In this document: positions 1-64,000 of the stretch, piece after piece
How the letters are laid out: each line of letters begins with the position of its first letter
Position numbering within the stretch: position 1 is the first letter of the stretch
NCBI GenBank assembly: GCA_017470425.1
Contig: JAFUYT010000006.1
Location: 1-64,000 of the forward strand
DNA length: 64,000 nt
Reading direction: 5' to 3'
Source: Bacteroidaceae bacterium
GTDB taxonomy: Bacteria; Bacteroidota; Bacteroidia; Bacteroidales; Bacteroidaceae
Made by a program: the position numbers and the translations under genes
The notes under the pieces: model-generated
Seen by the model: the letters and a program-made list of their open reading frames with translations, nothing else
Databases searched by the model: none
What the model was told of the DNA's origin: nothing

Positions 1-129
1 AGCCTTGGCCTCGAATGTCAGGTGATACAGGCCTCCACGGGAACGCAGGACGACGTGCTCGCCATTGCGGGCCATTCGCAGGTAGTGTGGTTGACGGGTG
101 CGGAAATCCTTGGTACTAACGACAGTCAT
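1..129 (-). CDS. Phd/YefM-type antitoxin, partial (N-terminal part only)
   Basis: Reading leftward from the ATG at 127-129, the first 43 codons give a protein starting MTVVSTKDFRTRQPHYLRMA and continuing with NGEHVVLRSRGG. This is the layout of the DNA-binding N-terminus of prevent-host-death (Phd/YefM) antitoxins, which repress their own operon and neutralise a toxin encoded just downstream. The rest of the gene and any toxin lie outside the window. Family assignment rests on this short stretch only. A homologous single-gene regulator without a toxin is also possible. Confidence 0.55.
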   Translation of the reverse strand, partial: MTVVSTKDFRTRQPHYLRMARNGEHVVLRSRGGLYHLTFEAKA

Positions 130-203
130 AAAGCTTCTGTTTTACGGTTCACGGTGCAAAAGATGCCGTGGCTCAGGTCTTCCCCAAAACTTACTAACTC
201 ACA

Positions 204-620
204 ATGAAAAAGTCACTGGCAGTACAACTTCCACGTCAGCCACTTCGGCAACCCCAAGGACTTCGGGCTCAAGGATCTCTGCAACGCCTGGAAGGCCGAA
301 GCGTGGAATCCGCAGGAGCTGGTGAGTCTCTACAAGAGTGTCGGTGCCCGCTACTTCATGGCACTCGGCAACCACCACGACAACTTCGACCTCTGGGACT
401 CGCCCTATCAGGAGTGGAACTCGGTGAACGTGGGCCCGAAGAAGGATCTCATCAAGGGCTGGAGCTAAAGAAAGTGCAGCTGCTGGGCTACAACGGGAAC
501 ATCAAATTCAAGCAGACGCCACAGGGATTGAACATCACCATTCCTGCCACGAAGCCCAACGCCATAGCCCCTGTCTTCCGCATTACTCTCCAGGAGGACA
601 ACCGCAGCGCTTACGAATGA
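204..620 (+). pseudogene. Alpha-L-fucosidase (GH29) remnant with internal deletions
   Basis: Three pieces of one protein lie in different frames. An ATG at 204 starts a few signal-peptide-like codons (MKKSLA). From 223 the +1 frame reads a typical GH29 core, YNFHVSHFGNPKDFG then VGARYFMALGNHHDNFDLWD, and stops at 468 (GPKKDLIKGWS). From about 462 the original frame gives a GH29-like C-terminus (KVQLLGYNGNIKFKQTPQGL … FRITLQEDN) ending at 620. Most of the N-terminal and catalytic regions are missing. At least two deletions, at about 222 and 465, explain the pattern. A functional protein is very unlikely. The family call is firm for the middle piece. Confidence 0.7.
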
Positions 621-766
621 TACGGAGGGGCGCTCCAACCCTCTATAGAGGGTACGCGAAGTCTCTATAGAGGGTGCGCGTAGTCTCTATAGAGGGTGCG
701 CGCGGGCACCTGCCGACAGAGCCCCGCACCGAACGTCCACGGTGCGACCCGCCGCAACCCACCGCA
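619..766 (+). repeat. Dispersed repeat with three CTCTATAGAG palindromes, copy 1
   Basis: Directly after the fucosidase remnant, three copies of a unit of about 21 bp built on the palindrome CTCTATAGAG (followed by GGTACGCG or GGTGCGCG) occur in a row. They are flanked by a left part (TACGGAGGGGCGCTCC) and a right part (CCGACAGAGCCCCGCACCG, CGTCCACGGTGCGACC). The whole block recurs in reverse orientation at about 36486-36632. No ORF covers it. It resembles a short non-coding mobile or REP-like element, but its nature is unknown. Confidence 0.7.
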
Positions 767-825
767 ACCCACCGGATCGGCAGAGCAGCTGCTCTGGAAG
801 GCAGCTGACTTGAGGCTCATTTGCA

Positions 826-853
826 AAAAGTCCGCAGATTATTGCGGACTTTT
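826..853. terminator. Perfect 11-bp hairpin upstream of nadC
   Basis: AAAAGTCCGCA (826-836) pairs perfectly with TGCGGACTTTT (843-853) around a 6-base loop. With A and T runs at the outer ends it could act as an intrinsic terminator in either direction. It would insulate nadC from the decayed region upstream. Confidence 0.6.
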
Positions 854-875
854 GCGTTTATATTTGTACCTTTGC
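841..875 (+). promoter_or_regulatory. Bacteroidetes-type promoter for nadC
   Basis: TACCTTTGC at 867-875 matches the Bacteroidetes -7 element. The best -33 match is a weak ATTG at 841-844, inside the hairpin. The leader to the nadC start codon is about 25 nt. Confidence 0.65.
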
Positions 876-904
876 GGCCACAAATCATAAACATCATTAC
901 TTAT

Positions 905-1753
905 ATGCTTACAGTAGAAGAATTGAATGACAGGCTGATCGACCTCGCGTTTGCGGAAGACATCGGCGACGGCGACCACACCACCTTGTGTTGCATCCCC
1001 GCTGATGCGATGGGCAAGAGCAAGCTCCTGATCAAGGAAGAGGGTATCCTGGCTGGCATAGAGGTGGCCAAGGAGGTGTTCCACCGCTTCGACCCCACGA
1101 TGCAGGTGGAGGTGTTCATCGAGGATGGTGCCCACGTGAAGCCGGGTGACATCGCCATGATTGTCACGGGCAAGGTGCAGAGCCTGCTGCAGACGGAGCG
1201 CCTGATGCTGAACATTATGCAGCGCATGTCGGGCATCGCCACGATGACGAACAAGTATGTCCAGCGCCTCGAAGGCACCAAGACGCGCGTCCTCGACACC
1301 CGCAAGACGACGCCGGGCATGAGAATGTTGGAGAAGGCGGCCGTGAAGATCGGCGGCGGCGTGAACCACCGCATCGGCCTCTTCGACATGATCCTGCTCA
1401 AGGACAACCACGTGGATTTCGCTGGAGGCATCGAGAACGCCATCACGCGTTGCCACGAGTATCTGCGGGAGAAGGGAAAGGACCTGAAGATTGAGATCGA
1501 AGTGCGCAACTTCGACGAGCTGAACCGCGTCCTGGCCATCGGCGGCGTGGATCGCATCATGCTCGACAACTTCACGCCTGCCGACACGAAGAAGGCCGTA
1601 GAGCTGATCGGCGGCCGCTTCGAGACGGAGTCCAGCGGCGGCATCACCATCGAGAACCTGCGCGACTATGCCGAGTGCGGCGTCGATTTCATCTCTGTCG
1701 GTGCGCTCACGCACAGCGTGAAGGGTCTCGACATGAGTTTCAAAGCCTGCTGA
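905..1753 (+). CDS. nadC: Nicotinate-nucleotide pyrophosphorylase (carboxylating)
   Basis: Quinolinate phosphoribosyltransferase converts quinolinate and PRPP to nicotinate mononucleotide, CO2 and pyrophosphate in de novo NAD synthesis. The 282 residues are full length for the family. Hallmarks in order: EDIGDGDHTT near the N-terminus, LDTRKTTPGMR, the substrate-binding run GGGVNHRIGLFDMILLKDNH, SSGGI, and the closing ISVGALTHS. I start at the ATG at 905 because the in-frame upstream ATG at 821 lies before the promoter. The stop codon overlaps the start of the next gene (TGATG), so the two are translationally coupled. Confidence 0.96.
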   Translation: MLTVEELNDRLIDLAFAEDIGDGDHTTLCCIPADAMGKSKLLIKEEGILAGIEVAKEVFHRFDPTMQVEVFIEDGAHVKPGDIAMIVTGKVQSLLQTERLMLNIMQRMSGIATMTNKYVQRLEGTKTRVLDTRKTTPGMRMLEKAAVKIGGGVNHRIGLFDMILLKDNHVDFAGGIENAITRCHEYLREKGKDLKIEIEVRNFDELNRVLAIGGVDRIMLDNFTPADTKKAVELIGGRFETESSGGITIENLRDYAECGVDFISVGALTHSVKGLDMSFKAC

Positions 1754-4092
1754 TGCGCCAATTCCTTCTCTGCATGATTCTGTTTCTGGTTCCCTGTCTG
1801 ACATGGGGCCAGAAAACAATTTATGTGGAGCGGGATCTGAAGGAGGTGACCGTCAAGCCCAAGAAGCAGCGCTACAAGCGCAAGGGGAACCCAGCGGTGG
1901 AGCTGATGAGGAAGGTCATCGAGGCCAAGGCGGGGCACGACCTTCGGAACAACGACTTCGTAAGATACTACAAGTACCAGCGCATCACCACCGGTCTGGA
2001 CAACATCTCCCAGGCGGCTGCCGACTCAGCAAAGATTCTGCAGTCCCCCCTGCTCAAGCAGCAGGTGGAATACTGCGAGCAGACAGGGAAGTATGTGCTG
2101 CCGCTGCATTATACGGAATCGGCAACAGAGCATATCTACAGGCGCGATCCCAAGGCGGAACGCAACTTCGTCCTGGGCACGAACAGCGAAGGCATCACAG
2201 ACCTCCTGCCCATCGGCGACGAGGTGAACACCGTCATCGAAACCCTGTTCAACGATGTCAACATCTACGATGATATCATCCCTCTGCTGTCACGCCGCTT
2301 CACGAGTCCGCTCTCCTCGCGTGCGGCAATCTCCTTCTTCCAGTACTTCATCGAGGACACGGTGGAGGTGGATCAGAAGCGCTGCATCCAGATCAGCTTC
2401 GTGCCGCAGAACCCTCAGGATTTCGGCTTCAGCGGCCGCCTGTGGATCCTGAATGACAGCACCTACCGTGTACACAAGGGCCTTCTGCACCTGCCGCTGC
2501 GCTCCAGCGTCAACTACGTCAACGCCCTGACGATGGAGCAGACGTTCACCGACCTGCCCAACGGCCAGCGCGTGCTCAAGACCGACGACCTCTTTGCCGA
2601 GCTGGGCATCCTCAAGGGGAACCGCTTCTTCATGGTGCACCGTGCCACCGACTACACCTCCATCTCCACCGACTCCATCAGCCCCGACCGCTTCCTCAAG
2701 AGCGACATACTGCGCGAGGGCACGACCGCGACCAAGGACTCCGCGTTCTGGGCTGCACAGCGCGTCAACTCCCTGTCGAAGGCCGAGAGCAGCCTCGGCA
2801 ACATGATGCAGGGCGTCAGCACCCTCCCCGGCAGCGGTGCCGTCCTGTACATCGTCCGCGCCATCATCAACAACTACCTTGAGACCTCGCGGGAGAAAGA
2901 CATGAGCTACATCGACATAGGCCCCGTGATGTCGATGATCTCCAAGAACTTCATCGATGGCTTCCGCTTCCGCCTCGGCGTACAGAGCACGGCACGTCTG
3001 CACCCGCAGCTCTTCTTCAAAGGCTATGCTGCCTACGGCACCCGCAGCCGGAACTGGTACGGCATGGGACAGGTCGAATACTCATTCCTCAAGAAGAAAC
3101 AGGCTCCCCACGAATTTCCCAAGAACAGCATCCTTGCCGAGTTCAAGCAGGATGTCTTCAGTCCCGCGGACATGATGTGGCAGAACGGCCGCGACAAAGA
3201 CAACGTCTGGACATCCTTCAAGACCCAGGAGGTCGATCACATGATGTTCCAGCGCCACGCCCTCTTGCGCTATGAGGTAGAGACCAACCAGCACCTCGGC
3301 TTCAAGCTTCAAGCCAAATACGCCCGCATCACCCCCTGCGGCTCACTTTTCTATCGCCGCATGGACGGGCAGATGATGGACCATCTGCGAACCTCCGACC
3401 TCATGTTCTCGCTGCGGTGGGCTCCAGGTGAGCAAGTCATCAACTCCAAGCAGCGCCGGCACTATGTCAACCGCAACTTCCCCATCCTGACCCTGTCCCA
3501 CACCATGGGCGTCAAGGGCATCCTCGGCAGTGACTACAACTATAACGTCACGGAGGTGACCGCCTTCAAGCGCCTGTGGCTCAACTCCTACGGGAAAATC
3601 GACTTCAACCTTCGCGGAGCCGTGCAATGGAACCGCGTGCCGTTCCCATTGCTGCTGATGCCCGTGGCCAACAATTCCTACATCATCACCAAGGATATGT
3701 TCTGCATGATCAACAACCTGGAGTTCGTCAACGACCGCTACGCCTCGCTGATGGTGGAATGGGACCTCTCCGGCAAGCTGCTCAACAGGATCCCGCTTCT
3801 CAAGAAACTCAAGCTCAGGGAGGTGATAGGTTTCAAGGCGCTCTACGGCCACCTCACAGACCGCAACAACCCGGCTCTGCACCCCGGCGACCACGACTTG
3901 CTGGAGATGCCCTCACGAGGTGGCCAGCCCATCGTCCATGAGATGGGCAATGTGCCCTATATGGAGCTCAACGTCGGCCTTCACAACATCTTTAAGATCA
4001 TCCGCATAGACTACGTCTATCGCATCAACTACCACGACTTCCCCGGTGTCAAGAAGCACGGTGTTCGCTTCTGTCTGGAGTTCGATTTCTGA
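1753..4092 (+). CDS. DUF5686-family outer-membrane protein
   Basis: A 779-residue protein with a signal peptide (MRQFLLCMILFLVPCLTWGQ) followed by a basic segment (KPKKQRYKRKGNPAVELMRKVIEA) and a long region rich in alternating aromatic and polar strands ending in F, as expected of an outer-membrane beta barrel. VELMRKVI, RRFTSPLSSRAAISFFQYF and the final RFCLEFDF fit the DUF5686 family of Bacteroidetes, whose function is not established. Many relatives carry an N-terminal carboxypeptidase-regulatory-like domain, which is lacking here. The start codon overlaps the nadC stop. The 3' end overlaps the convergent DedA gene by 44 bp. Confidence 0.8.
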   Translation: MRQFLLCMILFLVPCLTWGQKTIYVERDLKEVTVKPKKQRYKRKGNPAVELMRKVIEAKAGHDLRNNDFVRYYKYQRITTGLDNISQAAADSAKILQSPLLKQQVEYCEQTGKYVLPLHYTESATEHIYRRDPKAERNFVLGTNSEGITDLLPIGDEVNTVIETLFNDVNIYDDIIPLLSRRFTSPLSSRAAISFFQYFIEDTVEVDQKRCIQISFVPQNPQDFGFSGRLWILNDSTYRVHKGLLHLPLRSSVNYVNALTMEQTFTDLPNGQRVLKTDDLFAELGILKGNRFFMVHRATDYTSISTDSISPDRFLKSDILREGTTATKDSAFWAAQRVNSLSKAESSLGNMMQGVSTLPGSGAVLYIVRAIINNYLETSREKDMSYIDIGPVMSMISKNFIDGFRFRLGVQSTARLHPQLFFKGYAAYGTRSRNWYGMGQVEYSFLKKKQAPHEFPKNSILAEFKQDVFSPADMMWQNGRDKDNVWTSFKTQEVDHMMFQRHALLRYEVETNQHLGFKLQAKYARITPCGSLFYRRMDGQMMDHLRTSDLMFSLRWAPGEQVINSKQRRHYVNRNFPILTLSHTMGVKGILGSDYNYNVTEVTAFKRLWLNSYGKIDFNLRGAVQWNRVPFPLLLMPVANNSYIITKDMFCMINNLEFVNDRYASLMVEWDLSGKLLNRIPLLKKLKLREVIGFKALYGHLTDRNNPALHPGDHDLLEMPSRGGQPIVHEMGNVPYMELNVGLHNIFKIIRIDYVYRINYHDFPGVKKHGVRFCLEFDF

Positions 4093-4705
4093 CGCCTTTA
4101 TAGACGAGATAGGCTACGAGCAGGAGGAAGAGCGCGATCATCGCGATGCCGAGCTCGTGGCTGTATTCATTGACTTTCTCCATCAGTTGGTCTTCGGGCA
4201 CGACGCTCTGGAGCGAGTAGCCGATGGCCGCCAGGATGATGTTCCAGAGTCCTGCGCCGAGGGTGGTGTAGAGAATGAAATGGGAGAGCTTCATCCGTGC
4301 TAGTCCGGCGGGAATGGAGATGAGATGGCGGATGCCCGGCACGAGGCGCCCGATGAGGGTGCCGACGGCTCCGTGGCGATTGAAGTACTCCTCGGTCTTC
4401 TGCACTTTCTGCTCGTTGAGCAGGCATAGATGGCCGAGTGTGCTGTTGGCGAAGGCGTAGATAATGGGGCGTCCCAGATAGCGGGCTGCAACGTAGTTGA
4501 TCATTGCGCCGATATTGGCACCCAGCGTAGCGCAGAGCACGATGAGGATGACGTTCAGGTCGCTGCCTTCGGTCGCAGCGCGATACGCGGCGGGGGGAAC
4601 CACCAGCTCGCTGGGGATGGGGATGACAGTGCTCTCGAGCGTCATCAGGAAGGTGATGGTCCAGTAGTTGAGGTGGTCAATGCACCAGGCTATGAAGGAA
4701 GACAT
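4049..4705 (-). CDS. DedA-family membrane protein
   Basis: A 218-residue integral membrane protein of the DedA (VTT/SNARE-associated) family. Members are proposed lipid transporters or scramblases needed for envelope homeostasis. Family marks are ESTVIPIPSELVVPPA (the re-entrant loop), GANIGAMINYVAARYLGRP, and FNRHGAVGTLIGRLVPGIRH followed by IPAGLARM, where the conserved Arg residues are kept. About four to five hydrophobic segments are visible. It is the last gene of the leftward run and lies 49 bp after the glycosyltransferase. Confidence 0.9.
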   Translation of the reverse strand: MSSFIAWCIDHLNYWTITFLMTLESTVIPIPSELVVPPAAYRAATEGSDLNVILIVLCATLGANIGAMINYVAARYLGRPIIYAFANSTLGHLCLLNEQKVQKTEEYFNRHGAVGTLIGRLVPGIRHLISIPAGLARMKLSHFILYTTLGAGLWNIILAAIGYSLQSVVPEDQLMEKVNEYSHELGIAMIALFLLLVAYLVYKGVRNRTPDRSEHRAS

Positions 4706-4754
4706 ATTGTTTTAATGGAGAATGGACAATGGAGAATGGACAATGGAGAATGGG
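4706..4754. repeat. Short intergenic tandem repeat (GGAGAATGGACAAT)
   Basis: Nearly three copies of a 14-bp unit (atggagaatggaca) fill the gap between the DedA and glycosyltransferase genes. A related low-complexity spacer (TCCATT-rich) lies at 21430-21490. These look like slipped-strand intergenic filler. Confidence 0.6.
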
Positions 4755-5987
4755 TTATACGAATTTCTTGCGGAACTCGTTGCGGGCGGCGAAGCGGCGG
4801 GAGAGCCAGGCGGAGGCGTTCCAGAAGGGTAGCTGCAGCTCGAAGAGGAGGAGAGTGAGGAAGTAGTTGCGGAGGCCCCAGGTGCGGGTGGTCTTATAGA
4901 AACTGGCCAGCTTCGTGGGGAGGTAGATCATGAGGAGCAGCGAGAGGATGCCGATGAGGATGTAGAGCTGCAGGGGAGGGAACAGGGTGGAACCCATGAG
5001 GGCGAGGATGATGGCCACCACGAGGGGCGCTACGATGGCGAGAAGCATGAGCCAGGGCATCAGCAGCTTGCAGTCTTGAGCGAAGCGGTAGAGGCGTGCA
5101 TGGCGCTGGTAGCGGCGTGTCTCGGCATAGAAGATGCGTTCCTGGCGCCACTGCTGTTCCGAGCTGATGCGATCCTGCACGACCATCGCGGAGGGGGCGA
5201 GCATGAGGGCTGTGTTGGCGGGCTTGGAGGTGTGGTTGACGAGCAGTTCCTCGGCGCCAGCCTTCAGGTTCTGACCCGTGGCAAAGCCTCCGCAGTCAAT
5301 GAAATAGCTCTTGCGGAAGGCCAGGTTGCAGGCATCGGCACGCACAGCGGCGTGGCCGTCGAGAATGTGGTGGATGTTCGCGATGTTGTTCCAGAGGCGG
5401 AAGAAGCCTGTCTGGTGGTCGAGCCAGGTGGAGCGCCGTTCATCGTAGCGCGCCGTGCCCAGCACCATGTCGGGTGTCTTCAGACGAGGGCTCTGCAGGC
5501 CCTGCTGCGGGTGGGCGATGGTCTCGCCGATGCGCATGAGCCACTGCGGAGAGAGGGGCTCGCAGTTGGCGTGGGTGATGACGACCCACTCGTGGTTGGC
5601 AGCCCGGAAGCCCAGCGTCAGCGCCAGACGCTCAATGCTGATGTCGCGGGCTGAGGCGGGCGTGAAGGTGTGGCGCAGGTTGGCGTACTTCAGTTCTAAG
5701 CGTTCAAGGATGTCCTTGGTCTCGTCGGTGGAGGCCATGTCGATGACGATGACCTCGAAGCGGTCGTAGTCCTGATCCAGGATGGCCGGAAGATGACGCC
5801 GGAGGGCAGGCGACTGGTTGTGGGCTGCGATGATGACGGAGAGCGGCGGCAACTCCGTCTCGACGGCCGCCAGACGTTTGTCGCTACGCAGGAGCTGGCG
5901 CCCGATGCGACCATACTGGTAGGCCGCCAGCATGGCCAGCAGCCAGACGACGAGCGACGTGAGCAGGACAATCTTGAAAATCAGCAT
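4755..5987 (-). CDS. Membrane-bound family-2 glycosyltransferase
   Basis: A 410-residue protein with one N-terminal membrane anchor (residues about 3-25), a cytoplasmic GT2 domain opening with LSVIIAAHNQSPALRRHLPA, VIVIDMASTDETKDILERL (nucleotide-sugar binding) and VVITHANCEPLSPQWL, and two or three membrane segments near the C-terminus (about 310-360). It would transfer a sugar at the inner face of the cytoplasmic membrane. Donor and acceptor cannot be read from the sequence. Its start overlaps the end of lysA by 7 bp, so it is cotranscribed with lysine genes, which says little about function. Confidence 0.85.
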   Translation of the reverse strand: MLIFKIVLLTSLVVWLLAMLAAYQYGRIGRQLLRSDKRLAAVETELPPLSVIIAAHNQSPALRRHLPAILDQDYDRFEVIVIDMASTDETKDILERLELKYANLRHTFTPASARDISIERLALTLGFRAANHEWVVITHANCEPLSPQWLMRIGETIAHPQQGLQSPRLKTPDMVLGTARYDERRSTWLDHQTGFFRLWNNIANIHHILDGHAAVRADACNLAFRKSYFIDCGGFATGQNLKAGAEELLVNHTSKPANTALMLAPSAMVVQDRISSEQQWRQERIFYAETRRYQRHARLYRFAQDCKLLMPWLMLLAIVAPLVVAIILALMGSTLFPPLQLYILIGILSLLLMIYLPTKLASFYKTTRTWGLRNYFLTLLLFELQLPFWNASAWLSRRFAARNEFRKKFV

Positions 5988-7129
5988 GACGATGACGCGA
6001 AATAGGCTGCAGGCAGCGGGCGACAGTTGTAGGTGGATGCCATCGCCTCACCGTAGGCACCGGCGGAGCGGATGGCGATGAGGTCGCCGCGACGGGTCTC
6101 GCGCAGGAGGACATCCTTCTGGAATACATCGGAGGACTCACAGATAGGCCCCACGACATCGTAGGTCTCTGTCTGCGTGCGCTGTTCCTCGGCTGCCGTG
6201 AGGTTCTCGATGGCGTGGTGGGCGCCGTAGAAGGCGGGGCGGATGAGGTCCGTGAAGCCTGCGTCGAGGATGACGAACTGCTTCTGCTTGCCGTGCTTCA
6301 CATAGAGAACACGTGCCACGAGCGTACCCATCTGTGCCACCACGGAGCGACCGAGCTCGAAGTGGAGGTGCTGGCCAGGGCGCAGGCGGAGCCCCTGCTT
6401 GAAGGTGGAGAAGTAGGCGGCGAAGTTGGGGACGGGATGTGCGTCGGGGGTGTCGTAGTCGATGCCGAGGCCTCCGCCCACGTTGATATTGGGTGCGAAG
6501 ATGCCTTCGCGGTCCAGTTGCTCCTGCAGCTCGTTGATGCGGCGGCAGAGGGCTGCGAAGTCATCCATCACGAGGAGCTGCGAGCCGATGTGGAAGTGGA
6601 GGCCCGTGAACTCCACGGCGGGCATCGCCTGGATGCTACGGATGACGGGCACCATGTCCTCCATGTCGATGCCGAACTTGTCCTCGGCGCGGCCGGTAGC
6701 GATATGGTCGTGGGTGTGGGCGCCGACGTTGGGGTTGATACGTAGGCTCACGCGCGCGCGTAATTTTAAAGAGGTGGCGCAGTCGTTGATGGCTTCGAGC
6801 TCCTCGATGCTTTCGACATTGAACATCCCGATGCCAGCTTCGAGTGCCCGCCGTATCTCCCAGTCGGCCTTTCCTACGCCCGCGAAGGCGATAGTGGCGG
6901 CCGCGAAGCCGCTGTTGAGGGCTGCTTCTATCTCGCCGCCGCTGACGCAGTCGGCGCCGAGGCCGGCGGCTGCAATCTCGCGCAGGATGCGGGGATTGGC
7001 GTTGGCCTTAATGGCGTAGTGGACATGGTAGTTGTCGTGGTCAGCGACTTCGGCGCGTATGGCGGCGAGGGTACGCTGGAGCAGACCGGTGTCGTAGAGG
7101 TAGTAGGGGGTGGGGTGGTCGAGGGTCAT
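5981..7129 (-). CDS. lysA: Diaminopimelate decarboxylase
   Basis: Last step of lysine synthesis: meso-diaminopimelate to L-lysine and CO2, PLP-dependent. The 382-residue protein has the PLP-lysine motif YAIKANANPRILREI (residues about 43-57), the H(F)HIGSQ motif, the phosphate-binding GGGLGIDY, ELGRSVV, CESSDVF and the terminal GAYGEAMASTYN. I start at the ATG at 7129 (MTLDHPTPYYLYDT). The longer in-frame extension runs into lysC and is an arginine-rich shadow. It follows lysC after 11 bp, making a lysC-lysA pair. Confidence 0.95.
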   Translation of the reverse strand: MTLDHPTPYYLYDTGLLQRTLAAIRAEVADHDNYHVHYAIKANANPRILREIAAAGLGADCVSGGEIEAALNSGFAAATIAFAGVGKADWEIRRALEAGIGMFNVESIEELEAINDCATSLKLRARVSLRINPNVGAHTHDHIATGRAEDKFGIDMEDMVPVIRSIQAMPAVEFTGLHFHIGSQLLVMDDFAALCRRINELQEQLDREGIFAPNINVGGGLGIDYDTPDAHPVPNFAAYFSTFKQGLRLRPGQHLHFELGRSVVAQMGTLVARVLYVKHGKQKQFVILDAGFTDLIRPAFYGAHHAIENLTAAEEQRTQTETYDVVGPICESSDVFQKDVLLRETRRGDLIAIRSAGAYGEAMASTYNCRPLPAAYFASSSC

Positions 7130-7140
7130 AGTGCTTGCTT

Positions 7141-8484
7141 TTAGGCGGGGCGGCGGATGTGGTCGTTGTAGGTGAAGAGGGTGCGCTGGAGGGCCTGGAG
7201 GGCGCGTTGCTTGTCGGCTTCTGCGACCACGAAGGAGATGTTGTGCTCGGAGCCGCCGTAGCTGACCATGCGCACGGGAACCTGCTTGAAGGCATCCATG
7301 GCGAGGGTCTCGAAACCGATGTTCTGGCTGGCGAGGTCGCCGACGACGCAGATGATGCACATCCGCTCCTCGACGGTGACGGTGCCGTACTTCTTCAGCT
7401 CATCGACGATGGTGGCGAGGTGGGCACGGTTGTCGATGGTGACGCTGACGCCGACCTCGGAGGTGGCAATCATGTCGATGCTGGTCTTGTAGGTCTCGAA
7501 GATCTCGAAGACCTTGCGCAGGAAGCCGTGGGCGAGGAGCATTCGCGAGCTTTGGATGCCGATGCAGATGATGTTATCCTTGGCGGCGACAGCCTTGATG
7601 GTGCCGCGGTGCATCTTGTTGTTGATGATAGTGCCGGGGGCGGCAGGATCCATCGTGTTGAGCAGCCGCACGGGCACGCCGGCGAACTTGGCAGGCTGTA
7701 TGCAGGTGGGGTGCAGGATCTTGGCTCCGAAGTAGGCGAGCTCTGCGGCCTCCTCGAAGTAGAGCTGGCGTACGGGCTCGGTGCCCTCCACGAAGCGGGG
7801 GTCGTTGTTGTGCATCCCGTCGATGTCGGTCCAGATCTGTATCTCCTCGGCCTCGATGGCAGCGCCGATGAGACAGGCGGTGTAGTCGGAGCCTCCGCGC
7901 TGGAGGTTGTCGATCTCGCCGTAGGCGTTGCGGCAGATGAAGCCCTGGGTGATGTAGATGTCGTAGTCGGGGTTGGCCTGGAGCTGGATGTCGGTGTGCT
8001 CACGGATGTAGGCGAGGTCGGGCTCAGCGTTCTTGTCCGTGCGGATCATGTCGAGAGCCGGCAGGAGCACCGCCTTGACACCCTGCTCGAGGAGGTAGTT
8101 GGTGACCATGTTGGTGGAGATGATCTCTCCCTGTGCCAGGATGACCTTCTCCTCGAAGGAGGTGAAAAGGGTCTTGGTGAGCGAGCGCAGGTAGGAGAAC
8201 TCCTCCTTGAGGAACTGCTCGGTCTTCTGGCGCCATTCATTGGTGGCATAGAGCTCCGTGAGGTGGTCCATGTACTTACGCTCAAGCTGGTTGATGACGT
8301 TGTAGGCCCCTTCGGGGTTCTTCTTGTAGAGGTAATCGGAAATCTCGACTAAGGTGTTGGTGGTTCCGCTCATGGCCGAGAGCACGACAATCTTCTGCTC
8401 GCTGTCGGCGGTGATGAGCTTGGAGACATCTTTCATGCGCTGGGCACTGCCTACGCTGGTGCCCCCGAATTTCATTACTTTCAT
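7141..8484 (-). CDS. lysC: Aspartate kinase
   Basis: First step of the aspartate pathway (lysine, threonine, methionine, diaminopimelate). The 447-residue monofunctional enzyme opens with MKVMKFGGTSVGSA, has VVLSAMSGTTNTLV, the substrate-binding GGSDYTACLIGAAIEA and WTDIDGMHNNDPR. Two C-terminal ACT-type regulatory regions follow (about 300-445; VSVTIDN, IICVVGD), so feedback control by an end product is expected. No homoserine dehydrogenase domain is attached. It sits between the FtsE-like gene (28 bp) and lysA (11 bp). Confidence 0.95.
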   Translation of the reverse strand: MKVMKFGGTSVGSAQRMKDVSKLITADSEQKIVVLSAMSGTTNTLVEISDYLYKKNPEGAYNVINQLERKYMDHLTELYATNEWRQKTEQFLKEEFSYLRSLTKTLFTSFEEKVILAQGEIISTNMVTNYLLEQGVKAVLLPALDMIRTDKNAEPDLAYIREHTDIQLQANPDYDIYITQGFICRNAYGEIDNLQRGGSDYTACLIGAAIEAEEIQIWTDIDGMHNNDPRFVEGTEPVRQLYFEEAAELAYFGAKILHPTCIQPAKFAGVPVRLLNTMDPAAPGTIINNKMHRGTIKAVAAKDNIICIGIQSSRMLLAHGFLRKVFEIFETYKTSIDMIATSEVGVSVTIDNRAHLATIVDELKKYGTVTVEERMCIICVVGDLASQNIGFETLAMDAFKQVPVRMVSYGGSEHNISFVVAEADKQRALQALQRTLFTYNDHIRRPA

Positions 8485-8512
8485 CTTGCGTTATATGGTG
8501 TTTGTTGTTCTT

Positions 8513-9286
8513 TCAGTCGTTGGGTGTGGTGGCCATCGTGGCTACGGGGATGTCCTCGTCGGAAACCTCATCCCCAGGTTCCTTGGTGTCGGGGAGGGGA
8601 GTGGTTGGTGTGGAAGGTGCCGCGGCCTCGTGGCTGAGGAGCTGGTGCCCGCGACATTCATAGACGCGGCCGGGGAAGTGGCTGATGAGCTCGTTGTTAT
8701 GGGTGGCCATGACGACGGCAGTGCCCTTACGGGAGAGGTCGTAGAGAATCTGTGCCGTGTGGAGCCCCGACTCGGCATCCTGGTTGCCCGTAGCCTCGTC
8801 GGCGAGGATGAGCTTGGGGTTGTTGAGGATGGCGCGGGCGATGCACACACGCTGCTGTTCGCCGCCGGAGAGCTGGTGGGGCATGGCCTCCTGCTTGTCG
8901 GGGAGCCCCACGATGTCGAGGACCTCCGCGATGCGTTCTGCACGGCGGGTGCGGTCCTTCCAACCTGTGCACTGGAGGACGAAGTCCAGGTTCTGACGCA
9001 CGTTGCGGTCCGTGAGCAGGCGGAAGTCCTGGAAGACGATGCCCAGCTGTCGCCGCAGGGCGGGGATGCGCCGACGGGCGATGCGCCGCATATCCTCGCC
9101 CAGCACCTCGGCGGTGCCGTGGGCGATGTCCAGCTCGCCATAGATGGTTTTCAGGAGCGATGACTTGCCACTGCCGACGACGCCGGTGAGATAGACAAAC
9201 TCGCCTTCCTGCACTTGCATGTTCACGTTGTAGAGAACCGTGTTCTCTTCCCGCAGGATATCGACTTCCTTATAGTTGATGATCAT
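8513..9286 (-). CDS. ftsE: FtsE-like ABC transporter ATPase
   Basis: A 257-residue ABC ATPase with Walker [14 protein letters not shown]-loop [15 protein letters not shown], signature LSGGEQQRV, Walker [13 protein letters not shown] and the H-loop ATHN. The LLTDRNV region and small size fit FtsE, which with FtsX couples the divisome to peptidoglycan hydrolases. No ftsX lies in the window. After the ATPase core there is a 30-residue Pro/Thr/acidic tail ([12 protein letters not shown]…). I start at [11 protein letters not shown] (9286). An in-frame upstream extension would translate an intergenic repeat. A LolD-type ATPase is a less likely alternative. Confidence 0.8.
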
Positions 9287-9374
9287 AGATTGAGACCCCC
9301 TCCTCACCTCCCCGGGGGGGAGGAACTCTGTAGGAGGCATGTTGAGAGTTGACAGTTTACAGTTGACAAAGGGC
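9287..9374. repeat. Intergenic palindromic repeat and AGTTGA tract between hisIE and ftsE
   Basis: About 9293-9330 carries a diverged copy of the GACCCCCTCCTAACCTCCCC … GGGGAGG palindrome that is abundant at 36-40 kb. It is followed by an AGTTGACAGTTTACAGTTGA tract (9343-9368). It interrupts an otherwise tightly packed leftward operon. Confidence 0.6.
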
Positions 9375-10016
9375 TCAGTGTTTCTTCCAGCCGGGCTGGT
9401 GGCGCTCACGCAGCTCCTCAGCCATCTGCTCGATACGGAGGCCCTTGGAGGTGAGGAGCACGATGAGGTGGTAGAGCATATCGGAGCCCTCGTAGATCAT
9501 GCGCTCATCGGTGCCGTTGCAGGCTTCGATGACGAGCTCGAGGGCTTCCTCGCCGACCTTCTGCGCCATGCGGTTCAGACCGTCGCGGAAGAGGCTGGTG
9601 GTGTAGCTGCCTTCGGGCATCTCGGCGTGGCGCTTCTCGATGAAGTCCTGCAGCTCGGAGAGGAAGAGGAGCGGGTTGTCATTCCCGGCGGGTAAAGCGG
9701 CGGGCGCATTATTGCTTTCGCCCCAGCAGGTGTCGGTGCCGGTGTGGCAGGTGGGGCCGTCGGGGTGCGCTTTCACGAGGAGGGTGTCGTTGTCGCAATC
9801 GACCTTGATATCCACGAGGTGGAGGAAGTGGCCAGAGGTCTCGCCCTTGGTCCAGAGGCAGTTGCGACTGCGGCTCCAGAAGGTGACCCGGCGGGTGTCG
9901 AGGGTCTTCTGCAGCGCTTCTTCGTTCATATAGCCGAGCATGAGCACGGTCTTGGTGTCGGCGTCTTGGATGATGGCGGGCACGAGGCCGCCTGATTTCT
10001 CAAAATCTACTTTCAT
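9375..10016 (-). CDS. hisI: Bifunctional phosphoribosyl-AMP cyclohydrolase / phosphoribosyl-ATP pyrophosphatase
   Basis: Carries steps two and three of histidine synthesis in one 213-residue cytoplasmic protein (HisIE). The N-terminal cyclohydrolase half has MLGYMNEEAL, TFWSRSRNCLWTKGETSGH and the metal-binding CDNDTLLVKAHPDGPTCHTG. The C-terminal pyrophosphatase half has SYTTSLFRDGLNRMAQKVGE, EALELVIEA and the helix SDMLYHLIVLL. It lies 33 bp after hisF in hisH-hisA-hisF-hisIE, the usual Bacteroidales order. Confidence 0.96.
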   Translation of the reverse strand: MKVDFEKSGGLVPAIIQDADTKTVLMLGYMNEEALQKTLDTRRVTFWSRSRNCLWTKGETSGHFLHLVDIKVDCDNDTLLVKAHPDGPTCHTGTDTCWGESNNAPAALPAGNDNPLLFLSELQDFIEKRHAEMPEGSYTTSLFRDGLNRMAQKVGEEALELVIEACNGTDERMIYEGSDMLYHLIVLLTSKGLRIEQMAEELRERHQPGWKKH

Positions 10017-10049
10017 GATCTTCTGTTGTGCCTTCTGCTTGAAGGTGTT

Positions 10050-10826
10050 TTATATTCTCACTGTGATCCCTTCTGCTTGAAGGTATTTCTTTAATTCTGG
10101 TATCTTGATCTCTCCGAAGTGGAAGACAGAGGCGGCGAGGGCCGCATCGGAGTGCCCCTGGAGGAAAGTGTCGCGGAAGTGTTCCCTGCTGCCTGCTCCA
10201 CCAGAGGCGATGACGGGGATGGAGAGGGTATCGGAAAGGCGGCGGAGGGCGTCATTGGCGAAGCCGTTCTTCACGCCGTCGTGGTTCATGGAGGTGAACA
10301 GGATTTCGCCAGCTCCGCGCTCTTGTGCCTCATGAGCCCAGTCGAAGAGGGAGCGGTCGGTGGGGATGCGGCCGCCGTTGAGGTAGCATATCCATTGGGC
10401 CACATCAGCCTCATTGGCTGCGTAACCCATCTTTGCATCAATGGCTACGACGCAGACTTGGGAGCCGAAGTGGCGGGTGATCTCGTCGATGAGTTCCGGG
10501 CGACGGAGGGCGGCGCTGTTGATGCTGACCTTGTCGGCACCGGCGTTCAGAAGACGATCGACATCGCGCAGCTCGCCGATGCCTCCGCCCACGGTGAAGG
10601 GGATGTTCACGGTGGCGGCCACGCGGCTGACCATATCGGTGAAGGTCTTGCGGCCTTCGTGGGAGGCGGTGATGTCGAGGAACACCAGTTCGTCGGCGCC
10701 CTGCTCGCTATAGGCACGCCCGAGCTCCACGGGGTCTCCGGCGTGACGCAGGTTCACGAAGTTGGTGCCTTTGACGGTTTGTCCGTCTTTGACATCGAGG
10801 CAGGGTATGATGCGTTTGGCGAGCAT
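10050..10826 (-). CDS. hisF: Imidazole glycerol phosphate synthase, cyclase subunit
   Basis: A 258-residue TIM barrel that uses ammonia from HisH to close the imidazole ring. Visible marks: [15 protein letters not shown] with the first catalytic Asp, the phosphate-binding [25 protein letters not shown] with the second catalytic Asp, [12 protein letters not shown], and [10 protein letters not shown]. It pairs with HisH, encoded two genes upstream. It lies 33 bp downstream of hisA. Confidence 0.97.
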
Positions 10827-10859
10827 AGAGCTATAATGATAATTGGACTTCTGGAGCTT

Positions 10860-11609
10860 CTAAGGTTTCTGGGGCGGGACTAATGCGGGTTGCGGGAACT
10901 CAGCGATGAGCTCTTCGAGGTCGATGCGTCCTTCGTAGATGGCTTTGCCGAAGACGACGGCGGGGATGCCAGCGGCGGCGAGGGCGCGGATGTCATCGAT
11001 GCTGCTGACGCCGCCGGAGGCGATGAGGCGGCACTGGGGGTAGGCTTGCATGATGGATTGGTAGAGTGGGGTAGCGGGGCCCTGAAGCATCCCGTCGCGA
11101 CTGATGTCTGTGCAGAGCACGTGGCGGATGCCGCCGTCGAAATAGCTCTTGAGGAACGGGAGGAGTGCCTCGCCAGAGTCCTCTTTCCAGCCGTTGATGC
11201 TGATGCGGCCGTCGCGCACGTCGGCACCGAGGATGATGCGCTCTGCACCATAGCGGTCAAGCCAGCGGCGGAAGAGGTCTGGCTGTGTGACGGCTACAGA
11301 TCCCACCGTGACCATCGTTGCACCGGCCTCGAAAGCAGCCTCGATGTCGGCAACGGTCTTGATGCCGCCTCCGAAATCCACGATGAGGTGTGTGGCTTTG
11401 GTGATCTCACGGAGTACGGCGCTGTTGACGATGTGCCGGGACTTGGCGCCATCGAGATCTACGATGTGCAGGCGGCGGAAACCTTGCTGCTCAAACTCCC
11501 GAGCAACCTCAACAGGCGATGCGCGATACACGGTCTTCTGGGCGTAGTCGCCCTTGGTCAGGCGTACACACTGGCCGTCGATGATGTCTATGGCGGGGAT
11601 GAGGAGCAT
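10860..11609 (-). CDS. hisA: ProFAR isomerase
   Basis: Amadori isomerase of histidine synthesis (5'-ProFAR to PRFAR), a TIM barrel of 249 residues. It shows the catalytic Asp in IPAIDIIDGQCVRLTKGDY, VDFGGGI, the second Asp in LCTDISRDGMLQGP, and LIASGGVSSIDDI. The expected (beta-alpha)8 half-repeat with HisF is visible. An AGTTGA-type tract (11615-11645) fills the 61-bp gap after hisH. Confidence 0.97.
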   Translation of the reverse strand: MLLIPAIDIIDGQCVRLTKGDYAQKTVYRASPVEVAREFEQQGFRRLHIVDLDGAKSRHIVNSAVLREITKATHLIVDFGGGIKTVADIEAAFEAGATMVTVGSVAVTQPDLFRRWLDRYGAERIILGADVRDGRISINGWKEDSGEALLPFLKSYFDGGIRHVLCTDISRDGMLQGPATPLYQSIMQAYPQCRLIASGGVSSIDDIRALAAAGIPAVVFGKAIYEGRIDLEELIAEFPQPALVPPQKP

Positions 11610-11670
11610 GTCTTAAGTTGATAGTTGATAGTTGAAAGTTGACAGTTTTATGTGGAATGTGAGGGGGGGG

Positions 11671-12285
11671 TTATTGCTCCAATGTCAGGAAATTCCGTAA
11701 GATCTGTTCGCCGACAGAGCCGCTCTTCTCGGGGTGGAACTGGGTGGTGTAGAAGTTGTCCTTATGCAGGGCTGCGCTGAAGGGGAGGATGTAGTCGGTG
11801 ACGGCCGTCGTGAACTCGCAGACAGGGACATAGTAGCTGTGAACGAAATAGACGTAGTCGCCATTGTGGAGACCCTGGAACAGGCCTTGTCCGGCTCCGT
11901 CACAACTGATTTCTAATTCCAACCCGTTCCATCCCATGTGGGGGACTTTCTGCTCATGCCGCATGGGCTGGAAGCGGCGGACATCAACAGGGAAGATGCT
12001 GAGGCAGTCGGTGTTGCCCTCTTCGGAGTGGCGGCAGAGGAGCTGCTGTCCGATGCAGATGCCCAGGACGGGCTGCTTGAGCGAGCGGATGACCTGGTCG
12101 AGGCCGTGTGCTCGTAGGTAGCCCATGGCCTGACTGGCCTCGCCCTGGCCAGGAAACAGCACCTTGTCGGCCGAGAGTAGCTCCGCCGGGTCATCGGTCA
12201 GCAGAGGCTCCACGCCCAGTCGCCGCAGGGCGTGCACGACAGAGTAGATGTTTCCGGCATTGTATTTGACGATGGCAACCTTCAT
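11671..12285 (-). CDS. hisH: Imidazole glycerol phosphate synthase, glutamine amidotransferase subunit
   Basis: Class-I glutaminase that supplies ammonia to HisF. In 204 residues: the nucleophile Cys in VLGICIGQQLLC, the oxyanion strand LFPGQGEAS, FVHSYYVP, and the catalytic His-Glu pair in TQFHPEKSG. First gene of the leftward his run. A promoter lies about 80 bp upstream. Confidence 0.96.
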   Translation of the reverse strand: MKVAIVKYNAGNIYSVVHALRRLGVEPLLTDDPAELLSADKVLFPGQGEASQAMGYLRAHGLDQVIRSLKQPVLGICIGQQLLCRHSEEGNTDCLSIFPVDVRRFQPMRHEQKVPHMGWNGLELEISCDGAGQGLFQGLHNGDYVYFVHSYYVPVCEFTTAVTDYILPFSAALHKDNFYTTQFHPEKSGSVGEQILRNFLTLEQ

Positions 12286-12363
12286 ACGTTTGCTTCTTCT
12301 GTTTTGCTTCTTCTATATAGATGTTCGGGCATACACGCACGGGCACTCGCGCGTTTTGCGAGT

Positions 12364-12372
12364 GCAAAGGTA
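12364..12372 (-). promoter_or_regulatory. Leftward promoter for the his operon
   Basis: Reverse complement of 12364-12372 reads TACCTTTGC, a perfect Bacteroidetes -7 element. The -33 region has only TTTCAG. It sits in the 336-bp divergent region between hisH and gyrA, which otherwise shows no gene. Confidence 0.65.
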
Positions 12373-12471
12373 CTCATTTTTGCTGAAACCACCGCTCCTT
12401 TGCGTAACAAATTTCGAAAACGAAACGATTTTCTTTCCTCTTCGGGCCATTGAGCACTTTTTCGCCGAAAG

Positions 12472-12505
12472 TTTTGGCTGTGTCGGAATTTATGCGTACC
12501 TTTGT
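12472..12505 (+). promoter_or_regulatory. Rightward promoter for gyrA
   Basis: TTTG at 12473-12476 and TACCTTTGT at 12497-12505 are 20 bp apart, an almost perfect match to the Bacteroidetes promoter. It predicts a gyrA leader of roughly 110 nt. Confidence 0.75.
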
Positions 12506-12621
12506 GCGCTTTTAGGAGGAAAATCACGAAAAAGGCGCGAAATTTGCCCTGTGACGGCCTCAAAGCAAAAACAGGCACTGAAATAAATTGACAAAACCAA
12601 GAAGAAAAAGTAACATAAGCA

Positions 12622-15174
12622 ATGCAAGATTCAGAAGACAGAATTATCAAAGTGGATATCGAGCGTGAGATGCGGTCGTCGTTTCTCGACTACTCGATGT
12701 CCGTCATCGTAGCACGTGCGCTGCCTGATGCGCGCGACGGCTTCAAACCCGTGCACCGCCGCATCCTGTATGGTATGCGCGTAGACGGCAACACCCATGA
12801 CCGCGACTACCGCAAGTGTGCCCGCACGGTTGGTAATGTGCTCGGTCACTACCACCCCCACGGCGACAGCTCCGTCTATTTCGCGATGGTGCGCCTGGCA
12901 CAGGACTGGAACATGCGCTACACGCTCGTCGATGGACAGGGCAACTTCGGTAGCGTCGATGGCGACTCGCCGGCCGCCATGCGTTACACCGAGGCCCGTC
13001 TGGCTGCCATGGGCGAGGCGATGATGCAGGACCTGGAGAAGGAGACCGTAGATATGGTCGATAACTTCGACGGCAAGGAGAAGGAGCCCAGCGTGCTGCC
13101 CACGCTGTTCCCCAACCTGCTGGTGAACGGCGCTACGGGTATCGCCGTCGGTATGGCCACGAACATCCCCACCCACAACCTGGGCGAGTGCATCGACGGC
13201 TGTATCGCCTACATTGACAACCCCGACATCGATGTGGAGGGGTTGATGCACTACATCCCCGCTCCCGACTTCCCCACGGGCGCGTACATCTATGGTATGC
13301 AGGGCGTGCGCGACGCCTATGAGACCGGCCGCGGCCGTGTCATCATGCGCGCTCGCGCCGAGATCGAGCCGGGCGAGCAGCATGATAAGATTGTCGTCAG
13401 TGAGATCCCCTACGGCGTCAACAAAGCCGAGCTCATTCGCGCTATTGCCGACCTGGTCAACGAACACAAGATCGAGGGCATCTCCAACGCCAACGACGAG
13501 AGCGACCGCGAGGGTATGCGCATTGTCATCGACGTGAAGCGCGATTTCAATGCCAACGTGGTTCTCAACAAACTCTACAAGATGACGCAGCTCCAGACGT
13601 CGTTCTCCGTGAACAGCATCGCCCTCGTGGGCGGCCGTCCGAAGCTGATGACACTGCGCGACATGATCAAGTGCTTCGTGGATCACCGCCACGAGGTGGT
13701 CATCCGCCGCACTGAGTACGACAAGCGCAAGGCTGAGGAGCGCGCCCACATCCTCGAAGGACTCATCATCGCCAGCGACAACATCGACGAGGTCGTGCAG
13801 ATCATCAAGTCGAGCAAGACGCCCGAGGAGGCCCGCAAGCGTCTCGAAGAGCGCTTTGCGCTCGACGAGCTGCAGTCGAAGGCCATCGTGGATATGCGCC
13901 TCTCGCAGCTCACGGGTCTGCAGCAGGAAAAGCTCCACGCCGAGTACGACGAGCTCATGCGCAAGATCGAATACTACAACCAGATCCTCACCGACGACGC
14001 CCTCTGCTGGAAGGTCATCAAGGATGAGCTCATCGAGGTGAAGGAGCGCTTTGGCGACCCCCGCAGGAGCGAGATCGTATATTCAAGTGAAGAATTCAAC
14101 CCAGAGGACTTCTACGCTGACGACGAAGTGGTTATCACCATCTCACATCTCGGTTACATCAAGCGTACACCACTGGCAGAGTTCCGTGCTCAGGGTCGTG
14201 GCGGCGTAGGCTCCAAGGGCTCCTCGACGCGCGACGCCGACTTCATCGAGTACATCTACCGCGCCACGATGCACAATACGATGCTCTTCTTCACGCAGAA
14301 GGGCCGTTGCTACTGGCTGAAGGTCTATGACATCCCCGAAGGCAACAAGGCATCGAAGGGCCGCGCCATCCAGAATATGCTCAACATCGAGCCAGACGAC
14401 ACCATCAATGCCTGCCTCTATATCAAGAAACTCAACGACCACGAGTTCAACGAATCGCACTATGTCCTGTTCTGCACCAAGGAGGGCACCATCAAGAAGA
14501 CGGCGCTCGCCAACTACAGCCGCCCCCGCGCCAACGGCGTCAACGCCATCAACATCACCGAGGGCGACCGCGTGGTGGATGTGGCTCTGACCAACGGCGA
14601 GAACGAAGTCGTCATCGCCTCGAAGATGGGCCGCGCCGTGCGCTTCAATGAGAATACGGTACGCGCGATGGGCCGTAACTCCACCGGTGTGCGCGGCATC
14701 ACCCTCGAAGGCGAGGGCAACGAGGTCGTCGGCATGGTGGTGGTCGATAAGCCGGAGGAGGAGAGCATCCTCGTGGTCAGCGAGAAGGGCTACGGCAAGC
14801 GCTCCGACGTCGAGGACTACCGCATCACCAATCGTGGTGGCAAGGGCGTGAAGACGCTCGAGATCACCGAGAAGACCGGTCTGCTCATGGCCATCAAGAG
14901 TGTCACCAACGACGAGGACCTGATGATCATCAACAAGAGCGGCGTCACCATCCGTCTTCATCTCGAGAACATCAAGATCCAGGGTCGCGCCACGCAGGGC
15001 GTGAAGCTCATTGAGCTCCAGAAGCGCAACGACGTCATCGCCAACGTGTGCATCGTGCCCACCGAGGACGACGAGGAAGAGCTCCCCGAGGAGGCTCGCG
15101 CCAAGGAACTTCCTGAACCCACGCAGCTTTCTGACGGGCAGACCGTCACCCTTGACCGCGACGAACAGCAATAA
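12622..15174 (+). CDS. gyrA: DNA gyrase subunit A
   Basis: An 850-residue type-II topoisomerase subunit that breaks and rejoins DNA. The N-terminal breakage-reunion domain has SYAMSVI-like DYSMSVIVARALPD, GLxPVHRR-like GFKPVHRRILYGM, the quinolone region HPHGDSSVYFAMVRLAQ and the catalytic Tyr in AAMRYTEARLA. The C-terminal domain holds a GyrA box (QGRGGVGSKG) and six-bladed propeller repeats. An acidic tail (EDDEEELPEE) ends the protein. The Ser of the quinolone region is present. The position equivalent to E. coli Asp87 is Phe, which I regard as lineage-typical rather than a resistance change. Confidence 0.97.
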   Translation: MQDSEDRIIKVDIEREMRSSFLDYSMSVIVARALPDARDGFKPVHRRILYGMRVDGNTHDRDYRKCARTVGNVLGHYHPHGDSSVYFAMVRLAQDWNMRYTLVDGQGNFGSVDGDSPAAMRYTEARLAAMGEAMMQDLEKETVDMVDNFDGKEKEPSVLPTLFPNLLVNGATGIAVGMATNIPTHNLGECIDGCIAYIDNPDIDVEGLMHYIPAPDFPTGAYIYGMQGVRDAYETGRGRVIMRARAEIEPGEQHDKIVVSEIPYGVNKAELIRAIADLVNEHKIEGISNANDESDREGMRIVIDVKRDFNANVVLNKLYKMTQLQTSFSVNSIALVGGRPKLMTLRDMIKCFVDHRHEVVIRRTEYDKRKAEERAHILEGLIIASDNIDEVVQIIKSSKTPEEARKRLEERFALDELQSKAIVDMRLSQLTGLQQEKLHAEYDELMRKIEYYNQILTDDALCWKVIKDELIEVKERFGDPRRSEIVYSSEEFNPEDFYADDEVVITISHLGYIKRTPLAEFRAQGRGGVGSKGSSTRDADFIEYIYRATMHNTMLFFTQKGRCYWLKVYDIPEGNKASKGRAIQNMLNIEPDDTINACLYIKKLNDHEFNESHYVLFCTKEGTIKKTALANYSRPRANGVNAINITEGDRVVDVALTNGENEVVIASKMGRAVRFNENTVRAMGRNSTGVRGITLEGEGNEVVGMVVVDKPEEESILVVSEKGYGKRSDVEDYRITNRGGKGVKTLEITEKTGLLMAIKSVTNDEDLMIINKSGVTIRLHLENIKIQGRATQGVKLIELQKRNDVIANVCIVPTEDDEEELPEEARAKELPEPTQLSDGQTVTLDRDEQQ

Positions 15175-15280
15175 ACCTTTTCGCCCCGGCGGGGTCTTAA
15201 GAATGAAAATTGAGGATAGAACATTGAAACTTAGATACAGAAATAAACTTTCAACAAACTAATCATCAGAAAAAACGACT

Positions 15281-16558
15281 ATGAAGAAAATCATGTTTGC
15301 CATTGCGCTGCTGGCCGTCGTCGGCAACGCTACCGCACAGGACAAAGTGGTCCGCAAAGCCCGCGATCTGAAGGAGGAAATCCAGAACCTCGTGGCAAAC
15401 CGTGAACGCTCTGAGAAGGAGACGGCACAGATGCAGCAGAAGCTGCAGCAGTGCTTCGAGATGATTGAACCCACCTTCACCAGCCCCGAGACCAAGAAGG
15501 AACTCGCCAATGCATGGGACATCAAGGCCCAGCTCCACAAGTTCCAGTTCTCGCCTCTGCTCGACAACGTCATCGCCAAGCAGCCCACTGACACCACCGC
15601 CCTCGCAGAAGGCATCTACGCCACTCTCGATGCAATGGAGGAGTGCTATAAGGCCGTGCAGGTTCTCGGTCTGAAGGGAGAGAAAGATCCCTACACCGTG
15701 CCCAACAAGGCCGATGTCATCCGCTTCCGCCAGTTCATCGCCTTCTGCGGTCAGATGTTCTTCCAGAACGGACAATATGAGAAAGCAGTCGATGCCTTCA
15801 GCCGCTGGATGAGATACCCGCAGACTTACACCATCCTCGGTGCCGATGCACAGGCCCTAGCCGACGATGAGCAGACGCCGCAGATTGCCTACTACACCTG
15901 TCTCGTCGCATACTTCGCAAAAGACTACAAGACCGCCAACGAATTCTTCCCTCAGGCTCGCCAGTACAATGAGGAGAAGGCGCAGGTCAACCAGCTCTAC
16001 ATGGCAAACCTGTTGGAACAGGGCGACACCGCAGCGTGGCTGAAGGCAGGTCGTGAAATTGTCTTGGAAGACCCTGATGCCAACGAAGGTGTCATGCAGA
16101 ACATCATGGCTCACTATTTGAATCGGGCCATGAATGAAGAGGCGACGTCCTTTGTCGATGAGATCCTTGCCATCGATGAGTCTAATAAATTCGGCAACTA
16201 TGCCAAGGGACTTCTCCTGATGAACGCCAAGAAGTACGAGGAGGCCATCCCGTTCTACGACAAAGCCATTGAGACCGACCCGGAGTTCTCCGACGCCTAC
16301 TACAACGCCGGCGTATGCTGGAGTAACCACGGCTACGACCTCAACGAAGCCCTCACCGGCAAGAAGATGACACAGGCACAGTTCAACGAGGCCGTGAAGC
16401 CCGTCAAGGAGGCCTACGCCAAGGCAGAGCCCTACTTCCTCAAGGTGCAGGAGCTCGAGCCCGAAAATCCCCACAAGTGGGCCAGCCGCCTCTCCACCGT
16501 CTATTACATCCTCGAGAACAAGGTCAAGCAGGCAGAGATGGACAAGCTGCTCGAATAA
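15281..16558 (+). CDS. Periplasmic tetratricopeptide-repeat protein
   Basis: 425 residues with a Sec signal peptide (MKKIMFAIALLAVVGNATAQ), a charged coiled-coil-like segment (about 25-65) and TPR units, the clearest at about 305-345 (GNYAKGLLLMNAKKYEEAIP, FYDKAIETDPEFSDAYYNAG). TPR proteins are binding scaffolds and the partner is unknown. It is followed after 46 bp by a second TPR protein and then a sensor kinase. It may report envelope state to that kinase, but this is only suggested by position. No convincing promoter was seen in the 106-bp gap after gyrA. Confidence 0.75.
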   Translation: MKKIMFAIALLAVVGNATAQDKVVRKARDLKEEIQNLVANRERSEKETAQMQQKLQQCFEMIEPTFTSPETKKELANAWDIKAQLHKFQFSPLLDNVIAKQPTDTTALAEGIYATLDAMEECYKAVQVLGLKGEKDPYTVPNKADVIRFRQFIAFCGQMFFQNGQYEKAVDAFSRWMRYPQTYTILGADAQALADDEQTPQIAYYTCLVAYFAKDYKTANEFFPQARQYNEEKAQVNQLYMANLLEQGDTAAWLKAGREIVLEDPDANEGVMQNIMAHYLNRAMNEEATSFVDEILAIDESNKFGNYAKGLLLMNAKKYEEAIPFYDKAIETDPEFSDAYYNAGVCWSNHGYDLNEALTGKKMTQAQFNEAVKPVKEAYAKAEPYFLKVQELEPENPHKWASRLSTVYYILENKVKQAEMDKLLE

Positions 16559-16604
16559 GCAGCAGACGACCTTTGCCGTACTCAACCTCTCTCAATAGAA
16601 CACT

Positions 16605-17828
16605 ATGAAACATTCCCTTTTCATCATATTGTTAGCGTGCGCGTTGCCCGTCTCGGCGGGCAACGTGCTGCGCACGGCGAAGGAAAACCTCAAGAAGCGC
16701 CAGAAGCTTGAGCAGACCATGCAGGAGCTCCTGGCAGAGTCCGCCAAGCCCGGCATGAAGCATAAGCAGCAGGTCGAGTGCCTTTCGCTTGCCGCCGAGT
16801 GCAGCCGCGGACTCAACGAGTCGGAGAACATGAAGCTCTACCTGAAGCAGGCCTACGACACCGTGAAGTTCTTCAACTCCATCCGTGATATGTTCATCTA
16901 TCTCGAGCGCGCAGACAGCATAGGAGCACAGCCCAACGAGAAAGGGCGCGTGAATCTCTCCGGACGGCGTCGCTACCGCGAGACGCTCCGTCCCTACCGC
17001 GGAAACCTCCTCGCCGGAGGCATGTGGCACTACCAGCACGGACAGACGGCATCGGCCTACAACTTCTTCGACACCTATATCGATGCCGCCTACCATCCCA
17101 TCTTCGCCCAGGATTCACTCTGGGTGAAGGACGTGCAGCTGCCGCTGACCGCCTACCTTGCCCTCTTCTCCGCACAGAAGGATGGCAACATCGACGGTGT
17201 CATCAAGTACGCCTCCCTCGCCAAAGGCGCAGGGCAGCGCAGCGATCAAGTGCAGGAGTATTTCGCACGCGCTTGGGAGACGAAGGGCGACACCCTTCAG
17301 TGGCTCACGGCTCTCAAGGAGGGCGTCCGCGACTACGCCGCCAACACCTATTTCTTCACGCACCTGATGAACTACTATACCTCGCAGACGCAGTGGGACA
17401 ACGGCCTCGCCCTCGCTGACTCCCTCTCCGCCGCCGCTGACACCGTGCCCCTCTTCTGGTACGCCAAGAGCATGATGCTCCTCCGCCTCGGCCGCGACCG
17501 CGAAGCCATCGACGCCTGCGACTCCTGCCTCGCCCTCGCACCTGACCATCTTGAGGCGCTCTACAACAAGAGCGTGGCATCCCTCAATCTGGCAACTATC
17601 TATGCCGAGAAAGCCTGCACAGACCTCACCAATCCGCAGTGTCAGCGTGATCAGGAAGTCGTGCGAAGCCTCTACCTCCTCGCCAAGCAGCCCATGGAGC
17701 GCGTGCGTCAGTTGGCACCGCAGGACATCGAGCGCTGGGCACCGGCCCTCTATCGCATCTATCTCCACCTGAACATGGGCAAAGAGTTCGATGAGATGGA
17801 CCGCCTTCTCAAGAACGTACAGTCGTGA
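16605..17828 (+). CDS. Periplasmic tetratricopeptide-repeat protein
   Basis: 407 residues with signal peptide MKHSLFIILLACALPVSAGN, a short coiled-coil-like stretch (ENLKKRQKLEQTMQELLAE) and TPR-type helices (for example AKSMMLLRLGRDREAIDACD, LALAPDHLEALYNKSVASLN). It has the same size and layout as the preceding gene, suggesting old duplication, although the sequences are well diverged. Its TGA overlaps the GTG start of the sensor kinase by 4 bp (GTGA), so the two are coupled. Confidence 0.75.
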   Translation: MKHSLFIILLACALPVSAGNVLRTAKENLKKRQKLEQTMQELLAESAKPGMKHKQQVECLSLAAECSRGLNESENMKLYLKQAYDTVKFFNSIRDMFIYLERADSIGAQPNEKGRVNLSGRRRYRETLRPYRGNLLAGGMWHYQHGQTASAYNFFDTYIDAAYHPIFAQDSLWVKDVQLPLTAYLALFSAQKDGNIDGVIKYASLAKGAGQRSDQVQEYFARAWETKGDTLQWLTALKEGVRDYAANTYFFTHLMNYYTSQTQWDNGLALADSLSAAADTVPLFWYAKSMMLLRLGRDREAIDACDSCLALAPDHLEALYNKSVASLNLATIYAEKACTDLTNPQCQRDQEVVRSLYLLAKQPMERVRQLAPQDIERWAPALYRIYLHLNMGKEFDEMDRLLKNVQS

Positions 17829-20800
17829 ACCTGAGACAGCTGTCCCTCGTCAACCGCTACCTCCTGCTACTGGCTGCTGCTTCGATGGCGGCCTGCACGG
17901 GGCAACCGACATCGCAGGATGTCGGCCGCCTGCGGTTGGATACTCTCTCCGACGCAGCCTACCGCTACCACTATCGCAACCTCGACTCCGTAGCCTCCAT
18001 CGCGCAACGCGAACTACAGGAAGCCGCTGCTGGCAACCGACACACCGCTGAGGCAGAAGCGCTGAACCACCTCGCCTTCGAGCGTTTCCAGCGCATGGAC
18101 TTTGACAGCGCACTGGTGCTCAGCCAGCAGGTCAGCCAGGTGACCGACGATGCCGTGGAGCGCCTCGTAGCCGATGTGATGCTGATGCGCCTCTCGCAGC
18201 GCACGAGTGACAACGTGGCTTTCTTCCGTCATCGTGGACATGCGCTCCAGCGCATCGCACGGCTGGAGCGCCGTCAGGACCTCTCGCCGCACAGCCGCCA
18301 GCGGCTGGAATATGCCCGCGGAGATCTCCACATCGTGGCTTCCACCTATTTCTATTATCTCGACCAACAGCAGCGCGCCATTGACGAGATTGACGCGGCA
18401 GAGTCGTTCTGTCGCCTCGAAGCCGACACGGCGCAGTGGCTCTATTTTTGCTATATGCACGGTTCTGGAGGACTCAGCCGACAGCGCGATGCCGCGGCCG
18501 TCGCCAGCGAGGAATTTGACTATCTGCTGAAATGTTTCTGGGTCGCCCGGCGCGATGGCTACCGCTTCTTCGAGGCCAACGCGGCGCAGTCCCTTGCCAT
18601 GCTCTTCGCTGATTCCGTGCGGCTGGAAACTGTCCGGCAGCGACAACCCGAGGTGGTGGCCGTCCTGGAGCAGTACTTTGGACCTGACTCCGTGGCATGG
18701 CACATGGCAGAGGCTGCCCTCCACATCTTCACCGCCTACCACGACCTCTACCAGGAGGCCAACGCCCTGCGCACGCTGGGAGAGCTCGCCTTCGACGGCG
18801 GCGACTTCGCGCGCGCGATACTATATTATCAGCGTGCTCTTGACTGCGTGAACCGTCAGCAGGAGAGCAACGAGCGGACAGTGCCCGTCTGGATCGCCAA
18901 CATCTGCGAGCAGCTCTCCGTGGCCTACAGCGCGCTGGACATGAAGGCCGAGAGCGACCTCTACCGCAACCGCTACCTCGACCTTCTCGACGAGACACGC
19001 GAGGACGCAGAGTTGGAGAGTCGTGTTGAGCAGCTCCATGTGCGCAGCGCCCGTCAACGCCTGATGCTCACCATCATCGTCGTCGTGGCCATTCTCACCG
19101 CCCTCCTCATCTACTTCCTCGTGAGGGCATGGCGCAGACGCAGCAAGAGCGAGGCACGCCTCCAGCATCATCGCTACCTCCAGCTTCAGGAGACTGCCGC
19201 ACAGCAGCGGCAGCAGCAAGACGAGGAGCAGGAACAAATCCTTGAACTGCAGGCCGCCACCCAACAGCGATTGTTGCGCAACAAACGGCAAAATGTGGAG
19301 AAACGTGCGAAGCTGCAGCTCGTACAGGCCATCGTGCCCTTCCTCGACCGCATCATCAACGAGGTGCGGCGCATGACGCGAACGGCGCAGACCAGTCGCG
19401 AGTCGCTCACCTACATCGTGGAGCTCACCACGCGCATCAACGAACTCAACGACCTGTTGACCCAGTGGATTCAGATGGAGCAGGGGCAGCTCAGCCTACA
19501 GATTGCCTCCTTCCCCCTGCAGCCGCTCTTCGAGAGCATCGCCAAGAGCCACTTCGCCTACGAACAGAAGGGGCTGACGCTGCGCGTGGAGCCCACCGTC
19601 CTCAGCGTGAAGGCTGACCGCGCCCTTACCCTCTTTATGCTCAACACCTTAGCTGACAACGCACGTAAGTTCACACCGGCTGGAGGAGGCGTCACCATCA
19701 GTGCCACTGCCAGCGAGAGTGCTGAAGGGCGCTATGTGGAACTCGCTGTCGAGGACACGGGCGTGGGACTCTCCCCGGAGGACATCGACACGCTCCTCCA
19801 CCAGAAGGTCTATGATGCAGCGAAAATCGGACAGGAAGTCGAAAGCCGCCAGAAGGGCTTTGGCTTCGGACTCATGAACTGCAAGGGCATCATCGAGAAA
19901 TACCGCAAGACGAACCCGCTCTTCCACGTCTGCAAAATGGGCATCGACAGCGCAGTGGGGCAGGGGAGTCGCTTCTGGTTCCGGTTGCCGCAGGTGCTGG
20001 CCATACTGGCTGTATGGATGATGCCTTTGTCCCTTACCCTCATGCCCTTAAGCCTCTTCGCAGAGACGAAGGCATCGTCTGCTGGCACGCTGCCTCGGCA
20101 GCAGGCACAGGTCTATGTGCTCGCGGACTCCGTCTATTTCTGCAACCTCCACGGCCGCTATGCCGACGCCATCGCCTTTGCCGACAGCGCCCTCAACGCC
20201 ATCAGCCGCAACCACGTCACACATCGTCGGCCCACCCATGACCGTCTCTCGCTCATGGACACTGGGCAAGAGCCCCTGGAATGGGTATGGTGGCAGCGTC
20301 AGGAGCAGGCGGACTACTCCCTACTGCTGGGTCTGCGCAACGAGATTGCCGTGGCCGCACTGGCGCTCCACAACTGGCCCCTCTACCGCTACAACAACCG
20401 AATCTACACACATCTCTATAAGCTCACCAACCAAGATCCCACACTCGAAGCCTTCTGTCAGCAGACGGAACGTGCTCAGCAGCGCGACCGTATGGGGCTC
20501 TTCGCGATGGTCGCTCTTCTGCTCATCTGCCTCACGGCGCTCTACATCCTCTGGCTGCGGCCACGGTTCCAGATGCGCCAGTCGATGCGAGAGCTCAGCC
20601 AGCAGCGTCTCCAGCTCCTGCAACAGACCAACGAGGAGGAGCGGGAGCATCGCCAGACGGTTATCGAACAGGCCGAGGATGAGCACCGCCGTCGCCTCTA
20701 CGAGGAAGAGAGGCTCCACGTGCAGAACCAGATCATCGACAACTGTCTCTCGACCATCAAGCACGAGACCATGTACTACCCCGGACGCATTCAGCAGCTG

Positions 20801-21424
20801 GCACAGCGCATCCTGAAGGAAACAGAGGAACCCGCTGCCTCCCCGCAGCTGGCAACCCTTAGTGAGACCACATCGTACTACAAGGAAATCTACACGCTCC
20901 TCAGCGAGCAGGCGATGGGACAGTCCGAAGCCCTGAACTTCCGTCGGCGTAGCATCCTGGCTGAAGAACTGCTGAAGCCTCTGCCGCAGCGCGCACAGCT
21001 CCTTTCGCGCAAGCACGGGATCACCATCGAGTTGGACATCAAGAACAGGTTGGGTGAGCGCCAGCTACGCGGCGACACAGACCTCCTGCAGATGCTCCTC
21101 GAAACGCTCCTCGAAGCAGAGCTGACGCTGACCATAGGGCAGGGGAGTGCAGGCCTCTCCGAGCTTCCCCTCCACATCCTCGTGACAGCAGACGGCTCCT
21201 TCGCCCGCTTCGCTATCGAGAACCTGGTCGTAGCCCTCACCCCAGAACAGCAGCAAGAGCTCTTCATGCCCCACGCCGGCAGCATCCCCTTCCTCGTCGC
21301 TAAGCAGATCATCCGCGAGCACGACACTTTCCTTGGGCACCCCGGTTGCCGCATCACCGCAGAAGCCCATGAGCAAGGGCACATCCTATGGTTCACCCTC
21401 CCCACCATCCATCAAACCACATAG
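17825..21424 (+). CDS. Large two-part sensor histidine kinase, DUF5112/DUF5113-like
   Basis: 1,199 residues with a GTG start coupled to the upstream gene. An N-terminal signal with a lipobox-like LAAASMAAC is followed by TPR-like helices to about 400, a membrane segment (about 412-434), a coiled coil, and a HATPase domain with N-box LADNARKF (about 607), D-box VEDTGVGL and G-box GFGFGLMNC. A second membrane segment (about 724-746), a further sensor-like region, a third segment (about 891-911), a coiled coil and an H-box-like STIKHETMYYP (His980) follow. The second half lacks N and G boxes. The first half lacks an obvious phospho-His. It resembles Bacteroidales kinases with DUF5112/DUF5113 domains. 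The signal is unknown. Confidence 0.8.
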   Translation: MNLRQLSLVNRYLLLLAAASMAACTGQPTSQDVGRLRLDTLSDAAYRYHYRNLDSVASIAQRELQEAAAGNRHTAEAEALNHLAFERFQRMDFDSALVLSQQVSQVTDDAVERLVADVMLMRLSQRTSDNVAFFRHRGHALQRIARLERRQDLSPHSRQRLEYARGDLHIVASTYFYYLDQQQRAIDEIDAAESFCRLEADTAQWLYFCYMHGSGGLSRQRDAAAVASEEFDYLLKCFWVARRDGYRFFEANAAQSLAMLFADSVRLETVRQRQPEVVAVLEQYFGPDSVAWHMAEAALHIFTAYHDLYQEANALRTLGELAFDGGDFARAILYYQRALDCVNRQQESNERTVPVWIANICEQLSVAYSALDMKAESDLYRNRYLDLLDETREDAELESRVEQLHVRSARQRLMLTIIVVVAILTALLIYFLVRAWRRRSKSEARLQHHRYLQLQETAAQQRQQQDEEQEQILELQAATQQRLLRNKRQNVEKRAKLQLVQAIVPFLDRIINEVRRMTRTAQTSRESLTYIVELTTRINELNDLLTQWIQMEQGQLSLQIASFPLQPLFESIAKSHFAYEQKGLTLRVEPTVLSVKADRALTLFMLNTLADNARKFTPAGGGVTISATASESAEGRYVELAVEDTGVGLSPEDIDTLLHQKVYDAAKIGQEVESRQKGFGFGLMNCKGIIEKYRKTNPLFHVCKMGIDSAVGQGSRFWFRLPQVLAILAVWMMPLSLTLMPLSLFAETKASSAGTLPRQQAQVYVLADSVYFCNLHGRYADAIAFADSALNAISRNHVTHRRPTHDRLSLMDTGQEPLEWVWWQRQEQADYSLLLGLRNEIAVAALALHNWPLYRYNNRIYTHLYKLTNQDPTLEAFCQQTERAQQRDRMGLFAMVALLLICLTALYILWLRPRFQMRQSMRELSQQRLQLLQQTNEEEREHRQTVIEQAEDEHRRRLYEEERLHVQNQIIDNCLSTIKHETMYYPGRIQQLAQRILKETEEPAASPQLATLSETTSYYKEIYTLLSEQAMGQSEALNFRRRSILAEELLKPLPQRAQLLSRKHGITIELDIKNRLGERQLRGDTDLLQMLLETLLEAELTLTIGQGSAGLSELPLHILVTADGSFARFAIENLVVALTPEQQQELFMPHAGSIPFLVAKQIIREHDTFLGHPGCRITAEAHEQGHILWFTLPTIHQTT

Positions 21425-21498
21425 CTCCCATTATCTATTTTGTCCATTATCCATTGTCCATTTCCCATTATCCATTTTCCATTATACACAAAACCATC
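21425..21498. repeat. TCCATT-rich intergenic tandem tract
   Basis: Between the kinase and regulator genes the spacer is made of repeats of TTATCCATTTTGTCCATTAT-like units. It is the complement of the ATGGACAATGG filler seen at 4706-4754. It has been skipped as coding: an in-frame ATG at 21388 would translate it. Confidence 0.55.
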
Positions 21499-22221
21499 AT
21501 GGATCCTTTCAAAGTCATCATTGTAGAAGACGTGAAACTCGAGCTCAAAGGCACCGAGGAGATCTTCCGAACGGACATTCCTGAAGCCGAAGTGCTGGGA
21601 ACCGCCATGAACGAAAGCGAGCTCTGGAAGCTCATGCGACAGCAGTTGCCTGACCTCCTGCTCCTCGACCTGGGTCTGGGAGGCTCCACCACCGTGGGCG
21701 TAGATATCTGTCGGCAGGTGCACACAACATACCCACAAGTGAAAGTGCTGATTTTCACGGGCGAGATTCTCAACGAACGACTATGGGTGGATGCCCTCGC
21801 AGCAGGTGCCCACGGTATCATCCTGAAGACGGGTGAGCTGCTCACACGCAACGATGTGCAACTGGTCATGGACGGCCGCCATCTGGTCTTCAACGAGCCT
21901 ATCCTCGAGAAGATCGTGGCACGTTTCCGCAAGAGTGTCATCACAGAGACACGCCGTACCGATGCTGTCATCGACTACGATATCGATGAATACGACGAGC
22001 GCTTCCTCCGTCACCTCGCTCTCGGCTACACCAAGGACATGATCGCAGCCCTCAAAGGGATGCCTTTCGGTGTGAAGAGCCTGGAGAAGCGACAGGCAGA
22101 CCTCATCAACCGCCTGTTCTCCGAGAACGAGCGCAACGGCGTGAACGCCACTCGCTTAGTGGTGAGAGCTCTGCAACTTAGAATCATTGACTTAGATCAC
22201 CTGAAAGCTGACGATGAGTAA
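21499..22221 (+). CDS. Response regulator with LuxR-like output domain
   Basis: 240 residues. The receiver domain has the acidic pair in VIIVEDVKLE, the phospho-acceptor Asp in LLLLDLGLGG, the Thr in LIFTGEI and the Lys in IILKTGE. The C-terminal part (about 155-240; DERFLRHLALGYTKDMIAAL, LEKRQADLINRLF) looks like a LuxR/NarL-type helix-turn-helix but is divergent. I start at MDPFKVIIVEDV (21499). It is the evident partner of the upstream sensor kinase. Its last 8 bp overlap the helicase gene. Confidence 0.85.
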   Translation: MDPFKVIIVEDVKLELKGTEEIFRTDIPEAEVLGTAMNESELWKLMRQQLPDLLLLDLGLGGSTTVGVDICRQVHTTYPQVKVLIFTGEILNERLWVDALAAGAHGIILKTGELLTRNDVQLVMDGRHLVFNEPILEKIVARFRKSVITETRRTDAVIDYDIDEYDERFLRHLALGYTKDMIAALKGMPFGVKSLEKRQADLINRLFSENERNGVNATRLVVRALQLRIIDLDHLKADDE

Positions 22222-24577
22222 CCTGAACCTCGACGACCTGAACCCTGCACAGCGCGAAGCTGTCCTCTACTGCGACGGTCCCTCCCTCGTCATCGCCGGA
22301 GCCGGCTCTGGCAAGACGCGTGTGCTGACCTATAAGATTGCATACCTCCTCAGTCAGGGCATGGCCCCATGGAACATTTTGGCGCTGACCTTCACCAACA
22401 AAGCTGCCGACGAGATGAAGCAGCGTATCGCTACGCAGGTGGGAGGACAGCAGGCGCAACGCCTGTGGATGGGGACGTTCCATAGTATCTTCGCGCGCAT
22501 CCTGCGCATGGAGCATGAGACCATCGGTTTCTCGGGGGACTTCACGATCTATGACTCCGCAGATTCCAAGAGCCTGATCAAGTCCATCGTCCGCGAGATG
22601 CAGCTCGACGAGAAGATCTACAAGCCCGGAGCTGTGCTCGCTCATATCTCTGCGGCCAAGAACCGGCTCATCCTGCCATCGCAGTATCAGGCCAACCCCG
22701 AACTCTACAAAGCCGACCAAGCCAGCAAGATCCCGGCCACGGGCGAGATCTACAAGCGCTATTGGCAACGCTGTCGGCAGGCCGATGCGCTGGACTTCGA
22801 TGACATCCTCGTCTATACCTATCTCCTCTTTGCCAAGCGACCAGAAATCCTGGCGAAGTACGAGGAGCATTTCGACTTTGTCCTGGTCGATGAGTACCAG
22901 GACACGAACTACGCCCAGCACGCTATCGTATGGCAGCTGACGCAGCACAAGAAGCGCGTCTGTGTCGTGGGTGACGACGCCCAAAGCATTTATAGCTTTC
23001 GTGGAGCCAACATTGACAACATTCTCACATTCCAGAAGTTATACGAAGGTGCCAAGCTCTTCAAGCTTGAACGAAACTATCGTTCTACACAGAATATTGT
23101 CAATGCGGCCAACAGCGTCATCAAGCACAACCGCGGACAGATTTATAAAGAGGTGTATTCCGAGAAGGTCGTGGGAGAGCCTATCCACGCCTACAGCTAC
23201 TACAGCGACCTCGAAGAGGCGGCGGGAGTGGCCAAGAAGATCATGAACCTCAACCGCTACGACCATGTCCCGTGGGACGAGATCGCGATTCTCTATCGCA
23301 CCAACGCACAGAGCCGTACCTTCGAGGAGGCCTTCCGCAAGCAGAACATCCCGTATCGCATCTATGGAGGTACCTCGTTCTATCAGCGCAAGGAGATCAA
23401 GGACACAATCGCGTACTTCCGGCTGGCCGTGAACCCCAACGACGAGGAGGCTATCAAGCGCGTCATTAACTATCCGGCACGGGGCATCGGACAGACCACC
23501 GTCAACAAGGTGCTTGCCGTAGCTACGGAGCAGAACGTCAGCGTCTGGCAGGTTCTCTCGCATCTCAATGAGTATCAGGCAGGTATCAATCGCGGAACAG
23601 AGGCCAAGATCTTCAGTTTCGTCCAGCTCATTGAGAGCTTCCGCGCCGTCGCCATGCAGGAAGATGCAGCGCATCTTGGCCTTCGGATCGTGAAGGAATC
23701 GGGCGTGATGACCGAGATATTCAGAGGTCGCGAGCCAGAGGACATCTCGCGCCAGGAAAACCTGCAGGAGCTTCTGGATGGTATGCAGCAGTTCGTCGAT
23801 GACAGGGTAGAAGAAGAGGGGAGTGAACGGGCCTATATGACTCATTATCTGCAAGAAGTGTCACTCATTAGCGACCTCGATGAGAGCGATGGCGATCAGA
23901 CGGAGAAGGTCTCGCTCATGACGATTCACTCGGCGAAGGGCCTGGAATTCAGAGTCGTATTCATCGTGGGATTGGAAGAAAACCTGTTCCCGAACCAGAT
24001 GGCAGCTACGTCGCCACGCGAGATGGAGGAAGAACGCCGCTTGTTCTACGTGGCCATCACACGTGCTGAAGAACAATGTTTCCTCACGTATGCCCAGAAT
24101 CGTTACCGCTATGGCAAGAGCGAGTTCTGCACGCCCAGCTGCTTCCTGCGAGAGATTGATGAGCGTTACTTGCGCCTCGAAAACAATGTCTCCGCAACAC
24201 CGCGTCCTCGCAGCTTCTCCAAGTTCGGCTTCGATGACGATTTCAGCAATTACACGCCGCGCCCAACTTCCACATCCTCATCACGTCCCAGCTCCTCATC
24301 AAGCTTGGGCATCACATCCTCAAATTCTTTCTTTGACGATAGTCGTTCCCTAAAACATGCAGGTGTTCGCACACCAGCCACAGAACTATCTGTTGAACAA
24401 ACGCCCACAGCTGCTGGCGTCCTGTCCGTAGGCACACGCATCGAACACGCACGCTTCGGTCAAGGCACCGTCTTGTCCCTCACAGGCACAGGCATCGACG
24501 CCAAAGCCACCGTCAACTTTGACAACGTAGGCACCAAGCAGCTTCTCCTGCGCTTCGCCAAATTCAGCATCATCTAA
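22214..24577 (+). CDS. pcrA: UvrD/PcrA-type superfamily-1 DNA helicase
   Basis: 787 residues with every SF1A motif in order: LNPAQREAV (Q motif), GAGSGKTRVLTYKIA (Walker A), FTNKAADEM (Ia), LVDEYQDTNYAQ (II), VVGDDAQSIYSFRGA (III), LERNYRST (IV), TIHSAKGLEFRVVFIVGLEE (V) and YVAITRAEEQC (VI). It unwinds DNA 3' to 5' in nucleotide-excision repair, mismatch repair and replication restart. The C-terminus ends in a Ser-rich linker and a small domain (IEHARFGQGTVLSLTGTG … ATVNF) as in PcrA. Coupling to a two-component system is probably incidental. Confidence 0.95.
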   Translation: MSNLNLDDLNPAQREAVLYCDGPSLVIAGAGSGKTRVLTYKIAYLLSQGMAPWNILALTFTNKAADEMKQRIATQVGGQQAQRLWMGTFHSIFARILRMEHETIGFSGDFTIYDSADSKSLIKSIVREMQLDEKIYKPGAVLAHISAAKNRLILPSQYQANPELYKADQASKIPATGEIYKRYWQRCRQADALDFDDILVYTYLLFAKRPEILAKYEEHFDFVLVDEYQDTNYAQHAIVWQLTQHKKRVCVVGDDAQSIYSFRGANIDNILTFQKLYEGAKLFKLERNYRSTQNIVNAANSVIKHNRGQIYKEVYSEKVVGEPIHAYSYYSDLEEAAGVAKKIMNLNRYDHVPWDEIAILYRTNAQSRTFEEAFRKQNIPYRIYGGTSFYQRKEIKDTIAYFRLAVNPNDEEAIKRVINYPARGIGQTTVNKVLAVATEQNVSVWQVLSHLNEYQAGINRGTEAKIFSFVQLIESFRAVAMQEDAAHLGLRIVKESGVMTEIFRGREPEDISRQENLQELLDGMQQFVDDRVEEEGSERAYMTHYLQEVSLISDLDESDGDQTEKVSLMTIHSAKGLEFRVVFIVGLEENLFPNQMAATSPREMEEERRLFYVAITRAEEQCFLTYAQNRYRYGKSEFCTPSCFLREIDERYLRLENNVSATPRPRSFSKFGFDDDFSNYTPRPTSTSSSRPSSSSSLGITSSNSFFDDSRSLKHAGVRTPATELSVEQTPTAAGVLSVGTRIEHARFGQGTVLSLTGTGIDAKATVNFDNVGTKQLLLRFAKFSII

Positions 24578-24683
24578 AAACGGCCACTCTTAAATGCTAA
24601 TGCCTGTTATGTTTAATAGGTGAGCTTCCCTGTACCCTTTCATATAAAAATCGTGGACGGAAGACAAAAAGAAGCGTATCAAG

Positions 24684-24715
24684 TTGGCTGCATCAAGAAA
24701 ATCCACTATTTTTGC
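24684..24715 (+). promoter_or_regulatory. Promoter for the secreted protease-like gene
   Basis: GTTG (24683-24686) and TATTTTTGC (24707-24715) are spaced 20 bp and precede the ATG at 24747 by a 31-nt leader. This matches the Bacteroidetes consensus with one weak -33 position. Confidence 0.6.
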
Positions 24716-24746
24716 GGCAAGAAAAAGGACAACTAACTAAATCAAT

Positions 24747-27461
24747 ATGAAAAAGATTTCCTTATTGACGGCATCAATGCTCCTCTTGCTCAGCGGGTTC
24801 CTCAGCACGGTAAAGGCTGACGACACCAACATGACATCGTACATCGTGAACCCCAGCTTTGAGCAAGGTACGGACGGATGGTCGCTTACGAATTTCGTGA
24901 CACAAGGCAACAAATCCTTCAAGATGACGGACGGTGCCATCTACATCGAGAAATGGACAGGCATCGGCGGCGCTGTTGGCAACGCGTCGGCCTCACAGAA
25001 GATTATGTGGCTCCCGGCCGGCAACTATCGTATGGTCGTGGGTGCTCACAACATTCAGCAGAAGCAGTCCGGCGATGCCAATGGCACGGATGAGGAACAG
25101 ACAGGCGCCAGCATCTACGCCCTCAAGACATCGAACAAAACAACTGTGACGGCTCCTGCTGACTACAGCATTGAGTTCAGCACCGAAGGCGGAAGCACGG
25201 CCGTGACCATCGGCTTCAATGCCACCAATGCAACAGGTAACTGGCTGTGTGTCGATAATTTCCGGCTCTACTATGTCTCGGCCAACCTCACCATGTTGCA
25301 GACTGCCATCACAAATGCCCAGAAAGTCATCACAGACTCCGAGAAGTCTTCCTACGCTGGCCTACAGCCTGCCATCAAAGTCGCTTTGACTGCAGCTATC
25401 GCAAACGCACAGGCTGCCACAGAGGCAACTTCCGACGAGGAACTGCGCATGCTGGCATTCGAACTGGTTAAGAATCATGAGGTTGCAAAGCAGAATCTCG
25501 ACGATCTCAAGGCTCTGAAGACCCTGACGACCCGAAGCGCATCCTTATTGACGAAAGAGATGGCGAAGGTTTATCTGGATGCGTTGCAAATAGCTTATGA
25601 TGAAGCGATTGAGTTCTTGAAGCTGGAGACAGATGCCCCCGTGGCTGCTGTCACCGAACGCCTCCAGGCGGCCTACGATGCTGCGGATGCCAGCCGCGCC
25701 GCAAGGACTGCTCTCAACAATTCTATCACCACCGCTACCCGACTGCTCAACAACACGACTAACAACGTCATCACCGAAGGACGCGAGGAGTTCGAGGCAG
25801 CTATCAACGCTGCCATCGCCGTGCGTGATAGCGATACAGCTACGCCGGAAGAGATGACACAGGCCAAGAAAGATATCGAGAATGCTACCCTACTCGCCCA
25901 CGTCCTGAATCCTACGGGTACGACAAACCTGACCGTGAAGACCGGAACCGTCATCGCGGGTACAACCGTGATGTTTGCCCGCGGCACCTTTGGAGGCACC
26001 TCCAAGGAGGCTGGTTTCTGCTGGAGTGAGTCGCCCGAACCAACCATCTTCGATAGCCGCGCTACCACGTATTATGACAACAATGGCAACATCTACTACA
26101 TGGAGGACGTGAAGCCTGCAACGGTCTATTACGTACGCGCTTACGCCTTCACCAGCGGCTACCGTCTTTTCTATGGAGACATTGTCAAGGTGGCTACACT
26201 GCCGAAGGGCAACACCAGTGGTTACTACGACGAAGGCGGCCCCGACGAAGCTACGAACAAGCGCGTCCGCGAGGCTTTCCAGAATGCAATGGACATCTGG
26301 AACAGTGTAAACTCCCTCGACAACTTCACGCCCAGCGTTCACTACAGCGCTGGCACACCGACCGCAGACTGCTCCTATGGCGGATGGATCCGTATGGGTG
26401 CCAACTCCAGCTACCAGCGTACGGGAACTATCATGCATGAGATGGCTCACGGCGTGGGCGTCATCCCCAACGACAAGGGATGGAACAACGCCACCTATCG
26501 TGCAGGTACGACATCTGGCATCTGGCTCGGCCCGCGCGTGGATCGTGTCGTGCAGTTCTTGGAGAACAATGCTTCGGCACACCTCAACGGCGACTACCAG
26601 CACATGTGGCCCTACGGCATCAATGGAGCTGGCGAGGACACGGGGGCACCTATGCTCTATCGCGGCAACGGACTGATTATCGAAGCGCTGATTGAGGACG
26701 GCCTGATTGCCCCGAACCAGAACTTCGCACATCCTGCCTACACCTTCACTCAGGACGACGACACCAAGTACTACCTCAAGAGCGAGGCCACCAACCGCGG
26801 GCTCGCCACCTCGTACCTCCGTCAGACCTCCGCCACGAACATCCGCTTCGAAGCGATGACCGCCGACGAAGCCTTTGCCAACGACTCCTGCGCGTGGTAC
26901 ATCACTTACAACCCCAAGACTTGTTACTACTCCTTCAAGAACGCTGCCACAGGGCGCTACCTCAGTATGTCAACGGGCACGGCGACCGCTTCCACCGGCA
27001 CAGCCAACACCACCTTCCAACTCTTGGGCGCCCGTGCTCAAACGACGTTGGATGATTTCACCTTCGCAGGCACTTCCTACTGGGTGGTCTCCTCCAACAA
27101 TCACTATGCCATGAATGCCACCGCTACGGGCGCCTCAGGAACGTCCTTCAACCATAACAACAGCGCTACAACGCAGCGTTGGCTGCTTCTCACCGGCGAC
27201 GAGGTCACCCGCTTCGCTGAAGCACGCGGCGAGACAGTCGGCATCGTGAAGACCAAGACAGCCATCGAGGCCGACGTGCATGTCGTGAGCGGACAGGGCG
27301 TCATCAGCATCACGGCCGTGGGCCAGGGACAGGACGTCCACGTCTATTCCCTCGACGGTCGCGAGGTCAAGCGCCTGTATGTCCAGTGCGATGCCTCCAC
27401 CCGTGTCTATGTCCCGCGTGGCCTCTATCTGGTCAACGGCAAAAAGGTTCTCGTCCGATAA
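24747..27461 (+). CDS. Secreted multidomain protein with HEMAH metalloprotease-like motif and sorting tail
   Basis: 904 residues. Signal peptide; a carbohydrate-binding-like jelly-roll region opening TSYIVNPSFEQGTDGW (about 30-185); helical FIVAR-like repeats (about 190-385; LQTAITNAQKVI, ATPEEMTQAKKDIENATLL); an Fn3/Ig-like strand region (about 390-480); a domain with HEMAHGVGVIPND (His564, Glu565, His568); a C-terminal region rich in YYLKSEATNRGL-type strands; and a sorting-like tail (VYSLDGREVKRL … RGLYLVNGKKVLVR). It is probably exported by the type IX route and surface-attached. The usual third metzincin ligand position is Pro, so zinc catalysis is unproven. The substrate is unknown. Confidence 0.7.
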   Translation: MKKISLLTASMLLLLSGFLSTVKADDTNMTSYIVNPSFEQGTDGWSLTNFVTQGNKSFKMTDGAIYIEKWTGIGGAVGNASASQKIMWLPAGNYRMVVGAHNIQQKQSGDANGTDEEQTGASIYALKTSNKTTVTAPADYSIEFSTEGGSTAVTIGFNATNATGNWLCVDNFRLYYVSANLTMLQTAITNAQKVITDSEKSSYAGLQPAIKVALTAAIANAQAATEATSDEELRMLAFELVKNHEVAKQNLDDLKALKTLTTRSASLLTKEMAKVYLDALQIAYDEAIEFLKLETDAPVAAVTERLQAAYDAADASRAARTALNNSITTATRLLNNTTNNVITEGREEFEAAINAAIAVRDSDTATPEEMTQAKKDIENATLLAHVLNPTGTTNLTVKTGTVIAGTTVMFARGTFGGTSKEAGFCWSESPEPTIFDSRATTYYDNNGNIYYMEDVKPATVYYVRAYAFTSGYRLFYGDIVKVATLPKGNTSGYYDEGGPDEATNKRVREAFQNAMDIWNSVNSLDNFTPSVHYSAGTPTADCSYGGWIRMGANSSYQRTGTIMHEMAHGVGVIPNDKGWNNATYRAGTTSGIWLGPRVDRVVQFLENNASAHLNGDYQHMWPYGINGAGEDTGAPMLYRGNGLIIEALIEDGLIAPNQNFAHPAYTFTQDDDTKYYLKSEATNRGLATSYLRQTSATNIRFEAMTADEAFANDSCAWYITYNPKTCYYSFKNAATGRYLSMSTGTATASTGTANTTFQLLGARAQTTLDDFTFAGTSYWVVSSNNHYAMNATATGASGTSFNHNNSATTQRWLLLTGDEVTRFAEARGETVGIVKTKTAIEADVHVVSGQGVISITAVGQGQDVHVYSLDGREVKRLYVQCDASTRVYVPRGLYLVNGKKVLVR

Positions 27462-27501
27462 CCCTTCAACTTTCAACTCTCAACTTTAAACTCCCCCTTC
27501 C

Positions 27502-28113
27502 ATGTACATCATCGGCATCGCAGGCGGCACCGGCTCAGGCAAGACCACCGTCGTTCGCAAGATCGTAGAGTCCCTGCCCAATTCGCAGGTGGCTGTCATC
27601 CCACAGGACTCCTACTACAACGATAACACGGGCATCCCCATGGAAGAGCGCCGGAAGATCAACTTCGACCATCCCAACGCCTTCGACTGGAAGCTACTGA
27701 TTCATCAGATCAACGAGCTGCGCGCCGGGCGCTCCATCGAGCAGCCCACCTACTCCTATATTGAGAGCAACCGTCTGCCCGAGACCGTCCACATTGAGCC
27801 CTGTGAGGTCATCATCATCGAGGGGATTATGGCGTTGTGCCGCAAGGAGCTGCGCGACCTGATGGACCTGAAGATCTTTGTCGATGCCGACCCCGACGAC
27901 CGCCTCATCCGTGTCATCAGCCGCGATATGGCTGAGCGAGGACGCACAGCGCAGATGGTGATGGACCGCTATATCGATGTCCTGAAACCCATGCATCTGG
28001 AGTTCATCGAGCCCACGAAGCGCTATGCCGACCTGATCATCCCGCAGGGTGGAGCCAACCAGAAGGCCATCGACATCATGCGCACCTACATCATCCATCG
28101 CCTGAAGCCCTGA
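27502..28113 (+). CDS. udk: Uridine kinase
   Basis: Phosphorylates uridine and cytidine to UMP and CMP (pyrimidine salvage). The 203-residue P-loop protein has GIAGGTGSGKTTVVRKI at the N-terminus, VIPQDSYYND, NFDHPNAFDW, the YSYIESNR segment and IIIEGIMALC, all typical of Udk. It lies 40 bp after the secreted protein, across an ACTTTCAACTCTCAACTTT tract. It is closely followed by a lytic transglycosylase and a helicase gene. Confidence 0.95.
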   Translation: MYIIGIAGGTGSGKTTVVRKIVESLPNSQVAVIPQDSYYNDNTGIPMEERRKINFDHPNAFDWKLLIHQINELRAGRSIEQPTYSYIESNRLPETVHIEPCEVIIIEGIMALCRKELRDLMDLKIFVDADPDDRLIRVISRDMAERGRTAQMVMDRYIDVLKPMHLEFIEPTKRYADLIIPQGGANQKAIDIMRTYIIHRLKP

Positions 28114-28135
28114 GCTCTTCACTGCGCTGCCATCT

Positions 28136-29338
28136 ATGCCGATGCGATTGTCATCAACCCTGATTGCCCTGTTCTTCCTGGCACTGCTCACGAGCTGCCG
28201 CAAGGAGAACAGGGCTGTTCCATCGGTCATGTTCGGACAACCCGAGGCGCAGGAGGATATGGCGGACTACGACCTGCCCGATATGCAAGCTGCTGGCGAA
28301 CTGATAGCCGTGACGCTGTCGGGTCCCGAGACCTACTACGAGTATCGCGGACAGGGCTTCGGCCTTCAGTACGCGATGGCCGAGAGCTTCGCCAGCACCA
28401 TAGGCATGCGTCTCCGCATGGAGATGGCGTCGGACACAGCGGAACTGCTCTCCAAGCTTGCTGCTGGCGAAGCCGACATGATAGCCTTCGAGATGGACAG
28501 CGCCTACTGTGCGACCCACGCTGCCGACGTGCAGCTGGTAGGCGGACGATGGTGTGTCCGCAGCGCCTCGCCGCTGTTGGCCGAAGCCGTTGACCGTTGG
28601 TGGCAGCCCGACACCCGCACGCGCTTTCTGGCACAGGAGCAGGCACGTATGTCACCTGCCAACCGTGTGCGTCGCACGGTGCGCCCGCCCATGCTGTCGC
28701 GCGCCAGCGGAACCATCAGCGCTTATGATGCGCTCTTCATCCGTGCCGCCCAGCGTCTGGGTTGGGACTGGCGCCTGCTGGCTGCCCAGTGCTACCAGGA
28801 GTCCGGCTTCGACCCGCAGGCGGTCTCGTGGGCGGGTGCCTGCGGACTGATGCAGATCATGCCCTCGACGGGTGCCCGCTTAGGGCTCTCCGCTGCCGAC
28901 CTCTACGACCCTGCGCGCAATATTGAAGCCGCCTCCCGTTATCTCGCACAGCTCAACCAGTCGTTCGCCGACATCACGACGCCCCACGAACGCATCTACT
29001 TTGTATTGGCCGCTTACAACGGCGGCGCCGGACACATCCGCGATGCGATGGCGCTCGCAGAGGCCGACGGCCACACCCCGCGGCGCTGGATCGACGTGGA
29101 GCCCTACGTCCTCCGCCTCTCCTCCCCCGCCTACTATCGTCGGCCGCAGGTGAAGTTCGGCTACCTGCGCGGCGAGGAGACCGTGGGCTACGTCCAGCAG
29201 ATCCGCTATCGATGGGCTGCCTACCGGGGCAGCGCACGCTCCCACTCCACCGGCCACCAGGCGCAGCCCTCTGCCTCGAAGCCCTCGCGCGTACGCCCGC
29301 GTACCGATTATATCAATGACTCGACGCTCATCCCATAA
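28136..29338 (+). CDS. MltF-like membrane-bound lytic murein transglycosylase
   Basis: A 400-residue lipoprotein (signal ending in LALLTSC). A type-3 solute-binding-like domain comes first (about 55-160; TLSGPETYYEYRGQGFGLQY, LAAGEADMIAFEMDSA). An SLT catalytic domain follows (about 195-340) with the catalytic Glu in CYQESGFDPQA, AGACGLMQIMPST and YVLAAYNGGAGHIR-type AAYNGG. This is the MltF layout: it cleaves the MurNAc-GlcNAc bond with anhydro-sugar formation at the periplasmic face of the outer membrane. A Ser/Arg-rich tail follows. Confidence 0.88.
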   Translation: MPMRLSSTLIALFFLALLTSCRKENRAVPSVMFGQPEAQEDMADYDLPDMQAAGELIAVTLSGPETYYEYRGQGFGLQYAMAESFASTIGMRLRMEMASDTAELLSKLAAGEADMIAFEMDSAYCATHAADVQLVGGRWCVRSASPLLAEAVDRWWQPDTRTRFLAQEQARMSPANRVRRTVRPPMLSRASGTISAYDALFIRAAQRLGWDWRLLAAQCYQESGFDPQAVSWAGACGLMQIMPSTGARLGLSAADLYDPARNIEAASRYLAQLNQSFADITTPHERIYFVLAAYNGGAGHIRDAMALAEADGHTPRRWIDVEPYVLRLSSPAYYRRPQVKFGYLRGEETVGYVQQIRYRWAAYRGSARSHSTGHQAQPSASKPSRVRPRTDYINDSTLIP

Positions 29339-29347
29339 GCTCCGCCG

Positions 29348-32158
29348 ATGATCAAGCAGCGACGCATCACCGTGGTCTCGTGGACAGACCAGCGCATCCT
29401 CGCCGACGGCGTGGAGGTGGAGAATCCCGGGCTCATCCCTGCGGCCTGGCTCTACCCCGGTGCGCAGCTGAACCTCCTCCTCTGCGAGGTGCAGCCCGAT
29501 GGTGCCCTGTTGCCGCAGCACATCGTCCTCGACCCCGATTTCCTCGTCGATGTCACCACCATCTGCCGCTGCTTCACCCACCACGGCGATGCGCCCGCGA
29601 TGCACCTCATGCAGAAGTTCTGCCCCTCGCCCGCGACCGCCGCCATCCTGCTCGGTAATGTCGCTAACCAGTTCCTCGACGACTGCGTCAATGCCCCCGC
29701 CGATGCCGACCGCGTGGCGCTCTACCGCGACTCACTGCGCCGTGCCTTTCGCACAGATGCCCTCCGCTTCGCCACGACCGACGGCATCGACCAGGCGTTC
29801 GCCAACCAGTGCCGGTTGGTCTTCGACAATATCTGGGAGACCGTGCACACCTCGCTGCCACAGCAAGCCACGCTGGAGTCCGCTTTCCTGTGTGAAGCCC
29901 TGGGCATACAAGGCCGTATGGATATGATGAGCACCGACCACCACACCGTCGTGGAGCTGAAGTCCGGCCGTGCCGAGCGCGATGAGCACTATCGCTACGA
30001 GCACGCCATGCAGATGGCACTCTACAAAGAGTCGCTCTACTACAACGAAGGTCTCCCCTACGCCCGTGTGCAGGCGCTACTCTTCTACGCCCGCTACCCT
30101 CAGCTCTTCGACATCCGCCTCGGTCGCGAGGACATCCACCGTGCGATGGCTGTGCGCAACGGCATCGTACACATCGAGCACCTCCTGCGCCGCTCCCCTG
30201 CCCTGCTCCTCGATGCCCTCACCGAGGCCCATTTCAACACCCGTCAGGCCGATGACCGCTTCTACCATCAATACCTGCGGCCCCCCATCCTCTCCTTCCT
30301 GAATGGGCTGCGGACGGGGACGCCCCTCGCCCGAGAATACTTCCATGCGATGCTCGCCTTCGTGGAGCGCGAGCAGTTCCTGGCCAAGACCGGCATCGAA
30401 GGCGTGAACATACCTGTCGGCCACGGCGGCTTCGCTGACACCTGGCGCACCGACCTCGACGCCAAGCTACGTAGCGGCCGCATCATCCCCGACCTCCGCT
30501 TGACACCCATCCTTTCCGAAGGCAGCGTCGTGGCCGTGGAAGCCGTGACCGATGCCATCGATGAGTCTTCCAACTTCCGTGTGGGCGATATGGTGATGCT
30601 CTATGCCCAGGACACCCACCGCCACCCGGCGGCGTTCTACACCTCCTGCATCATCGAGCACGCCACACCCTCGTCGCTCACCCTGCGTCTGCGCTTCCCT
30701 CAGCATGATGCCAGCGTCTTTTGCCACGCCGGGCGCTATGCCATCGAACCCGCCCATGCCGACTCTGGCTACACCGTTCTCTATCGCGGGCTCTATGCCT
30801 TCCTCGGTGTTGCCGGAGAGCGCCAGCAGCTGCTCCTGGGACAGCGCCCTCCCCGCACCGACGCTACCCTCTCCCTGCGCCGTCCGATCCCCGATGCCCA
30901 CCTGCGCGACATCGTGCTGCGTGCCCGTCAGGCTCTCGACTACTTCCTCTTGGTGGGGCCTCCTGGCACCGGCAAGACCAATGTCGCCCTCCGGCTGATG
31001 GTCCAGGAGTACATGACAACGCCCTCGGATGGTCTCCTCCTGATGGCCTTCACGAACCGCGCCGTCGATGAGATCTGTTCTATGCTGGCCACCATCCATG
31101 TCGAGTACCTGCGCCTGGGCCCCGAGCTGTCATGCGCCCCCGAACACCGCGACCGCCTGCTCACGACCCTCGTCCGCAGTCACCCTACGCGTACGGCCAT
31201 TCGCCAGCTCCTCCAGCATACTCCCATCCTCGTAGGCACCATCGCCTCCCTCTCCTCGCTCCCCGAGCTGTTCCGCCTGCGTCATTTCCGCGCTGCCATC
31301 ATCGACGAAGCCTCGCAGGCGCTGGAGCCCCACCTGCTTCCTCTGTTCTGTGCGACCGACGCCCGCGGCCGTGTCGCCATCGACAAATTCATCCTGATTG
31401 GCGACCATAAGCAGCTGCCCGCCGTCGTGCAGCAGTCCGTAGAAGAATCGGCGGTGACCTCGCCCGCCCTTCGCGCCGCCTGTCTGACTGACTGCCGCCG
31501 TTCCCTCTTCGAACGCCTCCACGAGCTCGCTAATCGCCAGGGCGTTCCCGCCGTCATCGGCCTCCTGCATCGTCAGGGTCGTATGCACCAGGACATCGCC
31601 GCCTTCGTCAGTCACCATTACTACAACGACGAGCTCCAGCCCGTGCCCCTCCCCCATCAGAGCGCTCCCCTGCCCGACCACGCCCTCTTCCCCCGACGGC
31701 TGGTGGCCATCAATGTCGAAGCTGCCCCTTCACAATGCACGGCGAAGAGCAACTGCGCCGAGGCAGAGCGCGTGGCCGACATTGTCGCTGCCTTTTCCCT
31801 GCGGGACTGGCAGCAACAGCTCGGCATCATCGTACCCTTCCGCGGCCAGATCACCCAGATCCGTCGCGCCCTTGCCGAGCGCGCCATCCCCGGCTACGAC
31901 GCCATCACGATAGATACCGTCGAGCGCTACCAAGGCTCCCAGCGCGACATCATCATCTTCTCCACCACCGTCTCGGCCCCCTGGCAGCTCCCCATCCTCT
32001 CGCAGCCCGTAGAGACCGGCGGCCAACTCATCGACCGTAAGCTGAATGTAGCCATCACCCGCGCCCGCCACCAGTTCATCCTCGTCGGCAATCACCCCCT
32101 CCTCCGTCGTCTCCCCGCCTACACCACCCTCCTCGACTACATCGCCCACGCCTCGTAA
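29348..32158 (+). CDS. Dna2-like helicase with N-terminal PD-(D/E)XK nuclease domain
   Basis: 936 residues. The first third carries a RecB/Cas4-like nuclease core, GIQGRMDMMSTD then TVVELKSGR and HAMQMALYKESLYYN (about 185-240), the Asp and Glu-x-Lys pattern expected for metal binding. The C-terminal half is an SF1B helicase: LLVGPPGTGKTNVALRL (about 535), LMAFTNRAVDEI, AIIDEASQALEP, ILIGDHKQLPAVV, IDTVERYQGSQRDIIIF and LNVAITRARHQFILVGN. The order matches eukaryotic Dna2 and bacterial relatives used in DNA repair or defence. It follows the transglycosylase after 9 bp. Its cellular role here is not known. Confidence 0.85.
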   Translation: MIKQRRITVVSWTDQRILADGVEVENPGLIPAAWLYPGAQLNLLLCEVQPDGALLPQHIVLDPDFLVDVTTICRCFTHHGDAPAMHLMQKFCPSPATAAILLGNVANQFLDDCVNAPADADRVALYRDSLRRAFRTDALRFATTDGIDQAFANQCRLVFDNIWETVHTSLPQQATLESAFLCEALGIQGRMDMMSTDHHTVVELKSGRAERDEHYRYEHAMQMALYKESLYYNEGLPYARVQALLFYARYPQLFDIRLGREDIHRAMAVRNGIVHIEHLLRRSPALLLDALTEAHFNTRQADDRFYHQYLRPPILSFLNGLRTGTPLAREYFHAMLAFVEREQFLAKTGIEGVNIPVGHGGFADTWRTDLDAKLRSGRIIPDLRLTPILSEGSVVAVEAVTDAIDESSNFRVGDMVMLYAQDTHRHPAAFYTSCIIEHATPSSLTLRLRFPQHDASVFCHAGRYAIEPAHADSGYTVLYRGLYAFLGVAGERQQLLLGQRPPRTDATLSLRRPIPDAHLRDIVLRARQALDYFLLVGPPGTGKTNVALRLMVQEYMTTPSDGLLLMAFTNRAVDEICSMLATIHVEYLRLGPELSCAPEHRDRLLTTLVRSHPTRTAIRQLLQHTPILVGTIASLSSLPELFRLRHFRAAIIDEASQALEPHLLPLFCATDARGRVAIDKFILIGDHKQLPAVVQQSVEESAVTSPALRAACLTDCRRSLFERLHELANRQGVPAVIGLLHRQGRMHQDIAAFVSHHYYNDELQPVPLPHQSAPLPDHALFPRRLVAINVEAAPSQCTAKSNCAEAERVADIVAAFSLRDWQQQLGIIVPFRGQITQIRRALAERAIPGYDAITIDTVERYQGSQRDIIIFSTTVSAPWQLPILSQPVETGGQLIDRKLNVAITRARHQFILVGNHPLLRRLPAYTTLLDYIAHAS

Positions 32159-32168
32159 CACATTCCCA

Positions 32169-32435
32169 CTATTGGTTTGTAGGCGTGCTCTTCAGCTGCT
32201 CCAGCGCCCGGCAGAGCTGATCGGGGCACGATGTCGGCTTGGCGCCACAGCGGATACCGTTCAGGCGCTGGATGACATCGTCCACCTTCTGGCCCTTCAC
32301 CAGTTGGCTGATACCCTGCAGGTTGCCGTTGCAACCACCATAAAACCTGACATCCTGGATGATGTCATTCTCGTCTGCTGACACGGAGATCATCTTGGAA
32401 CAAGTCCCCTGTGTCATGTAATCTATTTGTCTCAT
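32169..32435 (-). CDS. TSCPD-domain protein (TIGR03905-like)
   Basis: 88 residues. Conserved Cys-rich features are GTCSKMI, VRFYGGCNGNLQGIS and RCGAKPTSCPDQLCRALE. The last contains the TSCPD string that names a small family related to a C-terminal region of some ribonucleotide reductases. The function is unknown, and metal binding through the four Cys positions is a guess. It is convergent with the helicase gene. Confidence 0.8.
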   Translation of the reverse strand: MRQIDYMTQGTCSKMISVSADENDIIQDVRFYGGCNGNLQGISQLVKGQKVDDVIQRLNGIRCGAKPTSCPDQLCRALEQLKSTPTNQ

Positions 32436-32490
32436 TTTCTAACGTATGATTTGATTGTTTTTATGTGATGCTTAATATGATTCCCGGCAC

Positions 32491-33429
32491 CTATTGCCGA
32501 AGAAAGTCCTTGACGCGTTGGATGTACTCATCGCGATGGTCGAAGTAGGATTCTGCGTGGGCGGTGCCATCTGTGAGCCAGAGGGCTTTCGGCGAGGGCT
32601 TGACTGCGTAGAGACGGTGCACCATGGCGGTGGGGACGAACGTGTCGCGGTTGCCGTGGATGAACAGCATCGGGTGGGTGGATTTCCCGACTTCGTTGAT
32701 GGCCGATGCCTCGCCGAAGCTCCAGCCATAGCGCAGCTTGCAGAGGGCGCTGGTGGCGAACATCAGGGGGAACTCCGGGAGACCGAACTGATTCCGCAGT
32801 TCCCCCGCAAATTCATCCCAGACACTGGTGTAGCCGCAGTCGTCGATGAAGCGGAGATCCTTGATGTCCTCGGGGAAATCCATCGCGGACATCATCATGG
32901 TCGTTGCGCCGCCCATGGAGACGCCATGCACCACCATCGTATCCGTCTGGAACATCGTCAGCCAGCGCCGCGCATCGTGCCTGTCTAACCACCCCATCTG
33001 TATCATCTCTCCCTCGCTCAATCCGTGGGCATGAAGGTCGGGAATCACTACATTGTAACCCAGTTCCCGCTCATAGAGGCGTGCCAGGTAGAGGAAATCG
33101 ATGGAGCAGTCGCGCCAACCATGCAGCACCAGCGCCGTCCGCCTGCTGTCACGCCTGACGAAGAGGGCATGGTGACGCTCGCCCGACGGCATGACAACAA
33201 AGGTGTCCCGCAGGGCACCGCACGCCTTGAGGCTATCCACCCACGTGCGTGTCTCGGGGTACTTCTTGTATAACTCACGCCAGCAGAAGGCGGTATCGGT
33301 CCTCACCGGGTCAGGTGACAGCGAATAGCCAAGCATATAGAAGCTACCTCCGATGGTGACAGCTGTGGCGATCGCAGCGGCCAGCAACATAGCTGCCACG
33401 AGGGCCAGCATCATTCTCATTGTCTTCAT
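32491..33429 (-). CDS. Alpha/beta hydrolase with N-terminal membrane anchor
   Basis: 312 residues. One hydrophobic anchor or signal (about 8-30), an oxyanion-type VLHGWRDCS, the nucleophile elbow HGVSMGGATTM (Ser about 170), an Asp region (FIHGNRDTFVP) and a catalytic His candidate in GTAHAESYFD. This matches the serine hydrolase clan of extracytoplasmic, BAAT/dipeptidyl-like esterases in Bacteroidales. The substrate cannot be deduced. It is followed upstream by the thioesterase gene after 24 bp, likely in the same transcript. Confidence 0.82.
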   Translation of the reverse strand: MKTMRMMLALVAAMLLAAAIATAVTIGGSFYMLGYSLSPDPVRTDTAFCWRELYKKYPETRTWVDSLKACGALRDTFVVMPSGERHHALFVRRDSRRTALVLHGWRDCSIDFLYLARLYERELGYNVVIPDLHAHGLSEGEMIQMGWLDRHDARRWLTMFQTDTMVVHGVSMGGATTMMMSAMDFPEDIKDLRFIDDCGYTSVWDEFAGELRNQFGLPEFPLMFATSALCKLRYGWSFGEASAINEVGKSTHPMLFIHGNRDTFVPTAMVHRLYAVKPSPKALWLTDGTAHAESYFDHRDEYIQRVKDFLRQ

Positions 33430-33453
33430 AAGTTTACTTTTGTTTCTCTGTCA

Positions 33454-33837
33454 TCATATCCTTGACATAAACTTCTCCCTGTCAACGATAAATCTCAGAT
33501 GAGTACCTTCGCCAAGGAGTGTGCTGCCCGACCAGGCCGACACACGGAACTCGATTTTCTTGCCATCTACCTTTGTCACCTCGGCTTCCGCCCTGACCAC
33601 ATCGCCAATCTTCGACGGTTTCATGTGAGAAGAGTCGATATGACCGCCCACGGTGGTACACCCTTCTGGCAGTTTATCCTTGACGGCAAGCATGGCAGCA
33701 TTCTCCATCAATGCCATCATCATCGGTGTGGCCAGTACGGGCATGTCGCCAGAGCCGATCGTCATGGCGGTAACGGCATCTGTGACCGCCAGTTCGCTTG
33801 TATGTTTTAGTCCAATCTCTATCATATTATTCTCCAA
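33454..33837 (-). CDS. Hotdog-fold thioesterase, FlK-like
   Basis: 127 residues of hotdog fold: LATPMMMALMENAAMLAV helix, VGGHIDSSHMKPSKIGDVV and EFRVSAWSGSTLLGEGTHLRFIV strands. The pattern, with Thr, Glu and His in the pocket, resembles fluoroacetyl-CoA thioesterase relatives widely annotated as thioesterase family proteins. The substrate is unknown. It could begin at either of two nearby ATGs (MENNM or MIEIGL); the first was taken. Confidence 0.8.
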   Translation of the reverse strand: MENNMIEIGLKHTSELAVTDAVTAMTIGSGDMPVLATPMMMALMENAAMLAVKDKLPEGCTTVGGHIDSSHMKPSKIGDVVRAEAEVTKVDGKKIEFRVSAWSGSTLLGEGTHLRFIVDREKFMSRI

Positions 33838-33881
33838 TAATCGTTATCACCAGTTTCCTTGCTCCACCTCTAATTGCTGAA

Positions 33882-34135
33882 TCATTTTAGGATTGCTTTT
33901 ACCTCCGTCACCATGTCCTTGTGATTCTCGTCTGGCTGCGTTAGCTCGGAGGTCAGAGTTATGTCACCAGCTTTATCCAGACGGCATACTGATTTGAGCC
34001 TGGCCCCTGCTGCCGTTGGTAGTTGAACGATACTTCCAGGCGATTCGCCTTGGCAGCCTTTTCCTTCTTACTCAATGCCACAGCAGGAATTGCCAGCAGA
34101 ATCGTCACAATCATTGTACTAATAATCTTTTTCAT
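33882..34135 (-). pseudogene. Decayed small secreted protein, DUF2271-like
   Basis: An ATG at 34135 opens 58 codons: a clear signal peptide (MKKIISTMIVTILLAIPAVA), then KANRLEVSFNYQRQ and SNQYAVWI, a pattern seen at the start of DUF2271 proteins. That frame stops at 33959. A neighbouring frame continues as KAGDITLTSELTQPDENH to a stop at 33882, so the gene looks like an N-terminus joined to a C-terminus by an internal deletion with frame change. DUF2271 membership is tentative. A genuine 58-residue secreted peptide cannot be excluded. Confidence 0.45.
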
Positions 34136-34245
34136 CTTTTCTGTCTGTTTTGGTATTTGTCATGTTTCAATAAATTCCCATCGGGATGCTGTTAAGATTT
34201 CGAAATGTTAATATCTTTAGCATAGTCATGCCATTTACGGAATTG

Positions 34246-34752
34246 TTATCTTGTTAGTAAGAATCGCATGAATTCACTTTCAAAGTTCGGCGTCAGGATC
34301 TCTTTCCCCATCGCCCCATGTATTTCTTCCATTGTCCAGAATCGGCCGCCATCGAGTTCATCCTTCGAGGGGGTGATGTCACTATCGTAGTTTGTCCGGA
34401 ATACATGTACCAGTTCCCGTTCACGCTGGCTCTCGAACACATACTTAGCGATAAAGACAGGGCTGAAATCTGTGATGCCCAGTTCCTCGCGCACTTCACG
34501 CAATAGCGCCTCCTCGGGTGTCTCGCCATAGTCGATGTGCCCGCCGACGGCTGTGTCCCACTTCCCAGGTTGAATATCCTTCCACTCGGGCCGTTTCTGC
34601 AGATACACATCCCCACGTGAATTGAACACATGCAGATGCACCACGGGATGCAGCAGCTTGGAGCCGCTATGACACTCGCCACGCGTCGCCTTTCCTATCA
34701 CCGTTCCCTCTTCATCCACAATCGGGAACACTTCCTGTTGGTTATCTCTCAT
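34246..34752 (-). CDS. Nudix hydrolase
   Basis: 168 residues with a complete Nudix box, GGHIDYGETPEEALLREVRE then ELG, which binds Mg and hydrolyses a nucleoside diphosphate linked to another moiety. The N-terminus (FPIVDEEGTVIGKATRGECH) and VYLQKRPEWKDIQPGKWDTAVG match the IPP-isomerase-like/YfcD group of Nudix proteins. The exact substrate is unknown. It is flanked by decayed genes on both sides. Confidence 0.88.
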   Translation of the reverse strand: MRDNQQEVFPIVDEEGTVIGKATRGECHSGSKLLHPVVHLHVFNSRGDVYLQKRPEWKDIQPGKWDTAVGGHIDYGETPEEALLREVREELGITDFSPVFIAKYVFESQRERELVHVFRTNYDSDITPSKDELDGGRFWTMEEIHGAMGKEILTPNFESEFMRFLLTR

Positions 34753-34791
34753 CTTTTTATTCGTAATATTCTGCTCGGCGCCTGCGACGCT

Positions 34792-34964
34792 TCACACATA
34801 AAGAATTTGTAATTCGTCACTCACGATATACTCTTCATGGTCATCGTCGTAGAGATAGACGATGCGGAGGCCACGATAATGCTGTGACGCGTACGGTCTT
34901 CTGTATCAGCCGTAGAACGCCCCCAAAAGAAGAAGGCGAAGAGTGCAGGAAGGAAGTTATTCAT
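34792..34964 (-). pseudogene. Possible remnant of a small gene
   Basis: An ATG at 34964 opens MNNFLPALFAFFFWGRSTA, a hydrophobic start. In another frame, upstream of a stop at 34792, the codons read YRGLRIVYLYDDDHEEYIVS then DELQILYV, which looks like real protein. A frameshift near 34880 would join them. A promoter-like TATCTTTGG lies just upstream (34988-34996, reverse). I do not recognise the family. Confidence 0.28.
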
Positions 34965-34987
34965 GATTGCAATCCATGTTTTCCGCG

Positions 34988-35015
34988 CCAAAGATACACA
35001 TTATTTTCTTTCCGC
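34988..35015 (-). promoter_or_regulatory. Leftward promoter, partial copy of the island's shared module
   Basis: Read leftward this is AATAATGTGTATCTTTGG. It differs from the shared AATAATGTGTACCTTTGG module (49759, 53826, 62722) at one position of the -7 element. It would drive the small remnant gene at 34792-34964. Confidence 0.5.
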
Positions 35016-35098
35016 TACTCTCGCGGGAAGAAAAATTTGCGGGGCGGGGAAGATTTTAGGGGGATTAGGCTGATTTGCGGGGCGGGAGGTACAACGAA

Positions 35099-35132
35099 CA
35101 CACCGGACGGTGCGGGGGCACTGTCCGGTGTG
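35099..35132. terminator. Long hairpin downstream of the amidase gene
   Basis: CACACCGGAC (35099-35108) pairs with GTCCGGTGTG (35123-35132), extended by a G-T pair and GTGC/GCAC around a short G-rich loop. It lies just beyond the stop of the leftward amidase gene and probably ends the HU-smalltalk-amidase transcript. No T tract follows. Confidence 0.55.
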
Positions 35133-35152
35133 GCGGGCGGAATGGGGCAAGG

Positions 35153-35632
35153 TCAGATGGTGTCGTCGAGGAGGCCGGGGGGCTCGAGGTCGGCGTAGTC
35201 GCAGAGGGCGTCGAAGCAGGGGCACTGCTTCAGCCATTCGTCGGGATCGACGCGGCCGTTGCCGTCGCGGTCGGGCGAGAGGTCGCGGTGGCCCATGATG
35301 ATGGCGCCGGGGAACTGGGCGGTGAGGCGCTCCAGGAGGGCGCGCATGGTGTGGCGCTGCGCTGCTGTGCGCGTGTCGCAGGGGTGGCCTGCGGCGTCGA
35401 GACCGCCTTCGTAGCAGACGCCGATGGAGTGCCGGTTGTGGCCCTTGCAGTGGGCGCCGACCTGACGGAGGGGGCGGCCATCGTGGACCTGGCCGTCGCG
35501 CGTGATGTAGTAGTGGTAGCCGATGTCCTTCCAGCCGTGCGCCAGGTGGTCGGCGCGGCACTGGTGGAAGGTGTAGCGCTGCGTGGTGCGCGTGGCCGTG
35601 CAGTGCAGGATGATCAGGGTAATGGTTCGCAT
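35153..35632 (-). CDS. N-acetylmuramoyl-L-alanine amidase (amidase_2 type)
   Basis: 159 residues of a T7-lysozyme-like zinc amidase that cuts between MurNAc and the peptide stem. The first zinc His is in ILHCTATR, the second in IMGHRDLSPDRDGNGRV, and the core GYHYYITRDGQV and GHNRHSIGVCYEGGLD are typical. No signal peptide is seen, so export would need a partner or lysis. It is the last gene of HU-smalltalk-amidase, a recurrent Bacteroidales cassette. It is probably of phage ancestry, but no phage genes are near. Confidence 0.9.
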   Translation of the reverse strand: MRTITLIILHCTATRTTQRYTFHQCRADHLAHGWKDIGYHYYITRDGQVHDGRPLRQVGAHCKGHNRHSIGVCYEGGLDAAGHPCDTRTAAQRHTMRALLERLTAQFPGAIIMGHRDLSPDRDGNGRVDPDEWLKQCPCFDALCDYADLEPPGLLDDTI

Positions 35633-35677
35633 GGGATGATTTTCAACTGTCAGCTGTCAACTGTCAACTCTCAACTG

Positions 35678-35782
35678 TCACCCCATGCAGCTCTGTGTGC
35701 TGATGGCGGTGAGCAGTGCGGTGAGGATGGTGATGACGAGGTCGCCGATGCGGCGGAGGGTTCGTTTTGTGGATTCTTTCAT
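35678..35782 (-). CDS. Smalltalk protein
   Basis: A 34-residue ORF, MKESTKRTLRRIGDLVITIL then TALLTAISTQSCMG, with a basic start, one hydrophobic helix and a Cys near the end. It matches the tiny smalltalk proteins encoded between an HU-like gene and an amidase gene in many Bacteroidales. The function is unknown. A holin-like role helping the amidase cross the membrane is my speculation from position and topology. Confidence 0.75.
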   Translation of the reverse strand: MKESTKRTLRRIGDLVITILTALLTAISTQSCMG

Positions 35783-35870
35783 TCTTATTTTCTCATTTTC
35801 TTAATTTCTAATTCTCTCATTTTCTCATTTTCTCATTCAAAAAAGAGTGAGGGCTAAGCCCTCAACTCTT

Positions 35871-36383
35871 CTACTCGCCGCCCTCCGTGGGGTCTTCGGG
35901 GTCTTCGACGGGTGTCTCGGGTGTCTCCTCGGTGGCGCTCCAGTCGGCGCTGGTGTGTCCGGCGAGCTCGGCCTCGAGGGCTGCGGCGACGGCCTTGCGG
36001 GTGGGCACCTTGTGGAGGGAGACCTTCTGGATCATGTCCAGGAACTGCTTCGAGGAGAGGAAGTTGACGTCGATGCTCTTGATGTTGGCTCGCGTGAACT
36101 TCTCCTTCTCCGCGACGCCGTCGCTCTTGCACGTGAGGTAGAGCTTGCCCAGGTCGCCGAGCTGGATGCGATAGCCGTCGAGCATCAGCTCCTTGGAGCA
36201 GCCGACGAGCTTCACGAGGATGGCGATGATGTCGCCGCGGTCGTAGTTGCAACCGTGGGAGACCATGTGGTCGGCGAGTTCGTCGATGGTCAGGGTGGAA
36301 CGACTCTGGAGGAAGGCGTATGCCTTCTTGGGCTCGTCCGGGTGGGCCGGATTCTTGAGCATGGCTACTGCGTAATCGATCAT
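35871..36383 (-). CDS. HU-family DNA-binding protein (Bacteroidales cassette type)
   Basis: 170 residues. The N-terminal 125 have an HU/IHF-like pattern (KAYAFLQSRSTLTIDELADHMVS, GDIIAILVKLVGCSKELMLD, GYRIQLGDLGKLYLTCKSDG), followed by an acidic Thr/Pro-rich tail (EETPETPVEDPEDPTEGGE). Such extended HU proteins accompany VirE, DUF4248 and amidase genes in Bacteroidales. It probably binds DNA, with role unknown. The predicted leader of about 250 nt contains two repeat elements. Confidence 0.82.
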   Translation of the reverse strand: MIDYAVAMLKNPAHPDEPKKAYAFLQSRSTLTIDELADHMVSHGCNYDRGDIIAILVKLVGCSKELMLDGYRIQLGDLGKLYLTCKSDGVAEKEKFTRANIKSIDVNFLSSKQFLDMIQKVSLHKVPTRKAVAAALEAELAGHTSADWSATEETPETPVEDPEDPTEGGE

Positions 36384-36391
36384 AGTTGGGG

Positions 36392-36434
36392 GGACCCCCT
36401 CCTAACCTCCCCGAGGGGAGGAACGCCTGGCGGG
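36392..36434. repeat. GACCCCCTCC…GGGGAGG palindromic repeat, single copy
   Basis: GACCCCCTCCTAACCTCCCC then GAGGGGAGGAACGCCTGGCG, eight bases upstream of the HU start codon. CCTCCCCGAGGGGAGG is a perfect palindrome. Further copies lie at 9293, 36792-36974 (three), 39137, 39194, 39545 and 39610. Confidence 0.75.
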
Positions 36435-36485
36435 GTCGTGGGCGTTTGGGTTAGACTTTGGTTTTGGTTAACGTTGTCATCTGTT

Positions 36486-36634
36486 CTGCGGAGGGGTCGC
36501 TCCGTGGACGTCCGGTGCGGTGCTCTGTCGGCGGGTGCTCGCGCGCACCCTCTATAGAGTCTTCGCGTACCCTCTATAGAGACTGCGCGAGGTCTCTATA
36601 GAGGGTCGGAGCGACCCTCCGTATCTCTTTTGAC
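36486..36634 (-). repeat. Dispersed repeat with three CTCTATAGAG palindromes, copy 2 (inverted)
   Basis: Reverse complement of the 619-766 element: CTCTATAGAG appears at about 36550, 36573 and 36594 with GTGCGCG/GTACGCG-type spacers, then GAGCACCCGCCGACAGAGCA and CGTCCACGGAGCGACC. Differences are mostly single bases. It lies in the leader of the HU operon. Confidence 0.7.
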
Positions 36635-36637
36635 GAT

Positions 36638-36646
36638 GCAAAGGTA
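36638..36646 (-). promoter_or_regulatory. Leftward promoter for HU-smalltalk-amidase
   Basis: The reverse strand reads TACCTTTGC, with ATTCAG further upstream in place of TTTG. It is the only -7 match in the 590-bp gap and predicts a leader of about 250 nt containing the CTCTATAGAG element and a palindromic repeat. Confidence 0.55.
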
Positions 36647-36739
36647 CGACACGCCGCGGGACTGAATATGGCCTTCGACGGCCTACGGCAGGGTGGCGCA
36701 CGATTTCGTGGGATTCCGTGAGATTATCCGCCCGAAATG

Positions 36740-36772
36740 TTTGGATATTCCACTGAAAATGCGTACCTTTGC
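36740..36772 (+). promoter_or_regulatory. Rightward promoter for the DUF4248 gene
   Basis: TTTG (36740-36743), 20 bp, TACCTTTGC (36764-36772): a textbook Bacteroidetes promoter, divergent from the HU promoter. The leader to 36975 is about 195 nt and almost entirely tandem repeat. Confidence 0.75.
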
Positions 36773-36791
36773 GGAGTAATAGTAACAACGA

Positions 36792-36974
36792 AAACTCCCC
36801 ACACCCCGCCAGGAGTCCCTCCCCTCGGGGAGGTTAGGAGGGGGTCTCACCCAAACTCCCCACACCCCGCCAGGAGTCCCTCCCCTCGGGGAGGTTAGGA
36901 GGGGGTCTCACCCAAACTCCCCACACCCCGCTAGGAGTCCCTCCCCTCGGGGAGGTTAGGAGGGGGTCTCACCT
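36792..36974. repeat. Three tandem 61-bp repeats in the DUF4248 leader
   Basis: Units start at 36792, 36853 and 36914 and end exactly at the DUF4248 ATG (36975). Each contains the palindrome CCTCCCCTCGGGGAGG and the strings AAACTCCCCACACCCCGC and GTTAGGAGGGGGTCTCAC. The third differs by one internal base and at its end. Each AGGAGGGGG is a strong ribosome-binding-like sequence, and the last one lies about 8 nt before the start codon. Confidence 0.9.
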
Positions 36975-37202
36975 ATGAACACCCTAACCCCTTGGGCCGT
37001 GCGCCCGATGAGCAAGGCGGAGCTGGCGATGGCCTACGCGCCCCACCTCACGCCGGGCGGCGCCGTGAACCGCCTCATGGCGTGGATCCGCCACAACCCC
37101 GAACTCGCCGAGGCGCTCCTGCGCACCGGCTACCGCAAGCACCAGAAGCTCCTCACCTCCCTGCAGGTGCGCACCATCTGCAGCTATCTCGGCGAACCAT
37201 AA
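36975..37202 (+). CDS. DUF4248-family protein
   Basis: 75 residues: WAVRPMSKAELAMAYAPHLT, AVNRLMAWIRHNPELAEALL and HQKLLTSLQVRTICSYLGEP. This helical pattern is that of DUF4248, small proteins of Bacteroidales regularly encoded beside a VirE-like protein. A helix-turn-helix role is possible but unproven. It is transcribed toward the VirE gene. Confidence 0.82.
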   Translation: MNTLTPWAVRPMSKAELAMAYAPHLTPGGAVNRLMAWIRHNPELAEALLRTGYRKHQKLLTSLQVRTICSYLGEP

Positions 37203-37295
37203 TGTAAGTTCCTGCCCGCCCGCGCGTGAGAGTCTGGAAAAGTACTGGTCCTACCCGGTACCGGGCACCGGAACACGAGAGAGAGGGGGGGCGGC

Positions 37296-39530
37296 TCACG
37301 ACTGCGCCGCCAGCTGCCGCCGCGCCTGCATCTCCTCAGCCGTATAGCGCACCACGACGTAGCCCCTGACGTGCAGGACACGCCGCTGCGCGAAGCCCAG
37401 CTCGCGGAAGGCGCGGCCGATATACACGGGGCTGAGCTTCTGCGTGAGGCCGCCGCCGATGATCTGCAGCGCGTGGGCCACCGATATGAACTCGCCCCGC
37501 TCGCCCTCCGTGGGCACGCGGAAGTACTGCTGCACCAGCTCCAGCTCTAAGCGCGGCGTCTCGAAGCGCCGGTTGTGGTCCGACAGCCGCACGATCTCCT
37601 CGCGCGAGAACCAGAAGGCGAAGCCGCGGCGGTAGAGCGCGTAGGCCTCGGCGAACACCGCGTCGTGGTCGAAGGGCTGCTCCCTCGGCGAGCAGATGCT
37701 CTCCACCTCGAAGGGCAGCCAGCGCCGGTTCCCCGTGGGGTCCCCCAGGAACTGCGTGTTGTTGCCCGTGCCGCAGAACGAGGCGATGTGCTTGCGGTGC
37801 TCGTGGAAGTGGGCGTAGGCGGCGCGCTCGTCGATGCTCGGCATCGTCACGGCGGCCTTCAGCTGGTTCAGTTCCGAGGGGCGCATCGTGTCGAGCTCCT
37901 CGCAGCAGATCAGGCCGTACTGCGCCAGCGTCAGCAGGTCGTCGCGCCCCATGCGGTTGGCGTTGGTCTTCGTGTAGAAATAGCGGCGCAGCGCCGGCGG
38001 CAGCAGGTAGTTGAACCACGTCGTCTTGTAGGACCCCTGTTCGCCGATGAGCACCAGGATCACGTTGTTCACCACCGCGTCATCCACCCACGCCGCCACC
38101 ATCCCCACCAGCCACTTCCGCAGGTACTCCTCCCACAGCGCCTGCTCCTCTGCCCCACCCCGCACGCGGACCGTCGCCGCCAGGGCGTGGATGGCGCCCG
38201 CATCCCCCTCCGGCGCGGGCAGCGCCCCGAGATAGTCGGCGAAGGGCTGGAAGTCCGCCACGAAGTCGCTCTCCACGACGCGATAGACATCCTGCACGTT
38301 CACCCGCTGCTCCCGCGACATCGCCGCCCACAGCGAGTTCACCACCCGGTCCGTGATGGGCTGCCACGCCGCCGCGCCGGCCCCGTCGGTCGGCGCGGCG
38401 GCATATTCCACGCGCCCCGTGATCACGTTGTGGCGCAGCCGGATGTGGTCCTTCAGGAACGCCTGGATGTCCTCTACGCCGGCGCAGGGCGGCGCGCCCT
38501 GTGCGCCGCTGCTGCGGCGGGAGGGGCGGGTGCTGCGCGTGGCGTGCTCCTCGGTGCGGCCGTAGCAGGAGCGCACCACCTCGGCGGCCTTCTCGTAGTC
38601 CGGGAACGCCGTGGCGGCCCACGCCACGGCGGCCTCCTCCGAGAAGCCGAACTGGTTGAGCCGGTAGCCCACCCGCATCACGTAGTCGTTGTGGCTCCCG
38701 GCGGCATACACGGCCCCCTCGGCCTCCACCTCCCGTCGCAGCGTCTGCTCGTAGCACGCCTCGATGCGGCGCAGCTCCCGCTCGCGGCGCTTGCGCCGCT
38801 GCCCGGCCTCCACGGCGCCCTGCCACTCGTCCTCGATCCAGGCCGTCGTGAACGCCTCGGCCGCGGCGTTGAAATAGACGTCCGGGTCGTGGGCCACGGC
38901 CGTCAGGCGCGTCACATTCTTGCACTTCTCGTCCGTCGGCGCCCCCGCTAAGCGGGCGTAGTAGGCGTTGCCCGTGGCGAAGGCCTTGCGGTAGAACTGC
39001 ACCTGCTGGCGCAGCTCCCGCGCCGCGTCCAGCTCATAGCGGTAGAGGACCCGCAGGCCGCAGCCGCTGATCGTCGTGTAGCACAGCAGCGTGTGCGGAT
39101 CCGCCACCAACTTCTGGCGGAGGGCAGACAGGGGGAGACCCCCTCCTAACCTCCCCGAGGGGAGGGACTCCTGGCGGGGGGACGACAGGGGGAGACCCCC
39201 TCCTAACCTCCCCGAGGGGAGGGACTCCTGGCGGGGGGCGGGGGAGGTTTCGTTAGCGTTAGCGTCGTCGTCAGCGGCGATGTGATCGAAATCGACCATT
39301 GCCAGGCCTGTGAGGCTGGCTACGTTGGCGGCAGCCTTGCCGCCCTGGAAGCGGCAGGCCACGGCGAACATCATGCTCTCGTTCTTCAGCAGGTCGCGCC
39401 GCTGCTGGCGGTAGCCCAGCGTCAGTTCACGCGTCCGCGCGTCCGTGCGGATCGCTTCCACCATCGCCTCCAGCGTGCCGGCGGCCGGTGTGGTGTCCCA
39501 GAAATTCCGGAAAACAGATAGTTCTATCAT
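37296..39530 (-). CDS. VirE-like primase/ATPase (BT4734-like N-terminus)
   Basis: 744 residues. The N-terminal part (about 1-240; FAVACRFQGGKAAANVASLT, GLAMVDFDHI, YHTTISGCG-like CYTTISGCGLRVLYRY) fits the BT4734/BF3469 domain, a primase-polymerase-like fold. The C-terminal half is a VirE-type P-loop ATPase with LVLIGEQGSYKTTWFNYLLP and ICCEELDTM, then NNTQFLGDPTGNRRWLPFEV. It presumably acts on replication of a mobile element. Residues about 96-134 are a translated tandem repeat (RQESLPSGRLGGGLPLS twice) that does not belong to the family. A long leader of about 500 nt precedes it. Confidence 0.85.
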   Translation of the reverse strand: MIELSVFRNFWDTTPAAGTLEAMVEAIRTDARTRELTLGYRQQRRDLLKNESMMFAVACRFQGGKAAANVASLTGLAMVDFDHIAADDDANANETSPAPRQESLPSGRLGGGLPLSSPRQESLPSGRLGGGLPLSALRQKLVADPHTLLCYTTISGCGLRVLYRYELDAARELRQQVQFYRKAFATGNAYYARLAGAPTDEKCKNVTRLTAVAHDPDVYFNAAAEAFTTAWIEDEWQGAVEAGQRRKRRERELRRIEACYEQTLRREVEAEGAVYAAGSHNDYVMRVGYRLNQFGFSEEAAVAWAATAFPDYEKAAEVVRSCYGRTEEHATRSTRPSRRSSGAQGAPPCAGVEDIQAFLKDHIRLRHNVITGRVEYAAAPTDGAGAAAWQPITDRVVNSLWAAMSREQRVNVQDVYRVVESDFVADFQPFADYLGALPAPEGDAGAIHALAATVRVRGGAEEQALWEEYLRKWLVGMVAAWVDDAVVNNVILVLIGEQGSYKTTWFNYLLPPALRRYFYTKTNANRMGRDDLLTLAQYGLICCEELDTMRPSELNQLKAAVTMPSIDERAAYAHFHEHRKHIASFCGTGNNTQFLGDPTGNRRWLPFEVESICSPREQPFDHDAVFAEAYALYRRGFAFWFSREEIVRLSDHNRRFETPRLELELVQQYFRVPTEGERGEFISVAHALQIIGGGLTQKLSPVYIGRAFRELGFAQRRVLHVRGYVVVRYTAEEMQARRQLAAQS
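39137..39240. repeat. Two 57-bp palindromic repeats inside the VirE gene
   Basis: Copies start at 39137 and 39194, each GACCCCCTCCTAACCTCCCC then GAGGGGAGGGACTCCTGGCG. The 57-bp period is 19 codons, so the reading frame is kept. Confidence 0.9.
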
Positions 39531-39544
39531 AGGTGTTGAGACCC

Positions 39545-39660
39545 CCTCTCCTAACCTCCCCCCCGAGGGGGGAGGAACGCCTGGCGGGGGCGTGCGGGCG
39601 TTTGGGTTAGACCCCCTCCTAACCTCCCCGAGGGGAGGAACGCCTGGCGGGGTGCTTGGG
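39545..39660. repeat. Two palindromic repeat copies in the VirE leader
   Basis: GACCCCCT…GGCGGGG copies at about 39540-39595 and 39610-39655, separated by GGGCGTTTGGGTTA. The same GGGCGTTTGGGTTA follows the copy at 36392, so the unit extends beyond the palindrome. Confidence 0.75.
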
Positions 39661-39736
39661 CGTTATGGTTATGGTTTTGGTTATCGTTTTCGTTCCCCCC
39701 GGAGAAAGAGCGGGGACATCGTTAGTAAACAACAAA

Positions 39737-39866
39737 TCTCACCAGGACTACTACCTCCTAACTCGCTTTGCCGAATACTGCCAATGCCCACGCCCCGATG
39801 GGGGTGAGCTGACAGCCTTCGTTTCGCGAGTAATCTTCTCGGTGAGTGTGTAGTAGTTTGGTGAGA
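39737..39866. repeat. Inverted repeat of about 17 bp in the VirE leader
   Basis: TCTCACCAGGACTACTAC (39737-39754) is the near reverse complement of GTAGTAGTTTGGTGAGA (39850-39866), enclosing 95 bp with a smaller hairpin (CACGCCCCGATGGGGGTG). It could be a folded leader RNA or the ends of a small element. No ORF is convincing in it. Confidence 0.55.
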
Positions 39867-39903
39867 AAACCGAAAACCTCAGGCTCTATGTGTGCGCTGT
39901 AAA

Positions 39904-39933
39904 AGGGCGGCGGACCTCACGGCTGGCCGCCCT
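39904..39933. terminator. 8-bp GC-rich hairpin
   Basis: AGGGCGGC pairs with GCCGCCCT around a 14-base loop. It lies inside the predicted VirE leader, so it may act as an attenuator on that strand. Confidence 0.4.
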
Positions 39934-40053
39934 ATCTTACTCAAACGGGACCACCCCAACGGGCGGAACCAAATTCTTGAAACAAATTCTACCCCGGAGG
40001 GCAAAACTTGCACAAAACGCAGTCTGGAAGCACTTCCACTTGCGTTTGCGGGG

Positions 40054-40062
40054 GCAAAGGTA
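40054..40062 (-). promoter_or_regulatory. Leftward promoter toward VirE
   Basis: The reverse strand reads TACCTTTGC, with CAAATGTGAATTTTG upstream. It is the only good leftward -7 box in the 39.5-40.3 kb gap. Confidence 0.5.
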
Positions 40063-40099
40063 CACAAAATTCACATTTGTAAAAAAAAAAGAACACTTA

Positions 40100-40132
40100 T
40101 TTGCTAAATATTTTCGAAATATGTACCTTTGC
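40100..40132 (+). promoter_or_regulatory. Rightward promoter P1
   Basis: TTTG (40100-40103), 20 bp, TACCTTTGC (40124-40132): a consensus match. It may originally have served the surface-protein gene at 41101, with the toxin-antitoxin block inserted in its leader (see the 18-bp direct repeats). Confidence 0.7.
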
Positions 40133-40194
40133 GGCCGATTTCAGACGAGGTCCCCCACGCGCACGAATCACATACCGCTCCTGGCACCCGTCAA

Positions 40195-40212
40195 ATACTC
40201 AAATATCAACCA
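40195..40212. repeat. 18-bp direct repeat, left copy
   Basis: ATACTCAAATATCAACCA, identical to 41068-41085. The two copies bracket the toxin-antitoxin block. Confidence 0.8.
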
Positions 40213-40274
40213 GCGATCTTTCACTTACTGGGACACGAAAAAAGCGGAATGAAGGGCAGAAACTGGCGGAAATG

Positions 40275-40307
40275 TTTGGCCGTTCACAGGGAATGTACTA
40301 CCTTTGC
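40275..40307 (+). promoter_or_regulatory. Rightward promoter P2 for the toxin-antitoxin pair
   Basis: TTTG (40275-40278), 20 bp, TACCTTTGC (40299-40307); leader of about 30 nt to the antitoxin ATG at 40339. Confidence 0.75.
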
Positions 40308-40338
40308 CGACGAGATTGCAACAAAAACGACCACCGAT

Positions 40339-40626
40339 ATGAGCAAAGAAGCACTCATCAACCTGCGCAATTACATCCAGCTCACCCTCTCGGCAGAGGA
40401 TCTGCAATGGCTGTTCGATGAGCTGGCGCCTCTCCCCGCACAGCAAGACCTGAAGCCCTACACCCTCGAAGAAATGCGGGCGATGGTCGAAGAGGGCGAG
40501 CGCGATATTGCCGCCGGACACTACTATACCACCGAGGAGCTCCTGCGCCCTCTCTTTGAGGAGGCTGGAATGGACTACGATGCCGAACTGGCACGAGCTG
40601 AATCTCTTCAATACGAGGCGGTATGA
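40339..40626 (+). CDS. Antitoxin of a RelBE/ParDE-type pair
   Basis: 95 residues, MSKEALINLRNYIQLTLSAE then EDLQWLFDELAP, and an acidic, helical C-terminus (TLEEMRAMVEEGERDIAAGH) like many RelB/ParD-type antitoxins. I start at the ATG at 40339, just after promoter P2. Longer in-frame starts would lie upstream of that promoter. It overlaps the toxin gene by 4 bp. As its toxin is interrupted, it may now be an orphan regulator. Confidence 0.7.
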   Translation: MSKEALINLRNYIQLTLSAEDLQWLFDELAPLPAQQDLKPYTLEEMRAMVEEGERDIAAGHYYTTEELLRPLFEEAGMDYDAELARAESLQYEAV

Positions 40627-40937
40627 CTCTGAGATGGCACAAAGCAGCGAGGGAAACCATCCATCAGACAGGGCTTCAAATCAGATGGCGGTATGGCGCT
40701 CGCTATCAGCAAAAGTATCTCCGCAGAATCCTTGACACAGCCTGCCTGCTCCGTCGGCATCCTCACCTCGGTCCTGTCGAACCCCTGCTGGCCGATATGC
40801 CGAAGCAGTATCGAAGCTTTGTCATCAAGCCCTGCAACAAGCTCATCTATACCATCTCGGATGACGTCATATAGATTGTCGCGGTCTGGGACACGCGTCG
40901 TGACCCTGCTGCGCTGGCTGGAGAACTCCCCGCCTAA
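40623..40937 (+). pseudogene. RelE/ParE-type toxin interrupted by an amber codon
   Basis: The open frame of 83 codons (MTLRWHKAARETIHQTGLQI … YRSFVIKPCNKLIYTISDDVI) stops at TAG 40872-40874. Reading through gives IVAVWDTRRDPAALAGELPA and a TAA at 40937. ISDDVIYIVAVWDTRRDP is the canonical last strand and basic C-terminus of RelE/ParE toxins, so the TAG most simply arose from a Tyr codon. The lost end holds residues usually needed for toxicity. It is probably inactive unless the stop is read through or is a sequencing error. Confidence 0.75.
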
Positions 40938-41067
40938 CGCTCCCCTCCCCTCTCTTTCCCGCTTTTTCCGCCGAGCCACTTGTTCATATATTAATATGTT
41001 AACCAGGCGCTGCCCGGCGGCTTCCGTTGTACCCATAGTCATCCAACTATACGCATCTATTCACTAT

Positions 41068-41085
41068 ATACTCAAATATCAACCA
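41068..41085. repeat. 18-bp direct repeat, right copy
   Basis: ATACTCAAATATCAACCA, identical to 40195-40212. It lies 15 bp before the surface-protein start codon. Confidence 0.8.
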
Positions 41086-41100
41086 AAAACTCTTACTCTT

Positions 41101-44100
41101 ATGAAACAAAAACTACTTTCAAACTTCAGGCTACGGGCCACGCTGCTCGTGGCTCTCATGTGCGCGGCGTTCACGGGGACGGCGTGGGCGGATGAAGGTG
41201 ATGAAATCACCTCCATTGAAAATATCGTAGATGGACAATCCTACTACATTAAAGGTGTGCGCAACGTGAATAAGGTTGCAACCACATATTATCTGAAGTT
41301 TACGGATTCCACTGGATCTCAAAGTGGAACTGAAACTTCAAGCAAAGATGATGCACAATTAATTACATTCCATAGCCAAGGAAAAAGCGTATATTATTTG
41401 GAGACCTCAGGAGGGCATTTTATTGCCCCTGGCACGGCTAATGGTAAAATCACCGTTTCAGAAACAGGTATCCAAGTAACAGCCTCTAATCAAACTTCAA
41501 AAATAAGGCTCTCTATTACAAGTGGAAATGATACTTGGTCCATTCAAAAGAACACGAGTGCCGCAAATTTTGGTGGATATAAAAATACCCAAACAGATAT
41601 TACGCTGATAGAAGGTCCTGCCGCAGGCACAACCAACACCATCACTGCGATTGCTGATCAGGAAGTAGGCGTTTTGAAGAGTATTACGCTCAATCCGAGC
41701 TCCAGTAACGGTACTACTCCGTTTACGTTCTCCACAACCAGCGACAAGATTTCACTGAGCACCGCCAGCGGAACATCTTGCACGGTGACGGGTCTTGCCG
41801 CGACAGGCGACGATGATGCTGTGGTCGTCATCGGACAGGCTGCCGGTACACATGCAGGCACGAACTATCTTGCTGCAACGCCCATCAATGTAAATGTCAG
41901 CGTGGTAGATAACCGCACAACACCCAGCATTACGTTCAGTGATGACAACGTAGATTTAACTACTGGCGATGACCAGACGGTCACCGTAACAACGACACAC
42001 ACAGGTACACGCTCGGTCACATCGAGCGATGACGATATTGCTTCTGTTGAAATGAGCAGTGGCAATGTCTATGTTTTAGCAGGAGACAAGGGCGGCACGG
42101 CTACCATCACACTGAGCATCGCCGAGAATGGCGATTACAAGGCTGCATCGAATAGTTTCACCGTGACGGTTGATGACGGTAAAAGCGACCCGACCATCAA
42201 CCTAAGCTCTAATGAAATTGGCATCAACGCAGTCAAGACATTTACCGTAAGCTCTAACTCCGCAGGCGCTATCACTGTATCTACGGATAACGCCAATGCC
42301 GTGCTTGACGACAATGGCGATGGAACCTTCGACCTGACAAGCGATGTCGTGGGAACTGTCACGGTGAATATCAGCCAGGCAGCCAATGGCAGCTATCGCG
42401 CCTATAATACGACGAAAGACATTTCTGTGGTTGATAACCGCTCTGTGCCCACTTTCGCTTTCTCTGCTGCCAGCAAAGAGGTGGAATGGGATGACCGCGG
42501 CGACTACGTGAAGCCGACGCTGACAAATGGCAGTGACCAAACGGCTACCTATACCAGCAGCAATACGAGCGTGGCTACCGTTGCTTCGAACGGCGACATC
42601 ACCTTTGTGGCAGGGGGCGAGACGACAATCACTGCCAGCGTCAGCGGCAGCGCTACCTACAAGGACGCAGAGGCTTCTTATGTGCTGACGGTGAACAAGC
42701 CGTTTGAGTTCTCGGAGACGTTTAATAATGCTTCAGTTTCCGGATCGACATTTAACAATGCAGATAACACAGGCTGGTCTATTAGCACAGCCTATGCCGA
42801 AAGCGCTGGCGTAGATGATACAAAATGTGCAAGAATTGCCAGTGGAAGTGCAGGCGGTTCCATCACGACCCCAGTGCTCACAGGCATCCCCACGAATTCT
42901 AAGATGACCTTACAGGCTAAGAGCTATGGTAGTGACACAGGCGTTTCTTTGTCTTTCAGTGGCACTGATTGTACAGTATCGCCCACATCTGCTTCGATTA
43001 CAAATTCATACGCTACTTATACTGTATATATCACCAAGACTGGAGATAGTCCCAAGGTGACAATCTCTGCATCAACAAAGGGCAAGCGTGCGTACGTAGA
43101 TAATATCTCCATCACTGACCTCCCCAACGCCACAATCACTATTGCCAATGTAGAGGTGAAGGAGGGTGCAACGGCCAATGCTACCGTGACCACGAACAAT
43201 GAGACAGGTGCTTTCACCTTCACCTCTTCTGATGATGACGTGGCAACGGTTGCAAAGGTGGGTGACGACTACGTAGTGACAGGTGTCGCTGAGGGTACTG
43301 CCACTATCACAGCCCGTCAGGCAGGAAACACCTATTATAAGACAACCACGACCACCTTCACGGTGACTGTGATCTCCGCCTCCACGGTGATGAACCCGAC
43401 ACTCAGTGCTGCCGACGGCGCTACAGTGGAAATCAGCGACAACATCACCATCACCGCAGAGACAGGTTGCACCATTAAATATACGACCGACGGCACGGAT
43501 CCGAAGGTCAGCGGCACGGCAACGAGCGTAGATGCCAACACGGCCAACGTGGTTGTACCGACGGGCGTGAACAGCCTGACGCTGAAAGCTGTTGCCAAGA
43601 ACGGTGAGAACTTCAGCGAAGTAGTGACTGCTGCTTACACCGTCGTGAAGAAGACACTCACAGCATCCTTCGATGCTGATGGCATTGAAGTGGCTATCGG
43701 TGCTGATGCCGATGAGCCTGCCCTGACCAACCCCAGCGGTGGTGCTGTTACATGGGAGTCTGATGACACTGATGTCGTCACCGTGAATTCCGCAGGTCAG
43801 CTGACAGCCATTGCCGCAGGCACGGCCACTATCACAGCAACCATTGCAGCCACCGACACCTATCTGGGTGGTTCGGCAAGTTATGAGGTGACGGTGTATG
43901 ACCCTGCAATCATTGAAGTGGATTTCACCAACAATGTATTTGCACTTGAAAGTAACAAACAGGAAGCCAGTTATGAGTTAAGTTATAAAGGTGTGACATT
44001 CGCCTTCAATAAGGGAACTAACAATAGTAACTCACCTCGTATTGACGGCGGTGCTACATCTCCGAAATATGCTCGTCTCTATACTGGCAACACCATGACA

Positions 44101-44886
44101 CTGACCGCTCCCACAGGCTATACAATCAGCAAAATTGTATTCGATTTCAACAAGGGTTCTTTGACGAATAGCGATAATACCTATAAATCCTCTGCAACGA
44201 CATGGACTGGTTTGGAGAGCCCTGTAGTATTTACTGGTGCTGAATCCACGTTCCTTAATAAGATGACGATTACCCTTACGGCCATCGAATCCGTCACTGT
44301 CACCTCCGCCAGCTACGCTACATACGCCAGCAGCAATGCCCTCGACTTCACCGGCAAGAGCATCAAGGCATATATTGCCAAGACCAAGGGCGATGGCACG
44401 GGTGTGACTTTCGAGCAGGTGAACAAGGTTCCCGCCAACACGGGCGTGCTGCTCTACAAGGACGGCGGCGCAACGGAGAGTATTCCTGTCCTTAGCGGCG
44501 ATGCCGATGATGTCACGGGCAATGTCTTCAAGGTGGGCACTGGTGCTGCTGTGGCCTCTGTCGATGGAAACCTGCACAACTACATCTTGAATGTTGTCAA
44601 TGATGTGATTGGCTTCTACAAGGCCGCTGGACAGACGGTAGCCACGAACCGCGCCTACATCCAGATTGATGAGAGCGCTGGCGTCAAGGCCTTCTTCGCC
44701 CTGCCGGGCATGGAGGACACGCCTACGGGCATCGAGGCTGTTGAGAGTTCACAGACGACAGTTGACAGTAAGGAAATCTACAACCTCGCCGGTCAGCGTG
44801 TAGACAATTCACAATTCACAATTCATAATTCACAATTGAAACGTGGAATCTACATCGTGAATGGCCGTAAGGTGCTTGTGAAGTAA
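41101..44886 (+). CDS. Large Ig-like surface protein with type-IX-like sorting tail
   Basis: 1,261 residues. Signal peptide (about 1-34, ending GTAWA), a beta-rich N-terminal region, several BIG_2-type Ig-like repeats (SDDDIASVEMSSGNVYVLAG, SSNTSVATVASNGDITFVAG, SDDDVATVAKVGDDYVVTG, SDDTDVVTVNSAGQLTAIAA), a chitobiase C-terminal-like domain (TIKYTTDGTDPKVSG) at about 770-850, further beta domains, and a tail IYNLAGQRV … RGIYIVNGRKVLVK. It is probably a cell-surface or secreted adhesin-like protein; no catalytic motif is seen. The linker before the tail (DNSQFTIHNSQFTIHNSQL) is encoded by an AATTCACAATTCACAATTCA repeat like intergenic filler. The AT-richer DNA than its surroundings suggests transfer. 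Confidence 0.8.
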   Translation: MKQKLLSNFRLRATLLVALMCAAFTGTAWADEGDEITSIENIVDGQSYYIKGVRNVNKVATTYYLKFTDSTGSQSGTETSSKDDAQLITFHSQGKSVYYLETSGGHFIAPGTANGKITVSETGIQVTASNQTSKIRLSITSGNDTWSIQKNTSAANFGGYKNTQTDITLIEGPAAGTTNTITAIADQEVGVLKSITLNPSSSNGTTPFTFSTTSDKISLSTASGTSCTVTGLAATGDDDAVVVIGQAAGTHAGTNYLAATPINVNVSVVDNRTTPSITFSDDNVDLTTGDDQTVTVTTTHTGTRSVTSSDDDIASVEMSSGNVYVLAGDKGGTATITLSIAENGDYKAASNSFTVTVDDGKSDPTINLSSNEIGINAVKTFTVSSNSAGAITVSTDNANAVLDDNGDGTFDLTSDVVGTVTVNISQAANGSYRAYNTTKDISVVDNRSVPTFAFSAASKEVEWDDRGDYVKPTLTNGSDQTATYTSSNTSVATVASNGDITFVAGGETTITASVSGSATYKDAEASYVLTVNKPFEFSETFNNASVSGSTFNNADNTGWSISTAYAESAGVDDTKCARIASGSAGGSITTPVLTGIPTNSKMTLQAKSYGSDTGVSLSFSGTDCTVSPTSASITNSYATYTVYITKTGDSPKVTISASTKGKRAYVDNISITDLPNATITIANVEVKEGATANATVTTNNETGAFTFTSSDDDVATVAKVGDDYVVTGVAEGTATITARQAGNTYYKTTTTTFTVTVISASTVMNPTLSAADGATVEISDNITITAETGCTIKYTTDGTDPKVSGTATSVDANTANVVVPTGVNSLTLKAVAKNGENFSEVVTAAYTVVKKTLTASFDADGIEVAIGADADEPALTNPSGGAVTWESDDTDVVTVNSAGQLTAIAAGTATITATIAATDTYLGGSASYEVTVYDPAIIEVDFTNNVFALESNKQEASYELSYKGVTFAFNKGTNNSNSPRIDGGATSPKYARLYTGNTMTLTAPTGYTISKIVFDFNKGSLTNSDNTYKSSATTWTGLESPVVFTGAESTFLNKMTITLTAIESVTVTSASYATYASSNALDFTGKSIKAYIAKTKGDGTGVTFEQVNKVPANTGVLLYKDGGATESIPVLSGDADDVTGNVFKVGTGAAVASVDGNLHNYILNVVNDVIGFYKAAGQTVATNRAYIQIDESAGVKAFFALPGMEDTPTGIEAVESSQTTVDSKEIYNLAGQRVDNSQFTIHNSQLKRGIYIVNGRKVLVK

Positions 44887-44913
44887 TAAAGAATTCGTGA
44901 AAAATTTATGACC

Positions 44914-44999
44914 TAATTCATGATTAATTCATGTAAGACAAAGACATCACCAACCACCAAGGGGAAGTGACTTATTTTACATGAATTAACCATGAATTA
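44914..44999. repeat. 23-bp inverted repeat downstream of the surface protein
   Basis: TAATTCATGATTAATTCATG (44914-44933, plus TAA) and its reverse complement at 44977-44999 differ at one base and enclose 40 bp. The right arm lies about 28 bp before the small ORF at 45027. It may act as a terminator-like hairpin or a protein-binding site. Confidence 0.7.
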
Positions 45000-45026
45000 A
45001 ATCAAGAATTAATCATAAATTATTTA

Positions 45027-45206
45027 ATGTATCCGACAATGAAAAAGACATATATCGAGCCGCAGACGGCGGTATTCAAGACATCACTGAGTGAGGGCGT
45101 ACTCACCCAGGGCTCCCTCACCACCGACGGCGCCACCTTCTACCAGGAGGACGCCACAGGTGCTGGCATGACCAAGGAGCAGCAAGACTGGAACATCTGG
45201 GAATAA
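45027..45206 (+). CDS. Small hypothetical protein downstream of the surface protein
   Basis: 59 residues from the ATG at 45027, or 55 from the ATG at 45039 (MKKTYIEPQTAVFKTSLSEG, VLTQGSLTTDGATFYQEDAT). The MKKTYIxPxxxVF opening is common to tiny uncharacterised Bacteroidales proteins encoded after secreted-protein genes. No signal peptide or membrane segment. It ends just before a strong hairpin. Function unknown. Confidence 0.6.
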   Translation: MYPTMKKTYIEPQTAVFKTSLSEGVLTQGSLTTDGATFYQEDATGAGMTKEQQDWNIWE

Positions 45207-45225
45207 CCCTTCTTATACGCACGCC

Positions 45226-45264
45226 CGCGCCCCGCAGCTCTGGAAGGAGAGACTGCGGGGCGCG
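45226..45264. terminator. Perfect 12-bp GC hairpin
   Basis: CGCGCCCCGCAG (45226-45237) pairs with CTGCGGGGCGCG (45253-45264) around a 15-base loop, 20 bp after the small ORF. It likely ends rightward transcripts and perhaps also the leftward DUF2442 transcript. Confidence 0.75.
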
Positions 45265-45284
45265 GTGGGTTAAGGGGGGAGGGA

Positions 45285-45527
45285 TTATGCTACACTCAGC
45301 AGATCGAGCACAGAATACACCCGTGTCATGTTCTCGAAGGTAAAATACTGATCGTCCAATACCATCCACTTATTACGCTCCTTTATTGGCATATGTTGGA
45401 TGTCGGGAAAGAACGAAACGGGTACGATCACTTCACGCCCGTCTGTCAGACGAGCCCACATCTTACCACGATGGGCTGTGAAATTTAAGTCTTTAATGCC
45501 CAGTGTGACTCCTTTAATCTTGCACAT
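45285..45527 (-). CDS. DUF2442-family protein
   Basis: 80 residues: TAHRGKMWARLTDGREVIVP, VSFFPDIQHMPIKERNKW and a C-terminal helix. This matches DUF2442 (NADFAR-like), small proteins often encoded beside DUF4160 in a layout like toxin-antitoxin pairs. Activity is unknown. It is 21 bp downstream of the DUF4160 gene. Confidence 0.78.
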   Translation of the reverse strand: MCKIKGVTLGIKDLNFTAHRGKMWARLTDGREVIVPVSFFPDIQHMPIKERNKWMVLDDQYFTFENMTRVYSVLDLLSVA

Positions 45528-45548
45528 CTCTTTGTCCTCCTAATTATG

Positions 45549-45845
45549 TTATTTCTCGATATTGATGGAAACGGTTTTCTCGCCATTGAATATTTTTGAA
45601 ATCTGCTCGTCAATGGAGTGCCAGTGACGAGTAATGGCAGCTATGAGCATCTCATTTTCTTTTGTGGACAACTCGGATTCGGCGATTTCTACACACGGCA
45701 TTCCATTCTTTTCAATCCAAATCTTGGCGAGCGAATGTTGATGTCGCCGTCCCTTGCGGAACACGTGCACATGTCGCCGATTATCGTTGACATCGAGCGA
45801 AATAGCCACTAGGATGAACATCCTCAGAAATGCTAATTGTCCCAT
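45549..45845 (-). CDS. DUF4160-family protein
   Basis: 98 residues from the ATG at 45845 (MGQLAFLRMFILVAISLDVN). The DNRRHVHVFRKGRR motif and KIWIEKNG match DUF4160, whose members share a HIHV-type core. It is paired with DUF2442 as in many genomes. The pair is suspected to be a toxin-antitoxin-like module, which is not shown by the sequence. Confidence 0.75.
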   Translation of the reverse strand: MGQLAFLRMFILVAISLDVNDNRRHVHVFRKGRRHQHSLAKIWIEKNGMPCVEIAESELSTKENEMLIAAITRHWHSIDEQISKIFNGEKTVSINIEK

Positions 45846-45864
45846 GCTCAATTATCTTTTTTCT

Positions 45865-45873
45865 GCAAAAGTA
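45865..45873 (-). promoter_or_regulatory. Leftward promoter for DUF4160-DUF2442
   Basis: The reverse strand reads TACTTTTGC, a close match to the -7 element, 20 bp upstream of the ATG. Confidence 0.55.
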
Positions 45874-45948
45874 TAAACTTCTTAGATAGTTACCAAATAA
45901 AATCTGAAAAAATAAGTTTTCACCATCATTTTTTGAATGTTTTGGGAT

Positions 45949-46126
45949 GTTGACAGTAAGGCCATCTACAACCTCGCCGGTCAGCGTGTAGACAATTCAC
46001 AATTCACAATTCATAATTCACAAATGAAACGTGGAATCTACATCGTGAATGGCCGTAAGGTGCTCGTGAAGTAATAAAGAATTCGTGAAAAATTTATGAG
46101 ATAATTTATGGTTAATTCATGTAAGA
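45949..46126 (+). pseudogene. Duplicated 3' end of the surface-protein gene
   Basis: About 178 bp nearly identical to 44761-44938. It translates as VDSKAIYNLAGQRVDNSQFT then MKRGIYIVNGRKVLVK, stop, and includes downstream non-coding DNA up to the left arm of the inverted repeat. No upstream coding part is present. It is a leftover sorting domain, either from deletion of a second surface-protein gene or from a partial duplication. Confidence 0.85.
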
Positions 46127-46154
46127 AAGAGACACAATAAATACCTGTGTGTTT

Positions 46155-47228
46155 TTACCAGTCAAAGGTTAACTGCAGATCCTGTTGAGCACCTTCCGGG
46201 AGGATGGCGCCGGTGACGGTCAGGCCCAGCAAGCGCACTGTGCGCCCGCTCATATCGACCTCTTCCAGCAACTGCGCGGCAATCTGCATGATCTCGTCCA
46301 TGTCCTCGATCGCCGTGGTGCCGGTATGGCTGTGCGTCGTCTGCCGGAAATCGCTGTACTTGACCTTGAGCACGAGGGAGCGCCCCTTGAAGTGGTGCTT
46401 CTCCAGCCGTCGGACGAGTTCCGTGGCGAGGGGCGTGAGCTGAGCGACCATCTCCTCATGCGTGGTGAGGTCCTCGGCGAACGTGCGCTCACAGCCCACG
46501 GACTTACGGACCCATTCCGTGACGATGGGCCGAGGGTCAATGCCTCGGGCAAAGTCATAGAACACCCGTCCCATCTTCCCGAACTCGCGCGTCAGCGTGG
46601 CGAGCGACACGGCACGCAGCTGCTTGCCGGTGCGGACGCCTAAGGCGTGCATCCGCTCCGCCGTCTTCTCGCCCACGCCCCAGAAACGTTCCACCTTGAG
46701 GTCGTCGATGAAGGCGAGGGCCCTGTCAGGATGCACGATGCACAGGCCGTTGGGCTTGCGATAGTCGCTGGCGATCTTGGCCAGGAACTTGCAGTAGCTG
46801 ACGCCGGCCGATGCCGTGAGCCCGGTAGTCTCCAGGATGCGCTGCTTGATCTCCTTGGCAATGTCCATCGCCAGGGGGATGGATTTCTTGTTCGTCGTCA
46901 CATCCAGGTACGCTTCGTCCAGGCTGAGCGGTTCGATCAGGTCGGTGTAGTCGCGGAAGATGGCGTGGATCTGCGCCGACACCTCCTTGTAGCGGCTGTA
47001 ATGGCCCTCCACGACGATGAGGCCCGGGCAGAGGCGATGGGCGGTGGCCACAGCCATTGCCGAGTGCACACCATATTTGCGCGCCTCATAATTCGCCGTT
47101 GCCACCACGCCGCGTGGCCCGTCGTGCCCCACGACCACCGGATGTCCCTTGAGCGCAGGGTTGTCCCGTTCTTCGACCGAGACGAAGAACGCGTCCATGT
47201 CAACATGTATAATCTTGCGCGTGGTCAC
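46155..47228 (-). CDS. dinB: DNA polymerase IV
   Basis: 357-residue Y-family translesion polymerase: IHVDMDAFFVSVEERDNP, VVVGHDGPRGVVATANYEAR, the catalytic SLDEAYLDVT, GVSYCKFLAKIASDYRKPNG, and VERFWGVGEKTAERMHALGV (helix-hairpin-helix). GTG start. It lies 15 bp after the RyR gene, in one operon with the putative channel, which is unusual for dinB and could tie mutagenic repair to the island's stress response. No obvious clamp-binding tail beyond QQDLQLTFDW. Confidence 0.93.
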   Translation of the reverse strand: MTTRKIIHVDMDAFFVSVEERDNPALKGHPVVVGHDGPRGVVATANYEARKYGVHSAMAVATAHRLCPGLIVVEGHYSRYKEVSAQIHAIFRDYTDLIEPLSLDEAYLDVTTNKKSIPLAMDIAKEIKQRILETTGLTASAGVSYCKFLAKIASDYRKPNGLCIVHPDRALAFIDDLKVERFWGVGEKTAERMHALGVRTGKQLRAVSLATLTREFGKMGRVFYDFARGIDPRPIVTEWVRKSVGCERTFAEDLTTHEEMVAQLTPLATELVRRLEKHHFKGRSLVLKVKYSDFRQTTHSHTGTTAIEDMDEIMQIAAQLLEEVDMSGRTVRLLGLTVTGAILPEGAQQDLQLTFDW

Positions 47229-47243
47229 GATGTGTTCTGAAGT

Positions 47244-47537
47244 TCATTCCTTCGTAATCCGGAAGCCCAGCTTCAGGATGAGCTTCAGCGTCTCGACCGA
47301 CGTGTTGCGGTCGAAGTCCTTCTCCGCTTCGGGCAGCTCCTCGTAGGCCACGAGGCAGGGGTGATGCCGCTGCGCGTCGTCGCGCTGCGGGCCGTAGCTC
47401 CATCCCTGGCGGATGCGCTCCTGCGCCCATGTCTCGTGTACATTCTTCGCCATCGCCTCCAGCAATGGCGTCAGCTCCTTCGGCAGCTGGATGTCAGAGG
47501 TATCAACGGGATGAGGGGTGTAGTCGGTAGGGGGCAT
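47244..47537 (-). CDS. Stand-alone RyR-domain protein
   Basis: 97 residues consisting of one ryanodine-receptor (RyR) repeat: LEAMAKNVHETWAQERIRQG, WSYGPQRDDAQRHHPCLVAY and ELPEAEKDFDRNTSVETLKL. The VHxxWAxxRxxxGWxYG and HPxLxxYxxLPExEKxxDR patterns are those of RyR repeats. Bacterial RyR domains have been linked by comparative genomics to nucleotide-signal conflict systems, where ligand binding is predicted. It lies 6 bp after the channel gene, whose C-terminus has a second, diverged RyR domain. Confidence 0.85.
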   Translation of the reverse strand: MPPTDYTPHPVDTSDIQLPKELTPLLEAMAKNVHETWAQERIRQGWSYGPQRDDAQRHHPCLVAYEELPEAEKDFDRNTSVETLKLILKLGFRITKE

Positions 47538-47543
47538 AGGTAT

Positions 47544-49538
47544 TTATTTCTTGAGGGCATCTACCAATATCTCAGCCGTTTGCACGACGTTGATATCCTT
47601 AATCGTTTCACTCTCCGGAAGTGCAGTATATGGCTTGATGCACGTGTGGATCTTCAACCGGTCGATGCGCAGCTCATTGGAGCAAGCCTGCCGCCAACCT
47701 GCCAACGTCCGTTCCGCAATCCAACGCCGATGTTCCGCATTGGCCAACTGCTTCAACATGAGGTCTTTTGCCTCTTTGGGGAGAGATTTAATTCGCTTTA
47801 GCATCGCTAACAATGAGCGATAAGAATCCACCTGGTAGCGCGACGACAAGCGATTTGTCTCCGGCGTGACTTTCAAGTTGAGCCACGACTCGCGCCACGA
47901 CTCCAAAAGATTCTTGAAAGGCACTTCCTTGATCTGTTCAATGCCTTTCTGTCCTTGTTCCAGTTGTAAGGAATAATTGCTGTACACCCCGTTGATACAA
48001 ATTGCTAAATCATCATCTAACAACGCTTCGTCAAATCCCTCAGTGAAAGAGCCAAACAACTTCACATTCTGGTAAGGAATCTTATTGGCCGCCAAGACCT
48101 CGCTGTGCAGATTCTTGATGGCCTGGCGCACCAAGATGCGCGGACGCGTCCCATTCTCGATAACATTTTGTTTACCAAACGGAGCTGTCTCTTTATGAGG
48201 TTGAAGCGTCAGCTCATTGTAATGATAATACATCCCTTCCGGCAAGGTGAGAGCCATGCCCATTGCAGCATCGGGATCAGAGACACAGATGGCTACTGTC
48301 AACAGCTGCCGACAGTCTGCGCTCCACTCTTCCAACTGCTGACGCACCTCTGCCGCTTCGATGGTTGCACTCACAAAATCAATCTTGACATCCGTGATTT
48401 GTGAGAGATGGGCATAATGAGCCTTCCACTGAGTCTCAAGTTCCATAGCGCGGGGGTCAATGACAGTGATTAGCGTCTGGTTGGAACCCGTCAGCTCATC
48501 GTAGTTCGGGTAATGGCAGATTCTGAGGGCTTCAAGCAGCAGGGCACGTCCCATGCTGTTGAAGCCTGCAATCACCAGATGCACATACTTGTCTGTAGCC
48601 TCCAATGGTTCAAAGTCCAATGCGTCATAGACGTAGGATGCATCCTTATCATCCTTCTTCCCATGATAGCTCCACAGCAGACGTGCCCAGTTATCGTGGA
48701 AATTGAAGATGTGCAGGTCAATATTCTGCTGATATTCTGGCTCTATGTTCTTATCATTCCCCTTTCTCGGCAACTCCATACTATATAAGCGCTCTGGCAG
48801 CTCCAGCCGTTGCACCAGATCATAGGCGATGCTGTCGTTAATCAGCACGTTCACCTTCAGCAGGTTATTACCTTTTATAGAACGGTTGCCTGCCGCTCGT
48901 GCCACTTCCTGCAGCATTGACATGCTCTGGGTATATTGGTTCTCCCATTCATTACCTTCTACCATGACAAACACTTCCTGGGCATGAGGCAGCCGTAATG
49001 ACTTCATGTGCTTGGAAATATCCGATTCGCCGGCGTATATCACCACGCGCTCTTCCATGTCTTTCGGTAAACTCACTTGCAGCTGTGCCCGTATCATCCG
49101 CGCATCCTTGGACGTTAGGATGACCAGCTTGGAATCCGTAGCTTGAGTGAGCGCATGTTCGATGACACTGACCGACAGCATATTGTAGCCTATCATCACC
49201 ATGTGGTCAGACAATCTATAACGCATACGACCACCGCGAATATTTTCCACATACCGCTCTATACCATTTGCAAAGGCGGTAATCAGCAAGCCATTGAAGA
49301 AGAAAAGGCCAATCAAGGCGATTCCCAAAAAGACAATCTTCTGGGAGACTGGAGTCCCCGCCTCGGTCGGGTTCACGCCGAAATAGTAGTACATGTGATC
49401 CAGTAGCTCACTCGTGTCGCACTTTAGGACTCCGAGCACAAACACTACTGCCAACGAGAAGACGAGCAAAAGGACGAAATAGGTTCTTGCATGCGTCAAT
49501 TTACGATTGAAGAAGAGGAAGAAAGAACTCATAATCAC
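47544..49538 (-). CDS. CASTOR/POLLUX-like channel protein with C-terminal RyR domain
   Basis: 664 residues. Two membrane helices (about 18-38 and 67-91) enclose a segment that could form a pore loop (FGVNPTEAGTPVSQK). Next comes GGRMRYRLSDHMVMIGYNML and IRAQLQVSLPKDMEERVVIY, an RCK/CASTOR-like Rossmann domain, and a second at about 310-400 (YVHLVIAGFNSMGRALLLEA, VIDPRAM). The C-terminal 60 residues are a RyR domain (NAEHRRWIAERTLAGWRQAC … CIKPYTALPESETIKDINV). It is probably a gated ion channel in the inner membrane. Selectivity and ligand are unknown. Its start overlaps the small membrane gene by 4 bp. Confidence 0.78.
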   Translation of the reverse strand: MIMSSFFLFFNRKLTHARTYFVLLLVFSLAVVFVLGVLKCDTSELLDHMYYYFGVNPTEAGTPVSQKIVFLGIALIGLFFFNGLLITAFANGIERYVENIRGGRMRYRLSDHMVMIGYNMLSVSVIEHALTQATDSKLVILTSKDARMIRAQLQVSLPKDMEERVVIYAGESDISKHMKSLRLPHAQEVFVMVEGNEWENQYTQSMSMLQEVARAAGNRSIKGNNLLKVNVLINDSIAYDLVQRLELPERLYSMELPRKGNDKNIEPEYQQNIDLHIFNFHDNWARLLWSYHGKKDDKDASYVYDALDFEPLEATDKYVHLVIAGFNSMGRALLLEALRICHYPNYDELTGSNQTLITVIDPRAMELETQWKAHYAHLSQITDVKIDFVSATIEAAEVRQQLEEWSADCRQLLTVAICVSDPDAAMGMALTLPEGMYYHYNELTLQPHKETAPFGKQNVIENGTRPRILVRQAIKNLHSEVLAANKIPYQNVKLFGSFTEGFDEALLDDDLAICINGVYSNYSLQLEQGQKGIEQIKEVPFKNLLESWRESWLNLKVTPETNRLSSRYQVDSYRSLLAMLKRIKSLPKEAKDLMLKQLANAEHRRWIAERTLAGWRQACSNELRIDRLKIHTCIKPYTALPESETIKDINVVQTAEILVDALKK

Positions 49539-49741
49539 TTGCTTTTAATGGAATCCCGCCCAAATAGGCTCTCGATGCGCTGGAGGGTGTAGTGCATGAA
49601 GAAGATGATGACGAAGGTGAGCAGCAGCGCCGTCACGGGCTCCGGCTTCAGCTCATCCTTCCGATAGATAAAGTACAGCAGTGCCGCCACGGGCACCTGC
49701 GTCAGGCATAACGCCACATAAAATCCTATGTTCGCTTCCAT
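49535..49741 (-). CDS. Small two-helix membrane protein
   Basis: 68 residues from the ATG at 49741: MEANIGFYVALCLTQVPVAA then LLYFIYRKDELKPEPVTALL and LTFVIIFFMHYTLQRIESLF. Two membrane helices joined by a short charged loop. It opens the operon and overlaps the channel gene by 4 bp, so it may be a subunit or regulator of that channel. No family recognised. A longer TTG start would overlap the promoter and was not used. Confidence 0.72.
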   Translation of the reverse strand: MEANIGFYVALCLTQVPVAALLYFIYRKDELKPEPVTALLLTFVIIFFMHYTLQRIESLFGRDSIKSK

Positions 49742-49758
49742 GAGTCTTAAATTCCGCC

Positions 49759-49803
49759 CCAAAGGTACACATTATTTCTGAACCTCCACCATGCTCCGCC
49801 CCA
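49759..49803 (-). promoter_or_regulatory. Shared promoter module, copy B
   Basis: Leftward TACCTTTGG -7 element within a 45-bp block identical to 53826-53870 and matching 62722-62747 over its first 26 bp. It drives the small-membrane/channel/RyR/dinB operon. Confidence 0.8.
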
Positions 49804-49970
49804 CTTTTCGCAATTTTGCCCGTTCTTTTTCCTCATCCCGATTCACATCACCGCGATATTGCTGAATTAATTGTGCTTCGAGCGTACGTAAGTTGCGCAG
49901 GGCATAACGCGAAGAGAGCCGAAGGAAAAGAAAAAAATGAACGCTGGCGAAGAAAATATAGTTGTTATTA

Positions 49971-50002
49971 TTTGTCTATTCAAAGGGATTATGTACTTTT
50001 GC
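49971..50002 (+). promoter_or_regulatory. Promoter for the VapBC-like pair
   Basis: TTTG (49971-49974), 19 bp, TACTTTTGC (49994-50002), 27 bp before the antitoxin ATG. Confidence 0.7.
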
Positions 50003-50029
50003 AGCAGAATTGCAAAAGAAAGATAGATT

Positions 50030-50317
50030 ATGACAGCACTAGCAAAACGCATTTCAGAGACTCCGATGGCACCCTATATGATCCTATTGCAAACTATGAG
50101 CCGTCGCCATAAGGAGATTGTGGTTACATTCCTTACAGAATCTATGAATGAAGGTGCTGACATGGAGCATGAGTTGTCTGAGGAAGAGAAAGACCGGGAA
50201 TTCAGAAGCCTCTGTGGATGTTGGAAGGACGATCCCAAGGATGCAGCTCGAATGGAGGCTGCGATCAAGGAAGGTCGCAAGAATGAATATATGCTCGATG
50301 TTAATTTGGATGACTGA
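50030..50317 (+). CDS. Antitoxin of a VapBC-type pair
   Basis: 95 residues, MTALAKRISETPMAPYMILL, RHKEIVVTFLTESMNEG and an acidic C-terminus (WKDDPKDAARMEAAIKEGRK … MLDVNLDD). The layout, N-terminal DNA-binding-like part then a toxin-wrapping tail, and the TGATG overlap with a PIN toxin gene support antitoxin identity. The family is not a classical VapB. Inferred mainly from context. Confidence 0.7.
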   Translation: MTALAKRISETPMAPYMILLQTMSRRHKEIVVTFLTESMNEGADMEHELSEEEKDREFRSLCGCWKDDPKDAARMEAAIKEGRKNEYMLDVNLDD

Positions 50318-50763
50318 TGGAACAGTATATTCTAGATACGTGCACATGGATTGAATATTTCAAAGATCGTAATGGCGTTCCCGCTCATGTCGAAGCTGTT
50401 GGTAGGAAGAATCTGAGTGCTTCTGAGGTTACATTGGCTGAATTGACAGTTGGAGCCATCAATAGTAATGATTACGAAAGGCATATTAAAGAACCTCAAA
50501 GTTTGAAACGCAATATAACGATTTATGACATAAGCGACGTGTTTGAGGAATACGGTCTTATTCGTTGTGCCCTGAAGGAAATTAAGAAAGGTCTGGACAA
50601 AGAGGTCGGACAATTTGATATGCTCATTGGCGCCACTGCCCTTCACTATAACCTGACCGTCGTCACGGACAATATCAAGCATTTTAGCATGATGCCTGGC
50701 GTAAAATATGAAAACTGGGTGGAACGTTCCTCCTCTCCCTACTCCACCCTGAACCGGATGTAG
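50317..50763 (+). CDS. vapC: PIN-domain toxin, VapC-like
   Basis: 148 residues. PIN-domain ribonuclease motifs: MEQYILDTCTWIEYF (first Asp), EVTLAELTVGA (Glu), QFDMLIGATALHYN (Asp) and VVTDNIKHFSMMPGVKYENW (closing Asp-Asn). VapC toxins cleave specific RNAs, often tRNA, when released from the antitoxin. All four acidic positions are present, so it should be active. Its last 25 bp overlap the convergent TIR-PP2C gene, so the pair could interfere with that transcript's end. Confidence 0.88.
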   Translation: MEQYILDTCTWIEYFKDRNGVPAHVEAVGRKNLSASEVTLAELTVGAINSNDYERHIKEPQSLKRNITIYDISDVFEEYGLIRCALKEIKKGLDKEVGQFDMLIGATALHYNLTVVTDNIKHFSMMPGVKYENWVERSSSPYSTLNRM

Positions 50764-52820
50764 CTGCGGTCGTCGAAGTGGGTAGCGCTGTCCATAAGGC
50801 CCTTCGTGGATTTGTAGATCTTGTAGCATAGCGGGTCTAAACGGATGAGTTCGTTCAGGCGTGCTTCGCTTTCGGCCAGCGTGCCGAAGAGCTCAGGATA
50901 GCCGTCGGACGCCAGCACGACCTCAGAGCCTGGGGGCACATCGGTCACAACGACATTCTTCACAGAGCCCTGGCTAGAGAAGACGCTGTAGCCGTATTCG
51001 TCATCGCGGTTCTCCAGATGCTGTTGCAGCTTCAGCTCATCAAGAATCATCTGCCGGGCCAGATCCACCTTCATGAGTTCCTCCTCCGTATGGCCGCCCT
51101 GCAATAGCATGTGGATCGCCAGACTCCGGGCTTCGGACAGGATGGTATCGACCTTTTTGTAGAACGTGTAGTGCTTTTTGCCCAGCAGAAACTGGCAGTC
51201 GCCAACAGCCCATATCTGCCTCTTGGAGATGCTGTAGATGACCGCCGAGGCACAGAGATGAATGCCCTGCTGCTCGAGCTGATGCCGATGGGCATACGCC
51301 TGCAGTTCTGCCTGAATCCGGCACGTGGCCGTCTTGTAGTCCATGTTGGAGTCTATTACCCCCGTCTGCAGGAAAGAGGCGATGAGCTCCGCCGCAATCT
51401 TTCCTCCGGTCTTACCTTCAAAGCGCGTGCCCGTCTTGCTGGTGGCGCCGTCGATGACCGCAATGTAGTTGTCGCAGACAACAATCACATCCTCACAATC
51501 CTCTGGCACGCCAGTCTTCGAGGCACAGAACTGCTCGGTGATGCCAAAGGTGGGTGAATACGCTTCGTCGGATTCATACGAAGGTGACTCAACCTGTGGA
51601 ATGTGCCGTGCATGACCCTCTGCGTCTGAGCTCTGTACCCGCACGGCTACCAGCGTTTCACACAGTTTCTGTCTGAACATCTCTACAGACATCTGATACT
51701 TCAACAGCCACTGGAAACCCTGTAGTTGCAACTCAGCACCGGGCGACAGCTCCACCTCTTCCAAGAATACCGGAAGTATTTTCTTCTTGTGGTTTAATGC
51801 CATCGTAATCTCATTACGGACATTCCTTGACAGGACTGCGTTGTTCGACAACATCACCATCACCATTTCGCTGTTCAGGATCTTCTCGCCGAGTTCCTCT
51901 GTCCAGTCGCTGCCCGTCTCCAGTTCCTTGTCGTACCAATAGTTGAGTCCGGCCTTCGACATCTCTTGCAAAATACCGTAAACCGACAGGGCATCGCTAT
52001 GGGAATAACTGATGAAGACGTATGGCCGGAGACTCTGATAACTGCTGGGGGCTTCTTTCTCCTTCCCCTTCGATGCCGCCGGTTGTAGATTTCCCAATCT
52101 ACGATCCACGAACCATTGCTGCTTGCGCATGGCAATCAGGATGCGATAGTATTGGTAGTTCCCAATCAGCAAGGCATAGTCTGCCTTCCGAGAATCTTCC
52201 ATGTCTATCGCTTTCAGGATCAGCTCCGAAGACTCCTCATAGTGATGCTTGATGGACACGATGCGCGCCTTCGTGCAGTAATATTTAGCGTAGTCTGGTT
52301 CGAGGCTGATGGCCTTGTTCACACAATAGAGAGCCGAGTCGTACCAGGTATCGACGATGGTCTGCAAATCCTCCGGCAGACACTTCTCACAGATGGTGGC
52401 AAAGGCATTAGCGAAGGTATGATGATAGCCGGAATTCTGGAACAGATCACAGGCACTCTGATGGGCGGTATTGAGCAACAGATCGTAGTCGTACAGGGAC
52501 TCGCTATGTGTCTCGTACATAATCTTGATATGCGAGAACGACGCATGGCGGCTGAGGTCATCCCGTTTCTCTGCCTCGGAGATTAGGGTCCACAGCTTGC
52601 TGAAGTCCCGGTCGTGGCGATGGATGGTCGCCAGGCTGAAGAAAGCCTCATACGCATATTCCTGCCCCTCCCCCATCAGTTCGGTGAACGCCTGAATGCC
52701 TTCATCCGACGAATGGCTGTATGCGAAGCGCGAGATGTCCTTCTCGTAGCTACGTGCCGTCTCGTCCCTGTTCAGCTTGCTGCTGAAGAACTCCAATATC
52801 TCATCTTTTACGGTCTTCAT
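50739..52820 (-). CDS. TPR-TIR-PP2C fusion protein
   Basis: 693 residues in three parts. About 1-250: TPR-like helices (AYEAFFSLATIHRHDRDFSK, YCVNKAISLEPDYAKYYCTK). About 265-395: a TIR domain, YVFISYSHSDALSVYGILQE, WYDKELETGSDWTEEL and VLSRNVRNEITMAL, the last Glu at the NADase catalytic position. About 435-693: a PP2C-type phosphatase fold with AVIDGATSKTGTRFEGKTGG, WAVGDCQFLL, VVLASDGYPELFG and a final DDRSYIRFRV, metal-binding Asp residues kept. TIR domains of this kind hydrolyse NAD or make signals; PP2C removes Ser/Thr phosphates. I know of no described system with this fusion. Cytoplasmic. It is 34 bp after an unknown gene. Confidence 0.8.
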   Translation of the reverse strand: MKTVKDEILEFFSSKLNRDETARSYEKDISRFAYSHSSDEGIQAFTELMGEGQEYAYEAFFSLATIHRHDRDFSKLWTLISEAEKRDDLSRHASFSHIKIMYETHSESLYDYDLLLNTAHQSACDLFQNSGYHHTFANAFATICEKCLPEDLQTIVDTWYDSALYCVNKAISLEPDYAKYYCTKARIVSIKHHYEESSELILKAIDMEDSRKADYALLIGNYQYYRILIAMRKQQWFVDRRLGNLQPAASKGKEKEAPSSYQSLRPYVFISYSHSDALSVYGILQEMSKAGLNYWYDKELETGSDWTEELGEKILNSEMVMVMLSNNAVLSRNVRNEITMALNHKKKILPVFLEEVELSPGAELQLQGFQWLLKYQMSVEMFRQKLCETLVAVRVQSSDAEGHARHIPQVESPSYESDEAYSPTFGITEQFCASKTGVPEDCEDVIVVCDNYIAVIDGATSKTGTRFEGKTGGKIAAELIASFLQTGVIDSNMDYKTATCRIQAELQAYAHRHQLEQQGIHLCASAVIYSISKRQIWAVGDCQFLLGKKHYTFYKKVDTILSEARSLAIHMLLQGGHTEEELMKVDLARQMILDELKLQQHLENRDDEYGYSVFSSQGSVKNVVVTDVPPGSEVVLASDGYPELFGTLAESEARLNELIRLDPLCYKIYKSTKGLMDSATHFDDRSYIRFRVE

Positions 52821-52854
52821 AGACTAATTCATTAAAATTTAACCTTGTATTTCC

Positions 52855-53808
52855 CTACACCATCCTGTTCCTTACGCCCCGGCACCGCTCCATCCGTTCG
52901 CCGTTGACAGCGTAGCAGTAGGCGCTGTGGTCCATGAGGTTGCGGGTCCAGTGGGAGAAGGAGCGGAGGGCGGCGGTCATTTGTTCGATGGACTTCAGGG
53001 GCGGTGTGGAATGGCCATTGAGGCTATCGACGGTGAAGAGGACCTGCGGGGTGATGGTCTGCTGCGAGGTGGCGATGTTGCCATTGAAGGCAGCAAGGCG
53101 GTGCTCGGCTTTCACGATATAGTAGTTGGAGACGATGCGGCGGTTGTGCAGCTTCGTATAGACGGGACAGTCCTCGCTGATGCCCAGGACTTCCATCATG
53201 ATGGGATAGTCGCGGTGCAGGGACTGCTTGACGCGCTCCAGACGTGCCACGATGTCGTTGAAGGTGTAGGTGGTATGGATCTTCTCCACGTCGAAGACGA
53301 TGGTGACGTGGTACTCACCCAGGAAACGCTGCGGCAGGAGCACATCCAGGATGGCGTGAACGTTCGCGATGCCGTTGCCCTTGCCGGCGCTCACGTTGGT
53401 GAACAGATAGCGGTCTGAGAGCAGCAGGGCGTTGGAGGGTACACCGCGCAGGCTCTGTAGTGCGGTGGCCCACCCTTGTCCCAACGGCTCTCCGTCGTTG
53501 GTCGTGTGCTCATCGTTGGTGTCTATGAGCGTGGCGATGCTGGGGTGCTCGCCGCCGACACAACAGACGCCGTAGGACTTCTGCAGGCGTTCAGCCTCGA
53601 GGATGGGGACATCCAGGACGTAGAGCGACGAGGGATGCTGCAGCAACTGTTCTTCGGGCTGTACCTGGTTTCCTTTCAGAACCACGAGGTCGTTCGGATA
53701 AGCGCATACCAGCTTGTAGAGGAATGAGCGTTTGTCCTTAGGCTTCTGCTTTTCCTCAGCGTCGATTCTTAGAAGAGTCTTGTCGGCGATGAATATCTTT
53801 CGTGTCAT
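52855..53808 (-). CDS. Unrecognised protein upstream of the TIR-PP2C gene
   Basis: 317 residues from the ATG at 53808 (MTRKIFIADKTLLRIDAEEK). No family recognised with confidence. Visible features are a first alpha/beta-like part (LVVLKGNQVQPEEQLLQHPS, SLYVLDVPI), LLLSDRYLFTNVSAGKGNGI, VTIVFDVEKI, and LHNRRIVSNYYIVKAEHRLA, which recalls a phospholipase-D-like strand with HxR. No signal or membrane segment. It shares its promoter and first codons' surroundings with the TIR-WG gene (46 bp, one mismatch). It is cotranscribed with the TIR-PP2C fusion and so is likely its partner or regulator. Confidence 0.75.
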   Translation of the reverse strand: MTRKIFIADKTLLRIDAEEKQKPKDKRSFLYKLVCAYPNDLVVLKGNQVQPEEQLLQHPSSLYVLDVPILEAERLQKSYGVCCVGGEHPSIATLIDTNDEHTTNDGEPLGQGWATALQSLRGVPSNALLLSDRYLFTNVSAGKGNGIANVHAILDVLLPQRFLGEYHVTIVFDVEKIHTTYTFNDIVARLERVKQSLHRDYPIMMEVLGISEDCPVYTKLHNRRIVSNYYIVKAEHRLAAFNGNIATSQQTITPQVLFTVDSLNGHSTPPLKSIEQMTAALRSFSHWTRNLMDHSAYCYAVNGERMERCRGVRNRMV

Positions 53809-53870
53809 AGTTTCCGAATCTGCCGCCAAAGGTACACATTATTTCTGAACCTCCACCATGCTCCGCCCCA
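53806..53870 (-). promoter_or_regulatory. Shared promoter module, copy C
   Basis: Leftward TACCTTTGG with flanking sequence: identical over 45 bp to copy B, and over about 46 bp including the start-codon region to copy D with one mismatch. Confidence 0.85.
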
Positions 53871-53903
53871 TTTTTTCATCCTCCACCCTGCACTTTCCTG
53901 TTT

Positions 53904-54884
53904 TCACTGTTCTGCGTTGGCAATGGTGAGGTGCTGCGTGGCAGAGAGCGTGGCGGGCGTGTCGTACCAATACCACCACGATGCTTCCTGCACCAGCGCC
54001 ACCTGTTTCCAACTCCCCGCAACGGAATATTTCAGGTTCACGCCCCGCTGCACGACCACCCACTTGCCGTCGTAGCGACCGAAGAAGTCACCCCGAGGAT
54101 TGCTGTTCTTATAGGTCACATCCACCGGCACCCATCCGAAGTCCTGCACGAAGAACTCCGCCCAGATGTGGTAGTCATTCACGCGGATTGCCTGCACGTG
54201 GCGCGCCGGGATGCCCTGGGCGCGGAGCAACGAGATATAGATAGAGGACAAGTTGCCGCAGTCGCCGCCGCCATCCTTCAGGATTTCCGAAATCGTGTGC
54301 AACCCCGTCATGGGTTTCATATAGCGGTAGTGCGCTGCCACATACGTATAGCAGGCCTCGGCATAGGCCATCAGATTGCTGTCGCACTCCTGAAGCAGTT
54401 GCCCCGAGATGGCTTTAATATTCTTGTTGCCCGGCACGATGTAGTCCCCGCTGCGACGCGTGTTTTCCTTGTACGCCGCAGCCTTCGTGTCGTATGGCGG
54501 CATCGGTTTCCACGAGCCGTCGTCATTCCTCAGAGCCGAGAAATCCGTATGGACTTTCCTGGGGGCATGGCGGAACGTGTAACATACGCGGAAGTCACGG
54601 GGTACGCTACCCAGCATCCCTCTGTCCATGCTCATCACCAGATACCCATTCCCGTTCTCCCCCATCTCCTTACGCTCCCAGTGGCTGTTGTCCTCCCACT
54701 CCTCCACCACCTGATATTCATTCGTCTGCGGGCAACCCGTCAGTAGGTACGCCGAGCGGAAACCATACTGCGCGCTGCGCCTGATGTCAAAATTGTTGCG
54801 GTACGAAGTGAAGGTCTGAGCGGTGGCGGTCAGGGAACAGCACGCCCATGACATCACCGCAGCTATCAACCGTATCTTTTTCAT
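53904..54884 (-). CDS. Secreted transglutaminase-like protein
   Basis: 326 residues from the ATG at 54884 (MKKIRLIAAVMSWACCSLTA, signal peptide). A transglutaminase-like protease fold carries the catalytic triad: Cys in DGGGDCGNLSSIY, His in VNDYHIWAEFFVQDFGWVP and Asp in PVDVTYKN. Such secreted proteins may cleave or cross-link cell-wall peptides or substrates. It lies 110 bp after the STAND gene with no clear promoter in between, so it could be read through from it, yet its export sets it apart from its cytoplasmic neighbours. Confidence 0.8.
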   Translation of the reverse strand: MKKIRLIAAVMSWACCSLTATAQTFTSYRNNFDIRRSAQYGFRSAYLLTGCPQTNEYQVVEEWEDNSHWERKEMGENGNGYLVMSMDRGMLGSVPRDFRVCYTFRHAPRKVHTDFSALRNDDGSWKPMPPYDTKAAAYKENTRRSGDYIVPGNKNIKAISGQLLQECDSNLMAYAEACYTYVAAHYRYMKPMTGLHTISEILKDGGGDCGNLSSIYISLLRAQGIPARHVQAIRVNDYHIWAEFFVQDFGWVPVDVTYKNSNPRGDFFGRYDGKWVVVQRGVNLKYSVAGSWKQVALVQEASWWYWYDTPATLSATQHLTIANAEQ

Positions 54885-54994
54885 CAAATATTGATACCCG
54901 TATCTTCTTTTCTCCTCTTTCTTTATTTCTTGATGCGATTTTGCCATGAAAGCTTCATTTATCTACTATAGTTGTTCAGTCTATTACTGAAATC

Positions 54995-57900
54995 TCATAT
55001 TTCAATCACCTTGCGGAGTTTTCCTGCGTCAATCACATAATAGTAATCATTATTCTTTGGAAATAGCCCCATATTAACGTATTTAAGATGGTATTCTGCA
55101 CCAGTACAATAGGAAAGTTCCTTGGTGATTTGCCCCATGCAGGTGGATGCAAACTCCTCTGTAGAATCCTTATATGCCCGTAATATGGCCAGCACTAATG
55201 CTTCCGATGGTTTCCAACGAGCCTTGTACCATAACTGAGCAAGCTGGGATAGTTCTTGGACGGTGTAGCTCCCATTGCATACGGCCTCGGTGAATGCTGC
55301 CTGCATTTTCAACATATTGGGGGGCGTTAGCCATTTATCTCCATTTCCGATATCATGGGAGCCACCAGCTGATCGCACTCGTAGCGCCAGAAGATAGCGA
55401 TGAGGTATGACTTCATGAAGTAGCTTTTCACCTATTTCAATATATCGCGCATCCTCCAATGGCAATGAACCAATCATATTGTAGCGTATACGTACATTCT
55501 CGTAATGTGCAAATCGTGCCTTGCTGATGGCTGTATTGATGCGTAAGAGATAGGACAAGCACGTATCCGCCTGCGCAACATCCTCAAAGGCCCATCGTGC
55601 ATACCGTTCAAGGATGGCCAGCACGATACCCGTATGCGGCTGCCATGCAATACCCTTCTTCACATGAATACGAAGCCACTGCTGCGGCAGGTGATTGAGC
55701 GTCTCAAAATCTACAGTTCCCTGTTGGATAAAGGACGCACTAAGTCTCTCGGCTGTGGCCAGGTACTTCGCTTCACGGTAAAGAACCTCATAGTCTTTCC
55801 CCGCGGCAAGCGCCGCCATGCGCATCAGCCGCAGTTGATACACGACGAAGGCAGCCGCCTCCTTTGGCATTTTATACGTGTATGTGTTTTCCGACGGCAG
55901 GGTTCCAATGAGGGTATAACGGATAAAGAGGTATTCGGAACCGTTGTGGTAAGCATTGTCAAAGCACTGTTCTATAGCACTGATGCGTTCCTGCGCTGCT
56001 GCCCGGTTCTCGTCCTCCTCCGTCATCGCTACCGTACCTAAGCGTAGCATCATTGCCGCCACAAATTCATCAGTCGTGTGCCATTTGGCTCTCACCCATA
56101 ACAGGGGGAACCTGATGACATCCCTGAACGGTACCTCCTCCGACCTCAGCCTTCGGGCATAATCGCGTTCTTGTTTACGGAGAATCGCCATGGCGGCTTC
56201 GTTGATAGCGCCATCAAGTTCCTTGTGTCTATATATTGTCATCAAGCTGCATGGATATGCATCTTCGAGATGCTTGGTATAGAGCCTGATCTTGTCGGAC
56301 AAGGAGCAATGGTACTGTCCTTTCAACTCCTCCCGAATATGTGCGGAGTCCATCGGCCGCCTACACCAAGCAGCATATTTCCCCGGTGCCTTTTCGATGA
56401 GCAGATCGCCATTTCTCAGGAGACTGATGTCGGAATATACGAGCAACTGTGCCAGCGTCTTGCAAACGGCTTTGTATACATCCCCCGTAAGCGTCCTCGA
56501 TTCCACCTTGTCCTTCAAGAACTTGGCCAATACAGGCACGATTTTGTCAATCTCCCGACAGTCCACCTTGTACAATTGTTGTGTGAAATGGTTGTATGCC
56601 TTAATATCAGGCAGCATGGAGACGAGATATGACAAGAGGCTGCTCGACAAGAATGGCCTGCTGGCCTCACGAAGGCAATAGAACAACCGGGGAATATACT
56701 CGCGCGCAATCATTTTCTTGATCCTCCAAATATCGTTTCCTGAGATTGGCAGATGTCTATCCTTATCTTTCGATTGCACATCCTTCAGTAGTTCATTCAT
56801 GAGGGATTCCGCGCAGTCGTAGTACTTTTCGGCGATGCACGCTACGATTCGCTCCGTGCCGTAGAGCACTCCATCGGGAAGTGTAGCGTTGTAGTAGATC
56901 ATCGTTCGCCATACGTGATGCGACACGTTTGACGGCTCCTCATACAAGCCCAGCATCAGGTACTCACGCTCATCCTTCACCAGCATGTCAGAATCTCCTC
57001 CATCAACCAGATACCGCAACAGGTCGCTTAATATCGGCTCCGTATGTTCTATGTCATTCCCCCTAAGATACCTAACCATGCGAAACACATAGACATCAGC
57101 CCCCGTACTGCTGTATGGACACCCCTTGTTGTACAAAAGATTGGTCCGTTCAACAAGTTCCCTGATGCTTCGCACCTGTGATGACATGTGGGCGAGGATT
57201 TGCGGTTGTAGCGTTAGTCGTGGATATTTCTGCTTTTGAATGTCAAATTCGTTCAATAGAGCTCTCATCTCGTCCCAGCTGGAAGTAGCCTTGGCCATTA
57301 TGGAGAACGTCGCTGATGATGGTGCCCTGCCAACATTCTTAATGGAATGTTGATAGTAACTCATCACTACATCAAACAGTCCTGGCGTCGCTCTGACTTT
57401 TCGCTGGGCATCAATGAAGTTGTTTAGGATGGAGTTGTAAGCAGACAGTGCAGAGTTGGGATTACTCCAGTCTAATGCGGTCAGCGCCTCGTTGATGTCC
57501 TGTTCATGCTTCCAATAGTGCCAAGCGATATTCTTGTTGAATAGATGAATGGGTAACGGAGCCTGCAAGGCAGGAATCTTTTCGGCATACTGCTCATAGT
57601 ACCCTCTGCATCCTTCTCGTATTATCTTTATGTCTTTGGGCGTTAGCGTATAATATTCCTGCTGATTAACCAATACTCTCATCAATCGGCGATACGTATT
57701 GGCCGTCCGCTCATTTTTTTGTCCTATCAAATTCGCTATAGCGTAAGAGTCCACCGGATAATGCCATTTGCACATGGCTTCCACATAGCCCGCTGCACTC
57801 ACTTGACAGATGTCCACCTTCCCCTGCGCGTCACAGAACACCATTTTCAGCGCCTCTTTATGATCCTTGTATATTTTTAGCCGATTGCAGACGATGATAT

Positions 57901-60900
57901 TGTTCGTCCTTACCTCGACATCTGCCTGAGACAAAAGTCCATTCAGCTGGTCTATTGCCCAAAGACGCTCAGGTTTGCCTTGCATGTCTGCAATGCGATT
58001 GACGAGGTGGTTAAACGTGTAGGTATCGGCGTTGAAGAGCCCCCGTTCCTGACATCTAAGAATCATATCCATAGCCTCTTCAAAGGTCTGGAGATATGTA
58101 ATGTTCTTAATGATGTTATTGTATATATAGCCATCTCTCAATAACTGAGGCTGTTCCGATTCCAGATAAGACAGGCAAGCCGACAACACCTCCCTGTCCT
58201 TGTCATCTTGACAGGATTTTTCAAACAAGTGTCCCCATCCGATATTAACTCGCGACAGCTCCTCACGCATCTGATCTACAATGGTATTGGGGTCGAATGT
58301 AGAATTGTCATGCCCCTGCTCCCACTCAAATGTCAAAGGCTCATATCCATCAGGCAAAGCAACCCCTGACAGGTTCAAGAAATTAAGTGCTGTCGGCAGG
58401 TCAACCTCCGGGCGCGCCATTAGTTCCCCCACAACAAAGACATTGGGCTTAACTCCCTGAAGATACATTCTATTCAACCAGTCGTAGCACTCATATAGGT
58501 TTGCCGCCAAGGCGATGAGCCTGCTATAAGTAAACGAATCACGCTGTTTATGCAGTTGGTCATAGAGGACATTGATCATATCTGCATATATCCGCTTTTT
58601 CTCCCCCCGACTCTTGTCTATCATCTTATTAAGCGTATAGGTGTTGATGTACAGCGGATTATGCCGGGCATCACGAGCATGGGGTATTAAATCATTCTCC
58701 ATTAAGTTCTCTGCCTGCTGGATGCCACAAAAGACATTGTCCAACATTGCCGTATAGGTGAAACTGTTACGCAGAATCAGCCAAGTGTCTTTCTGCCTGG
58801 GATGACGTATCTTCAAGGGGGCAAAGATTGTGTTGTACACCTCGTCATACGAAGTGTTGGCAAAAGAGCGAATCAAATAACTGGTGGTGCTGCTGACCAC
58901 CATGCGCATAGCTGTCTCATCCGTAAACCGGCCATCGAGAGTCGCTCCTATGCATCCTAACAATTCAGCTATAAATTCCTGGCAAGCATCCAAATCCGAA
59001 CCATAGACGCGGTTCAAGAGCTGTGCCTGGACATAGGGAGTAAGAACCGACAGCAAATCAATCAGCGTCGGTTGTTGGACATGGAAACTTATTCGTCGGC
59101 TACGTATGTCTTCTAGAATACCGATATCGCTCAATAGATAAAGAAAATTGGTTCTTAAGACATTACAGAAATGCGTGAATTGTTCTATGTCGCTGACTTT
59201 AAGCGCCAATGCTCCAACGGCTTTTCGGAGCTGATAGATGTCATAGGGTTTTTCTGTATCAAGTAGAAGTCTGGCAATCTCCACCGCATCTTCACTCAGG
59301 GAGAAACGGGAAAAAGCCTGTAAAGCGCCGTCATAGTCGGGAGCCCACTCTACTTCGACGCTGATGACGTATGCCTCATTCTTCATCTTTTTGTAATCTT
59401 CCATTGCCCTTATTTCATCACGCTCCTGCGTCGTCTGAGCCTTACGCATCAGCGCACTGAGCAAATGGTCTGTCCTCAAAGTTTTCGGGCACGCAGCATA
59501 AGCCGCCAAAGCTTCCGAGTAACCCTGGCAACCATAATAGATGAAGGTCTCTATTACATTTGAATAGAAATGGATATTGGCCAGGGCTCCGTTTTCACAC
59601 TTCTGACGGTCATCGCACAAGAGTCTGGACAAATTCTTGTCTGCTGTTCCTTCAACAGATTCTCCCATCCACAAGTGGTATAGCCATCGAGTCGTCTGGC
59701 TCCTGTAGGTACATCTTCTGCAGATTCTGGAGACTTGAACAGTCAACGCTTCGTCTTTGACGTTGTGATTACAGAAAGACAACAAGACACGTGCCAATGC
59801 TTTTTCATCTTCCTCTGAGAATGATTCGTCACCATTTAAGAGGTACCCGTCACGCCCTATGAAATAGCGGTAAATGTATTCCTGAATGATTACGGGTGCG
59901 TCGTTTCCACGAGAAGAGATGCCCATACGTCCATCCGTAACCAAACTGTTTAAGGCGCGGCGACAAGCTTCCTCTATCTCATCTTGTTCCCATTCACATT
60001 CTAAGTCCTTCTGGCAGAACCATGTCGCCAACTTTAACAGCTGCTGTCTGTCCCCTATGCTGTCATCTCTCCACATAGAAATTGCCTTAATGGCTTTCAG
60101 CAACATCCGTTTGGCAAGCTTCATAAGGTCGTTACCCTGTTTCTGCCATCTTTGGTAGTCGCCGAGGATACTGTTTAAATCAACGAACAACGCTCCAGTA
60201 CGACGATAGCGCATATTCCGCTCATCCAAAGGCACGCCCGCAGACAGAAAAAAACGTTTTGCTTCTGAGAACTCTCGGCCTTCCATTTCCTTGATTTCTA
60301 ACCAGGCGGCATGAGGGTTCTCGCGAGGATTGACACCCGGGAAATTGATCTCTCGCACCGATGACGTAGCAACCACGGAAATATTCGTGTTGTCTATTTT
60401 GCTAAGGAAAGATCTCAGAGCGTCACTAATTTCTTCTATCTCAACCAATTGCTCTAAGTTGTCAAGGACGACATATAATTTGGGGACATCTGGGGTTGCA
60501 GCATAAGCCAACAAGCGGTCTGTCTGTGATACGAAATAACGTGTCCAGGTTTCCATGTCTGCAAACCTGTCTCGGAATACATATATCCATCCGTCATTGA
60601 CATTTTTCAACGCCTCCATGACGGCACGTGTTTTACCAGACAATGAAGGCCCTGAGACCACGATGACACGACGGCTCCGCAGCGCTTCATCCAAATCGTC
60701 GTCGAATTTACGTCGCAGATACAATTCCGTACATTTTTCCCTGCGGCGCACATCGGTGAAAAAGAGCTCCTTAGTCAGCTTATTTCCGCGGACAGCATCC
60801 GGGAATGGGCGTTCTTTGCTCATTGCAAACGCCATCAGTTCGTCTGCTGCCTTATTCTTTAGCTGGGACATATCGCTGAAGGGGATAGAGTACACGCGCC

Positions 60901-61363
60901 GGTGCCCGACAACCTGATTGCGGTTGTCAGCCATGTAAGTCTCCAGATTCTCATACTTCATGAAATCATCGTAGCTCATCCCCACCTCGTTGCTTTCCTT
61001 AGCTGTCTGTTCATTATAGAAAATGATGAGATATTGCGGCAACTCACCACGTTGATAATTGGCCAATGCCGCTTCAAACTCGTAGCGCGTCAGACTGCGA
61101 ATCTGCTCGTCGATAATCAGAAAGAAAAGGGTTGACTGGCATAATGCACGGTCGGCAGGAGCTTGGGCATCAATCTTTTCCACCTTTTGGGTAAAGTCTG
61201 GACGGCGTTCATAGAAGAACTCACTAAAGCACACATTATCCAGTGCCAACTTCTCATTTACCTCCTCAATCGCTGCTTGAACGGCAGAGCGATGCTCCGT
61301 CAGATGAAGCGACGAGGCAATAAATACTTGATACTCATTTTGTCCCTTTGGCATAATTAACAT
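54995..61363 (-). CDS. Giant STAND-like NTPase with TIR/DUF4062-like N-terminus and long helical repeat region
   Basis: 2,122 residues (or from the ATG at 61354). About 10-160: EYQVFIASSLHLTEHRSAVQ, STLFFLIIDEQIRSLTRYEF then EAALANYQRG, a TIR-like or DUF4062-like fold. About 235-420: an NTPase with VVSGPSLSGKTRAVMEAL (Walker A), LYVVLDNLEQL (Walker B) and ISVVATSSVREI. The remaining about 1,650 residues are helical repeats, some resembling pentatricopeptide-like units (TYTFNHLVNRIADMQGKPER, NSILNNFIDAQRKVRATPGL). This is the plan of STAND immune receptors: effector, switch, sensor. It lies 3 bp after the TIR-WG gene, so the two are coupled. Confidence 0.75.
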   Translation of the reverse strand: MLIMPKGQNEYQVFIASSLHLTEHRSAVQAAIEEVNEKLALDNVCFSEFFYERRPDFTQKVEKIDAQAPADRALCQSTLFFLIIDEQIRSLTRYEFEAALANYQRGELPQYLIIFYNEQTAKESNEVGMSYDDFMKYENLETYMADNRNQVVGHRRVYSIPFSDMSQLKNKAADELMAFAMSKERPFPDAVRGNKLTKELFFTDVRRREKCTELYLRRKFDDDLDEALRSRRVIVVSGPSLSGKTRAVMEALKNVNDGWIYVFRDRFADMETWTRYFVSQTDRLLAYAATPDVPKLYVVLDNLEQLVEIEEISDALRSFLSKIDNTNISVVATSSVREINFPGVNPRENPHAAWLEIKEMEGREFSEAKRFFLSAGVPLDERNMRYRRTGALFVDLNSILGDYQRWQKQGNDLMKLAKRMLLKAIKAISMWRDDSIGDRQQLLKLATWFCQKDLECEWEQDEIEEACRRALNSLVTDGRMGISSRGNDAPVIIQEYIYRYFIGRDGYLLNGDESFSEEDEKALARVLLSFCNHNVKDEALTVQVSRICRRCTYRSQTTRWLYHLWMGESVEGTADKNLSRLLCDDRQKCENGALANIHFYSNVIETFIYYGCQGYSEALAAYAACPKTLRTDHLLSALMRKAQTTQERDEIRAMEDYKKMKNEAYVISVEVEWAPDYDGALQAFSRFSLSEDAVEIARLLLDTEKPYDIYQLRKAVGALALKVSDIEQFTHFCNVLRTNFLYLLSDIGILEDIRSRRISFHVQQPTLIDLLSVLTPYVQAQLLNRVYGSDLDACQEFIAELLGCIGATLDGRFTDETAMRMVVSSTTSYLIRSFANTSYDEVYNTIFAPLKIRHPRQKDTWLILRNSFTYTAMLDNVFCGIQQAENLMENDLIPHARDARHNPLYINTYTLNKMIDKSRGEKKRIYADMINVLYDQLHKQRDSFTYSRLIALAANLYECYDWLNRMYLQGVKPNVFVVGELMARPEVDLPTALNFLNLSGVALPDGYEPLTFEWEQGHDNSTFDPNTIVDQMREELSRVNIGWGHLFEKSCQDDKDREVLSACLSYLESEQPQLLRDGYIYNNIIKNITYLQTFEEAMDMILRCQERGLFNADTYTFNHLVNRIADMQGKPERLWAIDQLNGLLSQADVEVRTNNIIVCNRLKIYKDHKEALKMVFCDAQGKVDICQVSAAGYVEAMCKWHYPVDSYAIANLIGQKNERTANTYRRLMRVLVNQQEYYTLTPKDIKIIREGCRGYYEQYAEKIPALQAPLPIHLFNKNIAWHYWKHEQDINEALTALDWSNPNSALSAYNSILNNFIDAQRKVRATPGLFDVVMSYYQHSIKNVGRAPSSATFSIMAKATSSWDEMRALLNEFDIQKQKYPRLTLQPQILAHMSSQVRSIRELVERTNLLYNKGCPYSSTGADVYVFRMVRYLRGNDIEHTEPILSDLLRYLVDGGDSDMLVKDEREYLMLGLYEEPSNVSHHVWRTMIYYNATLPDGVLYGTERIVACIAEKYYDCAESLMNELLKDVQSKDKDRHLPISGNDIWRIKKMIAREYIPRLFYCLREASRPFLSSSLLSYLVSMLPDIKAYNHFTQQLYKVDCREIDKIVPVLAKFLKDKVESRTLTGDVYKAVCKTLAQLLVYSDISLLRNGDLLIEKAPGKYAAWCRRPMDSAHIREELKGQYHCSLSDKIRLYTKHLEDAYPCSLMTIYRHKELDGAINEAAMAILRKQERDYARRLRSEEVPFRDVIRFPLLWVRAKWHTTDEFVAAMMLRLGTVAMTEEDENRAAAQERISAIEQCFDNAYHNGSEYLFIRYTLIGTLPSENTYTYKMPKEAAAFVVYQLRLMRMAALAAGKDYEVLYREAKYLATAERLSASFIQQGTVDFETLNHLPQQWLRIHVKKGIAWQPHTGIVLAILERYARWAFEDVAQADTCLSYLLRINTAISKARFAHYENVRIRYNMIGSLPLEDARYIEIGEKLLHEVIPHRYLLALRVRSAGGSHDIGNGDKWLTPPNMLKMQAAFTEAVCNGSYTVQELSQLAQLWYKARWKPSEALVLAILRAYKDSTEEFASTCMGQITKELSYCTGAEYHLKYVNMGLFPKNNDYYYVIDAGKLRKVIEI

Positions 61364-61366
61364 TGA

Positions 61367-62704
61367 TTAAATTATTCCTACCCTTTTCCCTTTCCTGTCT
61401 ATAGTGTACCATTCCCCATCGCGACCCTTCACTTTTGCGAAGCCACCGATGAATTCGTTGGCATATGCCCATTGTGCCGGAAGAATGGTGCGGCCGGATG
61501 TGTTGATATAGCGATATGTGCCGGATAAATCCTTCGCAGCAAACCAACCTTCGGAGAAGACACCGCCGCTCTTCCACTGGCAGGGAATCACCACGCGCCC
61601 CGTTGGGTCGATGAAGCCCCACTGCTCACTGGCGTCCTTGACAGCGGCCAGATGTTCACTGAATTGACAGGCATCCTTCCATCGGCAGGGTATTACCTCG
61701 CGTCCGCTCTTGTCGATAAAGCCGTATCTGTCATTCGCATCGCACACAGATGCCAAGCCTTCGCGGAAAGACGACGCTGATTTCCATGCCCCTGTAATGA
61801 AGATGCTACCCGTATGGTCGATAAATACTGGTTTCCAATCGGCCGTCCGGACAAAGGCAAGTCCTTCCGAAAAAGAAGAGGCAAACTGCCACTTGAATGG
61901 GATGACGGTGTTCCCTGTCTTATCGATATAGCCATGCGACCATTGCGATTCTGCTACATGCGCGACGCCTTCAAAGAAGGAATCGGCGATATGCCACTGG
62001 CACGGAATAACGATGCGCCCCGCTTTGTCGATGAAGCCCCACTTCCCGTTGGCTCCACGCACGCGGGCCAAGCCTTCATAGAATGAGTCAACAACCTCCC
62101 ATTGACAGGAAATGACCAGCTCGCCCTTCTTATCGATGAAGCCCCACAAGTCTGCGGAGCTCTTGACCGCTGCCAAGCCTTCTTGGAAAGCATAGGCGTA
62201 CTTCCATTGACAGGGAATGACTACGCGTCCGTTCTCATCGGCAAAGCCATAGTTGCCATGAACCAGCACAGGAGTCAGCGCAGGTTCTGCACTGCCCGTC
62301 CACCGCCCCAGATCCCTCAGCAGCTTCTCCCGCTGCGGGGCGTTGTCCCAGGCGATGGTGTCGGTGAGACCATACATGAAGTCGAACTCATCGGACATGG
62401 TGCAGTTGTCGATGTTGATGATGACGACGTGCTTCTGGGCATCGTGCTCGGCTTTCTTCATGGCAAAGTTGAGCTCCCGGAGGGCGAACTTGGAGCTCTG
62501 GGAGTCGCGCGAGAGCATGAACAGGAAGATGCGGCAGGTGTTGATGGCGTCCACGATGTCCTGAGTGAACTGCGACGCACCGCTCTCGATGCCCTCCAGG
62601 TCCATCCAGCACTCGGCGCCGGTGGCCTGCTCTATCTTGCCTTTGATGCCCTTGACCTTCTCAAGGTCCTTGCGGCTGTAACTGATGAATATTTCTCGTG
62701 CCAT
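61367..62704 (-). CDS. TIR-domain protein with WG repeats
   Basis: 445 residues from the ATG at 62704. About 1-135: TIR domain, REIFISYSRKDLEKVKGIKG, CWMDLEGIESGASQF, IFLFMLSRDSQSSKFALREL (catalytic-position Glu). About 150-445: eight full WG-type repeats plus a partial one, each like YGFIDKSGREVIPCRW … FSEGLAAVK. WG repeats form beta-solenoid or propeller-like binding surfaces. It is the first gene of the TIR-STAND operon, with a shared promoter. It may make the signal or be the effector while the WG array senses a ligand. Function unproven. Confidence 0.82.
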   Translation of the reverse strand: MAREIFISYSRKDLEKVKGIKGKIEQATGAECWMDLEGIESGASQFTQDIVDAINTCRIFLFMLSRDSQSSKFALRELNFAMKKAEHDAQKHVVIINIDNCTMSDEFDFMYGLTDTIAWDNAPQREKLLRDLGRWTGSAEPALTPVLVHGNYGFADENGRVVIPCQWKYAYAFQEGLAAVKSSADLWGFIDKKGELVISCQWEVVDSFYEGLARVRGANGKWGFIDKAGRIVIPCQWHIADSFFEGVAHVAESQWSHGYIDKTGNTVIPFKWQFASSFSEGLAFVRTADWKPVFIDHTGSIFITGAWKSASSFREGLASVCDANDRYGFIDKSGREVIPCRWKDACQFSEHLAAVKDASEQWGFIDPTGRVVIPCQWKSGGVFSEGWFAAKDLSGTYRYINTSGRTILPAQWAYANEFIGGFAKVKGRDGEWYTIDRKGKRVGII

Positions 62705-62747
62705 AGTTTCTGAATCTGCCGCCAAAGGTACACATTATTTCTGAACC
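62702..62747 (-). promoter_or_regulatory. Shared promoter module, copy D
   Basis: Leftward TACCTTTGG 21 bp upstream of the TIR-WG ATG. It matches copy C over 46 bp including the region of the ATG (one mismatch), then diverges. Confidence 0.85.
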
Positions 62748-62847
62748 GCAGCCGTGCCGCTCTACTTTTTTCGCGCTCTACACGTAAAAAACGGGGTGTT
62801 TTGTTGATTCTCTCGCGCAAAATGGCGGTTATTTACGGAATATGTTG

Positions 62848-62856
62848 TACCTTTGC
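62848..62856 (+). promoter_or_regulatory. Rightward promoter for the oxidoreductase operon
   Basis: TACCTTTGC, about 20 bp before the GTG start of the small TPR protein. No clear -33 TTTG. Divergent from the island's promoter D. Confidence 0.6.
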
Positions 62857-62877
62857 GCCCGATTTAACGCCAATGTC

Positions 62878-63078
62878 GTGAGCACAACAGACCGAAAAGC
62901 GCAAGCCGAGGAGCTCTATCAACAGGGTAACGTCTTCCGCAAACAGCAACAATGGGCCGAGGCGCTGAACGCCTACGAGGCGGCAGTGGCCCTCGACAGC
63001 GAGTCGCCGGCAGCGGCGGCGCGCGAGATGCTCATGAATATTATGGAATTCTATTGCAAGGATTACTATAATCCCTGA
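62878..63078 (+). CDS. Small TPR-like protein heading a ferredoxin oxidoreductase operon
   Basis: 66 residues from a GTG at 62878 (MSTTDRKAQAEELYQQGNVF, QQQWAEALNAYEAAVALDSE). One TPR unit. An upstream ATG (62842) lies inside the promoter and was not used. Small TPR proteins commonly precede the ferredoxin-like subunit of 2-oxoacid oxidoreductase operons in Bacteroidales. Its role is unknown, perhaps assembly. Confidence 0.7.
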   Translation: MSTTDRKAQAEELYQQGNVFRKQQQWAEALNAYEAAVALDSESPAAAAREMLMNIMEFYCKDYYNP

Positions 63079-63165
63079 TGGAACAGCGGAATCACGGTAT
63101 CTCGGAATCACGGTATAACAACATAACGACATCACGTTAAAACGACATAACGAAAAAAGACAGAC

Positions 63166-63399
63166 ATGGCTAAAATGAAAGGTACGATCGTGGTGAACAC
63201 GGAGCGGTGCAAGGGCTGCAGCCTCTGCGTCGTGGCCTGCCCGCTGGACATCATCGCGCTCGCCGACAAACGAGTGAACCGACGTGGCTACCGCTACGTG
63301 GAACAGACCAACCCCGAGGCGTGCACGGGCTGCACGTCCTGCGCCATCGTGTGCCCCGACGGGTGCATCACGGTGTATCGGAAGAGAGTTGAGAGTTGA
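63166..63399 (+). CDS. korD: 2-oxoacid:ferredoxin oxidoreductase, ferredoxin-like (delta) subunit
   Basis: 77 residues with two 4Fe-4S motifs, CKGCSLCVVACP and CTGCTSCAIVCP, each CxxCxxC…CP. It passes electrons from oxidative decarboxylation of a 2-oxoacid to ferredoxin. Subunit order (small TPR, delta, VorB/KorA) is as usual in the phylum. Whether the substrate is 2-oxoglutarate or a branched 2-oxoacid cannot be told from this subunit. An AGTTGA tract (63388-63420) follows. Confidence 0.88.
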   Translation: MAKMKGTIVVNTERCKGCSLCVVACPLDIIALADKRVNRRGYRYVEQTNPEACTGCTSCAIVCPDGCITVYRKRVES

Positions 63400-63440
63400 C
63401 AGTTGAGAGTTGACAATTGAAAGTACATAGATAACACACA

Positions 63441-64000
63441 ATGGAGAATAATAGTTCCGAAGTGCTCCTGATGAAGGGCAATGAGGCCATCGCGCACGCG
63501 GCGATTCGCTGCGGCTGCGACGGCTATTTCGGCTACCCGATTACTCCGCAGAGCGAGATCCTGGAGACGCTGGCCGTCGAGAAGCCGTGGGAGACCACGG
63601 GGATGGTGGTGCTGCAGGCGGAGAGCGAGGTGGCGAGCATCAACATGATTTACGGCGGCGGAGGCTGCGGCAAGCGCGTCATGACGTCGTCGTCGAGCCC
63701 CGGCGTGGCGCTGATGCAGGAGGGCATCGCCTACATGGCGGGTGCCGAGATTCCCGGTCTGATCGTGAACGTACAGCGCGGCGGCCCCGGCCTGGGCACC
63801 ATCCAACCCTCGCAGGGCGACTACTTCCAGGCCACGCGCGGCGGCGGCAACGGCGACTACTACGTCCTGGTGCTGGCTCCGGCGAGCGTGCAGGAGATGG
63901 CGGACTTCGTAGATCTCAGCTTCGAGCTGTCGTTCAAGTACCGCATCCCGGCGATGATCCTCTCCGATGGTGTCATCGGCCAGGTGATGGAGAAGGTGGT
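63441..64000 (+). CDS. vorB: 2-oxoacid:ferredoxin oxidoreductase alpha-type subunit, partial (VorB/KorA-like)
   Basis: The ATG at 63441 opens a frame running off the window end: [70 protein letters not shown] and [20 protein letters not shown]. This is the pyrimidine-binding domain of the 2-oxoacid:ferredoxin oxidoreductase alpha chain, annotated VorB in many Bacteroidales. About 187 of some 360 residues are present. Confidence 0.9.

Follow-up and report, generated by a model that had tools for sequence, protein, structure and literature searches.

A Bacteroidaceae genomic island in which TIR proteins and a predicted RyR-gated channel share a promoter-like sequence and probably form one alarm system

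The window, by which is meant the whole stretch of DNA that was analysed, comprises positions 1 to 64,000 of contig JAFUYT010000006.1 from a Bacteroidaceae bacterium (GCA_017470425.1). Within it, an island at 46,155 to 62,704 carries three operons, here called the channel, TIR-PP2C, and TIR-WG operons, all on the minus strand, and sequence comparison finds an identical promoter-like sequence before each of them. A VapBC-type pair on the plus strand (50030..50763; antitoxin 50030-50317, toxin 50317-50763) separates two of the operons. The toxin has a PIN match (PF01850, 46.5 bits), which agrees with the VapBC pair claimed in an earlier, sequence-only reading of this DNA, while the antitoxin has no Pfam match, hence 'VapBC-type'.

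In the channel operon, the two-helix protein (49535..49741) most probably starts from the ATG at 49741, the open frame from a TTG reaching 49762. It is similar to the N-terminal helices of PrsW proteases, with a weak match to NCBIfam PrsW (E 0.0018). The sequence-only reading had taken this protein for the channel, which is ruled out by its likeness to PrsW N-termini; the channel is instead the 664 aa RyR protein, a role which that reading did not give it. The idea that the two-helix protein supplies the N-terminal half found in four-helix channels, and missing here, was dropped because it matched PrsW-like genes and no channels. Related loci repeatedly carry PrsW-like genes, which are present in 10 of 79 RyR loci, with M48-like genes in eight.

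The stand-alone RyR protein of this operon, RyR97 (47244..47537, 97 aa), matches PF02026 at 125 bits and is near PDB entries 3nrt and 6uag, which are annotated as 'putative ryanodine receptor'. Its residues H34, W37, H59, and D76 have the same spacing as the ligand residues H75, W78, H100, and D117 of RyDEP, phage RyR-domain proteins that bind two signals of TIR enzymes, 2' and 3' cyclic ADP-ribose, or cleave them (PMC13232231, a 2026 preprint). Among 70 stand-alone RyR proteins (loci L079-L157) the H, W, H, and D are kept in 70, 70, 62, and 70, respectively. RyR97 is a candidate signal sponge or hydrolase, or a candidate soluble co-sensor. By spacing, the last gene of the operon is that for DNA polymerase IV (DinB; 46155..47228; PF00817 176.7 bits, PF11799 101.5 bits), 15 bp downstream of RyR97 and probably a passenger.

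The predicted RyR-gated channel (47544..49538, 664 aa) is identified from Pfam, a structure model, and the alignment of homologues. Its RyR domain (PF02026, residues 586-652) scores 30.0 bits, 2.6 above the cut-off of 27.4, so that both RyR domains claimed from the sequence are found by Pfam; the genome, 72% complete, has no further PF02026 match. The model has a helix at residues 18-39, a pore helix at 42-52, and a helix at 64-101, then two Rossmann-type RCK domains from about residue 112 to 445. This predicted arrangement, in which the pore module precedes a tandem of Rossmann-type RCK domains, is that of an RCK-gated two-TM channel, and the 664 aa protein is accordingly predicted to be one. 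E602, H603, R605, W606, H631, and D648 of the RyR domain are invariant in 30 homologues. The H, W, H, and D ligand residues of RyDEP are present in both RyR proteins of the window, and are kept in 53, 52, 53, and 52 of 53 long RyR proteins (L079-L157). The RyR pocket is among the most conserved parts of the channel, the remainder of the sequence being divergent.

No TVGYG-type selectivity filter is present in the first 330 residues of any of 63 channels. The pore loop reads D-P-G in at least 29 of these, with at least three further D-P-G readable by eye, and D-[SGTQ]-N in 11; in the window channel it is VNP, lacking the filter Asp of the CASTOR type (a D-x-G-N-like motif). Since a change of the filter Asp to Asn abolishes conduction in CASTOR, according to the available part of that study (PMC6697748), the VNP filter may mean, by analogy, that the window channel has altered conduction or none. 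There is no channel match in plasmids at E 1e-5.

Bacterial TIR domains make or consume NAD-derived nucleotides in immunity. Two TIR domains had been claimed for the island, and Pfam bears out both, in the TIR-PP2C protein (50739..52820, 693 aa; TIR_2 70.8 bits) and in the 452 aa frame of the TIR-WG protein (61367..62704; TIR_2 58.9 bits), against a cut-off of 28. The former has an N-terminal part, a TIR domain at residues 268-372 with a conserved Glu337, and a PP2C-like C-terminus; its PP2C assignment is weaker than was claimed, as PP2C_2 reaches 22.4 bits against a cut-off of 24. The TIR-WG protein has a TIR domain with the conserved Glu and then WG repeats (251 bits), and its frame is open to 62725, the ATG at 62704 being consistent with the start of its homologue. 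The glutamate survey covered 62 TIR domains, with hits of 70 residues or less left out. ThsB_TIR matches the TIR-PP2C protein (26.7 bits, cut-off 21.2), with no such Pfam match in the TIR-WG protein; the padloc ThsB models match both weakly, and a PDB sequence search with the two proteins returned no TIR chain. The first gene of the TIR-PP2C operon (52855..53808, open frame to 53829), 34 bp upstream of that for TIR-PP2C, encodes a protein of unknown fold with no Pfam or NCBIfam match and, in padloc, a single weak hit to REase_II (E 0.0034).

The TIR-WG operon also encodes a STAND-like P-loop protein of 2,122 aa with a long repeat region (54995..61363). A Walker A motif, GPSLSGKT, is visible, while the assignment of NTPase domain and repeats is weaker than stated in the sequence-only reading, AAA_16 (21.2 bits) and PPR both being below threshold. 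As regards the TIR/DUF4062-like domain of that reading, DUF4062 is not called by Pfam at E <= 1 and the single-sequence structure model of the N-terminus is of low confidence (pLDDT 37.7); this region is possibly TIR/DUF4062-like. The first 420 residues of the protein have a relative in one other genome of the 295 of the order that were searched. By spacing (47 bp), a transglutaminase-like gene (53904..54947; PF01841 69.9 bits) is the last in this operon.

The promoter-like sequence, which was not part of the sequence-only reading, is 26 bp long and lies on the minus strand at 49759..49784, 53826..53851, and 62722..62747, 5' of the channel, TIR-PP2C, and TIR-WG operons, respectively. There are exactly three exact copies in the genome (72% complete), one per operon. 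They include a TAnnTTTG box, which we take to be the Bacteroidetes -7 consensus. A stricter two-box promoter pattern misses all three, their -33 region being non-consensus, and matches a separate promoter-like site of the VapBC-type pair (49971..50001, plus strand). Exact matches to the 23-base core occur in no retrieved locus of other genomes. As judged from sequence, a promoter private to the island would connect the channel operon with both TIR operons.

The sequence-only reading had set the co-occurrence of RyR channel and TIR genes beyond close relatives as its test, and this co-occurrence is found. Loci L047-L078 served to build the profiles for TIR, RyR, and the channel, which makes counts in those loci circular, and the 79 loci L079-L157 are independent of them except for L131, on the contig of L051. 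These are not 79 genomes, because one genome contributed both L112 and L141 and another both L120 and L145 (L190 is on the contig of L120); G028/G237 and G307/G328 are same-genus pairs. Operon-like order of TIR and RyR-channel genes is seen in 30 of the 79 RyR loci, a denominator that retains five loci with no called RyR frame. TIR and channel genes abut in distant lineages and the linkage spans the phylum. The tree built in the analysis was made by a quick method and includes several long branches. By type, a TIR-WG homologue, 44% identical, is 66 bp upstream of the RyR channel gene in L079, while the whole TIR-PP2C protein was seen beside RyR in no other locus, the matches being limited to its TIR region. 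The partner domains of TIR vary across loci and include WG, FGE-sulfatase, SIR2, Sel1, WD40, TPR, and Fib_succ. Four loci selected for TIR near RyR (L191-L194) are examples and not a rate; only the fused form of RyR was found beside TIR in them, and in L192 the TIR frame is interrupted by a stop. L193 and L194 have two-gene operons, and L123 comes from an isolate, Phocaeicola barnesiae DSM 18169. G383, with RyR below the cut-off and TIR 6.4 kb away, and G390, with the two on different contigs, were left out of the locus set.

In 43 of the 79 RyR loci no TIR was found in the flank, nor in 23 of the 44 loci longer than 18 kb. TIR_2 is missing from the whole genome in 5 of 25 RyR genomes, and in g236, a genus of another family, lists read by eye place TIR on the RyR contig in none of 17 RyR genomes. 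There is no TIR in any of the five channel loci from a protein search (L073-L077), nor in five of the eight channel loci of the window's own family. The channel gene is patchy in this family, being present in 9 of 251 genomes at E <= 1e-20.

That TIR and RyR genes are side by side in many related bacteria suggests, from sequence, a suicide-type antiviral alarm. The island is probably a single co-regulated TIR-to-channel alarm system, with the logic of Thoeris and a new effector. Counted against this are the loci without TIR, including L073-L077 and those of the family, the five genomes without TIR_2, g236, the stop in L192, the VNP filter, the narrow margin of the channel RyR domain over its cut-off, the VapBC-type pair between operons, the lack of a padloc ThsA match, and the absence of the whole TIR-PP2C protein beside RyR elsewhere.

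RCK domains frequently bind nucleotides. This, together with the genomes that lack TIR_2 and the PrsW-like and M48-like genes, is in keeping with a housekeeping or stress circuit rather than immunity, in which RyR would monitor ADP-ribose or NAD status to adjust both ion flux and an ECF sigma factor, with TIR tuning the metabolite. In RyR loci, 19 of 22 ECF-sigma-like genes are directly followed by an anti-sigma-like gene and the anti-sigma-like protein is fused to RyR in 19 of the 79 loci, labels that come from one example with sigma and C39 matches just under the cut-offs. Such a circuit is unlikely, given the patchy channel distribution within the family and the varied TIR partners, which resemble changing sensors.

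It is also unlikely that the genes are crowded in a defence island, as separate accessory modules that share common hot spots and act in separate pathways. The VapBC-type pair and other accessory genes in the window, the patchiness of the channel, and the many RyR loci without TIR would all be expected from this, but not the abutting genes in distant lineages, the operon-like order, or a promoter that recurs identically three times and is otherwise absent from the sequenced part of the genome. N6_Mtase, often part of restriction systems and the sole control family, was within 15 kb in 0 of 100 places, as read from the match list with six places checked by script. It is very unlikely that both RyR proteins are a brake that sequesters or cleaves the TIR product while another cue sets the channel via RCK, for although phages use RyR proteins as a sponge or a glycosidase (PMC13232231) and RyR97 retains the RyDEP residues and spacing, a RyR domain that follows the gating ring in the same polypeptide, with a pocket conserved amid divergent sequence, better fits a gating sensor, and L191-L194 have only that fused form beside TIR.

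The preferred alarm system resembles Thoeris in that a TIR protein adjoins an effector with a domain able to bind ADP-ribose-type signals, and in its variable TIR partners and patchy spread. It differs in that the effector senses through RyR (PF02026) instead of SLOG or Macro, and in its output, a predicted RCK channel; Pfam and padloc find no ThsA, SLOG, or Macro in the scanned island proteins. RyR domains in bacterial conflict systems were predicted earlier. The available part of a 2020 paper on such systems has no mention of RyR or ryanodine. Among the matches listed for literature on RyR, TIR, Thoeris, and RCK, mostly non-subscription, no paper describes bacterial RyR channels with TIR, and a bacterial RyR receiver of TIR signals is unnamed in the literature covered. 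Yirmiya 2025, a preprint on further TIR systems by the citations to it in PMC13232231 and PMC13174449, may already list a RyR-effector type.

RyDEP and the island's RyR proteins belong to one Pfam family and have four ligand residues in common; RyDEP is viral and anti-defence, whereas the island genes are bacterial, near TIR, and in one case fused to a channel. The predicted two-TM pore with tandem RCK domains is shared with CASTOR, DMI1, GsuK, and Slo, from which the island channel differs by its C-terminal RyR, its VNP filter, and an expected NAD-derived nucleotide ligand; CASTOR, in the available part of its description, also has no TVGYG-type filter. In animal ryanodine receptors, for which cADPR is a proposed regulator (PMC13232231), a RyR repeat domain is likewise on a cation channel, but the pore is unrelated, the size differs, and it is in bacteria that a putative signal enzyme is often the genomic neighbour. 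The STAND-like N-terminus may have kinship to a TIR-like NADase, as in the DUF4062 NADase of Swarozyc (PMC13174449, a 2026 preprint), although DUF4062 is undetected in the island and long STAND-like and repeat parts are unmentioned for the Swarozyc bacterial system in the available text.

In the proposed alarm, the sensor enzymes would be TIR-PP2C and, together with the STAND-like protein, TIR-WG; triggered probably by phage infection, their TIR domains would convert NAD+ to a signal of the ADP-ribose type, for which a cyclic ADP-ribose isomer is the likeliest candidate. The channel would be a tetramer of two-TM subunits with tandem RCK domains and one C-terminal RyR each. Binding of the signal to RyR would move the RCK gating ring and open the pore, ions would cross the inner membrane, and growth would stop before phage maturation. 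RyR97 would set the threshold or end the signal, as sponge or hydrolase, like the phage RyR proteins.

More tentatively, and rather doubtfully, there may be a wider RyR-based ADP-ribose second-messenger network in the Bacteroidota, in which the signal is written by TIR proteins and erased by stand-alone RyR proteins, CASTOR-type RyR-RCK channels respond by opening a pore for cations other than potassium, and ECF sigma factors are switched by RyR-fused anti-sigma-like proteins together with PrsW or M48 proteases. If so, the cADPR-RyR calcium release of animals would be mirrored in bacterial immunity, and the RyDEP-type proteins of phages would have been acquired from the bacterial network. The island provides a candidate bacterial RyR receiver, a predicted channel with a conserved pocket that is beside TIR in many lineages and has a promoter in common with two TIR operons. 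The old question of whether the RyR domains of channels respond directly to cyclic ADP-ribose may thus be approachable with two-gene bacterial operons.

The island at 46155-62747 belongs to a fragmented genome assembly of 36 contigs, with a total of 2.4 Mb and a completeness of 72%, and, by gene spacing, has three minus-strand operons, two of them separated by a plus-strand VapBC-type pair. In minus-strand order, the first contains TIR-WG, a 2,122-aa P-loop protein and a transglutaminase-like protein, the second a 317-aa protein without assignment and TIR-PP2C, and the third a two-helix protein, the 664-aa RyR protein (the predicted channel), the stand-alone 97-aa RyR protein (RyR97), and DNA polymerase IV. 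The sequence-only reading of this content was largely right, with domain scores agreeing for the two TIR domains, the two RyR domains (that of the channel weakly), the WG repeats of TIR-WG, and the PIN toxin of the VapBC-type pair. The P-loop NTPase match in the 2,122-aa protein is present, with a score under the cut-off, as is the score for the PP2C domain, and the DUF4062 resemblance claimed for a third TIR-like domain was not detected in the domain search. The DNA polymerase IV gene begins 15 bp after RyR97 (47228-47244) and may share a transcript with the channel. A 186-nt direct repeat, 95% identical (44761-44946 and 45949-46134), lies at the island's left edge and could represent an insertion boundary.

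The same 26 bp, including a TAnnTTTG box, recur without a mismatch directly before each operon (49759-49784, 53826-53851, and 62722-62747). There is no further copy at up to three mismatches in the whole assembly, itself 72% complete, and the reversed control has none. The sequence is part of an 88-nt family; identity to the reference copy is 73% for one member and 84% for another. The common control that this sequence predicts for the channel operon and the two TIR operons is the strongest link between them inside the window. It is possible that the leader has been copied without functional reason.

Across a sample of 295 Bacteroidales genomes, RyR (PF02026) is present in 25 and TIR_2 in 108. 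TIR_2 is found in 20 of the 25 RyR genomes, being absent from the other 5, versus 88 of the 270 others (Fisher P 4.7e-6). Within the RyR genomes, 13 of 35 TIR_2 places are <5 kb from an RyR domain, in 12 genomes including that of the window, where uniform placement expects 0.12; for the control family N6_Mtase, 0 of 100 places are within 15 kb of RyR. In a second set of 79 loci (L079-L157), chosen as encoding a relative of the stand-alone RyR, TIR is present in 36 and missing from the flank in 43; 48 encode a long RyR protein, and in 30 a TIR gene stands in operon-like order with an RyR or channel gene. The stand-alone RyR was called in 67, as expected of the query. The channel is present in 9 of 251 Bacteroidaceae genomes, with TIR at 11 bp, 2.7 kb, and 3.9 kb in three of the eight other channel loci and not found in five; nor was TIR found at channel loci L073-L077. 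In the phylum sample RyR is present in 24 of 345 genomes, 17 of them from one genus of another family (g236), in which TIR is on the RyR contig in none of the 17. Besides the window's genome there are six more (G296, G307, G328, G383, G390, G510), four with TIR 65 bp to 4.5 kb from RyR. In G383 the RyR match is under the cut-off and TIR is 6.4 kb away, while the RyR contig of G390 has no TIR. In the loci of the four linked genomes (L191-L194) the TIR and channel genes abut, the TIR frame of L192 being interrupted by a stop and shortened.

In a quick tree of 51 channels the TIR-near label needs 16 changes, no fewer than shuffled labels, so the TIR link is scattered over the channel family and is not one inherited block. 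The closest of the 79 relatives to the window's stand-alone RyR (77%) is encoded in L079, a locus of an uncultured Prevotellaceae. There, a homologue of the window's TIR-WG (44% identity) lies 66 bp before an RyR channel, followed by more TIR, PrsW, and RyR genes. The co-occurrence expected beyond close relatives is seen for TIR near the RyR channel, this TIR-WG homologue included, and not for the whole TIR-PP2C, which was not seen beside RyR in other loci; the proposed path from TIR to RyR channel is partly borne out, in architecture.

The domains fused to TIR in linked loci (WG, FGE-sulfatase-like, SIR2, Sel1, WD40, TPR, and Fib_succ-type) differ between loci and the channel is constant, as would be expected of variable sensors that share one effector. 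A glutamate, presumably the catalytic one, is conserved in 61 of 62 TIR domains, including the window's two. WG-repeat-like proteins without a TIR call also recur near RyR genes (L087, L094, L102, L103, L108, L122).

An alignment of 30 channels, in which the other 29 are 20–26% identical to the window's, has 14 invariant columns, among them E602, H603, R605, W606, H631, and D648. The invariant H, W, H, and D correspond by position to H75, W78, H100, and D117 of the phage protein RyDEP, a glycosidase, which contact the product of 3'cADPR in a crystal structure (PMC13232231), and in RyR97 the four residues are spaced exactly as in RyDEP, the second His 25 and the Asp 42 residues after the first His. 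In the same preprint, six of eight RyDEP relatives tested bound 2'/3'cADPR and none of these cleaved it, so the pocket residues count in favour of binding but are no predictor of cleavage. The RyR score of the window's channel is weak.

None of 63 channels has a TVGYG-type filter; at least 29 have D-P-G and 11 have D-[SGTQ]-N, reminiscent of AD(S/A)GN, the filter of CASTOR, a Ca2+ channel in which an Asp-to-Asn change abolished current (PMC6697748). The window's channel has VNP at this position, and this copy may therefore be altered.

From the observed domains, channel model, conserved pocket, linkage, and promoter we infer the product, gating, ion, trigger, and benefit of a mechanism in which infection would trigger TIR-WG and TIR-PP2C, these would convert NAD+ to an ADP-ribose-type signal, and the channel would open once the RyR domain behind its gating ring had bound it. 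The stand-alone RyR beside the channel may be a sponge, hydrolase, or co-sensor.

Thoeris likewise pairs TIR with an ADPR-sensing effector, but the island differs in sensor and output, and has no ThsA match. The RyDEP work characterises RyR with cADPR isomers biochemically, but on phage proteins; the only bacterial items named in its available text are an RyR-like structure from B. thetaiotaomicron and a clade that is mostly bacterial and viral (PMC13232231). Among the papers listed by the literature search, none was on bacterial RyR channels with TIR; the TIR-system preprint of Yirmiya et al. could already list an RyR type, which is the largest risk to novelty.

In viral contigs L160, L161, L164, L166, and L168 RyR genes lie just before genes of ~205, ~290, and ~400 aa; by eye, the latter two in L160 are VWA-like and adenylosuccinate-synthetase-like, whereas RyDEP is described beside an NAD-synthesis pair, which these are not. 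A 9-kb contig filed as viral encodes a TIR protein together with two RyR genes, one of them for a stand-alone RyR (L165:5357-7754 and beyond). RyR97 relatives (E 1e-5) are in 123 phage records, 59 of them named Salmonella phages, with query coverage of at least 80% in only 2.

Among the 79 loci, an ECF-sigma-like gene is directly followed by an anti-sigma-like gene in 19 of 22 cases and the anti-sigma-like protein is fused to RyR in 19 loci, labels that rest on one example, L092 (sigma 41.8 bits, cut-off 42.9; C39-like part 23.5, cut-off 24; RyR 111.6), with "anti-sigma-like" read from position and sequence. An ECF-sigma-like gene, then an anti-sigma-like protein carrying both a C39-like part and RyR, is the order at L092:6223-7900, L098, L106, L150, and others. 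PrsW-like genes are present in 10 of the 79 loci and M48-like genes in 8. An M48-like protease with proteins of ~84 and ~170 aa adjoins RyR channels at L123:4758-6441 (the one with Pfam assignments), L094, L106, and L141. The sigma and RyR-fused anti-sigma-like pairs are possibly a transcription branch of the RyR signal, and the gene order suggests that RyR may serve as a general receiver whose output is a channel in one branch and transcription in the other.
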